The notes under the pieces: model-generated
The model's input: the letters and a program-made list of their open reading frames with translations, nothing else
What the model was told of the DNA's origin: nothing
Databases searched by the model: none
From: Candidatus Nanoarchaeia archaeon
GTDB taxonomy: Archaea > Nanobdellota > Nanobdellia > Woesearchaeales > JANQNE01
Assembly (NCBI GenBank): GCA_028279725.1
Contig: JANQNE010000003.1
Span: forward strand, 1-57,467
Direction: 5' to 3'
DNA: 57,467 bases
Translations under genes and position numbers: made by a program
Part shown: positions 1-57,467 of the stretch, one piece after another
How the letters are laid out: each line of letters opens with the position of its first letter
Numbering within the stretch: position 1 is the first letter of the stretch

Positions 1-1
1 A

Positions 2-3000
2 ACAAGCTCAATTGTACAGAATGGCAGTTTGAGGTTTATTGTTTCATCTAATTCGGAAGTTCATAACTCTATAACTGACAACTCTAACTTTACTGATTCA
101 ATTGTTGATACTAATTCTAATATTTATGATATCAATATGGTGAATTCCAACTCTACGAACTCGGATATCAATGATTCTGACCTATTGAGAACAGATGTTA
201 CTGACTCCAAGATATGGAACAATTCTATCCAGATAAACGATTCTGTTATTGATGATTCTAATATAACAAATTCTACCTTGAACTTTGCAACGGTCTATTC
301 CTCATCTGTGAATGACTCTTATATGAATAATTCAGATTCATATGGCTCTAAGATAACAAACAACAACTATCTTTATGATTCCAGAGTGAATGATTCATCG
401 GTGCATAGTTCAACTTTGATCAATGTTACGCTTATCAACTGTACTGTAATCAATTCGACCAAGACTAATGGAGTGTTCACTAATTCAATAATAGTGGATA
501 ATGTTGAGGGTAACTCAACCACAACAGGCTCAAATATAACTGGCTCTAACATAATAAACAGTGTAGTTACTTATTCAACTGTAAATAATTCTAATATAAC
601 AACTTCAAATATCAACAGATCTATCATAATAGACTCTGTCCTGATCAATCTTACTGCCGACAATGTTACAATAATCAATTCTACAAGGTCCAATATGATA
701 ATCGCAGGTTCTACGATAGTAAACAGCAGAGAATATGATTCTGTGACAACCGGTTCAGAGTTAGAATCTACAGAACTGCAATTCATGACTTTCCTTTATT
801 CAACTTCTACAGACTCGAATCTTTCATATTCTTACATAGATCACTCAAACATAACAAGATCAACTATCGATTTTAACTCTACTGTGCTTTACAGCAATAT
901 AACCGGATCAAAGATAATTTATTCATTTATCAACAGGTCTGATATAACTAATTGTGACCTGAATAACTCCATAATCCATAATGTTAAACTGGCGAATGCA
1001 ACCCTCGAGGATGCGAATATTTCTGGATCAGAGTTCACTACTGGAACAATAACAATAGTAAGGGGAGTTACATATAACAATACATATTTTGGAAATATAG
1101 AGATAAGGGGCTCCAAGGTTAATTATTCCACGCTTGAGGATTCGATAGTAAGGGTATCTTCTAAGGTAAATGGATCTATATTGAATAATTCAGAGATAAA
1201 AAATTCTGTATTGTTCAACACAAATGTTTCTTCAACAAAAGTTGAAAATTCTGATATCAAGGATTCTATAATAGAAGATACTGGAGAGATCTTTGGAATT
1301 GATGGAATAAAAGGTCTTACAATCAGAAATGCATATATCTGGAACGGAAACGTATACAGCGGAACTGTGGAGTATAATGGATTCAGCTATCATGTCCCTA
1401 ATACTTTGCAGAGAATATATGAGGAATGTGGAGATGATATCTGTGCTGGTGTCAATACTATTGAGAACTGTCCTGAGGACTGCACACCTAGACCTCCTGG
1501 AGTTCCTGCTCCTCCGCCTCCTCCGCCTCCTCCGCCTCCACCACCTGCAGAAGATACAGTTGAAGCTCCTGCGGACCAGGCACAAGCAGTGGTCCAGGTT
1601 ACTCCAACTGCAAGAGTTCCTGCAGCCGGACTTTTGGAGAGAGGAAGGCAGCTTGCAAGCAGGATATTTGAGCTGTTCGGGAAAAAGGAAAAGCCTAAGC
1701 TGGAGACAAATCCAATCCCTTGTGTTACTGTGACAGACTCTGTTTCTGATCAAGTATCTGTGCAGTTAGAGAGATCTGTGTTAGACCCTTCAATATCAAT
1801 CCCTTTTGGGCTTGAGACAGCTATCGATCCATTCTATCTGATATGTAGCGAAGAAGCTTCTCTTGAGATAACACTTTCAGTACCGGAAGATTTTGTCGAT
1901 CTGAGGCCGATGCAGTGTATTGACGGGGAATGTACAAGCTTAGATGCAGAGATTGTTGAAGAGCTTGAATGTGGGGAGAGTATAACAGAGCAGTTCTTTG
2001 GAATAGAAGAGGAAGCAGAAACAAGATTATTGCTGAACTTCAGCTGGATTGATGATTATACTTTGGGAGCTGACAGGACAAATATAACTTTTGTGAATGG
2101 CATGCTTGAGAAAGAGAAGATAAATGCTGGAACACCGCCTATAAAAGAAACACCTTTGGATAATCCTAATCTTAGGATAGTCGGAATCCCTCTTTATATA
2201 GAATCAGAGGTTAATAAGACATTGCCTGTGATCGTCACTATACCTTATACTTCTACGATAGATATTGAAGAAGATACAATTGCATTATATGTTATGCTTA
2301 ATGAGAGCGGTGAGATAAGATGGGACTATCTCAACGGAAAGCTGGACAAAGAGAAGAAATCAGTTACAACAGTTGTAAGAGATGTTAAGGATTATTTCTA
2401 TAATGGAAATAAGGCTTATTTTGCTCTTATAGCTAACAGATGTATAAGCTGTACTAATACAACTTTTGAGAGAGTGTATGCTCCTCCTTTTGAGAGCAAG
2501 GAAGCAGTGATAATGGTCCATGGATTGATGAGCACTCCTTTAACATTCCAGAACATCATCGATGATATAAAATTAACACAGCAGCCTTGGCAGGCATGGG
2601 TATATGGATATCCATCTGATAAGATGATATCAGAGAATGCAAAAGATTTTGCAGACCATATAGAATCACATACAACTGAATACGAGCATATCTATATTGC
2701 AGCTCACAGTATGGGAGGATTAGTATCACAGGAAGCAGTAAGGTATGCCTATGACCAAAACCAGATCACTCCTGGAAAATATACTTTTGTAGATAAAGTC
2801 GAGAAATTAGTCTTAGTCGGAACACCTAATACAGGATCTCCTGGAGCAGAAGTCTATGAGAGTTTATTTGGTTATCTTGGCAAGTTTGGGGAGAGTGCAA
2901 GATCATTTAATATCGATTATCCTTCTGTACAGGAGTTGGTTGAAGGAAAACAGATAGAGAAAGTTCCTGGAATAGAATATTATGTAATCGCGGGAACAAG

Positions 3001-5548
3001 GCCGTTTGCGATCGGAACTGATCTGATCGATATTTCAGGAAGATTGTTTGGAAATGAGACTAATGATGGTATTGTTGGTGTTGATAGTGCGCAGAGTGTT
3101 GGCGGAGAGAAGATCAATGACAGCTGCAGCAACTATTGGGCTATTGAGGAGACGCACACTGAACTGCTTGATAATCCTTCTTCAAGAAAGATAATAGAAA
3201 GGATCGTTGCTTATGAGATACTGAAAGATTATGATCCGACTGGTGTGTTAGGACATACAAAATATCTGAGAGTCAGGATAAAGAACTGCAATCCTGGAGT
3301 GCAGTATGTTGTTGTAGGAAAGAAAGTGTTTGCTGAGAAAGCAGCAGATCCGACTGGATGTGCCTGCGGAAACGGATATTGCGGAGAGGGAGAGACTGAA
3401 TATAACTGCCCTTCAGATTGTGCTAATATTTTTAGAGAAGAAAACATAAGATTAGCGCTGCCTTATGTGATAAGGTTCTTGTCTGTGCTGATATTCTTGT
3501 CTTTGCTTGTATGCGTGTATAAAGCCTACAGATACAGAGAGATGTCTAAATGGTTCTATGTTGTGTTTGTGCTGTCTTTTATGACAATATTGTTGTATGC
3601 TAGGATGTCTCTATATCTAGAGCAGTATACAATGATCGGATTGATCCATTTCTTAGTTATTGTGCTGTTTATGCTTGGTTCTTTGTTCTATATATTATAT
3701 TTCAGGGTTAAAGTTTTCAGATATCTTGTTAAGTATGGTGTTGGAGGAATAGTGAGGAGGATAGAAGAGATCTCTGTTGAGGAAGAGCATAAGGCAAGGA
3801 GATTCTATCTGTTTATGAAAAGGACCTTCAAGTCATCTGTCAAGTGGGCTGGAAAGACAAGAAGAGGATTTGTCAGAGTTGTGTCTAGGCCTTCTGAGAT
3901 ATTGAAAGAGATGAGGATGTTTGCTTCTAGATTGAAAGAAGATATAAGATCTATAAGAGCTGCGCATGTCTTTAGGCCGCTTTGGCTATCCATAAGATCA
4001 TTTGGAATATTAGTTGTTAAATGGCTTGAGGAGCTTTGGGACGATATTAAGGAGCTGTTGCAGACAGGTAAAGAGAAGTTAGAGATCAAAGAGAAAAAGT
4101 GGCTGAAGAAACAAGATGAATTGTCTAAGCATGAGATAGAAGCTATCAATGATGAGATCAGTCTGTATAAGAAGATAAGGAAGCTGCATGTTAAAGGTGT
4201 CAGGGAGTTATCCAGAAGAGAGAAAGAGATAAGGAAAGAGAAGAAAGAGTTCCTGGAGAAAGAAGAGAAGATAGCAAGAAGAGTTGAAGAGCTGGAGAAG
4301 AAACAGAAAAAGGATTACAGCGCTCTTAGGAGAAGGAAGAAAAGGATAGATGACAGGAAAGATGAGCTTGAGAGATTAGAGTTGACTATCAAGGATGATC
4401 TCATCTTGCTTAAGAGGAAATTGTTGCATTCTCTTGGATTATATAAGTATCCTTCTGAGATCGAGAAGAAAAGGCAGGATGAGATCAAAGGAATGATCAA
4501 AGGCTATATGGAGAACCTGAGACAGGTCAAAGAAGAGCAGCTTAAAGGGGAGAGGAAGAAGGAAAGGAAGCAGAGAGTTGGAAGGAAAATATTGCACTTC
4601 TTAGGGTTGTATAAGACACCTTATGAGCTAAGGAAGCAGAAGGAAGTTGAGAAGAGATATAAGAAGATAAAAGCTTTGAAGAAGGCGAGAAAGGCAAGAC
4701 AGAAACATATCGAAGAGCTTAAAGAGCATGAAAAGGAAGTTAGGGAGAGAAGAAGAAAAGCGTACAGGAAAGCAAGAAAGGCTAAGGAAAGCCACAAGAG
4801 GGCCAGGAGAAAGAAAAAACATGCTCTTGAATTTAGGAAGTTTGTGCATGGGTTTAATGATGTCAAGAGAGACATAATGCATTCTCTTGGATTGTATAAG
4901 ACAAAGAGAGAGCTTAGAAAAGAGCATAGAGAAGAGCTTGAAAGAAAGAAGAAAGAAGCTCTTGAAGATAAGAGAAGAGCAAGAGAGGATAAGAAGATAG
5001 CAGAGCTTGAGTTTATACAGCATGTTGAGCATGAGAGGAAGAGGAAAGAGTTTATACAAAAGAGAAAAGAGAAGATAAAAGCTGTTGAGAAGAAGATATT
5101 AGATTGGCTTGAAAGAGCGAAACATAAGATAAAAGACTGGGTTGAAGGAAAATCATCTGAGAGAAAGAGTGTAAGGGAAGAGTTCTTGGAAGAATTAGAA
5201 TGGTCTATCGAAAAGCAGCACCCTACAAAGAAAAAAGTGAGGAAATATCTCAAGAAAGAAGATAAGCTTAGAAAGAAGCTTATGAGCCTTGATCAAGATG
5301 TATTGAGATTAGAGGAGGAAGTAGATAAAGAAAAGAGAAAGGATGATCTGTATAAGCTGAGGTTGAGGTTAGATTCTATAAGTAAGAATGTTAGACAGCA
5401 TGAGTTGAGCTATAAAGCTGATAAGATAGTTTCTGAGCTTGGCGGTGTTAAAAAGAAGAAAAAGAAAAAGGTAGAAGATCTTAATTCTGAACTTGATAAT
5501 CTGGACAAGAGGATAGAAGATCTGGAGAAAGGGGGTGTGCGAAAGTGA
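2..5548 (+). CDS. Giant surface protein: Asn/Ser ladder, lipase-like domain, membrane helices, charged coil (5' end outside window)
   Basis: The reading frame is open to the left edge. A TTG at 29 is only the first possible start, and the ladder repeat already runs through it, so the gene begins upstream. From there, residues 1-450 are a ladder of short Asn-Ser units (DSxIxNSxI style), which suggests a solenoid. A Cys motif follows (CGDDICAG.., near 472), then a proline run. An alpha/beta-hydrolase domain has VHGLMSTP near 830, the nucleophile elbow AHSMGG near 893 and a candidate His in EETHTEL near 1042, so it is probably lipase/esterase-like. A second Cys motif (CGNGYCGEGET) lies near 1113. 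Three hydrophobic helices lie at about 1148-1235, and a Lys/Glu/Arg coiled coil fills 1250-1839. Predicted topology is hydrolase outside and coil inside. The substrate is unknown. The downstream RHH gene overlaps its stop codon (GTGA). Confidence 0.85.
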   Translation, partial: TSSIVQNGSLRFIVSSNSEVHNSITDNSNFTDSIVDTNSNIYDINMVNSNSTNSDINDSDLLRTDVTDSKIWNNSIQINDSVIDDSNITNSTLNFATVYSSSVNDSYMNNSDSYGSKITNNNYLYDSRVNDSSVHSSTLINVTLINCTVINSTKTNGVFTNSIIVDNVEGNSTTTGSNITGSNIINSVVTYSTVNNSNITTSNINRSIIIDSVLINLTADNVTIINSTRSNMIIAGSTIVNSREYDSVTTGSELESTELQFMTFLYSTSTDSNLSYSYIDHSNITRSTIDFNSTVLYSNITGSKIIYSFINRSDITNCDLNNSIIHNVKLANATLEDANISGSEFTTGTITIVRGVTYNNTYFGNIEIRGSKVNYSTLEDSIVRVSSKVNGSILNNSEIKNSVLFNTNVSSTKVENSDIKDSIIEDTGEIFGIDGIKGLTIRNAYIWNGNVYSGTVEYNGFSYHVPNTLQRIYEECGDDICAGVNTIENCPEDCTPRPPGVPAPPPPPPPPPPPPAEDTVEAPADQAQAVVQVTPTARVPAAGLLERGRQLASRIFELFGKKEKPKLETNPIPCVTVTDSVSDQVSVQLERSVLDPSISIPFGLETAIDPFYLICSEEASLEITLSVPEDFVDLRPMQCIDGECTSLDAEIVEELECGESITEQFFGIEEEAETRLLLNFSWIDDYTLGADRTNITFVNGMLEKEKINAGTPPIKETPLDNPNLRIVGIPLYIESEVNKTLPVIVTIPYTSTIDIEEDTIALYVMLNESGEIRWDYLNGKLDKEKKSVTTVVRDVKDYFYNGNKAYFALIANRCISCTNTTFERVYAPPFESKEAVIMVHGLMSTPLTFQNIIDDIKLTQQPWQAWVYGYPSDKMISENAKDFADHIESHTTEYEHIYIAAHSMGGLVSQEAVRYAYDQNQITPGKYTFVDKVEKLVLVGTPNTGSPGAEVYESLFGYLGKFGESARSFNIDYPSVQELVEGKQIEKVPGIEYYVIAGTRPFAIGTDLIDISGRLFGNETNDGIVGVDSAQSVGGEKINDSCSNYWAIEETHTELLDNPSSRKIIERIVAYEILKDYDPTGVLGHTKYLRVRIKNCNPGVQYVVVGKKVFAEKAADPTGCACGNGYCGEGETEYNCPSDCANIFREENIRLALPYVIRFLSVLIFLSLLVCVYKAYRYREMSKWFYVVFVLSFMTILLYARMSLYLEQYTMIGLIHFLVIVLFMLGSLFYILYFRVKVFRYLVKYGVGGIVRRIEEISVEEEHKARRFYLFMKRTFKSSVKWAGKTRRGFVRVVSRPSEILKEMRMFASRLKEDIRSIRAAHVFRPLWLSIRSFGILVVKWLEELWDDIKELLQTGKEKLEIKEKKWLKKQDELSKHEIEAINDEISLYKKIRKLHVKGVRELSRREKEIRKEKKEFLEKEEKIARRVEELEKKQKKDYSALRRRKKRIDDRKDELERLELTIKDDLILLKRKLLHSLGLYKYPSEIEKKRQDEIKGMIKGYMENLRQVKEEQLKGERKKERKQRVGRKILHFLGLYKTPYELRKQKEVEKRYKKIKALKKARKARQKHIEELKEHEKEVRERRRKAYRKARKAKESHKRARRKKKHALEFRKFVHGFNDVKRDIMHSLGLYKTKRELRKEHREELERKKKEALEDKRRAREDKKIAELEFIQHVEHERKRKEFIQKRKEKIKAVEKKILDWLERAKHKIKDWVEGKSSERKSVREEFLEELEWSIEKQHPTKKKVRKYLKKEDKLRKKLMSLDQDVLRLEEEVDKEKRKDDLYKLRLRLDSISKNVRQHELSYKADKIVSELGGVKKKKKKKVEDLNSELDNLDKRIEDLEKGGVRK

Positions 5549-5700
5549 AAAAAGCATGCCCTATCAGTATTAATGAGGAGTTAGTTGAATGGATCTTATC
5601 CAAGACTGATAATGAGAAGTTCAGGAACAAAAGCCATCTTGTAGAAGTTGCTCTTAAGGAGTTCAGGAGAAGATGCGGCAAGGAGGGGATGCCAAAATGA
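5545..5700 (+). CDS. Small ribbon-helix-helix DNA-binding protein, tandem copy 1
   Basis: This 51-residue protein starts with GTG and overlaps the stop codon of the giant gene (GTGA). It has a basic N-terminus (MKKACPISINEELVEWI), which fits the RHH beta-strand and helix A. A second helix reads KSHLVEVALKEFRRR, the usual RHH helix B pattern of the Arc/CopG/MetJ kind. RHH proteins bind DNA as dimers through the N-terminal strand and are often autorepressors. Its stop overlaps the next copy (ATGA), so three copies are translationally linked. The family call is from pattern only; the targets are not known. Confidence 0.75.
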   Translation: MKKACPISINEELVEWILSKTDNEKFRNKSHLVEVALKEFRRRCGKEGMPK

Positions 5701-5818
5701 AGAAGGCATGCCCAATAAGCATCAACTCAGAACTTGTAGAGTGGATCCTATCCAAGACTGATAATGAGAAGTTCAGGAACAAAAGCCATCTTGTAGAAGT
5801 TGCTCTTAAGGAGTTCAG
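5597..5818 (+). repeat. Tandem DNA repeat, 152-base period, in the RHH genes
   Basis: Bases 5597-5666 equal 5749-5818 exactly (70 bases, offset 152). Bases 5683-5728 equal 5835-5880 exactly (46 bases, same offset). Different parts of the three genes are therefore identical between different pairs. Confidence 0.9.
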
Positions 5819-5852
5819 AAGAAGATGTGATAATGAGGGGATGCCAAAATGA
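5697..5852 (+). CDS. Small ribbon-helix-helix DNA-binding protein, tandem copy 2
   Basis: This 51-residue paralogue of copy 1 differs from it mainly at the two ends. The ATG overlaps the preceding stop (ATGA). A 70-base stretch (5749-5818) is identical to copy 1 (5597-5666), covering the middle and helix B. Its first 32 bases match copy 3 exactly instead. This mosaic suggests tandem duplication followed by gene conversion. The RHH features are the same: strand CPISINSELVEW and helix KSHLVEVALKEF. The C-terminal tail ends in GMPK, as in copy 1, because the tail also encodes the Shine-Dalgarno-like GAGGGG for the next copy. Confidence 0.75.
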   Translation: MKKACPISINSELVEWILSKTDNEKFRNKSHLVEVALKEFRRRCDNEGMPK

Positions 5853-5989
5853 AGAAGGCATGCCCAATAAGCATCAACTCTGAATTAGTTGAATGGATAT
5901 TATCAAAAGTAGATCACGAAAGATTTAGAAATAAAAGCCATCTTGTAGAGGTTGCATTGAAAGAATTCAGAAGAAAGAACCTAAGATAA
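5849..5989 (+). CDS. Small ribbon-helix-helix DNA-binding protein, tandem copy 3 (most diverged)
   Basis: This 46-residue copy keeps the RHH pattern (CPISINSELVEWILSK, then RNKSHLVEVALKEFRRK) but has changed codons and residues in the middle (VDHERF for TDNEKF) and lacks the GMPK tail. Its ATG overlaps the stop of copy 2. Its last 9 bases overlap the 3' end of the convergent pilin-like gene (5981-6220), so the two transcripts must overlap. Three related dimerising regulators could form mixed dimers with different DNA preferences; that is inference. Confidence 0.72.
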   Translation: MKKACPISINSELVEWILSKVDHERFRNKSHLVEVALKEFRRKNLR

Positions 5990-6220
5990 TTTTTCTTTAA
6001 GTGCAGAGTGCTCGTCTGCTGTTATAGCACCTTTTTCTTTGCATGTGTCAACAATATTGATGAGATCTACTGATGCTGGCTCTTCTTCACTCTCTTCCTC
6101 TAAAGAAAGGTAGTCTCCTCCAACAGCCATTACAACTACTCCCATTATAAGAGCAAAGCCGACTAACAGGAATGTTGCGACCAATGGACTAACTGCTTTT
6201 TTTGAGTTGAATGCTTTCAT
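5981..6220 (-). CDS. Archaeal pilin-like small membrane protein
   Basis: This 79-residue protein has a short charged N-terminus, SKKAVSPLVATFLLVGFA, followed by one hydrophobic helix (about 10-35) and then an acidic stretch (LEEESEEEP) and a short helix. KKAVSPLVAT is the pattern of the archaeal type IV pilin N-terminal domain, where the charged leader is cut by a prepilin peptidase and the helix packs in the filament core. It is much shorter than a normal pilin and has no beta-rich head, so it may be a minor pilin or only a pilin-like membrane peptide. It is the last of three minus-strand genes joined by 4-base overlaps. Confidence 0.65.
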   Translation of the reverse strand: MKAFNSKKAVSPLVATFLLVGFALIMGVVVMAVGGDYLSLEEESEEEPASVDLINIVDTCKEKGAITADEHSALKEKLS

Positions 6221-6552
6221 CTTTTACCTTTCTTTTTCGGTTCTATAACTTTTCTGTTCTTAAGATGCTCTGTCTGTGTCAATAGAGCATATATGAACAA
6301 TGAGATTATGATCATCTCTAATATAGGAAAAACTAACTTGTGGATAGGAAAGACTCCTGTTGAGTTTAATATTGAAGCGACCTGCTCAAAGATATATACA
6401 CAAAGAGCAGCAAATATGAATTTCCAGGGTGTTATGAACCTCTTTTCATTCTTTATCCTGAACAAAATAATGAATAATGTTACAACGATAACTACTAAAG
6501 CCATATTATAAAACTGTGCTGATATCCCGAGGCATTGTGTAAGCTGGCTCAT
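6217..6552 (-). CDS. Small multi-pass membrane protein of the pilin-like operon
   Basis: This 111-residue protein has three to four hydrophobic segments (about 14-32, 45-62, 78-95) and a Lys-rich cytoplasmic tail (EPKKKGKR). No named family was recognised. It resembles the 97-residue protein encoded just upstream in size, helix order and a shared layout (a W-K-P/F segment, then a VEQ/VQQ helix, then a last helix ending IYALL/IYALV before Gln-rich residues), so the two are probably paralogues that pair in the membrane. Start and stop overlap its neighbours by 4 bases, implying coupled translation. Confidence 0.65.
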   Translation of the reverse strand: MSQLTQCLGISAQFYNMALVVIVVTLFIILFRIKNEKRFITPWKFIFAALCVYIFEQVASILNSTGVFPIHKLVFPILEMIIISLFIYALLTQTEHLKNRKVIEPKKKGKR

Positions 6553-6842
6553 TTGTTTGACCTCGTAATATTGATCTGCAGTACTAAAGCATAGATAAGG
6601 AACCCTAGTAATACTGATACATTTATGTGAGTCAGGAAAGGTGATTCATAGATTCCAAAAGCCCTTAATGCTCCTAAGATCTGCTGGACAGAGAATAATA
6701 TAAGAGCAACTGCCAGAGGTTTCCAGGCTCTAAGAATCTGGTCTTTGAAAGATGACTTGAAAAGTCCGATACCGATCGCTGCTGCAATCAAGGCCAGAAA
6801 TAAGTTAGCAAGCTTCAGAATCCCTTCAATCGATAATGCCAT
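6549..6842 (-). CDS. Small multi-pass membrane protein, first gene of the pilin-like operon
   Basis: This 97-residue protein has hydrophobic segments at about 9-27, 42-60 and 72-90. The family was not recognised; it looks like a diverged duplicate of the following 111-residue protein. The start is supported by a Shine-Dalgarno sequence GAGGTG (6847-6852, minus strand) four bases before the ATG and by a TATA-like TTTAAATA at 6877-6884. Being first in an operon with a pilin-like peptide suggests a membrane platform or accessory role, but nothing in the sequence proves it. Confidence 0.65.
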   Translation of the reverse strand: MALSIEGILKLANLFLALIAAAIGIGLFKSSFKDQILRAWKPLAVALILFSVQQILGALRAFGIYESPFLTHINVSVLLGFLIYALVLQINITRSNK

Positions 6843-6876
6843 CTTTCACCTCTTGTCTAAATTTATGGTGCTCTTT

Positions 6877-6884
6877 TATTTAAA
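6877..6884 (-). promoter_or_regulatory. TATA box of the pilin-like operon
   Basis: TTTAAATA on the minus strand, about 35 bases before the ATG at 6842, with the Shine-Dalgarno sequence at 6847-6852 between them. Confidence 0.5.
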
Positions 6885-6910
6885 CTTTTCTATTGAAATA
6901 ACCATAACCC

Positions 6911-6918
6911 TTAAATAT
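6911..6918 (+). promoter_or_regulatory. TATA box of the hydrolase gene
   Basis: TTAAATAT lies 24 bases before the ATG at 6943, the spacing expected for a leaderless archaeal transcript. This decides the start of the hydrolase gene. Confidence 0.55.
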
Positions 6919-6942
6919 GGAAAATACATTTATCGCACTAAT

Positions 6943-7863
6943 ATGAAGAGGGATATGAAAAAGAGACTATGGATCATCATTCTGCTTGCAGTTGTTCTGA
7001 TAGTATGTGTCTACCTATATAATATCACTGGATTTCTGAATGCTTTTAATATGGACAAGAGAGATGAAGCTTACTGGGATTATGAAGAAGGAGTGATTGC
7101 CGGAGCTAAAGAATTTTCAATATATGGAGATAACAGCACCTGCTGGATATTGGTGCATGGTTATACAGCTTCTCCTTATGTTATGAAGGAGCTGGCAGAA
7201 AAGATAAGTGATGAATTTGGAGAGACTGTTGTTGTTCCAAGGCTTAAAGGAAGTGCAGAGCTTCCAAGCCATATAATAGGAGAGAGCATCGATTCATGGT
7301 ATGATCAGATACAGGCAGAATATGACACACTTCATGAGGATTGTGACAGGATAAATATGGTCGGTTCTTCTTTGGGAGCTGCGATATCCCTGAAGATAGC
7401 TCAGAACAATGATGTTGCACATGTTGTAGCATTAAATCCTTTCTTTAAGATAAAAAGAAGCTTTTTTATAATACCTTCTCCTGAATTCTATCTTAAGCTG
7501 TTTGGCGGAATGCTGAAATATGCTAAAAAGAGTAAGATATCAAATATAAACTCTCCTGAAGGTCTGGCAAGACATAAGGCTTTCTGGAATATGCCTTTTG
7601 TTCCTATAAGAGATTCGTTAAAGACAATAGATGAGATAAGGGATAATCTGGGAGATATCACTGTTCCTATCACTATTGCACATTCTAAGAATGACAAGAC
7701 AGCTGATATGAGCGGAGCTTTGATATTATATGAAGAAACAGAATCTTTAGTAAAAAAGTTAAGATGGTTTGATGACTCAAACCATATATTACTGATGGAT
7801 TATGACAAGGATAAAGTTATAGATTATATTATAGATTCAGAGGAAGAGCTTAGGGAGAGATAA
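6943..7863 (+). CDS. Membrane-anchored alpha/beta hydrolase (esterase-like)
   Basis: The 306-residue protein begins MKRDMKKRLW followed by one hydrophobic helix (about 8-28), so it is an N-anchored outside enzyme. The hydrolase core shows VHGYTASPYV (oxyanion region, near 67), the nucleophile elbow VGSSLGAA (near 142), an acid candidate in SKNDKTAD (near 250) and a His candidate in DDSNHILL (near 282). The order matches small carboxylesterases/monoacylglycerol lipases. The frame is open further upstream to 6745, but that part is antisense to the 97-residue gene; the TATA box at 6911 supports 6943. It is probably an ester hydrolase; the substrate is unknown. It is followed after 2 bases by the NFACT-R gene. 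Confidence 0.8.
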   Translation: MKRDMKKRLWIIILLAVVLIVCVYLYNITGFLNAFNMDKRDEAYWDYEEGVIAGAKEFSIYGDNSTCWILVHGYTASPYVMKELAEKISDEFGETVVVPRLKGSAELPSHIIGESIDSWYDQIQAEYDTLHEDCDRINMVGSSLGAAISLKIAQNNDVAHVVALNPFFKIKRSFFIIPSPEFYLKLFGGMLKYAKKSKISNINSPEGLARHKAFWNMPFVPIRDSLKTIDEIRDNLGDITVPITIAHSKNDKTADMSGALILYEETESLVKKLRWFDDSNHILLMDYDKDKVIDYIIDSEEELRER

Positions 7864-7865
7864 CT

Positions 7866-8648
7866 ATGACAAGAGTGGTTTTGGACATGGATAAATCGAT
7901 TGAAGAAAATGCTTCTGATTATTTTGATAAGGCTAAGAAGATAAAGAAGAAGATAGAGGGTGCTAAAGAAGCTTTGGCTAAAAGTTTAGAGAAATTTGAT
8001 AAGCTGGAGAAGAAACAGCAGAAGCTTGATAAGGAAGAGATTAAAGAAGAGAAGATTGAAAGGAAGAAAGAATGGTATGAAAAATTTAGATGGTTCTATA
8101 GTTCAGAGGGGTTTTTGTGCATAGGTGGAAGGGATGCAACGACAAACGAGATTATTGTGAAGAAGCATATGGACAAAGATGATGTTGTGTTTCATACAGA
8201 TATGGCTGGTTCTCCTTTTTTTATAGTAAAGACAGAAGGAAAGAAAGTTGGAAAAGCTACGCTTGAGGAAGTTGCTCAGGCAACAGCTGCATATTCAAGA
8301 GCATGGAAAGTTGGATTGACTACGACAGATGTATTTCATGTTAAGCCAGAGCAGGTAAGCAAGGAAGCAGAGTCAGGAGAGTATATGGCTAAAGGATCAT
8401 TTATGATAAGGGGAAAGACTACTTATATACATCCTGACATAAAGATCGCTGTAGGTATAAAGGATGGCCAGATAATCGGAGGGCCTGTCACTGCAATCGG
8501 AAAAAATTCTGATAAGTTTGTTGTTGTAGTTCAGGGAAAGGATAAAGCATCTGATGTTGCGAAAAAGATCAAGAAAGAGCTTGATGGTGGAGATCTTGAT
8601 GAGATCATCAGATTCTTGCCAGCAGGTGGTGCAAGGTTACAGAGATGA
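7866..8648 (+). CDS. NFACT-R domain protein: C-terminal half of archaeal RqcH, without the N-terminal half
   Basis: The 260 residues begin with a charged coiled coil (1-68, DKSIEENASDYFDKAKK style), then the NFACT-R (DUF814) block: WYEKFRWFYSSEGFLCIGGR (70-89), KKHMDKDDVVFHTDMAGSPF (99-118) and the closing segment to about 200. In full-length RqcH/NEMF/Tae2 (roughly 600-700 residues) this follows an NFACT-N and a HhH domain, which recruit tRNA for tailing of stalled nascent chains on the large ribosomal subunit. Those parts are absent here, and the upstream gene is a hydrolase, so this is either a split RqcH or a stand-alone NFACT-R protein (as in eukaryotic CCDC25). A Shine-Dalgarno-like GGGAGAG lies just before the ATG. 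Confidence 0.85.
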   Translation: MTRVVLDMDKSIEENASDYFDKAKKIKKKIEGAKEALAKSLEKFDKLEKKQQKLDKEEIKEEKIERKKEWYEKFRWFYSSEGFLCIGGRDATTNEIIVKKHMDKDDVVFHTDMAGSPFFIVKTEGKKVGKATLEEVAQATAAYSRAWKVGLTTTDVFHVKPEQVSKEAESGEYMAKGSFMIRGKTTYIHPDIKIAVGIKDGQIIGGPVTAIGKNSDKFVVVVQGKDKASDVAKKIKKELDGGDLDEIIRFLPAGGARLQR

Positions 8649-9322
8649 AATTTAACTGTATAAAATGCGGGGAGTGCTGCAGCAATATAAGGGGCAGGAT
8701 TGATGGAGATGAGAAAGAGTTTATTGAGTCTAATTTCTTCGGCAAGATGCCTATTGTGCAATTAGTTCCTGTTGATAAGATGTCTCTTTCTTTGTGGGGA
8801 TGGGAAGCTGATAAATTAGTTGAAAGAGCTAAAGAATTAGGGATTGATGCTGAGATAAAACCTTTTAGAGTTGTTTTTGATCTTAAGGAGAATAAGTCAA
8901 TTGTGATCTCTTACTTTTTAGATCATGACAATTGTCCTTTTTTGAAAGATAATGAATGCTTGTGTTATGAAGACAGGCCTTTGGTTTGCAAGCAATTTCC
9001 TATACAGACTGTTAGTTTGGAGGATAAGCCTGTGCTGGCTAAGTGTCCTGCTTTGAAAGATGTTGGTGTGATGAGGAGAGAAGAGATGAAAGATTATTTT
9101 GGAGAGAGTTATGATGCTGCTGTGAAAAATGATTCTGTGATAGAATGGCATAATATGAAAGTGATGGAGCTGATAAAAGAAGGGAAGGTGAAGCCTGTGA
9201 AGGATTATCCTTTCAATTTTCTGCTGAAAAGAGTGGGGAATTCAGAAAAGATGAATTTTACTGATTATATCCTTGATAAAGGGATTGCTGATAAGGGTGA
9301 AATTGATAAAATTATTAAATAG
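8645..9322 (+). CDS. YkgJ-family CxxCxxCC metal/Fe-S cluster protein
   Basis: The 225-residue protein opens with CIKCGECC (residues 4-11) and has a second Cys set, NCPFL..ECLCYEDRPLVCKQFP, near 98-120. This is the pattern of the YkgJ/UPF0153 family, thought to bind zinc or an iron-sulfur cluster; the biochemical role is generally unknown. The start is fixed by an ATGA overlap with the NFACT-R gene, so the two are co-translated. The C-terminal ~75 residues are charged and helical and were not recognised. Confidence 0.8.
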   Translation: MKFNCIKCGECCSNIRGRIDGDEKEFIESNFFGKMPIVQLVPVDKMSLSLWGWEADKLVERAKELGIDAEIKPFRVVFDLKENKSIVISYFLDHDNCPFLKDNECLCYEDRPLVCKQFPIQTVSLEDKPVLAKCPALKDVGVMRREEMKDYFGESYDAAVKNDSVIEWHNMKVMELIKEGKVKPVKDYPFNFLLKRVGNSEKMNFTDYILDKGIADKGEIDKIIK

Positions 9323-9341
9323 GAGTTAATTTAGTGATAAT

Positions 9342-10193
9342 ATGAACCAAAAAGATGTTTATTCGATAATGAAAAGGAGGAAAGCAAGCCATAAAGGAGA
9401 GAATGGAGAAGTTCTAGTTATTGGAGGTAGTGAAGATTATATTGGATGTCTGGTGTTAGCTGGGTTAGCTGCTTTGCGTTCAGGTGTTGACTGGGTTACT
9501 GTGGCTGCTCCTGAAAAGGTTGCATGGGCTGTGAGCTGTATAACTCCTGATCTTGTTGTCAAGAAGTATAAGGGAGCATATTTTTCTAAGAGGCATGTTA
9601 AGGATATGTTAAAGTTAAGTGAGAAGCATGACACAGTGTTGATCGGGAATGGTATTGGAAGAAAATCTGAGGATTTTGTGAAAGAATTTGTAAGGAAAGT
9701 AAGGAAGCCTTTGGTTATAGATGCTGATGGGATAAAATCTATAAGGCTTCAGGATACTTATGATGCTATATTAACTCCACATAAGAAAGAGATGCAGCTT
9801 TTGCTGAAGAATAGCGGTTTGGATAAAGTAAATAAGATGAAAGATATGAAGAAGAAAGCTAAAGAGATACAGAAATCTATAAAGAATAATGTTATTGTTG
9901 TTACAGGTCCTGAAGATCTGATTGTTTCGAAGACTGAAGTTGTCGTGAATAAGACTGGCAATGCGGGGATGACTAAAGGAGGGACAGGAGATGTGTTGGC
10001 TGGGCTTTGTGCGGGATTTTTAGCTCAGAGCGGAAATGCTAAGAAAAGTGCTAAAGCAGCAGCATATATCAACGGAAAATTAGGAGATATATTGAAAAAG
10101 AAGAAAGGATACAGTTTTATTGCCAGTGATATGCTGGATGAAATCAGAAAATTTAGGAAATTTTCTGGTGTCAATAAAGCAAAGCTTCATTAA
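9342..10193 (+). CDS. nnrD: ADP/ATP-dependent NAD(P)H-hydrate dehydratase
   Basis: This 283-residue ribokinase-fold repair enzyme dehydrates damaged NAD(P)H hydrate (S form) back to NAD(P)H, using ATP or ADP. The family motifs are in order: HKGENGEVLVIGGS (18-31), LIGNGIGRK (near 106), LVIDADGIK (near 127), LTPHKKEM (near 145), VVTGPEDLIV (near 187) and the nucleotide-binding NKTGNAGMTKGGTGDVLAGL (about 206-225). Length fits the single-domain form. The epimerase partner domain (YjeF_N/NnrE), often fused in front, is absent, so epimerisation would need a separate gene or the spontaneous reaction. Confidence 0.92.
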   Translation: MNQKDVYSIMKRRKASHKGENGEVLVIGGSEDYIGCLVLAGLAALRSGVDWVTVAAPEKVAWAVSCITPDLVVKKYKGAYFSKRHVKDMLKLSEKHDTVLIGNGIGRKSEDFVKEFVRKVRKPLVIDADGIKSIRLQDTYDAILTPHKKEMQLLLKNSGLDKVNKMKDMKKKAKEIQKSIKNNVIVVTGPEDLIVSKTEVVVNKTGNAGMTKGGTGDVLAGLCAGFLAQSGNAKKSAKAAAYINGKLGDILKKKKGYSFIASDMLDEIRKFRKFSGVNKAKLH

Positions 10194-10216
10194 CGATCAA
10201 GAAGATTAGAAAGAAA

Positions 10217-10307
10217 GTATAGCACGCTTCGTCGGATGTTTTATCGATGGAGAAGCAGATTTTAGTCAAGATTGATGTGGATTGGAAGACTTCGCTTGGT
10301 GCTATAC
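10217..10307. other. 91-nt structured intergenic element, copy 1
   Basis: Perfect 9-bp closing stem: GTATAGCAC (10217-10225) pairs with GTGCTATAC (10299-10307). Inside it, in order, lie GCTTCGT directly after the left arm, CAGATT, TTGATGT and ACTTCGCTTG directly before the right arm. The same motifs sit at the same places in copy 2 (30743-30833), which is also exactly 91 nt and has a different but again perfect 9-bp stem. It lies between nnrD and the promoter of the antiporter gene (AATATATAA from 10312). The strand is unknown. It could be a small RNA, a 3'-UTR/terminator element or a palindromic mobile repeat. Confidence 0.7.
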
Positions 10308-10347
10308 ATAAAATATATAAATAATAAAAAAATAAAAAGAGGTAAGG

Positions 10348-12132
10348 ATGGATACAATATTCTTTGACATAGGACTTATCATAATAATAGCTACGATAGC
10401 TGGCTATACTGCCAGGCTTATGAAACAGCCTTTGATTCCTGCGTATATATTGGCTGGTTTGATCATAGGTCCTGTGTTGGGGCTGATAACCAATACAGGA
10501 ATAATAGCTACACTTTCTGAGATTGGTATTGCGTTCTTGTTGTTTATGGTCGGGCTAGAGATTGATTTCAGAAGGCTGAAGAATGTTGCTTTAGTTGCTT
10601 CTGTAGGCGGCCTTATACAGATGTTTCTTACCTTTGGTCTTGGATTTTTAATTGCAAATGCTTTTGGAATTGGAAGGCTAGAGTCTATCTATGTGGGTTT
10701 GATACTTGCGTTTTCAAGCACATTAGTTGTCGTTAAATTACTGGCTGACAAGAGAGAGCTTGATACTTTACATGCAAGGATGATCATAGGCATATTGCTT
10801 ATGCAGGACCTGATTGCGATATTTGCAATATCCATCTTATCTACAAATGATTTTTCACCTGTGTTTTTCCTTATATCCATACTGAAAGGAGCTGTGCTAT
10901 TAGGATTTATGATGCTGATGAGCAGATATCTGCTTCCTCAGGTGTTTAAGTATGCTGCAAAATCAAGAGAGATGCTGTTATTGATGTCATTGACAACTAT
11001 GTTTTTCTTTTCTGTGTTTGCGAATAAATTGGGGTTTGTGATATTAGAGTTTCTTAATATGATACATCTTAAGCAGTTTTTGACTCCTGCACTTATATCT
11101 CATTTTGAACCTGGATTTTCTATTGCTATCGGAGCTTTTGTAGGCGGAGTTTCTATCGCGAATCTACCTTATAAGTTTGAGATACACGGAAAGACAACAT
11201 CACTTCGTGATTTCTTTGCTACAATATTCTTTGTTGCATTAGGAATGCAGCTTTTATTGAGTGATGTTTCTACATTGATTGTTCCGTTTGTATTTTTTGT
11301 ATTTTTTGTTATTGCAGTAAAGTCTTTTTTATTTATGCTCGTGTGTTCATTTTTTGGATACAAGAAAAGGCCTTCATTCTTGACATCTGTATCTTTAGCA
11401 CAGGTAAGTGAGTTTTCTCTGATAATAGTTACACAAGGACTGTATATGGGCCATGTTTCATCTGAGATATTTTCGATTACTGTGTTGCTTGCGATCATTA
11501 CTATTGCGACAACATCTTATTTCATAAAGTATGAAAATTGGATCTATAGAAAATTAGCAAATGCCCTGACTATATTTGAGAGGACTGTGAAGTATAAAGG
11601 ACATAGCTTAGAGCATTTTGGAGAGAAGGAGAAGTATGAAGTTGTTTTATGCGGTTATAATAGAATTGGTTACAGTATATTCAAGACTTTGCAGAAATTA
11701 GGAAGGCATATGCTTGTTGTCGATTATAATCCTGAGACTGTAAGAGAACTAATACATAAGAAAGTTCCTTGTATATATGGGGATGTGGGCGATATGGAAG
11801 TTTTGGAAAGGATCAAGCTTAAGAAGATTAAGATGGTTGTTTCAACAGTTCCTGAACTGCAGGATAATCTGATGATTCTTAAGAGGGTTAAGGAAGTCAA
11901 TAAGAAAGCGATAATTTATGTAACTGCAAACCAGATAGATGAAGCACTTAAGCTTTATGATGCTGGAGCAGATTATGTCATATTAGCTCATTTCTTGGGT
12001 GGGGAACATGTTTCTGTGCTTATCGAGAACTTTACAGATGATATCAACAAGATACTGAAGAACAAGATAGAACATATACAGGACCTTAAGAGCAGGAAAG
12101 AAGTGGGTCATGAGCACCCAGAACACCATTAA
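10348..12132 (+). CDS. CPA2 family (Kef-type) cation/proton antiporter with RCK/TrkA-N domain
   Basis: The 594-residue protein has a membrane part (about 1-390, some 12 helices) with PLIPAYILAGLIIGPVLGL, FLLFMVGLEID and SSTLVVVKLLADK, the usual Na+/H+ exchanger family signatures. A soluble domain from about 428 carries the Rossmann motif VVLCGYNRIGYSI and IYGDVGDMEVLERIK, i.e. a TrkA-N/RCK domain that senses nucleotides and gates transport. It probably exchanges K+ or Na+ for protons to control ion balance and pH. The tail is His-rich (GHEHPEHH). It is preceded by GAGGTAAGG close to the ATG as a ribosome site, and by an AT-rich promoter at about 10311-10322. Confidence 0.9.
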   Translation: MDTIFFDIGLIIIIATIAGYTARLMKQPLIPAYILAGLIIGPVLGLITNTGIIATLSEIGIAFLLFMVGLEIDFRRLKNVALVASVGGLIQMFLTFGLGFLIANAFGIGRLESIYVGLILAFSSTLVVVKLLADKRELDTLHARMIIGILLMQDLIAIFAISILSTNDFSPVFFLISILKGAVLLGFMMLMSRYLLPQVFKYAAKSREMLLLMSLTTMFFFSVFANKLGFVILEFLNMIHLKQFLTPALISHFEPGFSIAIGAFVGGVSIANLPYKFEIHGKTTSLRDFFATIFFVALGMQLLLSDVSTLIVPFVFFVFFVIAVKSFLFMLVCSFFGYKKRPSFLTSVSLAQVSEFSLIIVTQGLYMGHVSSEIFSITVLLAIITIATTSYFIKYENWIYRKLANALTIFERTVKYKGHSLEHFGEKEKYEVVLCGYNRIGYSIFKTLQKLGRHMLVVDYNPETVRELIHKKVPCIYGDVGDMEVLERIKLKKIKMVVSTVPELQDNLMILKRVKEVNKKAIIYVTANQIDEALKLYDAGADYVILAHFLGGEHVSVLIENFTDDINKILKNKIEHIQDLKSRKEVGHEHPEHH

Positions 12133-12175
12133 CTTTATTAATTCTGTATATAACTTAAGAATAATCATATAGTCT

Positions 12176-13702
12176 TTAGAGTCTCTTCTCTAAATCCAGC
12201 TTTTTTTGGACCAACCCATTTCTTACTTCTTCATACATCTTCGATTGGCTGGAAGAGATTATGCTGGACCTTTTCATAAAATCTACCATATTGATTCCTG
12301 CTTCTAAGACCCGGCCTCTGTTTGTTTCTTCAGGTTTAGAGTATGCATAGCAGTAATTGGCGAATGACCTGTATACAGTTGCCTTGCAGAACTCAAAAAT
12401 GAAATCATCAATATCCTTGATCATCCTTTTCTTCCTGACCTTACTGTTAAAATTTTCAGCGTAACTTTTTACTTTACTTATCTGCTCTTCAGGAGATAAG
12501 AAGGGAATGCAGTTTAAAAATTGAGCCAGTTCCATCGCACATGGGACAGAATATCTATCTTCTGTATCCAATAGTGTTATTTTCGGCGTTCCTCCTCCAT
12601 CAAAAACTAGCCAGTTGTCTGTAGATGAATCGTTATTATAGCACCAGTTAGACGTCTTATTTAGTTCGTCTCCAATAGTCCTTATGCCTTCGTTGAACAA
12701 AGGACTGAAATTTCCTTTTGTTGTTTTGTTGTTTATCTTTTCACAAAAATTATATTTTCTCTTATTCATTGGAGTCTGTGCATGTATGTTTGTTATATTA
12801 TCTAAAATTGTACTATAGATTTGATCTATAATTGTACTGACAGCACTGTTGCCTGAATGTGCTTCTTTTATGTAATTTGTTAACGTCATTCCCCTCTCCC
12901 TTTCCATGACAAGGTAGTGCTTTCCTTCTTTTTTGAATTTACATATTAGTTTAGGTAGATTTATTCCAGTAATTCTTTTTTTCAGTCTTTTGTTGTTTTT
13001 TACCTCTTTTCTGAAAGAATAATCGTTCTCTTTGATTATGATTGAATTTGATAGAAGATGCCCCCCTCCGAGAATCTTGATCTTGCTTGTGGCTTTTTTG
13101 AAGTCAGTTATCTTTTCTTCAAATTCATCGTTTTTTCTCATCTGCCTGACCATCTGCCTGAGGAAATCATTTCTTCTTTTGCCTTCGATAGGACAATACT
13201 CATCTGCATAATTTCCAAGGTATATATAAGCAAGATAGTCTTTGTTGTCTTTTCTCTCTGCGATTTCCAGGGTTTTCATTATAGAGTATGATTTTCTGTT
13301 GAAGCCCATTGCAGCTGATAGCAGATATGAAGTAGAATTCACTTTTTCAGCCCAGAATGCAAGGTTTAATGATCTATCTGTTTGAAGGTTATTGTCTAGG
13401 TCGAGGAAGGCTATTCTGGCAAGGCTATTGAAGATATCAGCATCCCCTATTTTTTTATTTTGGTCATAGCAAAAAACTAATATTGCCTTATCCAAAGCAT
13501 GACGGGGAAAAACTCCCTTGGTTTGTCTTATATTCTTCAACTCTAAAATCTCTTGGGCAGCTGCGTTTTTTCTCAGTTTAAAGAAAAACTTGGCGAGATC
13601 ATCATATTCCTGTGCTGTGGTTTTGGGGATAGTAAAAGAATGTGATGTTCTTGTATTGGCTATTGTACTGTCAATAGTTTTTTTTAGCGTACTGCGTTTC
13701 AT
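12176..13702 (-). CDS. Kinase-fold (aminoglycoside-phosphotransferase-like) protein with helical N-terminal domain
   Basis: No named family was recognised for the 508 residues. Residues 30-175 are helical and may be a repeat domain. Residues 208-470 read like a diverged protein kinase/APH fold: a Gly-rich turn LGGGHLL (211-217), a candidate ATP lysine in SIIIKEN (224), the hinge HYLVMERERGMTL (262-274), a catalytic-loop-like NDSSTDNWLVFD (357-368) and a metal-binding LLDTED (377-382). The catalytic loop lacks the classic HxD His, so activity must be shown. The gene is leaderless: TATA box at 13725-13732. It sits alone, convergent with the antiporter and divergent from yhbY. Confidence 0.65.
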   Translation of the reverse strand: MKRSTLKKTIDSTIANTRTSHSFTIPKTTAQEYDDLAKFFFKLRKNAAAQEILELKNIRQTKGVFPRHALDKAILVFCYDQNKKIGDADIFNSLARIAFLDLDNNLQTDRSLNLAFWAEKVNSTSYLLSAAMGFNRKSYSIMKTLEIAERKDNKDYLAYIYLGNYADEYCPIEGKRRNDFLRQMVRQMRKNDEFEEKITDFKKATSKIKILGGGHLLSNSIIIKENDYSFRKEVKNNKRLKKRITGINLPKLICKFKKEGKHYLVMERERGMTLTNYIKEAHSGNSAVSTIIDQIYSTILDNITNIHAQTPMNKRKYNFCEKINNKTTKGNFSPLFNEGIRTIGDELNKTSNWCYNNDSSTDNWLVFDGGGTPKITLLDTEDRYSVPCAMELAQFLNCIPFLSPEEQISKVKSYAENFNSKVRKKRMIKDIDDFIFEFCKATVYRSFANYCYAYSKPEETNRGRVLEAGINMVDFMKRSSIISSSQSKMYEEVRNGLVQKKLDLEKRL

Positions 13703-13724
13703 ATTTTATTATGCTTTATATTAT

Positions 13725-13732
13725 TATATAAA
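13725..13732 (-). promoter_or_regulatory. TATA box of the kinase-fold gene
   Basis: TTTATATA on the minus strand, 22 bases before the ATG at 13702; a leaderless arrangement. Confidence 0.55.
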
Positions 13733-13746
13733 CCTTTCTGTTTTTT

Positions 13747-13764
13747 AACTACTTTTTAGTAGTT
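13747..13764. promoter_or_regulatory. Inverted repeat between divergent promoters
   Basis: AACTACT (13747-13753), four T, then AGTAGTT (13758-13764): a perfect 7-bp inverted repeat between the TATA boxes of the kinase-fold gene and of yhbY. It could be an operator acting on both. Confidence 0.4.
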
Positions 13765-13782
13765 TATTTTTATGTGCCAATA

Positions 13783-13792
13783 TTTATAAATA
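13783..13792 (+). promoter_or_regulatory. TATA box of the yhbY-nog1 operon
   Basis: TTTATAAATA lies 21 bases before the ATG at 13814, fitting a leaderless transcript. Confidence 0.6.
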
Positions 13793-13813
13793 AACCATTA
13801 ATAACAGCATTTT

Positions 13814-14071
13814 ATGGAGAGTTTGCAGAAATTAAAGGATAAGGCAAGAAGTATAGAACCTTTAGTTAGGATTGGGAAGAATGGACTTAGTGATGCGACT
13901 GTAGTTGAGATCAATAAGCTGATCAAGAAGAGGAAGCTTGTGAAGGTAAAGATACTAAATGCTGCTCTTGACAGGAATGATAAGAAAGAGATGGCTAAGC
14001 AGATCGCTTTGAAGACAGACTCTAAGTTAATACAACACATAGGAAATGTTGTTGTTTTGTATAAAGAATGA
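13814..14071 (+). CDS. CRS1/YhbY (CRM) domain RNA-binding protein
   Basis: The 85-residue single CRM domain has the conserved pattern LVRIGKNGLSDATVVEINKL (17-36), with the GxxG-type loop IGKNG, then KLVKVKIL and the closing strand QHIGNVVVLYKE. YhbY proteins bind ribosome precursors and help assemble the large subunit. The stop overlaps the start of the Nog1-like GTPase gene (ATGA), a sensible ribosome-assembly operon. Confidence 0.9.
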   Translation: MESLQKLKDKARSIEPLVRIGKNGLSDATVVEINKLIKKRKLVKVKILNAALDRNDKKEMAKQIALKTDSKLIQHIGNVVVLYKE

Positions 14072-15027
14072 GCTTTAACAATGTAGTCCAAGTAGAGAAA
14101 CCTGATGATTATATAGACATGGCTTTCAAGAGGGCTAACAAGAAGGCGATGGAAGCAAGGTTTGAGAAATTTAAGGGCACTAGGATGGATAAGAGCAAGA
14201 AGATAGAGATCGCTAAGATACAGGAGATAAATAAAGTTCTGGTCAAGCAGATGGACTTGATAATTAAATCATTTCCTTCATTTGATGATCTTCAGGAATT
14301 CTATAAAGAGATGATAAAGACATTTACTGATTATATGAAGCTGAAGAAAGCATTAGGAGCGATCAACTGGGTAAAGAAAAAGATACTTGAATTTGACAGG
14401 ATGTATGTAGCTAAGATAAAAGGAACTACAGATATAAGATCAGTGAATAAGCATAGAGTTGATTATTATGGAAGAGTCAGTTCTTTGATGAAAAGGATAA
14501 AGAAAGAGCTAAAGATACTGGAAGATGTAAGGAAGACACTGAAAGGATTTCCTCATATCAAGACAAAGATGTTTACTGTGGGAATAGTTGGTTTTCCTAA
14601 TGTTGGCAAGACTACACTTATGTCTAAACTTTCTGGGTCAAAGCCAGATATACAGAACTATGCTTTTACGACAAAAGGAGTTAATGTTGCATATATGAAA
14701 GCAGGAAATGATAAGGTTCAGCTCTTGGATACTCCTGGGACACTTAATAGATTCAATAAGATGAATGGCATAGAGAAGCAGGCTTATCTTGCTGTGAAGT
14801 ACTGTGCTGGATTGCTTGTATATGTTTTTGATCCAACTGAAACTTATCCTGTTTCTGAGCAGGAGGAATTGTTAAAGATATTTGAGAAGTTTGATATTCC
14901 TGTATTGTTCTATGTCAGCAAAGAAGATATGGAGACTTCTAAGGAGATGGCTGCTAAGCTGAAGAAGAAATATAAAGCACTTAGTATAGCTGAGCTTAAG
15001 AAAGAGATTGTTAAGAGAAAATCATAA
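14068..15027 (+). CDS. Nog1-type ribosome-assembly GTPase
   Basis: The 319-residue protein has a helical N-terminal domain (1-165) followed by an Obg/Nog GTPase domain: G1 VGFPNVGKTTLMSKLSG (from about 172), a conserved YAFTTKGVNVAYM segment (switch I region), G3 LLDTPGT (near 219) and a G4-like YVSKEDM (near 290). In eukaryotes and archaea Nog1 acts in late large-subunit maturation; activity here is inferred from family and from the coupled YhbY gene. Its last 17 bases overlap the convergent DUF483 gene. Confidence 0.88.
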   Translation: MSFNNVVQVEKPDDYIDMAFKRANKKAMEARFEKFKGTRMDKSKKIEIAKIQEINKVLVKQMDLIIKSFPSFDDLQEFYKEMIKTFTDYMKLKKALGAINWVKKKILEFDRMYVAKIKGTTDIRSVNKHRVDYYGRVSSLMKRIKKELKILEDVRKTLKGFPHIKTKMFTVGIVGFPNVGKTTLMSKLSGSKPDIQNYAFTTKGVNVAYMKAGNDKVQLLDTPGTLNRFNKMNGIEKQAYLAVKYCAGLLVYVFDPTETYPVSEQEELLKIFEKFDIPVLFYVSKEDMETSKEMAAKLKKKYKALSIAELKKEIVKRKS

Positions 15028-15859
15028 ATCCAAAGTTTGGATCCCCTACTTTCTGTCCGTCAATCTTTATCGCGTTCTTGTCAATGATCTCTATATTTTT
15101 GAACTCATTAAGATCTTCTGAAAGTCTGCATTTTTTTGTCTCCATCATAGATCTAAACTTTAAGTTGTTATTTTCTACATGGTAATCATGGAGAAGGAAT
15201 ACTCCTGCAAATTCGTGATAGACTATTGCTGATCCTAAAACATCTAAGATCTGGAAAGCAAGATCTTCATCATATTTCATGATTATGTTTAGGTATTTTT
15301 TTGCTAAGCTGACAGATTCTTTGCAGTTGAAGCTGCATGGAAAATGATTGAGCAAGGTGTAGTCAAAATATCTTCCGCAGATGTTTGCTTCTTTTGGAAA
15401 GCTGAATCCTTCTGAGTTGTTTAATATTGGGATTATGTAGTCATTGTTTTTCTTTGATTCCTCTGGCTCATGTTTTTTGAAAAATTCACAGCAACATTGA
15501 GGGTATCCTAGTGTAAGTCCTAAGCTGATGTGGTCATGAAGGTTTTCATATTTCTTTGCTTTTTCTGCTTTATCTTTTGATCTTGAGATGTATGTGAACA
15601 GCATACCTTCTCTTGGATCTGATAAGTCTGCTCTTTCTCCTTTGTTTGAATAAGCTCCTTTGTTTGTCTTAGAGTCTAAAACTATCTTGTAGTCAGAAGT
15701 TGTTATGTGGAGATTATTGTCTTTGCAGAATTCTTTTATCCTTTCAAGTTCAGTGCTGTAGAATCCCTGTCTTGCACATGGCTTAACTCCTTCTGCGACA
15801 AAAAGAATCTCTAGTGCTTTTGTCAGAGTTCCGAAAACATCATGCAGTTTTGTAATCAT
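15011..15859 (-). CDS. DUF483-family archaeal protein
   Basis: This 282-residue protein matches the DUF483 pattern: a LTLGYPQCCCEFFKKHEPEE segment (near 125-145) and a second Cys/His set in LNHFPCSFNCKESVSLAKKY (near 180-200). The clustered Cys residues suggest metal binding or a redox role, but no function is established. The gene is leaderless: an AT-rich TATA-like ATTTTAATATA lies just upstream on the minus strand, inside the 3' end of the next gene. The 3' end overlaps the Nog1 gene convergently. Confidence 0.75.
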   Translation of the reverse strand: MITKLHDVFGTLTKALEILFVAEGVKPCARQGFYSTELERIKEFCKDNNLHITTSDYKIVLDSKTNKGAYSNKGERADLSDPREGMLFTYISRSKDKAEKAKKYENLHDHISLGLTLGYPQCCCEFFKKHEPEESKKNNDYIIPILNNSEGFSFPKEANICGRYFDYTLLNHFPCSFNCKESVSLAKKYLNIIMKYDEDLAFQILDVLGSAIVYHEFAGVFLLHDYHVENNNLKFRSMMETKKCRLSEDLNEFKNIEIIDKNAIKIDGQKVGDPNFGFMIFS

Positions 15860-15891
15860 ACTGAGAATTTATGATAGGTTATATTAAAATC

Positions 15892-16161
15892 TTACCTATA
15901 AGCAAAAAGAGGTGTGTAATCATTCTTAGCTGAACCTCTACTTTCTAGGACTTTATATGCATCTGTCAACTTTCCTTTTATGCTTGAGTATGAATCCCTT
16001 ATACTGTCAACTACACTATTCAAACCATGTTTTACTTTTGCTTTAGCATCTCTTAACATTCCAGTGTACATTCTAGGCAGATTGTAGTTTCCGGAGACAG
16101 GAACGTTCTGTTGCAAGAACGAATCTTTGTTGTATATTGGTGTTGGTGCTTCCATCCTCAT
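15892..16161 (-). CDS. Unknown 89-residue protein coupled to the metallopeptidase
   Basis: No family was recognised. The N-terminus is polar and Pro/Tyr/Asn-rich (TPIYNKDSF, SGNYNLPRMY); residues 35-75 form an amphipathic helix (DAKAKVKHGLNSVVDSIRDS..). There is no signal peptide or membrane helix. The ATG overlaps the stop of the metallopeptidase gene (ATGA), so it is likely made in step with it: a partner, inhibitor or substrate are all possible. Confidence 0.55.
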   Translation of the reverse strand: MRMEAPTPIYNKDSFLQQNVPVSGNYNLPRMYTGMLRDAKAKVKHGLNSVVDSIRDSYSSIKGKLTDAYKVLESRGSAKNDYTPLFAYR

Positions 16162-16982
16162 ATTGTATCACCTTTTATGCTTAGTTCTCCTGTCATAAGG
16201 TTTGTGAATATTTCAATTGCTTGTTTTCCTTTTTTTGTCATTGATTGGATAAAGTCAAATGCTATATTGTGAAGTCCATTGTTAGCAGGGATTGTTGGTG
16301 TTATGCAGTTTGTAAGTCCTGCAATGTTGTGTTTGTGTAGTGTTTTTACCCAAGCTAGTTCAAAAGCAAATGCTTTTGCTTCTTCATCATGCTGATTTGG
16401 CAAAGGATTGCTTAAGCAATGACCTATCTCATGACCAACTGTGATCATTACTTTTGCTAATTCATCTTCTTTTATGAAAATTACACAGCCCTGTCCTGAT
16501 CTTTTCCTGTTGATTGCGAATCCGTTGATTCCGTTGCTCCAGATTCCACCCATTGATGTGTGGATCTTCTTTAGCTCTCTTTTTTCACAGATCTTAACTG
16601 TGATATCATCAGGAAATTCCTGATCTGTTGTCAATCTGAATGTTTTTCTTACATGTTCTTCTATTTCAGCAGCTTTGTCTACAAATTCTGTTGTTGGTCT
16701 TTTTGGATTTAGGAACATCGGGGTTGTTGTATAGGATTGAGTTAGATTATCATTTGATAGATATAGATCATTTCCGTATTTTTGTGTTATTTTGCTGTAA
16801 TCTGTGTTTATAGGCTCTGTATGTACTGTTTTTATGCTTTCTTCTAGTTCAGAATGGGAGATTGCGTAGTTTCCAGAGGAGCTGTAGCTGGTCTGATAAT
16901 GGCTTACAGCGCTTTCTAAAGGGCTGTAGCTAGGTGAAACTCCTAATCCATAACTTCCTCCTGGGTTGCACATATAACACAT
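16158..16982 (-). CDS. HExxH zinc metallopeptidase-like protein
   Basis: Residues 1-80 of the 274 are Ser/Tyr/Asn-rich and look disordered (MCYMCNPGGSYGLGV..). The rest shows a zincin core: ITVGHEIGHCL (about 180-190, metal-binding HEIGH) and a downstream DEEAKAFAFELAW (about 199-211), a candidate third ligand Glu, as in gluzincins. A CxxC (CYMC) near the N-terminus could bind metal. There is no clear signal peptide, so location is uncertain. It is the first gene of a two-gene operon; TATA-like TTTAAATA at 17036-17043. A 22-base motif shared with the twin-HTH gene promoter lies upstream (17065-17086). Confidence 0.7.
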   Translation of the reverse strand: MCYMCNPGGSYGLGVSPSYSPLESAVSHYQTSYSSSGNYAISHSELEESIKTVHTEPINTDYSKITQKYGNDLYLSNDNLTQSYTTTPMFLNPKRPTTEFVDKAAEIEEHVRKTFRLTTDQEFPDDITVKICEKRELKKIHTSMGGIWSNGINGFAINRKRSGQGCVIFIKEDELAKVMITVGHEIGHCLSNPLPNQHDEEAKAFAFELAWVKTLHKHNIAGLTNCITPTIPANNGLHNIAFDFIQSMTKKGKQAIEIFTNLMTGELSIKGDTI

Positions 16983-17035
16983 TTTGATTACTTATGAGAC
17001 TTATCAGTCACAGAGTGTTATAGAAGTGAAGCAGA

Positions 17036-17043
17036 TATTTAAA
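17036..17043 (-). promoter_or_regulatory. TATA box of the metallopeptidase operon
   Basis: TTTAAATA on the minus strand, about 54 bases before the ATG at 16982, which leaves a short 5' UTR of roughly 30 bases. Confidence 0.45.
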
Positions 17044-17064
17044 GAAAATTGGTCTAAAATGGAT

Positions 17065-17086
17065 AAAAGTGAGACTTTTTTGTCAT
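17065..17086 (-). promoter_or_regulatory. 22-base shared motif, copy 1 (candidate operator)
   Basis: Read on the minus strand it is ATGACAAAAAAGTCTCAC plus four T. It matches 20 of 22 bases of 18928-18949. It lies about 22 bases upstream of the metallopeptidase TATA box, an activator-like position. Confidence 0.55.
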
Positions 17087-17154
17087 ATATTTTTTATTTC
17101 TGATTTCGTAAAAAATGCCTTCCTTTATAAAGGACTTGATAATCAATGGCTCTC

Positions 17155-17176
17155 TAGTATACATTTTTGTATACTA
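17155..17176. promoter_or_regulatory. Perfect inverted repeat upstream of the small basic protein gene
   Basis: TAGTATAC (17155-17162), a six-base spacer, then GTATACTA (17169-17176). It sits just before the AT-rich promoter of the gene at 17236. The region 16983-17235 contains this repeat, the two divergent promoters and the 22-base motif; I see no gene in it. Confidence 0.5.
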
Positions 17177-17187
17177 ACTACGAAACG

Positions 17188-17195
17188 TTTATATA
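17188..17195 (+). promoter_or_regulatory. TATA box of the 69-residue protein gene
   Basis: TTTATATA, preceded by the palindrome AAACGTTT (17183-17190), which overlaps it. The same AAACGTTT occurs at 17569-17576 in the next promoter. Confidence 0.45.
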
Positions 17196-17235
17196 TTTTA
17201 TAATTTATATAATCTATAAGCTCGGAGGGGATACT

Positions 17236-17445
17236 ATGGCTGCTCATACATTTGATCTGGAAAAAATGAAGTTAGATCTTATGAAGAAAGCACATTTTAG
17301 GGAATTTCTAGCATTTAAGTTAAAAAGAGATAAACAGTTCAGATATTCAGAATTTAATAAGATGACAGGCATCTCCAGACAACAGTGGGATGTATTCAGA
17401 ATAGCGAACATGAAGAAAAAGAATGTTCAGTGGGTTTTGGAATAA
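17236..17445 (+). CDS. Unknown 69-residue basic protein, possibly HTH-like
   Basis: The start is set by a strong Shine-Dalgarno sequence (GGAGGGG, 17224-17230) five bases before ATG, rather than the upstream in-frame TTG at 17167. The product is helical and basic. A KMTGISRQQWDVFRIAN segment near 40-56 could be the turn and recognition helix of a small HTH, but no family was recognised. The promoter carries a perfect 8-bp inverted repeat (17155-17176), fitting autoregulation. Use of a leader with a ribosome site is unusual beside the leaderless neighbours. Confidence 0.6.
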   Translation: MAAHTFDLEKMKLDLMKKAHFREFLAFKLKRDKQFRYSEFNKMTGISRQQWDVFRIANMKKKNVQWVLE

Positions 17446-17556
17446 ATCCGCTATTTTTTATTTTTTTAATTCTTGGTTTATGATGTTTTTAAAGTCATAT
17501 AGGTCATTTGCCATTTCTTGATGTGTTGTCATTAATAAGTAGTAAATAATAGAAAG

Positions 17557-17566
17557 ATTTAAATAT
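17557..17566 (+). promoter_or_regulatory. TATA box of the 215-residue unknown gene
   Basis: ATTTAAATAT, 21 bases before the ATG at 17588. The palindrome AAACGTTT (17569-17576) lies between it and the start. Confidence 0.5.
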
Positions 17567-17587
17567 CTAAACGTTTTTAATATAAGT

Positions 17588-18235
17588 ATGGAACACTTCC
17601 CTTTAGTAGGCAGGCTTCATACAGATGTATTGAGCGAAAAGTATGGACAAATCTCTGCCAAAATCATAAGGCATGATGATTTTATTAGAGAATCTCACCT
17701 AGTTGATACTCAGGGAATATCAAGAACATATGCATTAACTTTCTTTCCAAAGGAGAAAAGTGACAGCCAGATGAACAGTATTGATGCAGAGATTAGGTCT
17801 GGGAAGCCAATTGGTTCTGCTTTCCGTGAACATGGTTACTCCATTAGAAAAAATGTTATTGACGTTTATACTCTAAATATTCCAGAATGGCTAAAGAGAG
17901 GTTTTAATACTGAAGAATCTTTTGCTAAGGCCAGGTTATCTGAATTTTATGCAAAAGAAAAAGATGCCAATCCAAAAATATATGGAACTGTTTTAGAGGT
18001 GTATAGTCCTGATTTCAGAGGCCCAGTAGTAAATAATGCAGATATTCAACAGATAAATCCAACAACTGAAGTGCTTGAGAATTCTGGCTTTTCAAAAGAA
18101 GATGTATGGAGGAGAATCGGAAATGATAATGACTGGAGTGATGTGCAGTCAAAAGTACTTGAAGCAAAGAAGGATTCTTTATCTAAATTATTTGATCTTA
18201 AAAGAAAGATACATCAATATTTAACAGACCATTAA
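17588..18235 (+). CDS. Unknown 215-residue protein
   Basis: No family was recognised. The N-terminal half is mixed alpha/beta (EHFPLVGRLHTDVLS.., SRTYALTFFPKE..). The middle has SAFREHGYSIRKNVIDVYTL and the C-terminal third is helical (SKVLEAKKDSLSKLFDLKRK). No membrane segment, signal or Cys motif is visible. The TATA box and leaderless start are good, so it is expressed as a single gene. It sits between the small basic protein and the twin-HTH regulator and may belong to the same regulon, given AAACGTTT in both upstream promoters. Confidence 0.6.
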   Translation: MEHFPLVGRLHTDVLSEKYGQISAKIIRHDDFIRESHLVDTQGISRTYALTFFPKEKSDSQMNSIDAEIRSGKPIGSAFREHGYSIRKNVIDVYTLNIPEWLKRGFNTEESFAKARLSEFYAKEKDANPKIYGTVLEVYSPDFRGPVVNNADIQQINPTTEVLENSGFSKEDVWRRIGNDNDWSDVQSKVLEAKKDSLSKLFDLKRKIHQYLTDH

Positions 18236-18269
18236 AAAAGCCTTTAAATCGCAAAAATATCAAATATTA

Positions 18270-18926
18270 CTATTCTTTAACCTTAATCCCTAAATTCTTT
18301 ATTTTCCTATGTAAAGTTTCATATCTTAATTTTATCTGTCTTGCAGTCTGTGAGATATTGTTGTTGTTTTCTTCTAATGCTTTTTTTATGAACTGTCTTT
18401 CAAATTCACGTTCTGCCTGTTTTAAGCTTAGTTCCTTTTCTGGGAGTTCTTTTACTATGTCTTCAGATAGAGAAGGAACGTTTTTGTACATCAGTTCAAG
18501 TTTTTTTGGGTTGATAACTTCTTTGTATGTGTCCAGTGTCCTTTTTAGTATGGTGTCGACTGCTTCTCTCTTGTAATAGTCTGATTTAAGCATATCTTGC
18601 CTTACCTTTTTCACGTCGATGTTTAGTTCCTGTACAGCTCTATGGACAGATCTTCTGTCAATTCCTGTGATTCTTGCGACTTCTGAGATATTTCCATAGT
18701 GGTTTTGGATCATCCTTGTGAGAAATTGTTTTTTGAAGAGTTTTTTTGCAACTTTGAATGAGATGTTTGTGTTTATTTCAAAGTTTATCAGAGGATTTGC
18801 TTCGATCTTATCTGAGATGTCATCGCTGAACTTGTTTATCGAGATTCCGAGAAATTTCTGCATAGCTTCTTCTAGGATAGGCTCTACCTTTTCTTTCATC
18901 ACTTTTTCCAGGCTTTTTTCTGGCAT
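18270..18926 (-). CDS. Transcription regulator with two Fis-type HTH domains
   Basis: The 218-residue protein has two copies of a Fis/NtrC C-terminal HTH pattern. The first is at 64-104 (FKKQFLTRMIQNHYGNISEV, then ARITGIDRRSVHRAVQELNI). The second is at 172-214 (REFERQFIKKALEENNNNIS, then QTARQIKLRYETLHRKIKNL). Fis HTHs normally sit at the end of bacterial sigma-54 activators, but no AAA+ domain is present and archaea lack sigma-54, so this is a stand-alone DNA-binding protein, probably of bacterial origin. The gene is leaderless (TATA at 18949-18957). The 22-base motif at 18928-18949 lies between TATA and start, fitting autorepression. Confidence 0.78.
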   Translation of the reverse strand: MPEKSLEKVMKEKVEPILEEAMQKFLGISINKFSDDISDKIEANPLINFEINTNISFKVAKKLFKKQFLTRMIQNHYGNISEVARITGIDRRSVHRAVQELNIDVKKVRQDMLKSDYYKREAVDTILKRTLDTYKEVINPKKLELMYKNVPSLSEDIVKELPEKELSLKQAEREFERQFIKKALEENNNNISQTARQIKLRYETLHRKIKNLGIKVKE

Positions 18927-18927
18927 A

Positions 18928-18949
18928 ATGACAAAAATGTCTCACTTCT
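18928..18949 (+). promoter_or_regulatory. 22-base shared motif, copy 2 (candidate operator)
   Basis: ATGACAAAAATGTCTCACTT plus CT; 20 of 22 bases equal the motif at 17065-17086. The core GACAAAAATGTC is an imperfect palindrome. It covers the expected transcription start of the twin-HTH gene, a repressor-like place. Confidence 0.55.
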
Positions 18950-18957
18950 ATAAATAT
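18949..18957 (-). promoter_or_regulatory. TATA box of the twin-HTH regulator gene
   Basis: ATATTTATA on the minus strand, 22 bases before the ATG at 18926. Confidence 0.55.
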
Positions 18958-18966
18958 ATTTGTTAC

Positions 18967-18987
18967 TATTCTAGAATACTTATAAAG
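18967..18987 (+). promoter_or_regulatory. Palindrome and TATA box of the MNT-HEPN gene
   Basis: TATTCTAGAATA (18967-18978) is a perfect 12-base palindrome directly before TTATAAAG (18980-18987). It could be an operator overlapping the BRE position. Confidence 0.45.
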
Positions 18988-19033
18988 TTTAATAAATAGA
19001 GGACAGTACTTCTACCTAAAAAGGGGTGGAAGA

Positions 19034-19855
19034 TTGCAGTTTGATATACCGGTAAGAAAGAACCCAAATGTATCGAAGTATTCTAAAAAGGATATGGATA
19101 TAGCCAGGGATTTCTCAAGAAAGCTTTACAGTGAGTTTGGAAACTTTCTTAGGGCTGTAGTCATATTTGGAAGCACTGCCAGAAAAGAAGAGAAGAAGGA
19201 CAGCGATATAGATATCCTTGTTGTTGTTGATGATATAACTATGAGGATGACTCCTGAAGTTGTTGAAGCTTATAGAGTTTTGACTGAGAAGACTATCATG
19301 AAGACTTCTAAGAGATTGCATGTAATCAGCATGAAGTTTACAGCATTCTGGGAATATATAAGAAATGGTGATCCTGTCGGAATAAATATATTGAGAGATG
19401 GTGTTGCTTTGGTTGACAGCGGTTTCTTTGATCCGATGCAAGTGCTGCTTTATCAGGGAAGGATAAGGCCAACAGCTGAAAGTATCTGGACTTATTTTAC
19501 AAGAGCCCCTAAGACATTACATAATGCAAAGTGGCATATGGCTCAGGCAACTGTTGATCTGTATTGGGCTGTGATTGATGCTTCACATGCAGCTTTGATG
19601 TATCTTGGATACATACCTCCAAGCCCTAAGCATGTTGCTGATCTTTTGGATGAGAAAATGGTCAAGAAGAAGATCCTGCCTAAGAAGTATGTCTCTACAA
19701 TGAGAAATTTTTATAAGCTTATGAAGATGATAACTCACAGAGAGATCAAGGAAGTTACAGGAGAGCAGTTTGACCTTTATTTTGAAGAAGCTGAAGAGTT
19801 TGTAAATAAGATGAGAGATATCATCGAAAAGAGAGAAAAGCAGAAGAATTCTTGA
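19034..19855 (+). CDS. Nucleotidyltransferase (MNT) fused to a HEPN-like domain
   Basis: The 273 residues start at a TTG that has GGGGTGG (19023-19029) four bases upstream. Residues 40-66 carry the polymerase-beta-type signature FGSTARKEEKKDSDIDILVV, with the two metal-binding Asp. The C-terminal helical domain (150-265) resembles HEPN, including a candidate RX4-6H motif RAPKTLH (157-163). Separate MNT and HEPN proteins form toxin-antitoxin pairs in which MNT AMPylates and silences the HEPN RNase. Here both are one chain, so a self-controlled RNase or a plain nucleotide-adding enzyme are both possible. The last base abuts the convergent caspase-like gene. Confidence 0.78.
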   Translation: MQFDIPVRKNPNVSKYSKKDMDIARDFSRKLYSEFGNFLRAVVIFGSTARKEEKKDSDIDILVVVDDITMRMTPEVVEAYRVLTEKTIMKTSKRLHVISMKFTAFWEYIRNGDPVGINILRDGVALVDSGFFDPMQVLLYQGRIRPTAESIWTYFTRAPKTLHNAKWHMAQATVDLYWAVIDASHAALMYLGYIPPSPKHVADLLDEKMVKKKILPKKYVSTMRNFYKLMKMITHREIKEVTGEQFDLYFEEAEEFVNKMRDIIEKREKQKNS

Positions 19856-22186
19856 TTATTTTTCTTTGTTTGTGTATGTGATGTCCTTAAATATCCACTT
19901 ACGCAGCTTGATATCGAACGGATAGATGGAATTTAGTCTTATGTTGCAGTTAGCAAATGGTTCTTTTGAAGCATAAACAGTTCTTCCATCTGTCATTGAA
20001 ATAATGAAATCTGCCAGATTATTATTTCCTTCCCCATTACTGCAGGCATAAAGGAACGTTACTGCATTTTTAGGTAATCTTCTTAGATATTCTTCAAACT
20101 CATGATCTGTAGTGTCTATTGTGAACTTTTCATTATAATCTTTATCACTATTGTTCCTTAAGTCCTTTTCTCCTAATGAGAGTGTTGTTTTACTCCCATG
20201 CCCTTGTATCATCAAGAGTTCTATGTTAGGGTCACTCTCTATTGCGCAATAAACTTCATTTTCATTTTGTGCAACAATTACTCTCGTATTGTATTCTTCT
20301 TGGATCTTTTTTATTAACTTTTTATTTGAATGATTATAAATCCCTCCATTCCAGTCCGCTAAAGGGAAAACAACTAGGGCATTTGGCTTATCAGATTTTT
20401 CTAATAGATTCCCTCTAGTTAAATCTCTTAATTGTATAATCCTGTAGTCTCTGAGTTCGTTTGTTATTGATTGAACAATAGAATCTGGGTTAACATCTTC
20501 TAAAGTTTCTGCTAAATATCTTGCGTAGTTGATATCATCACAATTCATTTTAAATGTAGTAATGACTTTCTCATCAACAAACATCGGGTGGACTTCCATC
20601 ATTTTTTTGGCAAACTTGTTTGTTCCTCCATTATCTATATATCTTGAATAAAGAATTGCATCACTAAATACCCTTCTTCCGTTGCTGGTTATTTTTGCCA
20701 TGTCTTTCAGTTTTTCTAATTCAGAAATCTTTTTCTTTCCAACACCAAAGTGGTAAGCTTCTGCTCCTGTAAAAAAAATACTTCCATCATCATCTTTGAT
20801 CGCAAATACATCTCTGAAGAAATCAGCACTAATATTGTTAAGATAAGCACCCCATATCTGGCGTCCACTAAGCAGGAAATTTCCTTCTTCATCTTTAAAT
20901 TCGGCCAGACTGTCTACAAAATCCAGATCCAAAGAATCTGTGCATGCTGCAGTTATGTGTCCTCCATCCCTAAAGAGAAGCCCTTTTGAATCCTTGAAAC
21001 TGCTAAGTCTCTTAGCATAATCAACAGGTAATTTGTTCTTATGCGCAACGATAATCTCTCCTGCATCAAAATCACATTCAAACAACTCCTTAGCATAATC
21101 AACAGGTAATTTAATGCTATCTGCGGAAAAAATCAAGTTTTTAAAACCCATCTTGCTCATTTCCACAATATAGTCTGAAGGGATGTCAGCTTTATTAAAA
21201 GCAACAATATCATTCCCGTAGAACATACGCTTATCTTCTTCATCAGTGATTGTTGATAGGTCCCTAACGTAATCAAAAGGGATGCCGCGTCCATTGAAAT
21301 AGCAAATATCTTCTGCGCCATATATCAGATTATCATTTTTATCTTTTATAGTGCTAAATCTTTCAGCTTCTTCAAGAGTAATTCCATTTTTTTTAAATTG
21401 CCAAACGTCCCTTCCATTGTATAACGGGTTGCCATCTTTGTCTGCTATACTAGCAAATCTTTCAGCTTCTTCAAAGGTGCCTCCCTTTTGCATAAAAAGC
21501 CCAATATACCATCCATTGTATAACGGGTTGCCATCTTTGTCTGCTATACTAGCAAATCTTTCAGCTTCTTCAAAGGTGCCTCCAGAATCCTTGAATCTTA
21601 TAATGTCCAATCCATCGAATAAGGAATTACCTTTTTTGTTAACAAGTGTTGCCATTTTTTTGGCATAATTTATCGGCATACGCATCTTCCATGCATCTAT
21701 GATGGTGTTACTATTGAAGATCAGTTTTCCATTCCTATCTTTTATGTGTGCCAAGGCAATAGCATACCTTGAAGGAACATTCGCTTCAGCAATCTTTTTA
21801 ATATCCCAATGCCTATATGCACTTTCTCTATCACATCCGATGCTGCCTAATCCTTTGGCAGACTCAAATTCAACACCTGAGTAATAAAATTCTAGAATAG
21901 TTCCTAAGCTGTACAGTGGATCTCCGTTTATACATTTTAGATCCATCATCTTTTCAATATATTCAAAATCTGTATAAATTGATGCATACCAGCTAATATC
22001 TTCTTCACGAAATACATTATTTCCATTCCTGTATTTAAGAGACCTAAGCTTATCTTCTATAGTCTGCTGAGAAATTTCCTGCTTGGTTTTAGTTTCCTGA
22101 GGTTTTGTGTCCTGAGCAAATCCACTAGTAAGATTCAAAACAAGAGCAACTAATCCGGTTACTAGGACTTTATTAAGTGATCTCAT
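19856..22186 (-). CDS. Secreted 33-residue-repeat protein with C-terminal caspase-like (clan CD) domain
   Basis: The 776 residues start with a signal peptide (MRSLNKVLVTGLVALVLNLT, cut near SGFAQ). About residues 35-600 are built of ~33-residue units of the type GGTFEEAERFASIADKDGNP followed by LYNG and a helix, with related IPxDYAKxL units. The C-terminal domain has MIQGHGSKTTL (His near 662) and FLYACSNGEG (Cys near 714): the His-Gly ... Ala-Cys order of clan CD peptidases (caspase, gingipain, clostripain, CHAT). It probably acts outside the cell. The start overlaps the stop of the amidase gene (ATGA). The protease call is a motif match, not proof. Confidence 0.75.
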   Translation of the reverse strand: MRSLNKVLVTGLVALVLNLTSGFAQDTKPQETKTKQEISQQTIEDKLRSLKYRNGNNVFREEDISWYASIYTDFEYIEKMMDLKCINGDPLYSLGTILEFYYSGVEFESAKGLGSIGCDRESAYRHWDIKKIAEANVPSRYAIALAHIKDRNGKLIFNSNTIIDAWKMRMPINYAKKMATLVNKKGNSLFDGLDIIRFKDSGGTFEEAERFASIADKDGNPLYNGWYIGLFMQKGGTFEEAERFASIADKDGNPLYNGRDVWQFKKNGITLEEAERFSTIKDKNDNLIYGAEDICYFNGRGIPFDYVRDLSTITDEEDKRMFYGNDIVAFNKADIPSDYIVEMSKMGFKNLIFSADSIKLPVDYAKELFECDFDAGEIIVAHKNKLPVDYAKRLSSFKDSKGLLFRDGGHITAACTDSLDLDFVDSLAEFKDEEGNFLLSGRQIWGAYLNNISADFFRDVFAIKDDDGSIFFTGAEAYHFGVGKKKISELEKLKDMAKITSNGRRVFSDAILYSRYIDNGGTNKFAKKMMEVHPMFVDEKVITTFKMNCDDINYARYLAETLEDVNPDSIVQSITNELRDYRIIQLRDLTRGNLLEKSDKPNALVVFPLADWNGGIYNHSNKKLIKKIQEEYNTRVIVAQNENEVYCAIESDPNIELLMIQGHGSKTTLSLGEKDLRNNSDKDYNEKFTIDTTDHEFEEYLRRLPKNAVTFLYACSNGEGNNNLADFIISMTDGRTVYASKEPFANCNIRLNSIYPFDIKLRKWIFKDITYTNKEK
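21413..21583. repeat. Exact 72-base internal duplication in the caspase-like gene
   Basis: Bases 21413-21484 equal 21512-21583 exactly, offset 99 bases (33 codons). Other repeat units have drifted, so this duplication is recent. Confidence 0.9.
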
Positions 22187-23898
22187 TTTATTCCATTAAC
22201 GAATGACTGCCCTAAGTGTAATGTGTAGTAAGGATCGTTCATTATGTTTACATTGTTCTTGTAGTCTCCTCTTAGGAAACTTGTCTCGATAAGCATTGCA
22301 GGCCTGTCTCTTAGCCCTTTCAGTACATAAAAGTCAACACCACTCCACTCTTTATCCTGAGCAAGTCCTCTGTTTTCTATGCCTAAACTGTCTAAACCTC
22401 TCAGGATGTTTCTCTCCATCCTTCTTATCCTGCTAAGTTCAGCCGGACTGTAGCTTGCTTCTGTCTCAAATCCTAAGAATTCTTTGATTGAATTCATAAG
22501 CCTATCTCCAAAGCTTTGATAGCTGTTAAAACCACGGCAACCGTTTGGATTTGCATCGCTGTCTCCCACATCATCAAAATGAACACTTAGGAATAAGCTG
22601 TTATCTGGGCTGTATTGTCTTGCAACACCGACCCTGTAAGGAAGAGAAACAAACTGGTTTTCTCCTCTTGTCAGGACTATCTTTGAATTAGTCTGATTTT
22701 CCATAAGATACTGAACAGCTTCAGCAACAGCATATGTAAGCTTGTGCTCTTCAAGCTCTCCGTGTGTTGCTCCTTTGTCTCCTTTCCATATCCTTTTTCC
22801 TGTCTTTGAATCATAAAACTTATTTCCTTTTACTCTTACAGGACCCTGATGCAGTGATCCATTGTCATTGTATAAAGCTGACTCCCCATCTTCTGGATTA
22901 AATCCATGGCCTGGATCTATTATGTAAACATCATATGCTGCATTCTTCTTGCCATCCGGCATCCTGAAAGCAAGTTCATATTTCAGGACAGATTCTAAAT
23001 ATCTCTTTATTGACTGCCCATCCTTTAAATCCGGAAGTACATTAAAGAATGATACTGGGTTGTTTTCGAAGAATAGATCCATGAATGATTCCTTATCTTC
23101 TTCGATAACATCAGCCAGTGATTTACTGTTAGCATATTTCTTCATTATCAAAGCTGAATATTTATCGTTGTTTGTCCTGTCCAGATCAAGTTCCAGATCA
23201 GAAGCTGCTTCTTGTATGAATCCTTCAATATTTGATATCTCATTAGGATTAATTGAGGCTAAGTCTACTGCAATCTTTGATTTCAAAAGAAGAGGATTGA
23301 TATCTTTTTCTTTTGCGTATTTAACAATATCTTCAAGGAATGGCTGCAGTTTTTCATCTGTTTTTCTTTCCTGTTCTGCTGAAAGAAGATTTCTTTCTAG
23401 TCTTGGATCTTCGGCTTTTGTGTTGGAAAAACGCTGGTATAATCCATTTATGTCAAATGAGTATTCAAAAGATAAAACTCTATCTGCGTATGAATCTATC
23501 TCACCTTTGTCAGAAATATCATAGTTGCCCAGATATTCTTTGAATGTATTGTGGTCTATAGTAAAATTATTTTTTCTTGCAGCTTTGATGAAATCTATAA
23601 GATGCCTGTGCGCGAACTTTTTCCTGTCTTTTATGAATTTAAGATTAACATGCTCAAGGTCAGCAGCTAATACGGATTTTAAGAGGTTTTCTTTTAACCC
23701 AAACTTATCAGAATATGTTTCAATTATCTTTTCAAACGGCTCAGTCTTGTATTCTAGTGTCTGTTCATATGCTGTCGAGACTGGCTTTATGTTCTTATTT
23801 CTTTTAGAGCTGCATGATGTTGTTAAAAGAAGAGAGAGCAAGCTAAACAAAGTTACAGCTTTTCCAAACTTTCCTCTGAATCTATCAAGAAGTGTCAT
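22183..23898 (-). CDS. Secreted N-acetylmuramoyl-L-alanine amidase (Amidase_3) with large N-terminal region
   Basis: This 571-residue protein has an N-terminal hydrophobic segment ending LLSLLLTTSCSS (about 18-30), a lipoprotein-like or Sec signal. Residues 60-310 are helical and unrecognised. The C-terminal amidase domain has the zinc motifs IDPGHG (near 328), ELEEHKLTY (Glu near 380), FLSVHFDD (near 441) and the catalytic MLIETSFL (near 538). Such enzymes cut the bond between muramic acid and the peptide in bacterial murein. An archaeon of this kind has no murein, so the likely target is another cell. The 5' end overlaps the RHH gene by 14 bases, and the 3' end couples to the caspase-like gene. 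Confidence 0.88.
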   Translation of the reverse strand: MTLLDRFRGKFGKAVTLFSLLSLLLTTSCSSKRNKNIKPVSTAYEQTLEYKTEPFEKIIETYSDKFGLKENLLKSVLAADLEHVNLKFIKDRKKFAHRHLIDFIKAARKNNFTIDHNTFKEYLGNYDISDKGEIDSYADRVLSFEYSFDINGLYQRFSNTKAEDPRLERNLLSAEQERKTDEKLQPFLEDIVKYAKEKDINPLLLKSKIAVDLASINPNEISNIEGFIQEAASDLELDLDRTNNDKYSALIMKKYANSKSLADVIEEDKESFMDLFFENNPVSFFNVLPDLKDGQSIKRYLESVLKYELAFRMPDGKKNAAYDVYIIDPGHGFNPEDGESALYNDNGSLHQGPVRVKGNKFYDSKTGKRIWKGDKGATHGELEEHKLTYAVAEAVQYLMENQTNSKIVLTRGENQFVSLPYRVGVARQYSPDNSLFLSVHFDDVGDSDANPNGCRGFNSYQSFGDRLMNSIKEFLGFETEASYSPAELSRIRRMERNILRGLDSLGIENRGLAQDKEWSGVDFYVLKGLRDRPAMLIETSFLRGDYKNNVNIMNDPYYTLHLGQSFVNGIK

Positions 23899-24031
23899 TG
23901 TTTTCCTCCAAAAGTTTTCTTACAGCAAATTCGAATATATGAGACTGATTTCTAAAAGAGCCCTCTCTAAGCTTATCTTTAACTTTAAGCATGATCTCTT
24001 CATTTATTGTTATGCTTGTCTGATGTTTCAT
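23885..24031 (-). CDS. Small RHH (CopG/Arc-like) regulator, first gene of the amidase operon
   Basis: The 48-residue protein reads MKHQTSITINEEIMLKVKDK as strand and helix A, then SFRNQSHIFEFAVRKLLEE as helix B. It is related in pattern to the three tandem RHH proteins at 5545-5989 (FRNKSHLVEVALKEF). An upstream in-frame ATG at 24037 would add two residues. The TATA-like TTTATATA (minus strand, about 24054-24061) stands about 23 bases before the ATG, i.e. leaderless. A regulator at the head of an operon for two secreted hydrolases suggests autoregulation of a costly, conditional weapon or feeding system. Confidence 0.75.
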   Translation of the reverse strand: MKHQTSITINEEIMLKVKDKLREGSFRNQSHIFEFAVRKLLEENNDTS

Positions 24032-24109
24032 ACACATTAGAATACATCATTCATATATAAACCTTTCGGTTAGTACTTACTTAGAAGTAGTTACATGAAA
24101 GGGTGTAAA

Positions 24110-24117
24110 TTTATAAG
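24110..24117 (+). promoter_or_regulatory. TATA box of taw3
   Basis: TTTATAAG, 21 bases before the ATG at 24139. Confidence 0.5.
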
Positions 24118-24138
24118 TACAGGCTTTCTACTAGCCAT

Positions 24139-24702
24139 ATGGAAGGGTTTGAATTGCACAAAAAGAACTGCCTAGAGAAGGCTGATAAGAGCAGTATTGG
24201 AGGGGTAGACAGCAGGATAAAAGAGCTTTGTGAACAGATCAATTCTGATGAGAGTTATTTTACAACTTCTTCCTGCTCTGGAAGGGTGGTGTTACGGAAA
24301 GAGCCAGTTGGAGCTAAGAAAAATGAGATTGAATGGCCGTTTGTTTCTCATGATCTTGTTGAATTTGATGATCTAAAAAGTAAGTTAGTAACGTTGCCTG
24401 AAGAAGATGTTTGGTTTGTGATGGAAGCGCCTATATTGCATATATGCTGCAGGTCACTTGAAGATGCTCAGAAGATGCTTGATGTTTTTAGAAATGAAGG
24501 TTTCAAAAGAAGCGGGATAACTGGTGTTAAAAGTAAAATAATGGTTGAGATTATCGGAACTGAGCATATGGATGCTTTAGTTGCAAAGAATTCTGAATTG
24601 GTTGTTAGCGAAGATTATCTTAAGTTATTGGTTGAAGAAGCTAATAAGAAATTAAAGAAAAGCTGGGATAAGTCAGAGAAAGTTAAAAATAAAATAAAAT
24701 AA
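24139..24702 (+). CDS. taw3: tRNA wybutosine-synthesis methyltransferase Taw3/TYW3
   Basis: This 187-residue protein carries FTTSSCSGRVVL (near 39-50), the conserved Taw3/TYW3 motif, followed by EDVWFVMEAPILHICCRSLE (near 95-115) and GFKRSGITGVKSKIMVEIIG. The length fits the archaeal family. The enzyme methylates a wyosine-type intermediate at position 37 of tRNA-Phe, next to the anticodon, using S-adenosylmethionine. It is a single gene with its own leaderless promoter, convergent with the surface protein gene and sharing a hairpin terminator. Confidence 0.9.
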   Translation: MEGFELHKKNCLEKADKSSIGGVDSRIKELCEQINSDESYFTTSSCSGRVVLRKEPVGAKKNEIEWPFVSHDLVEFDDLKSKLVTLPEEDVWFVMEAPILHICCRSLEDAQKMLDVFRNEGFKRSGITGVKSKIMVEIIGTEHMDALVAKNSELVVSEDYLKLLVEEANKKLKKSWDKSEKVKNKIK

Positions 24703-24723
24703 AAAGAAGAATTATTCTTCTTT
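24703..24723. terminator. Bidirectional hairpin between convergent genes
   Basis: AAAGAAGAA (24703-24711), loop TTA, TTCTTCTTT (24715-24723): perfect 9-bp stem between taw3 and the convergent surface protein gene, giving T-rich ends on both strands. Confidence 0.55.
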
Positions 24724-27147
24724 CTGTGGTGCTATCAGATACTTGAATACCAAGAATACTGCGACAGCGATTACTACAAGGTTTCCGAAGATAAGCAAGA
24801 ATGTGTATCCTCCGCTCTGTTTAAAGGATCTCTCTTCTCCATCTTCTCCGATCTCCTGGCCGACTGCTCCGCCGTCTTCCATTATGTCTTCAGCTTTCTG
24901 CTCTAAGATTATAGCTTCTGAATCTTCCTCATCCTGTTCTACCTGGATGCCGTCAGCAGCACAATCTTTGACAACCAGTTCAGCAACAGATTTGTCGCTT
25001 AGGTCATCTTCAGCATAGTAAGCCATAACAGTTATCTTGTATGTTCCTGGCTTCATGTCCCTAGCATCGATTGAATATGTTTTTGAAAACTCAATGTCAT
25101 CTTCGTCAATCCTGTTATCAAATTCGAAATCGATCTCATCATCGATTTTGAAATCAGGACCTATGACTTCGATTACACCTTCATTTTCTTTCCTGTCTCC
25201 GATGTTCAAAACTTTAACAGAGAAACTTGTTGATCTTATACATTCAACTGTACTTTGGCCAAAAGCAGCTTTTGTGATCATAAGCTTGTGCGTTTCCTTT
25301 TCAACAGGAAGCTTTACAGTCCATGTAACTTCATGATCTGCTCTTTCATCATCTCTTCCTTCAACTTCGATAACTATATCATAGCTTGAAGTATCAACTT
25401 TGTAAGGAACTGTGAATTCTAAGTCTACAGTCTTGCTCTTTCCAGAGTTAATGCTGAATTCGCTTGATTCTAATTCAATATCATCTTCGTCATCGATGCC
25501 TTCTACAGTAACCTTTACTGATACATCATCGATGTCTATATCTGAGGATGAGCTGAACAAGTTTTCTATCTTTAGGTCGATCTCAACCTTATCTCCTGGC
25601 TTAGCTTCATGTTTTACAGTGTCTCCGTTATCCATGTTTGAATGAGTTTCACTTTCAACACTTATATCAAGATCTTCTATCCTTAACATCATCTCTGTGC
25701 TTAGGTAGAACTTTGTGATTGTTGCGTTAGCTTCATTAGATCTTATCTCTATGTTTCCGATATCCATGTCTGAACCAGAATCCTGGTCTAAGGGTATATA
25801 TCCTTTAACATAGATTGTCTGAGACCCTCCTACAAGAAGGCTTCCGACGTCTAATGTTGAATAAAAGTTTGAGTTATCTTTTGAGAACTCAATTTTGTAA
25901 TCTGAACTTGCAGTGCTTGAAACTGTGATCCCAGTAAGGCTTGAATCACCAGCTGATCCTGCGTTTGAAAGAGTGAATGATGTTGTTACATTTTTTCCTC
26001 TCTCTTCTCCGCTTTCACTTCCAAGATTAACTTCAGCAGGAACTCCGATAAAAGCTCCAGCACTTCTTACTTCAGCTGAATAAGATTCTGTGTGGCTTTT
26101 TCCAGCTCCGTAGTTGATTGTTATATTTCCGGTATAATCTCCATCAATATAACTTACCTGAGGTGTTATAGCGATTGTGATATTTTTCTCTTCTCCAACA
26201 GCCAATGAAACTGAAGAACCACCATTAACAGTTATGTATGAACTTGCGATTGTTGTGTTAGCATCTTTTGCCAGATCAGTAGCTGTGAATGAGACTGAGC
26301 TTAGAGCAACATTTCCTGAGTTTTTGATCTTCAGTGTTGTAGTTGCATCCTGGCTTGAAGTCCTTACGATAACAGCTTTTGATATCGATTCTGTTATCTG
26401 GATAGCTTCGTTAACAGCTTCAACTGTTGCTGTTAATGTGTTGTTTATCTGGCCACCATTGTGTGTTGCCATGATCTTTCCGCTGTATGATCCAGTGCTG
26501 TTAGCAGGAGCTGTGATCGTAAAGTTGATATCTCTTGATTCTCCATAGTTAAGAGTTGTCGGATTTGGATCCATAACAACGTTTAATGAAGAGATGTTCT
26601 GTGAAGAACCGATCAAGTCAGTAGCTGCGAATGTTACAGCCAGATCACTGTTTCCTGTGTTTGTTATTGTGAATGATCCTTTGTTAGAGTTGCCTTCTGC
26701 AACAGTAACAGCAGCATCAGCGATTGTCATTGCAGGAGCTGCATTAACATTTAATGTTATGACAAAGCTGTCATAATTTCCAGCTCCAGCAGTTATATTT
26801 AGTGTTCCCTGGAATGCTTCGTTTTTAGCACCAGCAGGAACTGTTATACTGTAGTTGACAGATTCAGTTGTTGAATTTGCCAAAGAATGTGAATTTGAAA
26901 CATTATATGATACACTTACAGAAGTCTGATTTGTTGTAGCACCTATGAAGTCTATTGTTGAAGGAAGACTTATTGTCACAGAATCAGTCGTGTTTGTGTT
27001 CTGTATCGTGAATGTGCCAGTTATTGTTTCGCTGACATTTGCTGCAAAAGTCTGTGAACTTACTGGTGTTACAGTAATATCTCCAGCAGCGCTAACTCCA
27101 AGAGCTAGACTAAGTAAAATTAGAATTGATATCAATAGTTTTTTCAT
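24712..27147 (-). CDS. S-layer-like surface protein of Ig-fold repeats with C-terminal membrane anchor
   Basis: The 811 residues have a signal peptide (MKKLLISILILLSLALGVSA), then about six beta-rich repeats of ~100 residues with NEW3/CARDB-like patterns (FTIQNTNTTDSVTISLPS, SFTITNTGNSDLAVTF, TLKIKNSGNVALSSVSF), an acidic membrane-side domain (500-700) and a C-terminal helix GYTFLLIFGNLVVIAVAVFL followed by KYLIAPQKEE. Asn-x-Thr/Ser sites are abundant, fitting N-glycosylation. This build is usual for archaeal cell-surface proteins exposed outside. The ribosome site AGGTGG sits about 8 bases before the ATG; the TATA-like segment is at 27194-27203. Confidence 0.85.
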   Translation of the reverse strand: MKKLLISILILLSLALGVSAAGDITVTPVSSQTFAANVSETITGTFTIQNTNTTDSVTISLPSTIDFIGATTNQTSVSVSYNVSNSHSLANSTTESVNYSITVPAGAKNEAFQGTLNITAGAGNYDSFVITLNVNAAPAMTIADAAVTVAEGNSNKGSFTITNTGNSDLAVTFAATDLIGSSQNISSLNVVMDPNPTTLNYGESRDINFTITAPANSTGSYSGKIMATHNGGQINNTLTATVEAVNEAIQITESISKAVIVRTSSQDATTTLKIKNSGNVALSSVSFTATDLAKDANTTIASSYITVNGGSSVSLAVGEEKNITIAITPQVSYIDGDYTGNITINYGAGKSHTESYSAEVRSAGAFIGVPAEVNLGSESGEERGKNVTTSFTLSNAGSAGDSSLTGITVSSTASSDYKIEFSKDNSNFYSTLDVGSLLVGGSQTIYVKGYIPLDQDSGSDMDIGNIEIRSNEANATITKFYLSTEMMLRIEDLDISVESETHSNMDNGDTVKHEAKPGDKVEIDLKIENLFSSSSDIDIDDVSVKVTVEGIDDEDDIELESSEFSINSGKSKTVDLEFTVPYKVDTSSYDIVIEVEGRDDERADHEVTWTVKLPVEKETHKLMITKAAFGQSTVECIRSTSFSVKVLNIGDRKENEGVIEVIGPDFKIDDEIDFEFDNRIDEDDIEFSKTYSIDARDMKPGTYKITVMAYYAEDDLSDKSVAELVVKDCAADGIQVEQDEEDSEAIILEQKAEDIMEDGGAVGQEIGEDGEERSFKQSGGYTFLLIFGNLVVIAVAVFLVFKYLIAPQKEE

Positions 27148-27190
27148 TTTTTAACCACCTTTTCAGTTTATTTTCGATCGTAAATTGAAT

Positions 27191-27209
27191 TAGCTTAAAA
27201 ATATAGCTA
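27191..27209 (-). promoter_or_regulatory. TATA box flanked by an inverted repeat, surface protein promoter
   Basis: TATTTTTAAG (minus strand, 27194-27203) is flanked by TAGCT (27191-27195) and AGCTA (27205-27209), a possible operator over the TATA box. Spacing to the ATG leaves a short leader with the ribosome site. Confidence 0.35.
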
Positions 27210-27266
27210 TAATAGTTGTTAGTATTGGTGAGTAGTACTAGTTCTATATAAATGTTTCGATAGTTT

Positions 27267-27288
27267 TAGAAGCAGTAGAAGGCTTCTA
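27267..27288 (-). terminator. Hairpin over the RuBisCO stop codon
   Basis: TAGAAGC (27267-27273) and GCTTCTA (27282-27288) form a perfect 7-bp stem; the right arm contains the stop codon. It probably marks the 3' end of the mRNA or protects it. Confidence 0.4.
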
Positions 27289-28551
27289 GTGCCAGATTTT
27301 GAGGGTTTTAGCAAGCTCAGGATGGGTTTTTGCGTATTCTTTTTGGCTAATTCCACTTAATTTGGCATCTACAGCCTGTCTAATGGCGATTGCGCCTGCT
27401 CTGGTGCCGTCTGGATGGCCATGACAGCCGCCTCCAAACTGAGCTACAATGTTTGTTCCCATCCTGTCAATAAGTGTTGGGATCATTCCTGGATGCAGGC
27501 CGCCAGAAGCTACTGATAGAACTGGTTTGATACCATACCAATCTTGGCTTAAAGAATGGAATGGAGTATTTTGTTTTGACTTCTTTTGATGCATCTTTTC
27601 TTCAATATCCTGAACTTCTCCTGCTGACCCTTCCATCTTACCAACATGAGCTGTTCCTATATGCAGCTGATCAACTCCGATCAGTCTTGAGCATTTGGCT
27701 ATTGTCATCATAGATATCCCATGCTTTGGATTTCTGGTCAGAGCACCATGCATCGCTCTATGGGCGTGGATAACATGAGTGATCTTATCTCTAACTGTCT
27801 GGAGACCAGACCAACCACAAGTAAGGATATCCAGCATAATGTATTCTCCACCTAATGATCTTACATATTCTGCTCTTTTTAGCATCTCGAATGTTTCTGC
27901 TGTAATGTTTGCCATATAGATCTTTTTTTCTCCTGTCTCTTTCTCTGCTTTGTCTCTTAATTTTAGAGTTTCTTTTATCCTTTTGTTGAACTTGTTGAAT
28001 TTCATGGAGGATAGATTTTCGTCATCTTTTACGACGTCTAATCCTCCGACCCATGCTTCATAAGCTGTTTTAGCATGCTGTTTTTCATTCAAGCCTACTT
28101 TTGGCTTTACAATTGTTCCCACTAAAGGCCTGTTCTTAACTTTCAGAAGTTTTCTTATTCCTTTTACACCATATCTTGGACCTTTGAATGATTTAACTAT
28201 AGATTTTGGAAATGAGATATCCTGTAATCTTAGATTATTGACAGCTTTCATGCCGAAGATGTTTCCTGCAATACTTGAAAGAATTTCTGGCATGTTACCA
28301 GCTTCAAAGAGCTCTTTTGGATATGCAATCTTGATCTCTTTTGTCTTCTTATTTATATCGAAAACTGAAGGCCTTAGTTTTTTTGCAATACTAGGATTCA
28401 TAGTATGGACTGCTGTCCATGTTCCTATGGATGATTCACCAGCTACGTGGTTGCATGCTTTTTCAAAAGAAATCCTGTTCGGTTCCATGTAGTATTCTGT
28501 AACTACATCATTCTTACCCGGTTTGTATCTAAGATCAATATAATCTAACAA
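27286..28551 (-). CDS. rbcL: RuBisCO large subunit, archaeal form III type
   Basis: The 421-residue protein keeps the catalytic set: GTIVKPKVGL (first Lys near 149), GGLDVVKDDENL (carbamylated Lys near 175, metal-binding Asp/Glu 177-178), HAHRAMHGALTRNPKHG, loop 6 HIGTAHVGKMEG (Lys near 305), SVASGGLHPGM and AQFGGGCHGHPDGTRAG. Form III enzymes carboxylate ribulose bisphosphate made from AMP in the nucleotide-salvage pathway; they are not evidence of the Calvin cycle. The AMP phosphorylase and isomerase partners are not in this window. GTG at 28560 is possible, but AGGTGA followed by six T places TTG (28551) best, giving MLDYIDLRYKP as in relatives. Confidence 0.93.
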   Translation of the reverse strand: MLDYIDLRYKPGKNDVVTEYYMEPNRISFEKACNHVAGESSIGTWTAVHTMNPSIAKKLRPSVFDINKKTKEIKIAYPKELFEAGNMPEILSSIAGNIFGMKAVNNLRLQDISFPKSIVKSFKGPRYGVKGIRKLLKVKNRPLVGTIVKPKVGLNEKQHAKTAYEAWVGGLDVVKDDENLSSMKFNKFNKRIKETLKLRDKAEKETGEKKIYMANITAETFEMLKRAEYVRSLGGEYIMLDILTCGWSGLQTVRDKITHVIHAHRAMHGALTRNPKHGISMMTIAKCSRLIGVDQLHIGTAHVGKMEGSAGEVQDIEEKMHQKKSKQNTPFHSLSQDWYGIKPVLSVASGGLHPGMIPTLIDRMGTNIVAQFGGGCHGHPDGTRAGAIAIRQAVDAKLSGISQKEYAKTHPELAKTLKIWH

Positions 28552-28586
28552 AAAAATCACCTCTCTTTAAAATTTTTTAATTTTTA

Positions 28587-28626
28587 AGAGATACCAGAGA
28601 TTTCTTGTAAATTTCTCAGTATCTCT
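28587..28626 (-). terminator. Hairpin between the acidic protein gene and RuBisCO
   Basis: AGAGATAC (28587-28594) pairs with GTATCTCT (28619-28626), with a further GAGA pairing inside. On the minus strand it follows the acidic protein gene and is followed by an AT-rich stretch (28566-28586) that may hold the RuBisCO promoter. Confidence 0.45.
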
Positions 28627-28627
28627 T

Positions 28628-29350
28628 TTACTCTTTTTTTTCTTTAGTATCGATAACTTCTAAATCTGGCTCTTGTTTAGTGCTTTTTTCCATCTTTTCG
28701 ATATCTTCTTTCTGTTCCTGTATCTCTGCTTTCTCTTCTTCAACTTCTTTCTCTTCCTGTTCTACTGCTTCTTTTATCTTTTCTTCTCCTTCTTCGAAGC
28801 TTAGCTGTTCTTCTGGTTTTTCTTCTTCATCCTTATGTATGAACTTCTCTTTGATCTTCTCGAAGAAGCCTTTTTCTTCGTGCTCTTCTATAGGAGCTTC
28901 TTCCTTGTGGGTAAACCTTTCTTTGATCTTTTCAAAGAAGCCTTTTTCTTCTGTAGGTTCTTCTTTTACTTCTTCGACAGCTGATTCTTCTTTTATTTCT
29001 TCTACTTTTTCCTCAGGTCGAGGTTCTTCAATATCAAGCTTCTGTTGTACTTCTTTTGTCTCTTCAGCAGGTGATTCGTTAACTTCTATCTCTGGCTCTT
29101 TGATATCTAGTTCTTTTTCAAGCTCTTCTGGTTTTATCTCTTCGGGTTGAGAGCCAGACTCTGTCTGGATGACTGGTTCTTCCTTAGGCTGTTCTGTTAC
29201 AGGCTCTTCAGCCGGCTTTTCCTCAGGAACATCTTTGCTTATGATCTTTTCAGCCATCTTGACTGCATCATCCATGGAAGGAGCAAGCCCATTATCTTTT
29301 AGTGATTTAGCTAAAGCGTTAACTTTTTTGACTTTTTCAACATAATCCAT
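28628..29350 (-). CDS. Acidic, Glu/Pro-rich disordered protein with dehydrin-like segments
   Basis: Of 240 residues, 1-40 form a short helical domain (DYVEKVKKVNALAKSLKDNG) and the rest is Glu/Lys/Pro-rich and predicted disordered. Two near-identical amphipathic segments occur: EKGFFEKIKERFTHKEE (near 134) and EKGFFEKIKEKFIHKDE (near 160). These look like the K-segment of plant dehydrins, which folds into a helix on membranes or proteins; homology is not claimed. There is no signal or membrane helix. It may be a stress or scaffold protein. The shared hairpin separates it from RuBisCO. Confidence 0.7.
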   Translation of the reverse strand: MDYVEKVKKVNALAKSLKDNGLAPSMDDAVKMAEKIISKDVPEEKPAEEPVTEQPKEEPVIQTESGSQPEEIKPEELEKELDIKEPEIEVNESPAEETKEVQQKLDIEEPRPEEKVEEIKEESAVEEVKEEPTEEKGFFEKIKERFTHKEEAPIEEHEEKGFFEKIKEKFIHKDEEEKPEEQLSFEEGEEKIKEAVEQEEKEVEEEKAEIQEQKEDIEKMEKSTKQEPDLEVIDTKEKKE

Positions 29351-29411
29351 TTTCCAAAACCCCCTATATATAATGCATCCTAAAATAATTGGATATTTAA
29401 AGGTTTCTTTA

Positions 29412-29879
29412 CTATATTATATAGATGGAATCTCTTTCTTCATCTATGACTTCTTTTACATTGAACAGTGATCTTATCTTCTTTTCGATCTCATCATGTC
29501 TTTCTGATTTCTTTAGGACTGAGAGGATGAATCTTTCTTTTCCTACACGTTTTATTTCATTTAATCCTTTTTCTAAGTCCTGGAACAGGTGGATCGCTGT
29601 CATAGAAATAACATAGTCAAATGTGTTGTCTTTGAAAGGAAGATTTTCTGCATCTGCCTGGATGAAATTTCCTCTTCCTTGTTTTAGGAGTCCGATGCTT
29701 GGATCTATCCCGATACATTTGCAGTTCCAGTGTGAGCATAATCCTGTTCCGCAGCCAACATCAAGAAGCTTTTCTTTTGGTTTTGGATCTATGTATTTTG
29801 AGATAATCTTTAGTTTTTTAAGCTGCTCTTCTCCGTGGAGCTCGTTATAGCTTTCTGCGATAGTGTCGTAATAGTTCAT
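29412..29879 (-). CDS. Class I SAM-dependent methyltransferase
   Basis: The 155 residues have motif I LLDVGCGTGLCSHW (near 38-51), the acidic end of strand 2 in CIGIDPSIGLL (near 56-66), IQADAENLPFKDNTFDYVIS (near 74-93) and the following strand, typical of the Methyltransf_11 family. It is shorter than most (200-250), missing the usual C-terminal strands and substrate region, so the substrate cannot be told. It begins YYDTIAESYNELHG, the usual N-terminus of such enzymes. It is divergent from the PLP enzyme gene. Confidence 0.85.
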   Translation of the reverse strand: MNYYDTIAESYNELHGEEQLKKLKIISKYIDPKPKEKLLDVGCGTGLCSHWNCKCIGIDPSIGLLKQGRGNFIQADAENLPFKDNTFDYVISMTAIHLFQDLEKGLNEIKRVGKERFILSVLKKSERHDEIEKKIRSLFNVKEVIDEERDSIYII

Positions 29880-29931
29880 CTTTATTGAGGGGAAGAGTAC
29901 ATTTATAAATAGTTAACCATTTCTGCAATCT

Positions 29932-30738
29932 ATGAAAGAGAAAGTTATTGAGCTGCTCAAAAAGTACAGCGGACATGATAATATCGAGCTTACTTCAAGA
30001 GGAAACACTGCAATATTTGCAGCACTTTACTGCTGCAGAAAGCTTAATCCTGGGAAGGTATTGATTCCTGAGCAAGGAGGCTGGTTAACATATCCGAAAT
30101 ATCCAAAGATGCTTGGGATGGATGTTGTTGAAGTCAAGACTGACAGGGGTGTTGTTGATCTTGAAGATCTAAAAAGTAAGCTGGATGGTGCTAGCTGTTT
30201 TTTATACTGTAATCCTGCAGGTTATTTTGCAGAGCAGCCTGTGAAAGAGATCTATGAAGTTTGTAAGGAGAAATGTTTAGTTATCCTTGATATATCCGGA
30301 TGTATCGGTGATTCTGATTTTGGAAAGTATTGTGATCTTAGTGTCGGAAGTTTTGGAAAATGGAAGCCAGTCAATTTAGAGTATGGAGGATTTCTATCTG
30401 CAAAGGACAAGAAAATTTTTGAAGATCCAAAAGAGATATTCAACACAACAAGTTTTGATGAAGGTTATGCTGAAGTTTTAGTTGGGAAATTAAATGGGGT
30501 TGGTGAAAGATTAAAGATATTTTATGAGAAATGTAAGGAGATAAAAGAAGACCTAAAGGATTTTGATGTTATTCATCCAGATAAGAAAGGAGTTGTTGTG
30601 GTTGTCGGATTTAAGGATGATGCTGAAAAGGAAAAGATTATTAAATACTGCGATGAAAATAGTTATGAATATACATTATGCCCGCGTTATATAAGGGTCA
30701 ATGAGAATGCTGTCAGTATTGAAGTAAAAAGATTATGA
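29932..30738 (+). CDS. Short PLP-dependent enzyme of the DegT/DnrJ aminotransferase type
   Basis: The 268 residues show TSRGNTAIFAALYCCRKLNP (PLP phosphate region, near 20-40), PEQGGWLTYPKY, FLYCNPAGYFAEQP (near 87-100), VILDISGCIGDSDFGKY (Asp contacting the ring, near 120-135) and SVGSFGKWKPVNLEYGG, whose Lys (near 142) is the candidate Schiff-base residue. DegT enzymes transaminate keto-sugars for surface glycans. This copy lacks roughly the last 100 residues of the ~370-residue family, so it may be a different small PLP enzyme. The 91-nt element follows its stop by 5 bases. Confidence 0.75.
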   Translation: MKEKVIELLKKYSGHDNIELTSRGNTAIFAALYCCRKLNPGKVLIPEQGGWLTYPKYPKMLGMDVVEVKTDRGVVDLEDLKSKLDGASCFLYCNPAGYFAEQPVKEIYEVCKEKCLVILDISGCIGDSDFGKYCDLSVGSFGKWKPVNLEYGGFLSAKDKKIFEDPKEIFNTTSFDEGYAEVLVGKLNGVGERLKIFYEKCKEIKEDLKDFDVIHPDKKGVVVVVGFKDDAEKEKIIKYCDENSYEYTLCPRYIRVNENAVSIEVKRL

Positions 30739-30742
30739 AACA

Positions 30743-30833
30743 GCATATTGCGCTTCGTGCCGCTTCTGTTTCAGAAGTGATACAGATTCAAGCTTTTTTG
30801 ATGTTTGCTTGAGTACTTCGCTTGGCAATATGC
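30743..30833. other. 91-nt structured intergenic element, copy 2
   Basis: Perfect 9-bp stem: GCATATTGC (30743-30751) pairs with GCAATATGC (30825-30833). Inside it are GCTTCGT, then CGCTTCTG-TTT-CAGAAGTG (an 8-bp hairpin with one G-U), CAGATT, TCAAGC ... GCTTGA closing a loop that contains TTGATGT, and ACTTCGCTTG. Length and motif places equal copy 1 (10217-10307) while the stem bases differ, so pairing is conserved rather than sequence. It lies 5 bases after the PLP enzyme gene and 11 bases before the ribosome site of the zinc-ribbon gene. Confidence 0.7.
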
Positions 30834-30857
30834 CTGTCTTTTATGAGGTGTATGAAA

Positions 30858-31259
30858 ATGGCTTTAGAAGAACCAACGGATATGAACGAACTGGTATATT
30901 ATACTAGTCGTGATCTTGATAATGGCGGAGAGGTCTTCTGCTGGGTCAAAAGAGGAAAGTGTCCTGCATGCGGAAACGGATTTATGGGAAAACCAAAGGA
31001 TGAGAAGACTGGCAAGGCTAAGATAAGAGCAAAGGAGTATGTTTGTCCTGAGTGCGGTCACACTGTCGAGAAAACTGAATATGAAGAGACACTGACAGCA
31101 GAAGCAAAGTATACCTGTCCTGAATGCGGCAAACAAGGGGAAACTACCGGGCCTTTCAAGAGGAAGAAGGTTAAGGGTGTTGATACTTTAAGACTGCAGT
31201 GCGAGCATTGCGGCGGTAATATAGATATAACCAAGAAGATGGCTAAGAAGAAAGAATAA
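30858..31259 (+). CDS. Multi-zinc-ribbon protein
   Basis: This 133-residue protein has four CxxC pairs: GKCPACGNGF (near 27-36), YVCPECGHTV (near 58), YTCPECGKQG (near 82) and LQCEHCGGNI (near 112), together two zinc ribbons or more. Zinc ribbons of this kind bind RNA, DNA or ribosomal parts; no specific role is seen. The start at 30858 is chosen because GAGGTG (30845-30850) is seven bases before it; ATG 30852 would be too close. One base separates it from metG, and its Lys-rich tail (MAKKKE) resembles the start of MetRS (MAKKKF). Confidence 0.78.
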   Translation: MALEEPTDMNELVYYTSRDLDNGGEVFCWVKRGKCPACGNGFMGKPKDEKTGKAKIRAKEYVCPECGHTVEKTEYEETLTAEAKYTCPECGKQGETTGPFKRKKVKGVDTLRLQCEHCGGNIDITKKMAKKKE

Positions 31260-31260
31260 G

Positions 31261-33237
31261 ATGGCTAAGAAAAAGTTTTACATAACAACAGCGATTGCAT
31301 ATCCAAACGGAAGGCCTCATATGGGTCATGCTCTGGAGATAATACAGGCTGATGCTTTGGCAAGACTGTATAAACTGTTTGGAGAGGATGTTGTTTTTCA
31401 GACCGGAACTGATGAACATGGTATGAAGAACTGGCAGACTGCAGAGAAAGAAGGATTAAGTGTGCAGGACTTCTTGGATAAAAATGTTAAAGTTTTTGTC
31501 GATTTGTATAAGATTTTGAATATTAACTATGATAATTTTATCAGGACAACTGATAAGAATGTTCATTACAAAGGAGCCAACGCTTTATGGAAGAAATTAG
31601 TTGAGTCAGGAGATCTTTACAAGAAAAAGTACAAAGGACTTTATTGTGTTGGCTGTGAATCTTTCAAGACTGAGAAAGAGCTAGTTGACGGAAAATGTCC
31701 TAATCATCCTACAAGAGAGATTCAAGTTGTTGAAGAAGAAAATTATTTTTTTAAGTTATCAAAGTATAGTAAGAAGATAATTGAAGTGATCAAGAAAGAT
31801 GAATATAAAGTAGTTCCTGAGACCAGGAAGAACGAGATACTTTCTTTTTTGAAAGGAGCTAAAGATATAAGTTTTTCAAGGCCAAAGAGTTCTTTATCCT
31901 GGGGAATTCCTGTCCCTGATGATGAAGATCATGTCATGTATGTCTGGTGTGATGCTCTGTCTAACTATATAACTGGAGCTGGCTATGGAAATAATGAGAA
32001 AAGATTAAAAGAATTATGGCCTGCAGATATACATGTTATCGGAAAAGATATATTGAGATTCCATGCTGCTTTTTGGCCTGCTATGCTGATGTCAGCTGGA
32101 GTCGGGCTTCCTAAGGAGTTATTTGTCCATGGCTTTTTGCAGCTTTCCGGGATGAAGATGGGAAAATCGACAGGAAATGTTGTCGATCCTTTTGCTCAGG
32201 TGGAAAAATATGGAATTGATCCTTTTAGATTCTATATATTAGGAGCGATGCCTATCGATTCTGACGGAGACTATAATGAGGAAGCTGTTATTGAGAGGAT
32301 AAATAATGAGCTGGTTGCTAATCTTGCTAATTTTTGTTATAGGGTGTTATCTTTTACAAACAAGAATCTTGATTCAAGGATATCTACTATCGATGAAAAT
32401 AAAGTTATTGATGAGATAAAACCAAAGTTTGATTCTGTAAAAGAGCAGTTTGAGAAAAGAGATTTTAAGCAGGCTATTGCTGAGATAATGGAAGTTTCTG
32501 CTTTGGGAAACAGATATTTCCAGGAGAAAGAACCTTGGAAACTGTTTAAGGAAGATGAAGAGAAGGCAAGAGAAGTTTTGGGAACCTGCGTCAATATTGT
32601 CAAATGTTTGAGTATTTTAGTTAATCCGATAATGCCTGAGTTTTCTTCAGAGATACAGAAGCAGATCGGTGTTAAGGATTTGAAATGGAAGGATCTTGAT
32701 TTTAGTTTATCTGACTGTAAGATCGGAAAGGCAAAGATATTGATAAAGAAGTTAGAGAATATTGAGATTGAGAAAGTATTTCCTTTGAATCTTAAAGTTG
32801 CTCAGATAGTTAAGGCTGAGGAACATCCTGAAGCTGATAAGCTAGTTGTATTGCAGCTTGATCTTGGTGAAGAGAAAAGACAGATAGTTGCAGGTATAAA
32901 GAAGAATTATTCTGTAGATGAGCTAGTTGGGAAGAAGATAGTTGTTGTTACTAATCTTAAACCAGCAAAGTTAAGAGGAATAGAGAGTAATGGAATGTTG
33001 CTTGCTGCTGTTCATAAAGATGATGCTATTGTTCTGGAAGTTAAGGATGCAAAGCCTGGGACTCAAGTTGGGTTTCCTGAGTATGAGAATAATACAGCCC
33101 AGATAAAGATTGATGATTTTGCTAAGGTGAAAATGAAAGTTGAGAATGAAAGAGCTGTGTATGATCACCTTGTTCTGAAAGCTGGTGATGAAGAAGTTAT
33201 CGCTAAGGGAGCAAAGGATGGATCAAAGGTAAGTTGA
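31261..33237 (+). CDS. metG: Methionyl-tRNA synthetase, bacterial-type, with C-terminal tRNA-binding domain
   Basis: The 658-residue class I enzyme charges tRNA-Met. Seen are YPNGRPHMGHALE (HIGH-type motif, 14-26), a single-knuckle zinc insert YCVGCESFKTEKEL..CPNH (near 126-150), GMKMGKSTGNVVDP (KMSKS motif, near 296-309) and an EMAP/Trbp111 tRNA-binding domain (about 522-610: VAQIVKAEEHPEADKLVVL, GIESNGMLLAA). The zinc insert and ENYFFKLSKYSK style resemble the bacterial/mitochondrial MetRS branch more than the usual archaeal one, suggesting transfer. It is co-transcribed with the zinc-ribbon gene. Confidence 0.95.
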   Translation: MAKKKFYITTAIAYPNGRPHMGHALEIIQADALARLYKLFGEDVVFQTGTDEHGMKNWQTAEKEGLSVQDFLDKNVKVFVDLYKILNINYDNFIRTTDKNVHYKGANALWKKLVESGDLYKKKYKGLYCVGCESFKTEKELVDGKCPNHPTREIQVVEEENYFFKLSKYSKKIIEVIKKDEYKVVPETRKNEILSFLKGAKDISFSRPKSSLSWGIPVPDDEDHVMYVWCDALSNYITGAGYGNNEKRLKELWPADIHVIGKDILRFHAAFWPAMLMSAGVGLPKELFVHGFLQLSGMKMGKSTGNVVDPFAQVEKYGIDPFRFYILGAMPIDSDGDYNEEAVIERINNELVANLANFCYRVLSFTNKNLDSRISTIDENKVIDEIKPKFDSVKEQFEKRDFKQAIAEIMEVSALGNRYFQEKEPWKLFKEDEEKAREVLGTCVNIVKCLSILVNPIMPEFSSEIQKQIGVKDLKWKDLDFSLSDCKIGKAKILIKKLENIEIEKVFPLNLKVAQIVKAEEHPEADKLVVLQLDLGEEKRQIVAGIKKNYSVDELVGKKIVVVTNLKPAKLRGIESNGMLLAAVHKDDAIVLEVKDAKPGTQVGFPEYENNTAQIKIDDFAKVKMKVENERAVYDHLVLKAGDEEVIAKGAKDGSKVS

Positions 33238-33249
33238 TGTTGCTATTTC

Positions 33250-33269
33250 TTAGGAGTATTTTTTCCTAA
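33250..33269 (+). terminator. Hairpin terminator after metG
   Basis: TTAGGA (33250-33255) and TCCTAA (33264-33269) flank GTATTTTT; a 6-bp hairpin with a T-rich loop, 13 bases past the stop codon. Confidence 0.45.
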
Positions 33270-33294
33270 TTATATACTGAAAATAACCACAAAC

Positions 33295-33302
33295 TTTATA
33301 AA
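33295..33302 (+). promoter_or_regulatory. TATA box at the head of the surface-protein megacluster
   Basis: TTTATAAA, 36 bases before the ATG at 33339. It is the only clear promoter I see for the whole co-directional block to the right edge. Confidence 0.5.
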
Positions 33303-33338
33303 CCCCTAATTGATTTTATTTAAATAGATTTGTAAAAA

Positions 33339-34109
33339 ATGAGGGGTCGGAAGAAAGTTCATCATAGAAGACGCAGTTCTCTCTCTGATGAAGAAAAGAG
33401 GTGGAAAACAACTCCGTTAGGAGTTAGAATTCTATTGATCTATATTAGTGTCCTTGCTCTCTTTTATTTGATATTTGGGCTAACGTTTCCGACTAATCTT
33501 TTCTTTGGATTATTGTTTACTGGAGCAGTTGCAAGAGTTATGAATTTTGTATTTTTAGCTGTGCTGGGGTTTATGATCTATGGTTTTATACTGAAGAAGC
33601 ACTGGGTAGGTAAGTTAGCAATATTTTGGTTTGGTGTTGAAGTTTTGAGTTTATTGACGAGCATTATTATGGGGAAGACAATATTGGAGGATGGAGCTGC
33701 TGTTTATTTCATCACATTGTTTGTTTTTGGAACTAATCTATTTATCCTATGGTATTTGGTTGCGAAGAGAGATTATTTTGTTGATCTGAGGCATCATCAT
33801 ACAAGCTCAGTGGATAAGATTTTTGTGTTGGGCGTATTCATGATGCTGTTTTTGGCAATTGTAGCTACAACAAGCTATGGTTTTAAGGTGTATAAAGATA
33901 CTGTGAAGATAACAAATGAAGTTATTGAAGAGCTTAAAGGATTAGGTTCTGAAGATGCAGAGTTGTTGTGTTCATATAAGAAAGATAAGGAGAAAGACAT
34001 ATGCTATATGGTAGTGGCAACTGCTTATGAAGGCATGCCCCGGAGCATATGCGATAAGGTTGATTATAAATTTTACAAACTTACTTGTGTTCAAGCTGTG
34101 ATACTATGA
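33339..34109 (+). CDS. Multi-pass membrane protein, first gene of the megacluster
   Basis: The 256 residues have a basic cytoplasmic N-terminus (MRGRKKVHHRRRSSLSDEEK) and about five hydrophobic helices (near 30-48, 56-78, 88-108, 118-140, 163-185). The C-terminal outside tail of ~65 residues holds a Cys set (LLCSYKKDKEKDICYMV.., RSICDK.., LTCVQAV), possibly disulfide-bonded. No family was recognised. The 3' end overlaps the next start (ATGA), so it is made together with the giant secreted protein and may anchor or export it. Confidence 0.72.
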   Translation: MRGRKKVHHRRRSSLSDEEKRWKTTPLGVRILLIYISVLALFYLIFGLTFPTNLFFGLLFTGAVARVMNFVFLAVLGFMIYGFILKKHWVGKLAIFWFGVEVLSLLTSIIMGKTILEDGAAVYFITLFVFGTNLFILWYLVAKRDYFVDLRHHHTSSVDKIFVLGVFMMLFLAIVATTSYGFKVYKDTVKITNEVIEELKGLGSEDAELLCSYKKDKEKDICYMVVATAYEGMPRSICDKVDYKFYKLTCVQAVIL

Positions 34110-37100
34110 ATTGGAAGAGAATAATAGCAGTGTTTGTATGTATGCTTGTGGTAAATCTGCCTATAGTTATGGCTGATGCTTACAGCAATGGATCTGTGAA
34201 TCCTGCGCCAGTTGCAGCAGGAGTCTTAATTGTTGGTTTAGCAATTGCAGTTCCTGCTGTGATGAGTTATATTGTTTCTGCTGGATTGGCTAGCGGTGCT
34301 GTTGCAGCTGTATGCAGCGAGACTGATGCAATACAAGGGATCTATACGAAAGGAACATGTACTGATGACGACGACACTGGTGAAGGTTGTATAAATGGAT
34401 GTGATGATGAATGTATTGATTCAACTATGGTAAGGGAAGTTAATTGTGTTAGTGGCCAATGTTCTTATACTCCTCATACATGTCCGGATGGATCTGAGTG
34501 TGTTGATGGGGCTTGTACCGGAGGGAGCGGGTTTGTATCCGGTTCAGCTGATGTTGAAGTTATATCTATAACAGGGATGGATGGAGTTGAAGGTTATAGA
34601 AAAGATATTGATGATTATACTTTGGTTAAGGCACAGGCTACATTCGGTGATGCAACCATAGTTACAGCTGGAAACCTTAAGATAAAGGCAGAAGGATACT
34701 ATGAAGATTTTGACAGCTGTACAAAGATGGATCTGCAGAATATGTATCTTTGTGAATATCAATCTGGGATGAACACAGGTTATTATCTTGAAGGCAGCTT
34801 GTCTTTTGATGTTGAGTTATTTGCTGATCCATCTGATACATCAGCTCTTCCTTATTCTTCTGATTCAGCTGTGATATATATCGATTCAGTAGATCCAGAG
34901 ATAAAGAGTTTTGGAACACCTCAGCAGAACGGAAAGAACATAACATTCTCATATATACTTGATGATGAAGCTGATTATTCATCAAAATCTTCAGGCATTG
35001 TAAAAGCAGAATATCATATAGGATCTTATAAGATCGGTGAGATGGTTTTTGATGAGGATCAAGAATGGCCGCATACTGAATCTTTTGAACTTCAGACTTC
35101 CAGTCCTGATTCAGAAGAAAGTATGGAACTGACAATAACTGCCCATGACGGTGTTGGCAATAAAATTCAAGCTAAAAGCCTGCCTTTTATCATAGATAAT
35201 GAAGCTCCTGAAATAATTGACGGAAGTTTCTTTTTACAGGACAGATTAGGCAATGCTATCTTATCTCTTCCGGAAGACGGATTGAAAGGAGGAGTTATGG
35301 GAATACTGATAAAATCAAATAACGGGATTGAGAACCTTAAAGCTCTGGTATCTCCATTAAGTGATTCTTATGAAGATGATACTTGGATGGATGGAACTTG
35401 CGGAAGTCCGATACAGGACACATATAATTGTGTTTGGAGCGGGCTAGAAGTAGATAAGTCCGGGAATATGAATTCGATAATGATCAATGCCTCTGATGAT
35501 CTAGGCAACAATATAATGGGATCAGTAGGAGATTATCTGATCACTGTTGAGAGAACTGCTCCTGTTGTAAGAGCGGGTTCTTTGAAGGTTGTCTATGCTG
35601 GAACAGATCTGACTCAGATACATGATGAATCAAATGAAGTTAAATATCTTGGAAATTATTCTAAAGATATCAGCAGGGTTAAGGTTGATATATATCTTAA
35701 TCTTACAGATGATTATCCTGGACTGAACACTCAAGGAGTTATCTTAGATCTTAGTGAGTATGGTGGTAATAAGATTACATATGCTTCAAAATGTACACAT
35801 ATGATCTATAAGGTAAATATAACAAATGAGGTAACAGATCAATTCTATAACTGTACTTTCAGAAATGTTGAACTTGAATTAAGTTCTGATCTTACAAAAC
35901 TTGATTTTACTTTTATCGATTTCTTTGGAAATGAAAATGAACATTCAGCAGGACAAAGCATACTATTCGATAATGACGGGCCTGTTGTTGAATATCTTGG
36001 AGCAGGACATACATATGATGGAACTGAATGGGTTGGTCCTAATGATGTTCTTGTTGTAAGGATAAAGGAAGCTGGTTCTGGAATAAATGAGACAAATGTA
36101 AAATTTATCATATCCGGTAAAGAGGTTGATGCAGATAATTGTATAGCTGTTGCAGACCTTTGGACCTGTGAGGCCCCATTGTCTGATGAATTAGATGGAA
36201 AGACTCATCTTTCTGATATTCCTGTCAGTGTTGAAGTTAAAGATAATGTAGGTTATACTGATGATAATGAGACTAGGACTGAAACAACCCTGAAGTTAGA
36301 TAATACTGATCCTGTTGTTAAAGATACTAAGATATTTTCAACTGCTTATATTGCGGATAAACTGACTAGTGGAGAAGGTATGCTTATCAATGTAACAATT
36401 GAAGATGATATATTTGTTACTGGAACAGCAAATATCTCTTCTCTTAATTGTGAAGCTGAAGGAGATGTAAGGTGTCCTGTTGATGAGGAAACTTATGGAG
36501 ACTGTACTTATAATTCTTCTGGAGAAGAATTGTGGACTTGTGAATGGGCAGTTGATGAGATCTACAGGAGAGGGGGAATTGATGCAGCTCCTTCATTAGT
36601 GGATTTCTCTTTTAATATAACAGATATTGTTGGAAACAGCATAAATATAAATCTTACAAAAAGTCGTGAAGTTTATGGGCTTATCGTAGATACAGAACCA
36701 GATAATTTTGAGGCTTTTGTTGATGTTGACAAAGCTTATCCTTATCCTGTGAACAGGTTAACTTTGAGCTTAATGCCACCTGAGATACCAGCCATAGCTA
36801 GTTTTCCTTTTTATATTAAATATCTTACAGGGAAATCCGGAATTACTGTGCTTAAGCAGGAGGTAACTGACTGTGAGATGTTGAACGGAAGTGTTTCAAT
36901 AGGAGATTATTTCTCTTTACCTGATCGTTCTGATGCAGAGTTGATCTTAGCAAGGGATAAACAGAAGCCTTATGAGAGTGATACAATACCTAATTATAAC
37001 AGAGCAGAGCTTCATTTTCAATCTCTTCAAGGAGAGCCTGAAGCTGCAAATGATCTGTTTGATTTTAATGTAACATGTATTCTTAAGATCTATCAGCTGA

Positions 37101-38440
37101 AAGGCGGAAAGATCTATAAAGTTCCTGAAAGGGAAAATATAACTTTCCCTCTGAAATTTATCGATAGTGCTCTTGATGGAACTCCTGATCAGGAGCTTGT
37201 AGATACCCTTCAGGCATATAGGGATGAGAGTTTACTTTTAGATCAGCAATGGATAACAAAAGGAGCTAAGCTGTTTAAGTTGTTGGAAGGAATCTGTACG
37301 ATAGCTTCTACAATATATGGGTTAATGTCAGTTTTTGCGACTGGACAAGTTTTAGGTGCAAGCATGTATGAGACAGGTAAGAATGCTCCAGGGACACCTT
37401 GGGGTGCTGCTCTTAAGGGAGCAGGTTGGGGAGTTTTCAAAGTTAGTTGTTATATCCATGAAGCTATTGGTTTTGTTATAGAGCCTTTATGGCATGGTGC
37501 TGCTGGATTTGGAAAGCATGGACTTGAAAAATGTACAAAGGTTCAGACTCCTGCTGATGTTGCGCGTAAAGCTAAGAACCTAAAAGATGCTTCAAAGGCT
37601 GCTGCAGAAGGGCTTAAAGATGCAACAGAAAAACAGAGGAAGGATGCATGGAACCAACCAACTTTAAGCGGAGAGTACCTCTGTAAATGGATAAGCTGTG
37701 AGTTTGGAAGAGATTTCTGGAATAAATATACTGGAGGAGATCTGTTGAATAGGGCATTAAATGGTACTGCGGCTAGTAAAGTCATGGATAAATGGAATTC
37801 AAGAGCCCAGGCAGCTACTGGTTCACAGGCTTTGTCTTTTGAGAACAGCATAACTCCTCAGAATAGCATCATATTTAGTGTAGGAACTGCATGCCTTCCA
37901 GGTATATTCTATAATCTTGATAAATACAGACAGATACAGTGTACATATGTTAATTGTCTTAAAGAGGCTGCAATATATGGGGGAGATGTTTCGAGCTGTG
38001 ATCAGAAGAAAGGAGAGTCATGGTGTCTTTTGTTATGGGGAGAAGCTGCTGAGGTTATAGGTCCTTTGAGGATTTTGAAAGCTATAGGGGACAGCACTTC
38101 AAATTTCTTTATCAATATATTTCCAGGAGTATTACATGCAGTTGCTGAGAAACTCGTTTGTAAGAAAGAAGCTACTTTTGCGAAATACGAAATATTAAAA
38201 TCAGTTGTATGTGATCTGCCTAGAGCAATATACAGTGGAATTGATGCTTATGAAAATGTAAAGAGTGTATTAAGGTATGGGGATCCTGAGACATGGAAAC
38301 CTGAACATCGTATAGATGATGAATGTGATAGAGCGATGTGTGACGGAACATGGACAGACGGAGCTTGTGTGTGTACAACTAATGAAGAATGTTACAATGG
38401 AGAATGTGTAGATGGAGAATGTGAGTTTGACTGGGCTTAA
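34106..38440 (+). CDS. Giant secreted Ig-repeat and Cys-rich protein (1444 residues)
   Basis: The start at 34106 overlaps the previous stop (ATGA) and gives the signal peptide MNWKRIIAVFVCMLVVNLPI; the earlier TTG at 34085 would put extra residues in front. A second hydrophobic segment at about 36-65 may be a membrane helix. A Cys-rich knot (CINGCDDECIDS.., ECVDGACTGG) lies near 93-145. Residues 150-900 are Ig/cadherin-like repeats with linkers such as DSVDPEIKSF, DNEAPEI, DNTDPVVKDT. Residues 1050-1390 are an unrecognised Cys-rich helical domain (ACLPGIFYNLDKYRQIQCTY.., CLLLWGEAAEVIGPL). The tail has CxxNEECYNGECVDGECE. It is probably displayed on the cell surface. Confidence 0.82.
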   Translation: MNWKRIIAVFVCMLVVNLPIVMADAYSNGSVNPAPVAAGVLIVGLAIAVPAVMSYIVSAGLASGAVAAVCSETDAIQGIYTKGTCTDDDDTGEGCINGCDDECIDSTMVREVNCVSGQCSYTPHTCPDGSECVDGACTGGSGFVSGSADVEVISITGMDGVEGYRKDIDDYTLVKAQATFGDATIVTAGNLKIKAEGYYEDFDSCTKMDLQNMYLCEYQSGMNTGYYLEGSLSFDVELFADPSDTSALPYSSDSAVIYIDSVDPEIKSFGTPQQNGKNITFSYILDDEADYSSKSSGIVKAEYHIGSYKIGEMVFDEDQEWPHTESFELQTSSPDSEESMELTITAHDGVGNKIQAKSLPFIIDNEAPEIIDGSFFLQDRLGNAILSLPEDGLKGGVMGILIKSNNGIENLKALVSPLSDSYEDDTWMDGTCGSPIQDTYNCVWSGLEVDKSGNMNSIMINASDDLGNNIMGSVGDYLITVERTAPVVRAGSLKVVYAGTDLTQIHDESNEVKYLGNYSKDISRVKVDIYLNLTDDYPGLNTQGVILDLSEYGGNKITYASKCTHMIYKVNITNEVTDQFYNCTFRNVELELSSDLTKLDFTFIDFFGNENEHSAGQSILFDNDGPVVEYLGAGHTYDGTEWVGPNDVLVVRIKEAGSGINETNVKFIISGKEVDADNCIAVADLWTCEAPLSDELDGKTHLSDIPVSVEVKDNVGYTDDNETRTETTLKLDNTDPVVKDTKIFSTAYIADKLTSGEGMLINVTIEDDIFVTGTANISSLNCEAEGDVRCPVDEETYGDCTYNSSGEELWTCEWAVDEIYRRGGIDAAPSLVDFSFNITDIVGNSININLTKSREVYGLIVDTEPDNFEAFVDVDKAYPYPVNRLTLSLMPPEIPAIASFPFYIKYLTGKSGITVLKQEVTDCEMLNGSVSIGDYFSLPDRSDAELILARDKQKPYESDTIPNYNRAELHFQSLQGEPEAANDLFDFNVTCILKIYQLKGGKIYKVPERENITFPLKFIDSALDGTPDQELVDTLQAYRDESLLLDQQWITKGAKLFKLLEGICTIASTIYGLMSVFATGQVLGASMYETGKNAPGTPWGAALKGAGWGVFKVSCYIHEAIGFVIEPLWHGAAGFGKHGLEKCTKVQTPADVARKAKNLKDASKAAAEGLKDATEKQRKDAWNQPTLSGEYLCKWISCEFGRDFWNKYTGGDLLNRALNGTAASKVMDKWNSRAQAATGSQALSFENSITPQNSIIFSVGTACLPGIFYNLDKYRQIQCTYVNCLKEAAIYGGDVSSCDQKKGESWCLLLWGEAAEVIGPLRILKAIGDSTSNFFINIFPGVLHAVAEKLVCKKEATFAKYEILKSVVCDLPRAIYSGIDAYENVKSVLRYGDPETWKPEHRIDDECDRAMCDGTWTDGACVCTTNEECYNGECVDGECEFDWA

Positions 38441-38442
38441 AA

Positions 38443-39234
38443 ATGGCAGAGCAAAATCCATATTATCAACAACCGATGCAAGGTCAGAATAGTGGATTAG
38501 CTTTTCATCCTGAACAAGCACAACAGCAGCAAGTTCATCCGCAAGCACAACAGCAGTATCAGCAGATACCTACTACGCAGCCAGCTGCTCAGCCTGCGCC
38601 AGAACAGAAAATGGAGATTCCTGAACAGAAAAAAAGAGGAGTGAATTTAAAAGTATTGTTAGTGTTGGGATTAGCTTTAGTTGTTATTATCGCTTTATTG
38701 TTTGTATTGTTTAAAGGAGAGGGAGATGTTGTCCAGCCTGTTGTTATCGAAGAAGAAGTGATTGAGGAAACTAAAGAGGAAGAAGTTGTTGAAGAGGCAT
38801 TGACAGCTTTGGAAGAGAAATACATTGAAGCACTGGAGAATAAGCAGGCGTTTAAGTTAGTTGATCTTGAGTTTTGTGAAGCGGATGATGAAGGTAACTA
38901 TAATACTAGAAGTGGAAATAAGTTTAAAGGATTGGATGTTATAAGAGTTTGCGGTTATGCTGAGGGATTTACTGATGTGTTTAATGATTTTGGGGATCTT
39001 AGTGTTATTTTGACTGAAAAAGTAAATGTATTGGATGCTAATGGAGTAATCTTGAAAGAAGATGAGATTGAAGTGGAAACTTTTAGTGAAGACCCTAATT
39101 TTAAAGTTCCTATATACTATGCAATACGTGCTGGTGTGAATCAGCAGAAAGGAGAGTACAGTGTTGTTTTTGATATGAGGGATCAGCTGAATGATGAGGA
39201 GGTTTCAGAACAGATCAAGTTCGAGATTGTTTAA
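38443..39234 (+). CDS. Single-pass membrane protein with Gln-rich cytoplasmic head
   Basis: Residues 1-60 of the 263 are Gln/Pro-rich and disordered (MAEQNPYYQQPMQGQNSG.., QAQQQQVHPQAQQQYQQ), prion-like in make-up. One membrane helix follows (about 67-88, VLLVLGLALVVIIALLFVLF), then a Glu/Val-rich stalk (EEEVIEETKEEEVVEEA) and an outside beta domain ending GEYSVVFDMRDQLND...IKFEIV. It shares this order (helix, acidic stalk, beta domain with a G-x-Y/y-x-v...D...F-x-I-V end) with the proteins at 39236 and 41451. Confidence 0.75.
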   Translation: MAEQNPYYQQPMQGQNSGLAFHPEQAQQQQVHPQAQQQYQQIPTTQPAAQPAPEQKMEIPEQKKRGVNLKVLLVLGLALVVIIALLFVLFKGEGDVVQPVVIEEEVIEETKEEEVVEEALTALEEKYIEALENKQAFKLVDLEFCEADDEGNYNTRSGNKFKGLDVIRVCGYAEGFTDVFNDFGDLSVILTEKVNVLDANGVILKEDEIEVETFSEDPNFKVPIYYAIRAGVNQQKGEYSVVFDMRDQLNDEEVSEQIKFEIV

Positions 39235-39235
39235 G

Positions 39236-40207
39236 ATGGAAGAGATGCAGATGCAGGGGATGCAGCCAGTGGCTGGAAGTGAGAAGAAAGGATTGTTGAA
39301 TCTAGTTTTGATTGTTCTTATTCTGATAGTTATTGGAGGGATCATATGGGTTCTTTTGGATCTTTCTGGAGTTGAGGAGAAAGTTGAAGAGCAGATTCCT
39401 GTTGTTGAAGAAGTTGTTGAAGAAGTTAGAAGGACTGAGGATTTGAGTGTTGCTAATGTTCATTTTACTATTATAGATAGATATAATATCTATTCAAAAC
39501 AGGATGAGCCAACTTTTTGTTATACTATAATGGGGTTGATGGATGATGGAGGGATTATGAGTCCCAAGGTAGTTTATGCGGTTGAAGATAGATTAGGAAA
39601 TGAGATATTGAATGAAGTTATAGTAGATAATGATTATAAGTATGATGAAGAATTTATTGGATGTAAAGTTCTTGATATTAGTGATCTTGCAGAAGGAAAT
39701 TATAAGCTGAAAGTTGGAGTACAGGATGATTTTGATCAATCTTATGAAGAGAGAGCAGTTGATTTTAGGATAACACAATATCCAAGAGTTTTGATATATA
39801 ATCAGTTTACTGATCAGATAGGAGATGGACTTTCTGTAGAATATACTGATCTTGTTGATTATATGAAAGCTGGAGAAGATCAAATCAAAAAAGATAATCT
39901 GTTTTTAGCAGGTCAGCCTGTGTTGTTGAGGTCTAAATTTAATGTCTTTTCAAGGATTGAAGTTGATGAACAGTATAAATCCTGGATAATACAGAAGATG
40001 AATGTTTTTGGTCCTGAGGGTATTGTTGTTCATCAGGATGAAAGTCAGGATTTTATTACTAATACTACTTTGAAGGATGATATAATAGTTCCTACATTGA
40101 TCGATACTCATGGATTTGAAGAAGGAAAACATACTGTTAAGATAGAATATACTGATCTTTACAGTTTAGATACAGCTGAAGTTTCAGTTGAGGTAGAAAT
40201 AAGATGA
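39236..40207 (+). CDS. Single-pass membrane protein with outside beta domains, paralogue of its neighbour
   Basis: The ATG at 39236 is one base past the previous stop; an upstream in-frame ATG (39191) would overlap the previous gene. The 323 residues have a short Met/Gln-rich head (MEEMQMQGMQPV), a helix (about 22-42), an acidic stalk (VEEVVEEVRRTED) and two beta domains, the first with a Cys pair (TFCYTI..FIGCKVL) and GNYKLKVGVQDDFDQSYEER, the second ending GKHTVKIEYTDLYSLD..VEVEIR. The 3' end overlaps the next start (ATGA). Confidence 0.75.
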   Translation: MEEMQMQGMQPVAGSEKKGLLNLVLIVLILIVIGGIIWVLLDLSGVEEKVEEQIPVVEEVVEEVRRTEDLSVANVHFTIIDRYNIYSKQDEPTFCYTIMGLMDDGGIMSPKVVYAVEDRLGNEILNEVIVDNDYKYDEEFIGCKVLDISDLAEGNYKLKVGVQDDFDQSYEERAVDFRITQYPRVLIYNQFTDQIGDGLSVEYTDLVDYMKAGEDQIKKDNLFLAGQPVLLRSKFNVFSRIEVDEQYKSWIIQKMNVFGPEGIVVHQDESQDFITNTTLKDDIIVPTLIDTHGFEEGKHTVKIEYTDLYSLDTAEVSVEVEIR

Positions 40208-41454
40208 AGAAGATATTTATTTTTATGCTTGTGATGATTTTAGTAGTTCCTATTGTTTTTGGGTCAATAGTTGATGTCTGCAATAGCCAGAAACCTGCAA
40301 GAAGTTTTACTTATCAGTATTGTTCTGGTCAAAATAGTTTTCCTGATTTTGAGAATGCAGGATGTCAGACTATATTATCTTCCGATGCTATTACTATAAA
40401 TCCAAGTTCTGGTCAGTGTGATTATGTAGTTGGATGTGTTATAGATGAAAGGAAGAAAGAACTAGACAGTGCAACAGGATGTCCGCTTCCTGATGTTTCT
40501 CCTCCAGTAGATTGTACTAGTCTGACGGGTGTTGCTGGATCTGATTGTTCAACTGCAAGAAGTATAGTAAATGGAGAGCTGTATGCTGATCATGAGTGCA
40601 GTTCTGATATGTATGATGAAGCTATTGTGAAGAAAAATCAATGTGATGAGGAAGAATCAAGACAAACTCAGAGTCAACAACCATTGGTTGATTGTGGCGA
40701 CAGTGGAGTTAATTCATTTATTCAGCAACTAAATAGATTTATTGAGGCAACAAAAGGAAAGACATGTTTTACAGAATCTGAGTGGAATTCTGCTAAAGGT
40801 TATGCAAGTGGTTCTGTGTATTGGACCAAGTTCACTAAGCCAACAAGGCATGATGTATGTAGAGAATGTAGAAGTAGTATCACTAATGGTGGTTGTGGCG
40901 GTCCTTGCACTAATTGTTATTCTTCAACTGCTTCTTATAATGATGTTAAGTGTCCTGTTTCAAATTCTGTGGATGTTAGCAGTTCGCAGACAACTCAGAT
41001 CATAAGTTTGTTTGATGGGATACAGTCAGATATAGATAGTTGTTCTTCTCCTCAGAGTTGTGCATCTGCATATCAAAGATATGAAAATAGTAAAAATCAA
41101 TTTTCAGCATGTACAGAACATTGTCAACTAAATATAGATCCTGATAAGATGAAAACTATAAGGTGTTATTTTAATCCTCAAGGAGAAGGTTGTGGCAAGT
41201 GTTATGGAAGCGGTAATTTTGGTTCTCGTGGTTGGTGTATTGTGGGAGGAACATGTAAATATGTTGATTCAGATGCATTTTGGTCTAAGGATCAAGGATG
41301 TCTCTGTTATCCAACTTCATTTCCTAGCCGTGATCAAAGATGGACTGGAAGTAAGTGCGAGCCAAGTGAATCTTTACTTCCAGATATAGATTTAAGTTTA
41401 AATCTTGGGCAAAAAATAAGCCAGAATCTTCAAGGAATATGCAGGAGAAAATGA
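40204..41454 (+). CDS. Secreted Cys-rich protein (416 residues)
   Basis: The start overlaps the previous stop (ATGA). A signal peptide (MKKIFIFMLVMILVVPIVFG) leads to a chain rich in Cys, with spacings such as CRECRSSITNGGCGGPCTNC (about 220-240) and GCGKCYGSGNFGSRGWC (near 330). A helical pair region (CFTESEWNSAKGYAS.., CASAYQRYENSKNQFSACTE) may be repeated. No family was recognised. No C-terminal anchor is visible, so it is exported and either released or held by its membrane partners. The many Cys imply disulfides outside the cell. Confidence 0.72.
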   Translation: MKKIFIFMLVMILVVPIVFGSIVDVCNSQKPARSFTYQYCSGQNSFPDFENAGCQTILSSDAITINPSSGQCDYVVGCVIDERKKELDSATGCPLPDVSPPVDCTSLTGVAGSDCSTARSIVNGELYADHECSSDMYDEAIVKKNQCDEEESRQTQSQQPLVDCGDSGVNSFIQQLNRFIEATKGKTCFTESEWNSAKGYASGSVYWTKFTKPTRHDVCRECRSSITNGGCGGPCTNCYSSTASYNDVKCPVSNSVDVSSSQTTQIISLFDGIQSDIDSCSSPQSCASAYQRYENSKNQFSACTEHCQLNIDPDKMKTIRCYFNPQGEGCGKCYGSGNFGSRGWCIVGGTCKYVDSDAFWSKDQGCLCYPTSFPSRDQRWTGSKCEPSESLLPDIDLSLNLGQKISQNLQGICRRK

Positions 41455-41984
41455 ATTCAAAAAAACTGACTAAAGTACTTGTAGTTTTGTTGATTTTGTT
41501 AGTTATATTACTTTTTACGCTTATATATTTAGACAGCAGAGAACAAAGTGATTTTGATGTTGATGAAGAAGATGTGACCATGTTAAAGATAACTGAAGTT
41601 GAGATGTTCAGCGGTTTTGATGAAAGAGGAAATGTTATTGTGAATACTGACTATGTTTATGCAAAAGGAAGTAATGCATATGTTTCAGTTAAAGTTGAAG
41701 ATTTTACTAATCCAAAGTCTAAGAGTAAGGATGGCTACTTTTTTGGGTTAAGACAGTCAGCTGAAGTTTTGGATGAAGAAGGAAATAAAGCTGGTTTTTT
41801 TGGAGGGATAGTTTCAGATGTTGATAATTATCTTGATGTTCAGGGAGAACCTGCTGTTTTTACAAACCAGTTTGAGGTAGGAGAAGAAGTTGAAGAAGGG
41901 ATGTATTATCTGACAATATCAGTATATGATAAGATATCAAAGATAGAAGCAAAATCACATGTTGTGGAGTTTAAGATAGTATGA
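41451..41984 (+). CDS. Single-pass membrane protein with outside beta domain (177 residues)
   Basis: The ATG at 41451 overlaps the stop of the Cys-rich gene (ATGA) and is preferred to 41439. A helix near 8-27 (VLVVLLILLVILLFTLIYLD), an acidic stalk (REQSDFDVDEEDV) and a beta domain follow, with AYVSVKVEDFTNPKSK, SAEVLDEEGNKAGFF and the end MYYLTISVYDKISKIE..VEFKIV. It is the third member of the set with 38443 and 39236; the C-terminal strands match in order. It is placed between two Cys-rich secreted proteins, so it may be their membrane receptor or holder. Confidence 0.72.
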   Translation: MNSKKLTKVLVVLLILLVILLFTLIYLDSREQSDFDVDEEDVTMLKITEVEMFSGFDERGNVIVNTDYVYAKGSNAYVSVKVEDFTNPKSKSKDGYFFGLRQSAEVLDEEGNKAGFFGGIVSDVDNYLDVQGEPAVFTNQFEVGEEVEEGMYYLTISVYDKISKIEAKSHVVEFKIV

Positions 41985-43144
41985 TGAAAAAGAAGTTTTT
42001 ATTGGTGTTTGTTGTTATTTTGCTAGTCTTGGCTTTAAATGTATCTTCTGTGATAAAGACTATTGATGGTGTTGAGATGGATTGTAAAGATAATCCAGAT
42101 AATCCAGAATATGAATGCTGTGAGCCTGTTGACAGTTCTGATGATGATGCAAGTGATGAAGTGGATGATGCAGCTGATCAGACTCCAGATAAGTGCACTT
42201 CAATTGATGATAGTACTTCTGCAGTTTGTTTACTTGGAAGTTTTGGAGGATCAGCAGTGGATCTAACTGAATGTGGTTATGATAATGGGATCTGTAGGCA
42301 TATCGGTAATGGTAAATGTACACTAGAATGTCAGGATGAAGAACAATGCCCTTATACATCTGGTTGGGAAAAATGCTTATATTGCACTACTGAAGGACCT
42401 CATAGGTATTGTGATGATGGATGTGTTGATGGAGCTGATGAGTGGGAAAATAATGATGATAATAAGTGCTGCAAGGGAAGTTCTCCAAGCGTCTGTTATG
42501 TTGAAGAGGAAGAACCTGAGCCAGACGCTCCACAAGTATGTCAAGTTGGAGAGTTAAATATGGATAATCCTTGCACAAAAGATGGTCAGCCTGGACATTA
42601 TATCTGTATTAATAGAAATGGAGTTATAAGATGGGGAACTGAGTGCAGATTGGATAAATTTAATTGTCAGAAGGTTGGGACTCAACCAACTGAAATATGG
42701 GAATGGAAAGATGGAAAGTGCTTATGGCAAAGAGGAGACTGTCAAGGTGTTTGCACAAAACAGACATGTTTGAAGAGATGGGGATCATGTAATGTTGAGG
42801 GAACTGCAGATTATTGTTATGTTGAAAAAAGTGGAGTAGGGAGTGAGGTTGAATGTGATAAGAATTATGTAGCACCTGTACAAGAATATGAAAAATGCGG
42901 TTCGATTACCTTTAATCCGCTTGAAGGGGTAAGTGCTGAATTAGCCGATTTAGTCGGTAGCTGTACAGTATCAGCAGAAGGACAGAGTGCGACAGGTTGC
43001 AATTCTGTAACACTTAATAACCTTCCAATAGGCAAACATTTTAGTATAAAGTTGGATGCGACAGGAAAAGAAGGCGGTGGGTTTACAAGATATAGCGCAT
43101 CTATAATTTTAGATGTTTCATATTGTCCAGGAGGAGTAACTTGA
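41981..43144 (+). CDS. Secreted Cys-rich protein (387 residues)
   Basis: The first ATG overlaps the previous stop (ATGATG). A signal peptide (KKKFLLVFVVILLVLALNVS) precedes an Asp-rich stretch (SSDDDASDEVDDAAD) and a Cys-rich body with motifs such as CTLECQDEEQCPYTSGWEKC, RYCDDGCVDGADEW and CQGVCTKQTCLKRWGSC. A beta-rich C-terminal part (about 300-387) has SCTVSAEGQSATGCNS and FSIKLDATGKEGG. The Asp-rich part may bind calcium. No family was recognised. A Shine-Dalgarno sequence for the next gene (AGGAGGAG, 43129-43136) lies in its last codons. Confidence 0.72.
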   Translation: MMKKKFLLVFVVILLVLALNVSSVIKTIDGVEMDCKDNPDNPEYECCEPVDSSDDDASDEVDDAADQTPDKCTSIDDSTSAVCLLGSFGGSAVDLTECGYDNGICRHIGNGKCTLECQDEEQCPYTSGWEKCLYCTTEGPHRYCDDGCVDGADEWENNDDNKCCKGSSPSVCYVEEEEPEPDAPQVCQVGELNMDNPCTKDGQPGHYICINRNGVIRWGTECRLDKFNCQKVGTQPTEIWEWKDGKCLWQRGDCQGVCTKQTCLKRWGSCNVEGTADYCYVEKSGVGSEVECDKNYVAPVQEYEKCGSITFNPLEGVSAELADLVGSCTVSAEGQSATGCNSVTLNNLPIGKHFSIKLDATGKEGGGFTRYSASIILDVSYCPGGVT

Positions 43145-45792
43145 ACAAGAAAATATTGATCGGAATCTGTACTGTGTTTGTTTTAGTTATGAGTACTTTT
43201 GTTGCTGGTAAAGCAATTAAAGTTAGTTTTAGTGGGATAAATGAAGAGATAAGAAAATTTGAAGCTGCATATACAGGAACATTAGCTAATTGCTGTATTC
43301 CTATAAGTGATGTGGGCTGTCAGGTTGGGAGTGATGAAGCTACAAGGAAGACCACAAGTTGTGTGAGTGAAGGATCTAATGAATACTACAGTCCTAGCTG
43401 TAATGACAATTGCCAGTGTGTGGAAGGAAGTGCGAAGAAATGTCCTAGTGGCGGAAGATGTAAGGAGGGAGTCGGGTGTGTAGCATGTAAAGTTGAAGGC
43501 CAGGTTTGTAAAGACTTTAATGATCCTAATGGAGATAAGGCTGAGAATAAGTTCAGATGTTCTGATGATTATAAAGCTATGATTGAAGTTAAGTGTGTGA
43601 ATGGAGCATGTACACTTGATGATGCTGATGAAAAGAGCGGGAAGTATTGTTCTGGAGAGCCTGGAAATGTAAAATGGGAGAGCTGTAAAGTTGATAGCGG
43701 ATTTATATGCCAAGATGCTCCAGGTGATAAAGGTAAACATTATCCAACTGTTGGAGTTGAAGGAGACGGCAAGTTTGATTATTTTGAATGTAAGAGTACA
43801 GGTTGTGTGAAAGCTAATAAACCTCATGAATGTAAAGGGCAGAAAGAAGTCTGTACTCCGAATGGACCATGTACTTGTGAAGGAGCTAAATTATGCACTG
43901 ATGGAGATGCTAGCGGAAAGCCTTGTACTGATAAAAATGGAGAGAAGCTGTCTGAATGCAAAAATGGTAAATTAGTCTATTACAAGTGTGATAGTAATTA
44001 TGAGTGTAAGGATGGTGAAAAAGTTAGTTGTAAAGATACAGATGAGCTTTCACAAATTTGCACTACTGAAAATGGTTTTGCAGAATGTAAAGAGACATGT
44101 AAGATGGAAGGTAGGTTATGCGTTTCTGAAGATGGAACTTTCCCCGATATTTCTAATTATAATGAAGATAGGAAGAAATTAGATGAATATCATTGTGATA
44201 ATGGAAAATGTAAGAAAGATTTTTTTGGAAGTATAGGCTGTAAAGATGGACAAGCTATGAAACCTAATGGAGAATGTGATGATGTATGTAAGGATATAGG
44301 AGATACATGTATGGATATTGATCTTAGTACTGGAAGTCCTAAGAAAGTTTATGAAATTGGACCAGGAGACCAAAGAAGGGAATGTAAGAATGGAGTATGT
44401 AAGGAGTATGGGGATCCATTTATGTGCAGAGATTGTGACAATGAATGGAACTGTGAAGATAAGCCTGAGAAAATCTATGTTGATTCAAATAATAAGTTTA
44501 AATGTAATAATGAAGATGTTGGAGGAACATGTGGCAGTGTTGAAGATAGCAAGATAGAGGGGAATGTATTAAGTTGTACTTGTTCTGATAGTAAAATAAT
44601 TGCATGTGAAGCTGGAGAGTATTGTGCTTCTAAGGCAGAAGGTTGCAGACAGATGGAACTGAAGATTATAACCCATCCTTTTGTTGATGAGATTCTTCTA
44701 GATGGTAGTGGTCCTACACCTCTTTCAGTTAAGCCAATAACTGCTGGAAAGCATGTTTTGGCAATCAAGTATAAAGGTAAGACTGAATCAAAACAAATTG
44801 ATATTTCAGGTGATAAGCCAGTCTATGAGGAGGAGTTTAAATTTAGTTCTTCATTTGATGGATGTGCCGCTGGAGAGAAATTTGATGTAGGTCAGGGATG
44901 TGTTGATAATATATGTGATCCTAATTCAAAAGTTGCTGATAAGTCATGCAAGTGCGGAAGTGATGTTTTAAATAAAGATGAATGGTGCTGTGATAATAAA
45001 AAATCTGATAAAGAATGCGGGGCTAAGACAGTGGAAGGCTGTACTGCATCTGTGAGTGCTCAGAAATGTACTTGTACTGGAACATGCGATAAGACTAAAT
45101 GTGAATCAGCATGTAAGGCTGCTGACTCTGCTAAGACTTTTACTGGCTGTACTACTGCAGTTCCTTTTAGCTGTAATGTTGAAGCAGCTAAAACTGAGAC
45201 TTGTGTTGCGAAGACAGTATCTTCTACAAGCTGCAGCTGTGAGGGAAGTTGTACTCCTGCAGGATGCGATGCTGCTTGTAAGGTAAAAGATGCTGCAAAG
45301 ACTTATTATGAATGTACAACTACTTCATGTAAAGTTGTTTCTCAGTCGTCATGCAGTGGAAAACAAAAGGGAGCTAGTTGTGGAAACAATATGAGATGTA
45401 AGGCTGCAGATGCAGGACCATGTATTACTAGATGTGAATATGAAAATCCAGGTTGGAGCTGTTATAATTTCCCTACTGCTGCAGAGGGAACAGAGTGTAA
45501 AAAAGATTCAAATAAGTGTAAATCAGGATGTCCTGGAGCGACTGATGTAACTGTTTGTAAAAGTCCTAGTTATAATCCTGGGTCCCAAGATAAAGATATA
45601 GATGATAATGAAAATAAATGTAAGATAATTGTGAATGCTGATGGAAATATAAAAAGCAGTGATCCTAGCGGTTTGAAGGATGGATATGAGATTGATACAT
45701 CTGTCACTAAAGAGATTACAATTACATGGAAGAAGATTATTGAAGGTCTTGAGTATACTGCAGAAGAAAAATATCCAGTCTCCTGTAGCTGA
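43141..45792 (+). CDS. Very Cys-rich secreted protein (883 residues)
   Basis: The start is TTG at 43141, overlapping the previous stop (TTGA), with AGGAGGAG four bases upstream; it gives the signal peptide MNKKILIGICTVFVLVMSTF. The body is an almost unbroken series of Cys-x(n)-Cys units, often with CKNGxC/CxDG (CVNGACTLDDADE, ECKNGKLVYYKC, CDNGKCKKDFFGSIGCKDG), resembling EB/EGF-like knots. A PEGA-like beta piece (about 510-560, KIITHPFVDEILLDGSG) splits two Cys-rich halves, and the second has pairs such as CTCTGTCDKTKCESACK and SCSCEGSCTPAGCDAACK. There is no anchor, so it is probably an extracellular filament or coat part. Confidence 0.75.
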   Translation: MNKKILIGICTVFVLVMSTFVAGKAIKVSFSGINEEIRKFEAAYTGTLANCCIPISDVGCQVGSDEATRKTTSCVSEGSNEYYSPSCNDNCQCVEGSAKKCPSGGRCKEGVGCVACKVEGQVCKDFNDPNGDKAENKFRCSDDYKAMIEVKCVNGACTLDDADEKSGKYCSGEPGNVKWESCKVDSGFICQDAPGDKGKHYPTVGVEGDGKFDYFECKSTGCVKANKPHECKGQKEVCTPNGPCTCEGAKLCTDGDASGKPCTDKNGEKLSECKNGKLVYYKCDSNYECKDGEKVSCKDTDELSQICTTENGFAECKETCKMEGRLCVSEDGTFPDISNYNEDRKKLDEYHCDNGKCKKDFFGSIGCKDGQAMKPNGECDDVCKDIGDTCMDIDLSTGSPKKVYEIGPGDQRRECKNGVCKEYGDPFMCRDCDNEWNCEDKPEKIYVDSNNKFKCNNEDVGGTCGSVEDSKIEGNVLSCTCSDSKIIACEAGEYCASKAEGCRQMELKIITHPFVDEILLDGSGPTPLSVKPITAGKHVLAIKYKGKTESKQIDISGDKPVYEEEFKFSSSFDGCAAGEKFDVGQGCVDNICDPNSKVADKSCKCGSDVLNKDEWCCDNKKSDKECGAKTVEGCTASVSAQKCTCTGTCDKTKCESACKAADSAKTFTGCTTAVPFSCNVEAAKTETCVAKTVSSTSCSCEGSCTPAGCDAACKVKDAAKTYYECTTTSCKVVSQSSCSGKQKGASCGNNMRCKAADAGPCITRCEYENPGWSCYNFPTAAEGTECKKDSNKCKSGCPGATDVTVCKSPSYNPGSQDKDIDDNENKCKIIVNADGNIKSSDPSGLKDGYEIDTSVTKEITITWKKIIEGLEYTAEEKYPVSCS

Positions 45793-45803
45793 AGGTGAAA
45801 TAA

Positions 45804-47255
45804 ATGAAAATAATGAAGTTAATAATTCCGGTCGTTTTGATTTTACTATTGATTCAACTAATTATTGCTGCTGATGGTGAAGTAAAGAAGATGACAATAT
45901 CAGATGCAGCTGCCACATATGAAGCAGTAATTGAATCTTGTGAGAATTCTAAAAGTTATTGTCCTACAAAAGAGGAGATGACTAAAGATAAATGTAGATG
46001 TGCCAGTTATTGCGGAAAGAATGCTGGGAAGGTAATTCCAAAAACTGATGAACATGGATGCGGTGGTCAGATAAATGTAACTGAGACTTGTGCTGGTTAT
46101 GGAGGTAAGTGCGGTCCTGACTGCACAGGTGAGAAGGACTATGCTAAAGGTTCTGCAACAACTGAACAAAAGAGACTAGATTGTCCATCTAGTGAGTTCT
46201 GCTGTATTGAGAAGGGAGATGGAGAGCCATCAACATTGTATGATTGTAATAAGATGTGCGAGGATCCTGATGGATGTTTATGTAAGGGTTCATTGACTGG
46301 AGGAGAGTCATGCGGGGATGGTCATCTTGCTAGGAAAGGGATGAGCTGTTCTGGATTAGGTGGTGGAGAAAGCCCTTGTCTTGGTATGTTTGCTGATGTG
46401 AGCGGGGAGGATTCACAGTCATGCCCTGATGGATGTTTTTGGTATAATGATCCTCGTTGCGGTTCTAATAAGAATTTAGGAGATGCTATCTGGGATTGGG
46501 CAACAGAGATCGATTGGATAGGTGATCGTTATAAACGTTGGTCTGAATTTTGGAGTAACTGGGGATCTAAGTTTGATGCAAATGAATGGGCACAGTCAGC
46601 TTGTAATCCAGATTCTGATGAGTGGGGAGAGTTTATAGATGATCCTGGAAGAAATAAAGGCCTTACAAGTTTTGGAGATCTTCAGGGATGGATAGGAGCT
46701 ACAAAGGCAGTATATAATATGACTGATGAAGATAATGTAGATCAATATATATACACTATAACTTGGAGGTTAGGTGGATTTAGTGAAGATATGAGATATA
46801 TTGTTCAGCTGGGAGAAAAAAGTGATGGAAAAGTTGTATATCCAAATGCTTCTTATGACTGGGCCGGGGTAAGATCTGGTGAAGTGAAGAATCTGGGAGA
46901 TGCTTCTGCTGTTGTACTGGAACCCACAGATCATGATTATGCATGTATCTATCTTGAAAAGGTTGTTTGTGATAGGTGCAGTGATGGCAGGAATGTATGT
47001 TCAAAATCAGACCCAGAAGACTGTCTTTCATTCCCTATATTTGAAAATGTTAAAGCAGACATAAATTATGAATGTTATGATTGTCTCTATGAATCAGGTG
47101 CTGGGAAATATAAGACTGGATTCTGTTATGAAATATCAGACTTGGGAGTCCGTTCCGGTCTTTTGGGTCATGTAGAGGAAGCTATCCCTGATGGAGATGA
47201 CGAAGGGGATGAGGATGAAGGAGGAGAGGAAGAAGATACTGGTACATTATGGTAA
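45804..47255 (+). CDS. Secreted Cys-rich protein with WW-rich middle and acidic tail (483 residues)
   Basis: AAGGTGA lies five bases before the ATG. A signal peptide (MKIMKLIIPVVLILLLIQLI) is followed by Cys pairs (CRCASYCGKNAG, CGPDCTGEKD, CCIEKGDGE..CNKMCEDPDGCLC). A Trp-rich middle (DAIWDWATEIDWIGDRYKRW, near 225-250) and a beta domain with TWRLGGFSEDMRYIVQLGEK follow, then CDRCSDGRNVC. It ends in a run of Glu/Gly/Asp. No family was recognised. The tail might bind calcium or a partner. Confidence 0.72.
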   Translation: MKIMKLIIPVVLILLLIQLIIAADGEVKKMTISDAAATYEAVIESCENSKSYCPTKEEMTKDKCRCASYCGKNAGKVIPKTDEHGCGGQINVTETCAGYGGKCGPDCTGEKDYAKGSATTEQKRLDCPSSEFCCIEKGDGEPSTLYDCNKMCEDPDGCLCKGSLTGGESCGDGHLARKGMSCSGLGGGESPCLGMFADVSGEDSQSCPDGCFWYNDPRCGSNKNLGDAIWDWATEIDWIGDRYKRWSEFWSNWGSKFDANEWAQSACNPDSDEWGEFIDDPGRNKGLTSFGDLQGWIGATKAVYNMTDEDNVDQYIYTITWRLGGFSEDMRYIVQLGEKSDGKVVYPNASYDWAGVRSGEVKNLGDASAVVLEPTDHDYACIYLEKVVCDRCSDGRNVCSKSDPEDCLSFPIFENVKADINYECYDCLYESGAGKYKTGFCYEISDLGVRSGLLGHVEEAIPDGDDEGDEDEGGEEEDTGTLW

Positions 47256-47266
47256 AGAGGTTTAAA

Positions 47267-49642
47267 ATGAAAAAAAGAGGTCAGATAACACTATTCATGG
47301 TCATCGGAATAATATTATTATTTTCAACTTCGTTGATCTTTTATACAAAGGAGAAAGTGCAGGAGGCACAGACAAGTACAGAAAGATTTGCTGCAACAAA
47401 GACTCCGACTGATCTTCTTCCTGTGAAGGTTTATGTTGAGAACTGCTTAACTGAAGTTGGAGAAGATGCAATAAGGCTGATAGGGGCGAATGGAGGATAT
47501 ATTGATATTGATGCGCAAGGATTTACTACTAATCCTTTCTCTCCAGATACCCAGATTATCGAATATGTTCCTGATAAGATACCTTTTTGGTATTATACTG
47601 ATGCTTCAGATAATTTTGCTTCTTTGAAGCCGGAGCTTTATCTAGATACTGATGGGGATAATTCTATAGAGGATCAGATCAACCGTTATGTTGAGGAAGA
47701 ACTTCATATATGCTTTAGAAACTTTACTGCTTTAGAGGATAATTTTAAGATAATACCTGATGGTGTTATTGATGTGATAACAACAGTTTCAGATGAGAAT
47801 GTTCTGCTGAAATTGTTGTATCCTATGGAGGTTGAGAGTAAAGCCACTGGAACAAAGACAAAGATGAAGAGATTCCTTGCGGTTGAAGAGGTTAATCTCA
47901 AGAATATATTTGTTTTCATAAATGAAACCATCAATGCAGAGATAAACAGATCTTTCTTAGAAGACCCTATAAGAAACCTTATAACGATCTATGGTGGAGA
48001 AGATAAAGTGATCCCTCCTTTCAATGAAGTTAAGATGGGTGGCAACACTAATGTGTGGGCGAGATTCAATGTAGAGAAGATAATAAAGAATGATATACTG
48101 CAGTTTATCAGGCTTATGAGGATAGTAAACACCAGAGATTCAAATCCATATCAAGTATATTATACAGATCCAGCAAATCATGATGTGAAACAGGGAGTTT
48201 TTAATTCTCTAAGTTTCCAGTTGGACAATGCATATCCTGATCTTAAGGTTGATTTTTTCTATCCTGGAACACCAATATACTTTGATGTTGGAGGCCAAGA
48301 AGTGATAAAAGCAGAACCTACTGCAGGTTTTGATGTAATACCTTTGAGCTTATTACCGTTTAAGATATATGAATATCCTGAAGGTTATGATCTGTCTTAT
48401 CCTGTTGTTATGAAGATTGAAGATCCTCTGGCTTTTGATGAAGAAGGATACAAGTTCCAGATAGCTCTTGAAGGTAATATAAGAAATGGAAGACCTTATA
48501 CAGGAGGAACATTTAGAACTTCTTTAAAAGTTGGTGTTCCTGTCCTGAGAGTAGGTGATAAAAATCTTTTTGTTGACAAAGAAATTGAGATATTTACAAC
48601 TGATTCTGAAGATGACAGCCCTTTGGATGGTGTTACTGTAACTTATATATGCGGAGAGAGGGTTATCTTAGGGGATACTAAGATGAAAGATGATGAAGCT
48701 GTGTTGAAGACAAAGATGCCTTTTTGCGGATTTGGCGGAAAGATAAAGATTGAGAAAGAAGGTTATCTTGCTGAAGTTATCACATATAATAACAGAAAAA
48801 ATGATGGTATTGTCAAGTTTGATCTTAATCTTTATCCTGTTGTTACAAAAGGAGTGAGGATAATGAAGAGGAATGATACACATGTATTGAACATAAGAGA
48901 CCATATAGCTACAAATCTCGCTGATGCTGTCAGATATGCTGACAGCCAGGCTGATGAGATTACAGATAATGATCTTGTACTATTGCAGATAAAGAGAGTT
49001 AAAGAAAGTTCTCATGATCAGGAATTTCCTCTGCCTAATGTTCTGCAATTTAAGACAGCTAATCATGTTGGAGATTCACAGGGAGCTCCAACTATTGATA
49101 TTGAAGCAGCAAGAGAAGCGATACAGGATTCTGATCTTAGTGATGAAGAAAAGACAGAAGCTTTAGAAGAACTGGATGCCAATGCAGATCTATATTCCAG
49201 TGGAGGAGGAATAAGTGCTTCAGAACCTCCTGAAGAATACTTATTAGATCTTGCTCCTGGTAATTATACTATACAGGCTACTATGATATATTCAGGACCT
49301 ATCGAGATAAAAGAGGATGTGATAGACGGATTATGCGGGGATGAAGAAGAGTGCGAATATCCTTGTGAGAATGAATATGATATTAGTGATTTTGGTGCTG
49401 TAACAACTTCTTGTACTGATGATAATTGGTGCTGTATGGAGCCTATGACACTGGATACATGGCAGAACGGAGGAGCCAGGGCAAATGTTACAATAACAAA
49501 AGATATGGTGTATTCAGATAAGAACCTAACACTGTATGTCTTTGATCTTGGAACTCCATCTACATATGATGAGCTTGATACTCCGAATGTAGATAATTAT
49601 TCCAGAGATAACAAAGATCTCTTGAAACCGAGGTTTATATAA
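47267..49642 (+). CDS. KRGQ-type N-anchored surface protein, paralogue 1 (791 residues)
   Basis: The start at 47267 has AAAGAGG six bases upstream and gives MKKRGQITLFMVIGIILLFS, a basic leader, Gly-Gln and a hydrophobic helix, as in class III (pilin-like) signals. It may thus be cut by a prepilin peptidase, or stay as an N-terminal anchor. The outside part has a VENCL..GGYIDI..NPFSP..IPFWYY block (about 60-115) shared with the protein at 50374. A transthyretin/PEGA-like domain follows near 440-510 (DGVTVTYICGERV, IEKEGYLAEV), then a C-terminal part with CGDEEECEYPCENEYDIS. It is far larger than any normal pilin. Confidence 0.75.
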   Translation: MKKRGQITLFMVIGIILLFSTSLIFYTKEKVQEAQTSTERFAATKTPTDLLPVKVYVENCLTEVGEDAIRLIGANGGYIDIDAQGFTTNPFSPDTQIIEYVPDKIPFWYYTDASDNFASLKPELYLDTDGDNSIEDQINRYVEEELHICFRNFTALEDNFKIIPDGVIDVITTVSDENVLLKLLYPMEVESKATGTKTKMKRFLAVEEVNLKNIFVFINETINAEINRSFLEDPIRNLITIYGGEDKVIPPFNEVKMGGNTNVWARFNVEKIIKNDILQFIRLMRIVNTRDSNPYQVYYTDPANHDVKQGVFNSLSFQLDNAYPDLKVDFFYPGTPIYFDVGGQEVIKAEPTAGFDVIPLSLLPFKIYEYPEGYDLSYPVVMKIEDPLAFDEEGYKFQIALEGNIRNGRPYTGGTFRTSLKVGVPVLRVGDKNLFVDKEIEIFTTDSEDDSPLDGVTVTYICGERVILGDTKMKDDEAVLKTKMPFCGFGGKIKIEKEGYLAEVITYNNRKNDGIVKFDLNLYPVVTKGVRIMKRNDTHVLNIRDHIATNLADAVRYADSQADEITDNDLVLLQIKRVKESSHDQEFPLPNVLQFKTANHVGDSQGAPTIDIEAAREAIQDSDLSDEEKTEALEELDANADLYSSGGGISASEPPEEYLLDLAPGNYTIQATMIYSGPIEIKEDVIDGLCGDEEECEYPCENEYDISDFGAVTTSCTDDNWCCMEPMTLDTWQNGGARANVTITKDMVYSDKNLTLYVFDLGTPSTYDELDTPNVDNYSRDNKDLLKPRFI

Positions 49643-49643
49643 G

Positions 49644-50357
49644 ATGCTGAAATTAAGGAAAGAAGTTGCAATAACATTTTTAGTAGATATGCTTTTCTTC
49701 ATAGTCTTCTTTGTGATTGTAGGTTCTACAGCAACATCTCTCTATAAGCAATATCCTGAGATAAGTGAATTAACAGAGGAGAAGATAAGCAGGTTTTATG
49801 AGACAGATGATATTGCTGGTTTGGAGGTTTCAGTAGAATTGATTCAGGAAGTAAAGAGTGAGGCGATCAGATCCTATAGCTTGGCTGGAATTTTTTTGAT
49901 AATATTGTGGATAATCAGCAGACTGATAGCATATAGGACTTTATCTGGAATAAAGTTTAGTAAGAAGATTATCACTAAGTTTTCTTTGGTAAGTCTTGTA
50001 ACCATAGTAGGGTATGTGTTTTTGATGCTTTTGTCATTCAAGTTTTTGAACTTAAATGTATTTTATTGGGCAATAATATTATTCTCTTTGATCTATATGC
50101 ACTTTAAGTTTATCTTATTAGCAAGACTGTCTTTAGGGAAAGATATCAAATCATCAGAGAAATTATGGTTTAAGAAGGATCTTGTAAAACCTTATCTTGT
50201 ATTTTTGTTGGTTGCTGCAATAACAGTAGCTTTAGTGTTAATTGCTGCGAATCTTCCATATATGTTTGATATGGCAGCAGTTGTGCTTATTTTGTTATTA
50301 TTTGTAAATCTAATGAGGAATTATATCTTTTTGACTATAAAAAATATAAAGGCTTAA
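49644..50357 (+). CDS. Six-helix membrane protein between the KRGQ paralogues
   Basis: The 237 residues have about six hydrophobic helices (near 10-29, 76-95, 110-130, 134-155, 180-200, 205-228) and one outside loop of ~45 charged residues (EISELTEEKISRFYETDDIA) after the first. No family was recognised. Similar small multi-pass proteins serve as export or assembly platforms, but no catalytic motif is seen. Start is one base after the previous stop. Sitting exactly between two pilin-like anchored paralogues suggests a platform for them. Confidence 0.65.
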   Translation: MLKLRKEVAITFLVDMLFFIVFFVIVGSTATSLYKQYPEISELTEEKISRFYETDDIAGLEVSVELIQEVKSEAIRSYSLAGIFLIILWIISRLIAYRTLSGIKFSKKIITKFSLVSLVTIVGYVFLMLLSFKFLNLNVFYWAIILFSLIYMHFKFILLARLSLGKDIKSSEKLWFKKDLVKPYLVFLLVAAITVALVLIAANLPYMFDMAAVVLILLLFVNLMRNYIFLTIKNIKA

Positions 50358-50373
50358 ATAGGATAAAATCAAA

Positions 50374-52329
50374 ATGGAAATGAAGATGTGTAAAAGAGGG
50401 CAGGTAACAGCATTTATCATACTTGGGATAATAATGATATTAGCTGTTATGTTCTTCTTCTATATGAGAGCTGATATAACCAAGATAACCTATGATGAGA
50501 AGGTTCCTGAAGGATTCATACCTCTAAAGAGATTTGTTGAGCAGTGTATGGCTGATGAAACAACTGCATTGGTCCAGACTGCAGGACAGCAAGGAGGTTA
50601 TGTTGATGTTCCTTCTCAGATAAGAATTAATCCATTTTCAAGAGTGATGATATCTCCTCAGCTAGATATGGTCATACCTTACTGGTATTACAGAAGAGGA
50701 GGAAGTATACAGGACGGAGATCTTAGCCCTGAAGAAGATGATATGGTAGCGCAGATAGAGGCGAATGCAGACAGGGAAATAGTCGAATGTGTAGATGCTT
50801 TTAGTTCTTTTGAGAACCTATACAATATATTAGAAGTAGGAGATCTTGAAACAACAATAAAGTTTACTGATAATTCAGTTGTTGTTCTTGTTGATTTTCC
50901 TTTCAAAGTGCAGGATAATACCGGACAGATAGTACCTATGTCTAGATTTAGGACTGAGCTGCCTTTGAGGATAAGAAAAGCTCATGAGCTTGCGAAGGAA
51001 ATATTTGATGCTGAGAACAATCAGATGTTCTTAGAAGGAGTTACTATGGATCTTATGTCTATGGCAAGCAAAGCTACAGACAGTGAAGATTCAATGCCTC
51101 TGGTCCCTATGACAGATATGGTGTTTGGGCAGTGCAAGCCTTTTATGAAGTCAACAGCAAGAGTTAAGAGGAATATACAGGAAATGCTGCCGTTTAATCT
51201 TGATTCTGTGAGGGTAAATGAAACTAATGTTGTTCCATATGAACATCCTGATTATCTTTATGCAAGGAATCATTTTATCTGGAAAACTGGCATGGATAAA
51301 GATGATTATAAGGATTTTAGAGTTGAGTTTGATTATGATCCTGCTTGGGGTATGAAGCTTAGAACCCTTCCTTCTCAAGGAGGGTTCTTAAGGGCAGAAT
51401 CTTCCAAGCTGGTTGATCTTGATCTTGTGATCACTAGATTGACTATTCCTGCTTGTTTTATCAACTATCATTTTGTTTATGATATTGAATATCCTGTTGT
51501 TGTAAGGATATTTGATGAACAAGTAGTAGGTGAGCATGATGCTTATGTCTATCAGTTTGCTATGCCTGTAATAATAAACCATAATGAAGGAGATAAGGTA
51601 AATACTCCAGTGAAATTCTTGCCTGACAGAGTACATGCAGGCGGAGAGTATGAATTCTGTGAAAATAAGGATGACAGAGTTACAGTTTATCCTAGGGATG
51701 AAGTAAGTTATGAGCCTTTGAATAAGGTTAACATAAGATTCTCATGTATTGAGTTTACATGTGATATGGGAAGGACAGTGCCGTTGCTGACAACAGCTGC
51801 TCTTGAAACTGATTTTCCTAGGTGTAATTATGGAACTATAGTAGCTGAGAAAGATGGCTATTTTACAAAACAGATAAGGGGAATCGATACTGAGAACAAT
51901 GATACTATTGAGTTCTTTATGCTTAAGAAGAAAAAACTGAACCTATCAGTTAAGAAGTATCTGGTCGGAGATACTTTCAAAAGGTTCCTTGCTGATGATG
52001 AATCAGTGATTCTTGATATAAAGAATGAAGAATACGGTCATCAGACAAGTGCTTTCTATTCTTCAGAAAGCAGTTTTAGAGAATTTGAGATACCTGTAGG
52101 AGAAGGATTAAGTTATGAGTTAGAAGCTATGGTGTTGAAGAGTGATAATATTGTAGGTGGGACTAAATTATCGTTTAATCCGAGTACTATAGATATCATG
52201 AATGCAAACGAACTTGAGCTATATGTGCTTATCGATGAATCTCTAATTGATGATTATGAAGCTCAGATAAATATGCTTGATAATATGACAGAGTTTTCAA
52301 AAGATGTTGAGGCTCCTGTGTTAAAATGA
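50374..52329 (+). CDS. KRGQ-type N-anchored surface protein, paralogue 2 (651 residues)
   Basis: It starts MEMKMCKRGQVTAFIILGII: basic leader, Gly-Gln and hydrophobic helix, matching paralogue 1. The shared block VEQCM..GGYVDV..NPFSR..IPYWYY is at about 48-110, and a DREIVECVDAFSSFENLYNI segment matches EEELHICFRNFTALEDNFKI of the other. A Cys-containing beta domain near 415-510 (NIRFSCIEFTCDM, VAEKDGYFTKQI) also matches. The two paralogues probably assemble together. Its stop overlaps the next start (ATGA). Confidence 0.75.
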   Translation: MEMKMCKRGQVTAFIILGIIMILAVMFFFYMRADITKITYDEKVPEGFIPLKRFVEQCMADETTALVQTAGQQGGYVDVPSQIRINPFSRVMISPQLDMVIPYWYYRRGGSIQDGDLSPEEDDMVAQIEANADREIVECVDAFSSFENLYNILEVGDLETTIKFTDNSVVVLVDFPFKVQDNTGQIVPMSRFRTELPLRIRKAHELAKEIFDAENNQMFLEGVTMDLMSMASKATDSEDSMPLVPMTDMVFGQCKPFMKSTARVKRNIQEMLPFNLDSVRVNETNVVPYEHPDYLYARNHFIWKTGMDKDDYKDFRVEFDYDPAWGMKLRTLPSQGGFLRAESSKLVDLDLVITRLTIPACFINYHFVYDIEYPVVVRIFDEQVVGEHDAYVYQFAMPVIINHNEGDKVNTPVKFLPDRVHAGGEYEFCENKDDRVTVYPRDEVSYEPLNKVNIRFSCIEFTCDMGRTVPLLTTAALETDFPRCNYGTIVAEKDGYFTKQIRGIDTENNDTIEFFMLKKKKLNLSVKKYLVGDTFKRFLADDESVILDIKNEEYGHQTSAFYSSESSFREFEIPVGEGLSYELEAMVLKSDNIVGGTKLSFNPSTIDIMNANELELYVLIDESLIDDYEAQINMLDNMTEFSKDVEAPVLK

Positions 52330-55300
52330 ACAAGAAAATACAACTGATGGCAGCTTTTGTGATAAGCTTCATCATAGCTATGCCTATATCTTTAGGATTT
52401 AGTATAGGAACACCAACAGCTACAGTCATCGATGACAGAAGCGTGCAGATAGACTGGACAACTACTGAATTGGCGACTTCTAAAGTTAACTATGGGACGA
52501 CTTCAGTTTCTGAGACTAAAACAGAAGACACATTAACTGATAATCACTCAGTTTTGTTGACAGGACTGATTGCGAATCAAGATTATGTATATGATATAGC
52601 TTCAGAGAATGCTTCTGGTCATGAGGAAGTAAATGATAATGGAGGAAATCATTTTAATTTCAAGACTTATGAAACAGTTACTATAAGCGGGCTTAAGATA
52701 GCTGCTGTATCTGAGACTGATGATTATGTTTTTTATGAGGTTAACTGGACGACTAATATAGGGGCTGATGGAAAAGTATTGTTCGGCAATAGCAGTGATA
52801 ATCTGGACGATAGTGTTTCCGGAGCGAGCGGCAGGATCGATCACACAGTTGAGATAAAATTAGAGAAAGCTAAAACATATTATTATCAGGTTCAGTCAAG
52901 CTATAAGAAGAGTGTTGTTAGGTCTTTAGTTGTTCCTGTTGATATAACTCCTCCTGAGATAACTATTGACAGTTTTGATTCAGCGACTCAGGAGATAATC
53001 AATGCCGGAGCTATAAAGAACGATTCTTTTGTGCTTAAAGGTGTAATAGAGCCTAATGTTACTGTAACAATATTCCATAATTTCATAAATGTGGGAAGCT
53101 TTAAAGTAGATGATACTGGTGAGATGGAGAAGACATTGTCTGTAAGCAATGGTATTAACAGATACTTTATGGAGGTTGCTGATGAACATAATAATAAAGC
53201 TAGTTTTGAGTTTAATCTTACTGCAGATGTGCTTGAGCCGATAATAAGGCTTTTGAATTTTGAGGATTCTACAATAAATGAAACTATGCTGCTTAAGGTC
53301 TCTTTTAATGAAGAGGTTATGGCTGAGGTTTATGTAAATACTGTTTCAGTGTTTGAAAGCAGCGATTATTTACTGAATTTTACTAAAGAGATAGATCTTG
53401 CTGAAGAAGAGAATAACATCACCATAATTGCTGTAGACAGGGCTGGAAATGAAGCTGTTTTGACTAAATATGTGGGAAGATTAGGGCCACCAAATGTGAC
53501 TATATCATGGCCTATTCCTGATGAAGTTACAGGTTATGTTGCAACAACACTTAAAGAAGTTATAATAAAAGGGTATACGACTCCTGGTTCAGTTGTTACA
53601 GTATATGAGAGGATTGATGATCCTCAGTTTGAAGAACCTACTGATTTTGTAGCAAATGTTACAGCTGATGAGACTGGAAAGTTTGAAGTTGAACTGGAAT
53701 TAGTAAGTACTGATTTTGATTTCTCAGCTGTTTTCCAGGAAGCTGATTCTTCCAGATATGTTGGAGGAACAAAGGATGAAGTTGTAGCTTATATGAATAC
53801 ACACAATGAGACTAAGATTAAGGTAAGCTTAGAAGCTGAAGATCCATATGGAAGAAAATCTCCTCAAAGGACTGAACTGACTTTCTTTTCAACACCATGT
53901 GATGTTCCTGGTAAGTTTGTTGTAAGTATACTGCCTGATGAACATTACTTTAAACCTTATAGGTTGAGAGATGGAACTGAATTGGTTAATATAGATGTCC
54001 AGTTAACCTGGAGAGGTTTTTCACCAGATTATAGGGTTAGGAGTGTTAGGATAGTTCCTCAGCAAAAGTTCCAGAAATATTATAATGAGACGGATTATGA
54101 ATGTTTTATAGACGGAGAAGTTGCAAAGAACTGGCAACTTGTAAGTTCAGTATCTAATGAAAATCAGACATTCTGGCGTTTTACATATATGCTTAATCCT
54201 TGGAAAGGTATGAATGAGTCTAAAGTAGGAAGTTTGCAGGAAGCGTGGAAGTCTTTGGTTAATAATGACTGTAAGATTCCGATAGAAGTTCATGTTGATT
54301 ACCAGACAACAAGCTTATTGCCTACTGTTGATCCAACAACAGGACAGACAAGTCCTGCTGGAGGATGGCTAGATCCTGAAAAGATGGTGAAGTGCGGTGA
54401 GACTTCTAACCTGATACAGGAAGAGGTTGATCATACTAAAGTACTGCCTCAGGAACTGCTTGATGCTGGGATTGGAATATTGAACCTAACTAACCAATTC
54501 CTGCAGGAAATTGCTCCGTGGGTGAGCGGGTTGCATAAGATCGCTGGAGGAACCTGCTTGCTTTATATCGGAAGGTATTTTACCAAGCATGCGACTACAA
54601 TGGGCACTTGTACAGTTAATATGGGAGAAGCACAATTAAAGAAATCAGAAGGAGCCAGTGATGAAGAGTTGAAGAGTATAGTGGAACCTTGTGCTAATGC
54701 GATACAAGAGGAGAAAGATACATACAACCATTATAGATTAGCTTGTGATAGAGTCTTATGTAAATCAACTCCTGTGAATCCAGAAAGACATCCACAAGCA
54801 ACTAAACCATCAGCAGGTTCTTCTGATCCTGCGAAGCTTCAAAACATAGATACTAAATTGATAGGAGATAAAGGTCAGCCTAACAAGTGTTTGCCAACTA
54901 CAAAATATAGCTGTTATAAAGGGAAGAGAGATAGTGTTGATGACCAATTAGCTGCTGGTTGCATTGAATCAAAACCGATTGGCAGTGGGGGGACAACAGT
55001 TGAAGAATCAAAAAAAGCAGCGACAACAAAAGCTCTATTTTTTACAACAAGTGATTGCAGACCAGAAGATGGAAAGTTCTGCTGTCTGAGGGCTTCTTAT
55101 AATAAGGGAAAAATTACTGAGATTATATATCAGAAAGAAGATGCATGGCCAGTTAAGCCTGACCAGTCAAATAAAGGGGAGTTTTTTGTTAATGAACCAT
55201 GGAATTATGGAACTTTTGCAGGATATAGAGCAGAGACACCAGAGACTTTAGTTGAGAATCTAAATGGTTGGTTTAGTAAAAAAGATAGTGAAGCTAAAGC

Positions 55301-57467
55301 AGTCAGAGATGGGATTAAAGGAAATAATGTTAATGCTCCTGGAAAAGTAGCTTATGTAGAAGGATTACACGGACCATCTTGTTTTAACAGTGGAAGTGTT
55401 TTCTTAGGATCTAAGAGAGCTTTCTTAGAGCCTACACAGAATTTTAGATCAGCTATACAATGCGGATGCTTGTCTCAGATAAATGGTTATGTGAGGCAGT
55501 GGGAAAGGCTGACTGGAGAGATGCTGAGGTGTTTGCAGGAAGCTAAGGCAGGAGATACATTTACTGCTGCAGCTTGTGAAGAGTTGTTTACCCAGTTTGT
55601 ATGTGATCTTTTCACTTACGTCATGGTTGAGTTTGTGATGGGTAAGATAGATGAATCTTTCAACAAAAATAGTGTGGATGAAGGAGAGCACGGTTTTGGG
55701 GAAGGATTTGCTTCTGGATTAAAAGGAGCTGGAACAATATTTACAGAAGATTATAAAGAATCGTTCCATGGGCAATTTGACCTTGGTGTTAGCTCTTTAT
55801 CGCATGCAGTGTGTATGGGTGCTTTGACTGGAGAATGGGATCCTAATCTGCAATCAGCATTAGGGTTTGGTGATCAAACACCTCCAAGACAGAGTACTGC
55901 GTTTATTTCAACTGCAAGAGCAGAGTTATTAAGTGCAAACCCAATTACTGGAGCTGCAACTTATGAATATACTATGGGTCTTTGGCTGCAGCCAGGATCA
56001 AATCTTCTGAATTATAGAGTTGAACTAGTGTGTGATTATGAAGGTGATTGCCCTGCTGTTACAGAAACTTTGCCTTTTGTGACAACTGATGGATCTTTCC
56101 CAGGGGTTAAGACTGATATAAAGCAGACAGATCCAACTGAAACTCCTGCAGGACATATGAGAGTTTCTGAGAAATTTATCAGATATAACAAGATGAGAGT
56201 TTGCTGGACATCAGCAGCTGGAGCTGAGTTTAGTGCAGAACCTCCACATTGTGAGGAGAAAGAGATCACTGGATGGACTACAGCGTTGTTTGGCTGTGCT
56301 TTAGAGCCATCTAAAGCTGTTAGTGGAAATAAGATATGGTCATGTCCTAAATATATTTCAGATCAGTATGCGGAGTTTGCGCAAGAACCACCTGCAGAGA
56401 TGTCATTTAGTTTTACTGATCAAGATAGTACAGGAATACAGAGATTTAAGATTCCTTTCAAGATAAGAGCAGAATATGGGCAGACGACGATGCAGGAAAG
56501 ACCTTTCCTGATACAATACAAACAGATAGAAGGAGAAGGAGTAGGGACAATCGAAGGTGTTGAAGTCATAAGAGAGGGATACACAGAAGAGCATGATTAT
56601 GGATTTGACTTTACTGTTAAGGAAGGAGATTTTACAGGACAAGGTTTGCAGAAAGTTACTGCGGAGATGACTATTGGAGATACAAATGACGTTTGTAGAA
56701 TTAGTTCTGAGTCTGGCGTTGTAGCTAAGCAAGGGGCAATAATAATAGATTGGACACAAGGTGGTAATCTGATAGATAAGATGTTTTATCACACAGGTAC
56801 TGATTTTGAATTTAAGGATCCTGGCGCCATGGATGAGAGTATAGGTGGAGGAATTCCTGCTGGTACTAATACTATTTCAGTCTCTTTTAAGCTTAATGGA
56901 GTTGATATTGTCCTATCACTAACCAAAGGAGTTAAATGTGAAGTGGAAGTAATACCTCCTAGAGTATCAGGAGATACTGCTAAGATAACTAAGAAATTCT
57001 CTATTGGTCTTCATAAGTCAAGACAAGGAGATCCTTTAACTCCAGATGCTCTTATAGTCAGGCAAGGAAACAAGCAACAATACAAGGAAATAAGTGTTAC
57101 TTTAACTAATAATAAAGGAAGTGCAAGTTCATCAAGTGCAGATTCATCTACAGATTTAAAGGGAAGTGATAAAGGTATCAGTTTTACTATTAATAAGGTA
57201 TCTAACGAAGGAGCATACACTACTGTGACTCCAAGTACTGTGATAAATCCGGGAGATAAATTAGAGATTGAAGTTAACTTAGATCCTATAAAAAATTATA
57301 AAATTCAATCAGTTGAAGCTAGGATTGAAGAACCTCCAGTAACCGGTTCTGATAGACCTTTTGTTAGACATTTCTTAGCAAAGCAAGAAGTGGGAACTAG
57401 TTTGACTATGACTTATATTCTTCCTAATGATATCAGAGAGAATGATCAACTTGCTATCCAGGTGACT
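52326..57467 (+). CDS. Giant secreted FnIII/Ig and Cys-rich protein (3' end outside window)
   Basis: The ATG overlaps the previous stop (ATGA); the frame then stays open for 1714 codons to the right edge. A signal peptide (NKKIQLMAAFVISFIIAMPI) is followed by two FnIII-like domains (about 28-110 and 115-195, with VQIDWTTTELATSKVNYGTT and FYEVNWTTNIGADGKVLFGN), as in purple-acid-phosphatase N-termini. Several Ig-like domains follow (195-560; linkers DITPPEITIDSFDS, PPNVTISWPIPDE). An unrecognised Cys-rich helical domain covers about 690-1180 (GGTCLLYIGRYFTKH, CLSQINGYVRQW.., CEELFTQFVCDLF), similar in style to the 1444-residue protein. Beta-rich repeats continue to the edge. Confidence 0.85.
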   Translation, partial: MNKKIQLMAAFVISFIIAMPISLGFSIGTPTATVIDDRSVQIDWTTTELATSKVNYGTTSVSETKTEDTLTDNHSVLLTGLIANQDYVYDIASENASGHEEVNDNGGNHFNFKTYETVTISGLKIAAVSETDDYVFYEVNWTTNIGADGKVLFGNSSDNLDDSVSGASGRIDHTVEIKLEKAKTYYYQVQSSYKKSVVRSLVVPVDITPPEITIDSFDSATQEIINAGAIKNDSFVLKGVIEPNVTVTIFHNFINVGSFKVDDTGEMEKTLSVSNGINRYFMEVADEHNNKASFEFNLTADVLEPIIRLLNFEDSTINETMLLKVSFNEEVMAEVYVNTVSVFESSDYLLNFTKEIDLAEEENNITIIAVDRAGNEAVLTKYVGRLGPPNVTISWPIPDEVTGYVATTLKEVIIKGYTTPGSVVTVYERIDDPQFEEPTDFVANVTADETGKFEVELELVSTDFDFSAVFQEADSSRYVGGTKDEVVAYMNTHNETKIKVSLEAEDPYGRKSPQRTELTFFSTPCDVPGKFVVSILPDEHYFKPYRLRDGTELVNIDVQLTWRGFSPDYRVRSVRIVPQQKFQKYYNETDYECFIDGEVAKNWQLVSSVSNENQTFWRFTYMLNPWKGMNESKVGSLQEAWKSLVNNDCKIPIEVHVDYQTTSLLPTVDPTTGQTSPAGGWLDPEKMVKCGETSNLIQEEVDHTKVLPQELLDAGIGILNLTNQFLQEIAPWVSGLHKIAGGTCLLYIGRYFTKHATTMGTCTVNMGEAQLKKSEGASDEELKSIVEPCANAIQEEKDTYNHYRLACDRVLCKSTPVNPERHPQATKPSAGSSDPAKLQNIDTKLIGDKGQPNKCLPTTKYSCYKGKRDSVDDQLAAGCIESKPIGSGGTTVEESKKAATTKALFFTTSDCRPEDGKFCCLRASYNKGKITEIIYQKEDAWPVKPDQSNKGEFFVNEPWNYGTFAGYRAETPETLVENLNGWFSKKDSEAKAVRDGIKGNNVNAPGKVAYVEGLHGPSCFNSGSVFLGSKRAFLEPTQNFRSAIQCGCLSQINGYVRQWERLTGEMLRCLQEAKAGDTFTAAACEELFTQFVCDLFTYVMVEFVMGKIDESFNKNSVDEGEHGFGEGFASGLKGAGTIFTEDYKESFHGQFDLGVSSLSHAVCMGALTGEWDPNLQSALGFGDQTPPRQSTAFISTARAELLSANPITGAATYEYTMGLWLQPGSNLLNYRVELVCDYEGDCPAVTETLPFVTTDGSFPGVKTDIKQTDPTETPAGHMRVSEKFIRYNKMRVCWTSAAGAEFSAEPPHCEEKEITGWTTALFGCALEPSKAVSGNKIWSCPKYISDQYAEFAQEPPAEMSFSFTDQDSTGIQRFKIPFKIRAEYGQTTMQERPFLIQYKQIEGEGVGTIEGVEVIREGYTEEHDYGFDFTVKEGDFTGQGLQKVTAEMTIGDTNDVCRISSESGVVAKQGAIIIDWTQGGNLIDKMFYHTGTDFEFKDPGAMDESIGGGIPAGTNTISVSFKLNGVDIVLSLTKGVKCEVEVIPPRVSGDTAKITKKFSIGLHKSRQGDPLTPDALIVRQGNKQQYKEISVTLTNNKGSASSSSADSSTDLKGSDKGISFTINKVSNEGAYTTVTPSTVINPGDKLEIEVNLDPIKNYKIQSVEARIEEPPVTGSDRPFVRHFLAKQEVGTSLTMTYILPNDIRENDQLAIQVT

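Follow-up and report, generated by a model that had tools for sequence, protein, structure and literature searches.

A gene cluster for anchored and secreted proteins

The DNA analysed here, which we call the window, is one whole contig of 57,467 bp (C11) from a 1.42 Mb genome in 12 contigs that is 96% complete. ORF calling placed 13 co-directional genes, A to M, between position 33339 and the right edge of the window (Table 1). With the longest ORFs, successive spacings are -25, 2, -44, -4, -16, -4, -22, 11, -7, 1, 16, and -4 bp, and using internal ATGs instead gives an ATGA overlap at 34106, the likely true start of B, and a spacing of about 1 bp ahead of gene D; the genes overlap as if translationally coupled. 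An earlier note on this sequence had described 13 genes in one direction, never more than 16 bp apart, behind a TATA box, and both the ORF list and the TATA-like element found ahead of the first ATG agree with it. The cluster also reaches the window edge as claimed, but this edge is an assembly break: the final 99 bp exactly match the start of another contig of this genome, C4, on which M reaches its stop 87 bp further on and gains 28 residues. Since this overlap completes the last gene, and the next gene on C4 lies on the opposite strand and is convergent, the cluster is complete at 13 genes. Giant proteins had been placed at both of its ends; giant B is in fact encoded by the second gene, not the first.

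Hydropathy assigns five membrane helices to A, six to K, and a single N-terminal hydrophobic segment to each remaining product, as expected from the claim that all but A and K are N-anchored or secreted. A Pfam and NCBIfam scan of the cluster proteins gave only Pur_ac_phosph_N (FnIII-like), in M, above cut-off.

Elsewhere in the window, 9 kb from the cluster, lies a gene for a lipoprotein-like N-acetylmuramoyl-L-alanine amidase, a murein enzyme, yet in an archaeon; a RuBisCO large chain and a very large truncated ORF are also encoded. In the source genome several contig breaks (L159, L162, L163, L168, and L174) interrupt long ORFs that resemble surface-protein genes, and N stands at several contig ends.

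Table 1 Genes of the cluster and other features of the window
Feature	Position	Strand	Description	Relatives or context
ORF	2-5548	+	Very large ORF, weak serine-esterase (DUF676) match	Truncated by left edge
Amidase	22183-23898	-	N-acetylmuramoyl-L-alanine amidase (Amidase_3, E 1.4e-16)	
RuBisCO	27286-28560	-	RuBisCO large chain	
TATA-like element	33291-33303	+	Archaeal, AAACTTTATAAAC	About 40 bp upstream of first ATG
A	33339-34109	+	Five-helix membrane protein, 256 aa	11/60 same-order genomes
B	34085-38440	+	Giant 1, about 1450 aa, 46 Cys, Ig-like stretches	KRGQ1-adjacent profile family in most loci
C	38443-39234	+	Small N-anchored ectodomain protein, copy 1	22-member family with D, F
D	39191-40207	+	Small N-anchored ectodomain protein, copy 2	Same family as C, F
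E	40204-41454	+	Secreted Cys-rich protein, 416 aa, 31 Cys	Homologue in 0/21 neighbourhoods
F	41439-41984	+	Small N-anchored ectodomain protein, copy 3	Same family as C, D
G	41981-43144	+	Secreted Cys-rich protein, 387 aa, 33 Cys	Homologue in 0/21 neighbourhoods
H	43123-45792	+	Secreted Cys-rich protein, 889 aa, 89 Cys	Homologue in 0/21 neighbourhoods
I	45804-47255	+	Secreted Cys-rich protein, 483 aa, 31 Cys	Relatives in G043, weakly G041
J	47249-49642	+	KRGQ1, pilin-signal protein with large ectodomain, 797 aa	Giant-B-linked clade of KRGQ tree
K	49644-50357	+	Six-helix membrane protein, 237 aa	Same slot in most loci
L	50374-52329	+	KRGQ2, pilin-signal protein, 651 aa, 8 conserved Cys	Family in 239/279 phylum genomes
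M	52326-57467	+	Giant 2, 1742 aa in full (last 28 aa on contig C4)	M-type giants directly 3' of KRGQ, 60 loci

Two paralogous modules of a KRGQ protein and a giant

The core of the locus consists of two paralogous modules, each a KRGQ protein with a giant Cys-rich Ig-type protein, usually with the six-helix protein between them. J and L align as paralogues over 544 aa (E 2.6e-32), and KRGQ proteins carry the N-terminal motif [KR]GQ[IV]T.F ahead of a hydrophobic helix. In an alignment of 56 sequences Q10, T12, and F14 are invariant and K7 and G9 exceed 90%; 13 columns are invariant over these sequences, including Cys58, 139, 429, and 463, and a 13-sequence KRGQ2 set has eight invariant Cys. A phylogeny of 116 KRGQ proteins recovered an M-linked clade (support 97), in which 55 of 56 rows have M and one lacks an adjoining giant, a B-linked clade (support 99), and a third clade that is largely from Pacearchaeota. 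The J protein of the window falls inside the B-linked clade, although B sits at the front of the cluster here. As the tree parts KRGQ1, whose partner is giant B, from KRGQ2, whose partner is giant M, the pairings are ancient.

The giants are themselves related through a Cys-rich helical block common to B and M (hhalign probability 94, E 9e-8). A profile of the M block matches 48 of the 51 giants longer than 1500 aa and recovers most of the sister-clade giants that the full-length model missed. The AF2 model of KRGQ2 (pLDDT 89) has an N-terminal helix at residues 8-36, an alpha/beta head, and C-terminal beta domains; its closest fold matches, the Ig/CnaB-type domains of SdrD and SpaA, are a generic, low-TM resemblance, and a weak match to the Sulfolobus SlaA/SlaB S-layer was also found. 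The M core was modelled at low confidence (pLDDT 59) as Ig-like strands and long helices, and its fold search returned nothing below E 0.04. Searches of PDB sequences with the KRGQ2 and M-core profiles gave no significant match; the KRGQ head and the core of the giants are explained by no Pfam, PDB-sequence, or fold match.

Distribution and gene order across Nanobdellota

KRGQ2 relatives occur in 54 of 60 genomes of the same order, and a profile search found the KRGQ family in 239 of 279 genomes sampled across the phylum, leaving about 14% with no detectable match. The named relatives are Woesearchaeota, Pacearchaeota, and Nanoarchaeota assemblies, which belong to the phylum Nanobdellota. Many sampled genomes of one family of the same order (f38) lack the KRGQ locus despite good assembly, and the lifestyle of this family may differ.

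We compiled gene orders from the 20-kb flanks of about 20 genomes together with 79 named loci. The commonest core order is KRGQ1, giant B, an anchored spacer protein, the six-helix protein, KRGQ2, and giant M, and the locus spans 14-24 kb in genomes of roughly 1 Mb. Of 117 distinct full-length KRGQ genes, 97 have a giant directly 3': the same-strand neighbour encodes giant M in 60 cases, giant B in 24, and another protein longer than 900 aa in 13, and the modal spacing is -4, an ATGA-type overlap. Because the loci were gathered through KRGQ matches and are mutually related, these figures are to be read as counts rather than as independent events. The two modules occur together in 20 loci, of which five are interrupted by one or two ORFs called on the opposite strand, and they lie far apart in some genomes (G013, G042, and G059). 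The KRGQ-giant pairs are stable, and the joining of the two pairs is less so.

The window locus contains KRGQ1 with B and KRGQ2 with M, the six-helix protein lying between. The combination of both KRGQ proteins, the two giants, the membrane proteins with five and six helices, and the small anchored family is met again in other genomes. Since the set recurs in this way, the cluster is more than a chance assembly, as had been proposed; the core is what relatives share, and the exact 13-gene design does not recur.

Accessory proteins

The genes around the core are more variable. In most of its genomes A lies next to a KRGQ gene, usually KRGQ1, by coordinates, and the K family, weakly alignable, occupies the slot between the modules in most loci. 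A single-sequence search of relatives with D gave no match, and the idea that C, D, and F are lineage-specific was rejected when an iterated search with membrane segments removed united them in one family of 22 proteins. All members checked in gene maps lie within or beside KRGQ-giant loci, so the three small anchored proteins of the earlier note are one triplicated, cluster-bound family. Of the four Cys-rich proteins, three (E, G, and H) gave no match in the 21 neighbourhoods fetched first. G and H are weakly similar to each other (E 0.02), H has a weak PEGA-like stretch, and relatives of I were found only in G043 (3.5e-19) and, weakly, in G041, beside KRGQ1 in both. The anchored spacer family, present in about 30 other loci, was looked for in the window and not found; accessory genes may replace it here.

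A chance or loose grouping of secreted-protein genes could be argued from modules that can stand apart and from E, G, and H, which look lineage-specific. Set against this are the direct adjacency of KRGQ and giant with partner fidelity across many families and the binding of the C/D/F family to the cluster; for the core genes such a grouping is already contradicted, and overall we regard it as highly improbable. This is a real and conserved surface locus, built from an ancient pair of KRGQ-giant modules and from accessories that vary, and the window holds a large version of it. It is apparently undescribed: no account of it was found in the literature searched, largely open-access papers.

Relation to pilus machinery

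At the level of the motif, KRGQ proteins carry the archaeal pilin signal, [KR]G/Q before a hydrophobic helix. One explanation of the locus is a type-IV-pilus-like filament, tipped with KRGQ proteins as minor pilins and with the giants as PilY1-like adhesins, and built by a divergent ATPase and a tandem platform encoded elsewhere. Besides the pilin-like N-terminus, the distribution of candidate machinery is consistent with this. Prepilin peptidase (PF01478) was found in 57 of 60 same-order genomes, and a secretion ATPase of 766 aa in all 60, at 53-65% identity in most of them. In the source genome this ATPase (G000:C3:10143-14625, L149) adjoins a 729-aa multi-helix platform-like protein, and such a gene adjoins it in the regions read.

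Other observations weigh against a filament. The ATPase also occurs in genomes where KRGQ is absent and is therefore not tied to the KRGQ locus; it is unlinked to the cluster as well, and although it may serve the KRGQ proteins it cannot be assigned to them. None of the 13 products matched PF00437 or PF00482, the corresponding genes of the source genome being on other contigs. Position +5 from the predicted cleavage site is an invariant Phe across the 56 sequences, not the Glu that is typical of assembling pilins. The class III signal model PF04021 matched neither J, L, nor any of 13 KRGQ2 members, and the cluster encodes no small major pilin. Taken with the evidence on its side, we consider a filament of this kind unlikely, though worth keeping in view. 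The distribution of PF00482 (TadC platform) speaks neither for nor against a dependence on such a platform: it was unmatched in 9 of 60 genomes, eight of them with strong KRGQ matches, but several of these PF00482-negative genomes have a platform-like multi-helix gene beside the universal ATPase.

Murein-enzyme domains in sister-clade giants

We scanned the C-terminal tails of 47 giants and detected six SLT (lytic transglycosylase) domains, one DUF2272, and one SH3_3. The giants with murein-enzyme ends (six SLT and one DUF2272) belong to loci L093, L101, L110, L131, L133, L139, and L095. The catalytic Glu and the GLMQ motif are kept in 6/6 SLT domains, and all six SLT loci fall in the third KRGQ clade; the enzymatic tails are confined to the sister clade, with no SLT domain in B, in the window part of M, or visible in its 28-aa end. 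SLT domains with a catalytic Glu at the ends of giants point to bacterial cell walls, and judging from these domains the sister-clade giants probably bind or open them.

These tails also bear on whether the locus builds a static scaffold, associated with the envelope or S-layer, that braces the cell surface and has no contact role. Anchored Ig-rich and Cys-rich proteins kept across most of the phylum would suit such a structure, as would the weak S-layer fold match, whereas accessories that differ by lineage and tails with enzyme domains suggest a target that lies outside the cell and changes, and the lack of a detectable match in some 14% of sampled genomes is odd for a basic wall part. A purely structural role seems to us quite unlikely.

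A proposed cell-surface contact apparatus

The reading that we favour, with a probability of about 0.5, takes the locus as coding for a single apparatus for contact at the cell surface of Nanobdellota. Of the multi-part surface machine of the earlier note, what is supported is one co-inherited surface-protein locus; its filament, adhesion, and host-contact roles are putative. Under our proposal KRGQ would be cleaved before Gln by the genome-encoded prepilin peptidase, and its N-terminal helix would keep it in the membrane with the disulfide-braced head displayed. The co-translated giant would bind this head, a contact suggested by gene linkage only, and extend outward through its Ig/FnIII domains, so that its far end could touch other cells. 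Assembly may be the task of the five- and six-helix proteins; decorating the structure, or adapting it lineage by lineage, may fall to the small anchored proteins and the Cys-rich ones. We counted against this apparatus the lack of a pilus ATPase or platform in the cluster, the Phe at +5, the low-TM folds, the poor model of M, and the confinement of enzymatic tails to the sister clade, with none in the M of the window.

A more specific version, which we put forward tentatively, is a contact machine of a kind new among prokaryotes and found Nanobdellota-wide. Its giants, held in pairs by the pilin-signal proteins, would use their Cys-locked helical block and outer domains to dock to the envelope of a host or prey cell and, in some lineages, to cut into it. 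If this is true, episymbiosis in the phylum could have its molecular basis in this machine, with bacteria included among the partners; the sister-clade tails suggest bacteria as a target of some of these archaea. Little is known of how DPANN archaea with small genomes recognise other cells and keep hold of them, and the locus offers a short list of proteins for tests of host contact. Most of the genomes sampled across the phylum carry it, and the tested families have no curated match or solved-structure explanation.

Comparison with known systems

The Gram-positive adhesins and pilins SdrD, SpaA, and SpaC have Ig/CnaB-like beta domains that Foldseek matched to regions within the KRGQ2 ectodomain (E 1e-8 to 1e-4), but TM-scores are about 0.25 or lower, the likeness is that of a generic beta-sandwich, and KRGQ2 has an archaeal N-terminal anchor. 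In bacteria, minor pilins pair with PilY1-type tip adhesins. The KRGQ-giant modules resemble these pairs in layout, the gene for a giant surface protein lying next to that for a pilin-signal protein whose ectodomain is large; neither sequence nor fold comparison showed homology between the two.

Two type IV pilus loci with coiled-coil proteins have been described in cluster-2 DPANN (PMC11291902). They share with the window cluster the same lineages, pilin-like signals, and a proposed role in cell interaction, but encode an ATPase (CpaF) and a platform (TadC), both absent from the cluster. The 766-aa ATPase locus is a candidate match and is probably one of these pilus loci.

The portion of PMC8204110 drawn on here describes giant extracellular "murein-like lytic transglycosylase" proteins in Woesearchaeota and Pacearchaeota (fam00969, module 98) and suggests that they attach to bacterial walls. 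On lineage, size (up to 3000 aa), and the SLT domain, the SLT giants of the KRGQ locus are very likely fam00969, whereas the giants of the window lack SLT. That portion makes no mention of a KRGQ partner, a second module, the shared Cys-rich block, or an operon; relative to it, our analysis ties the giant transglycosylases to a KRGQ partner and to a duplicated module found phylum-wide.
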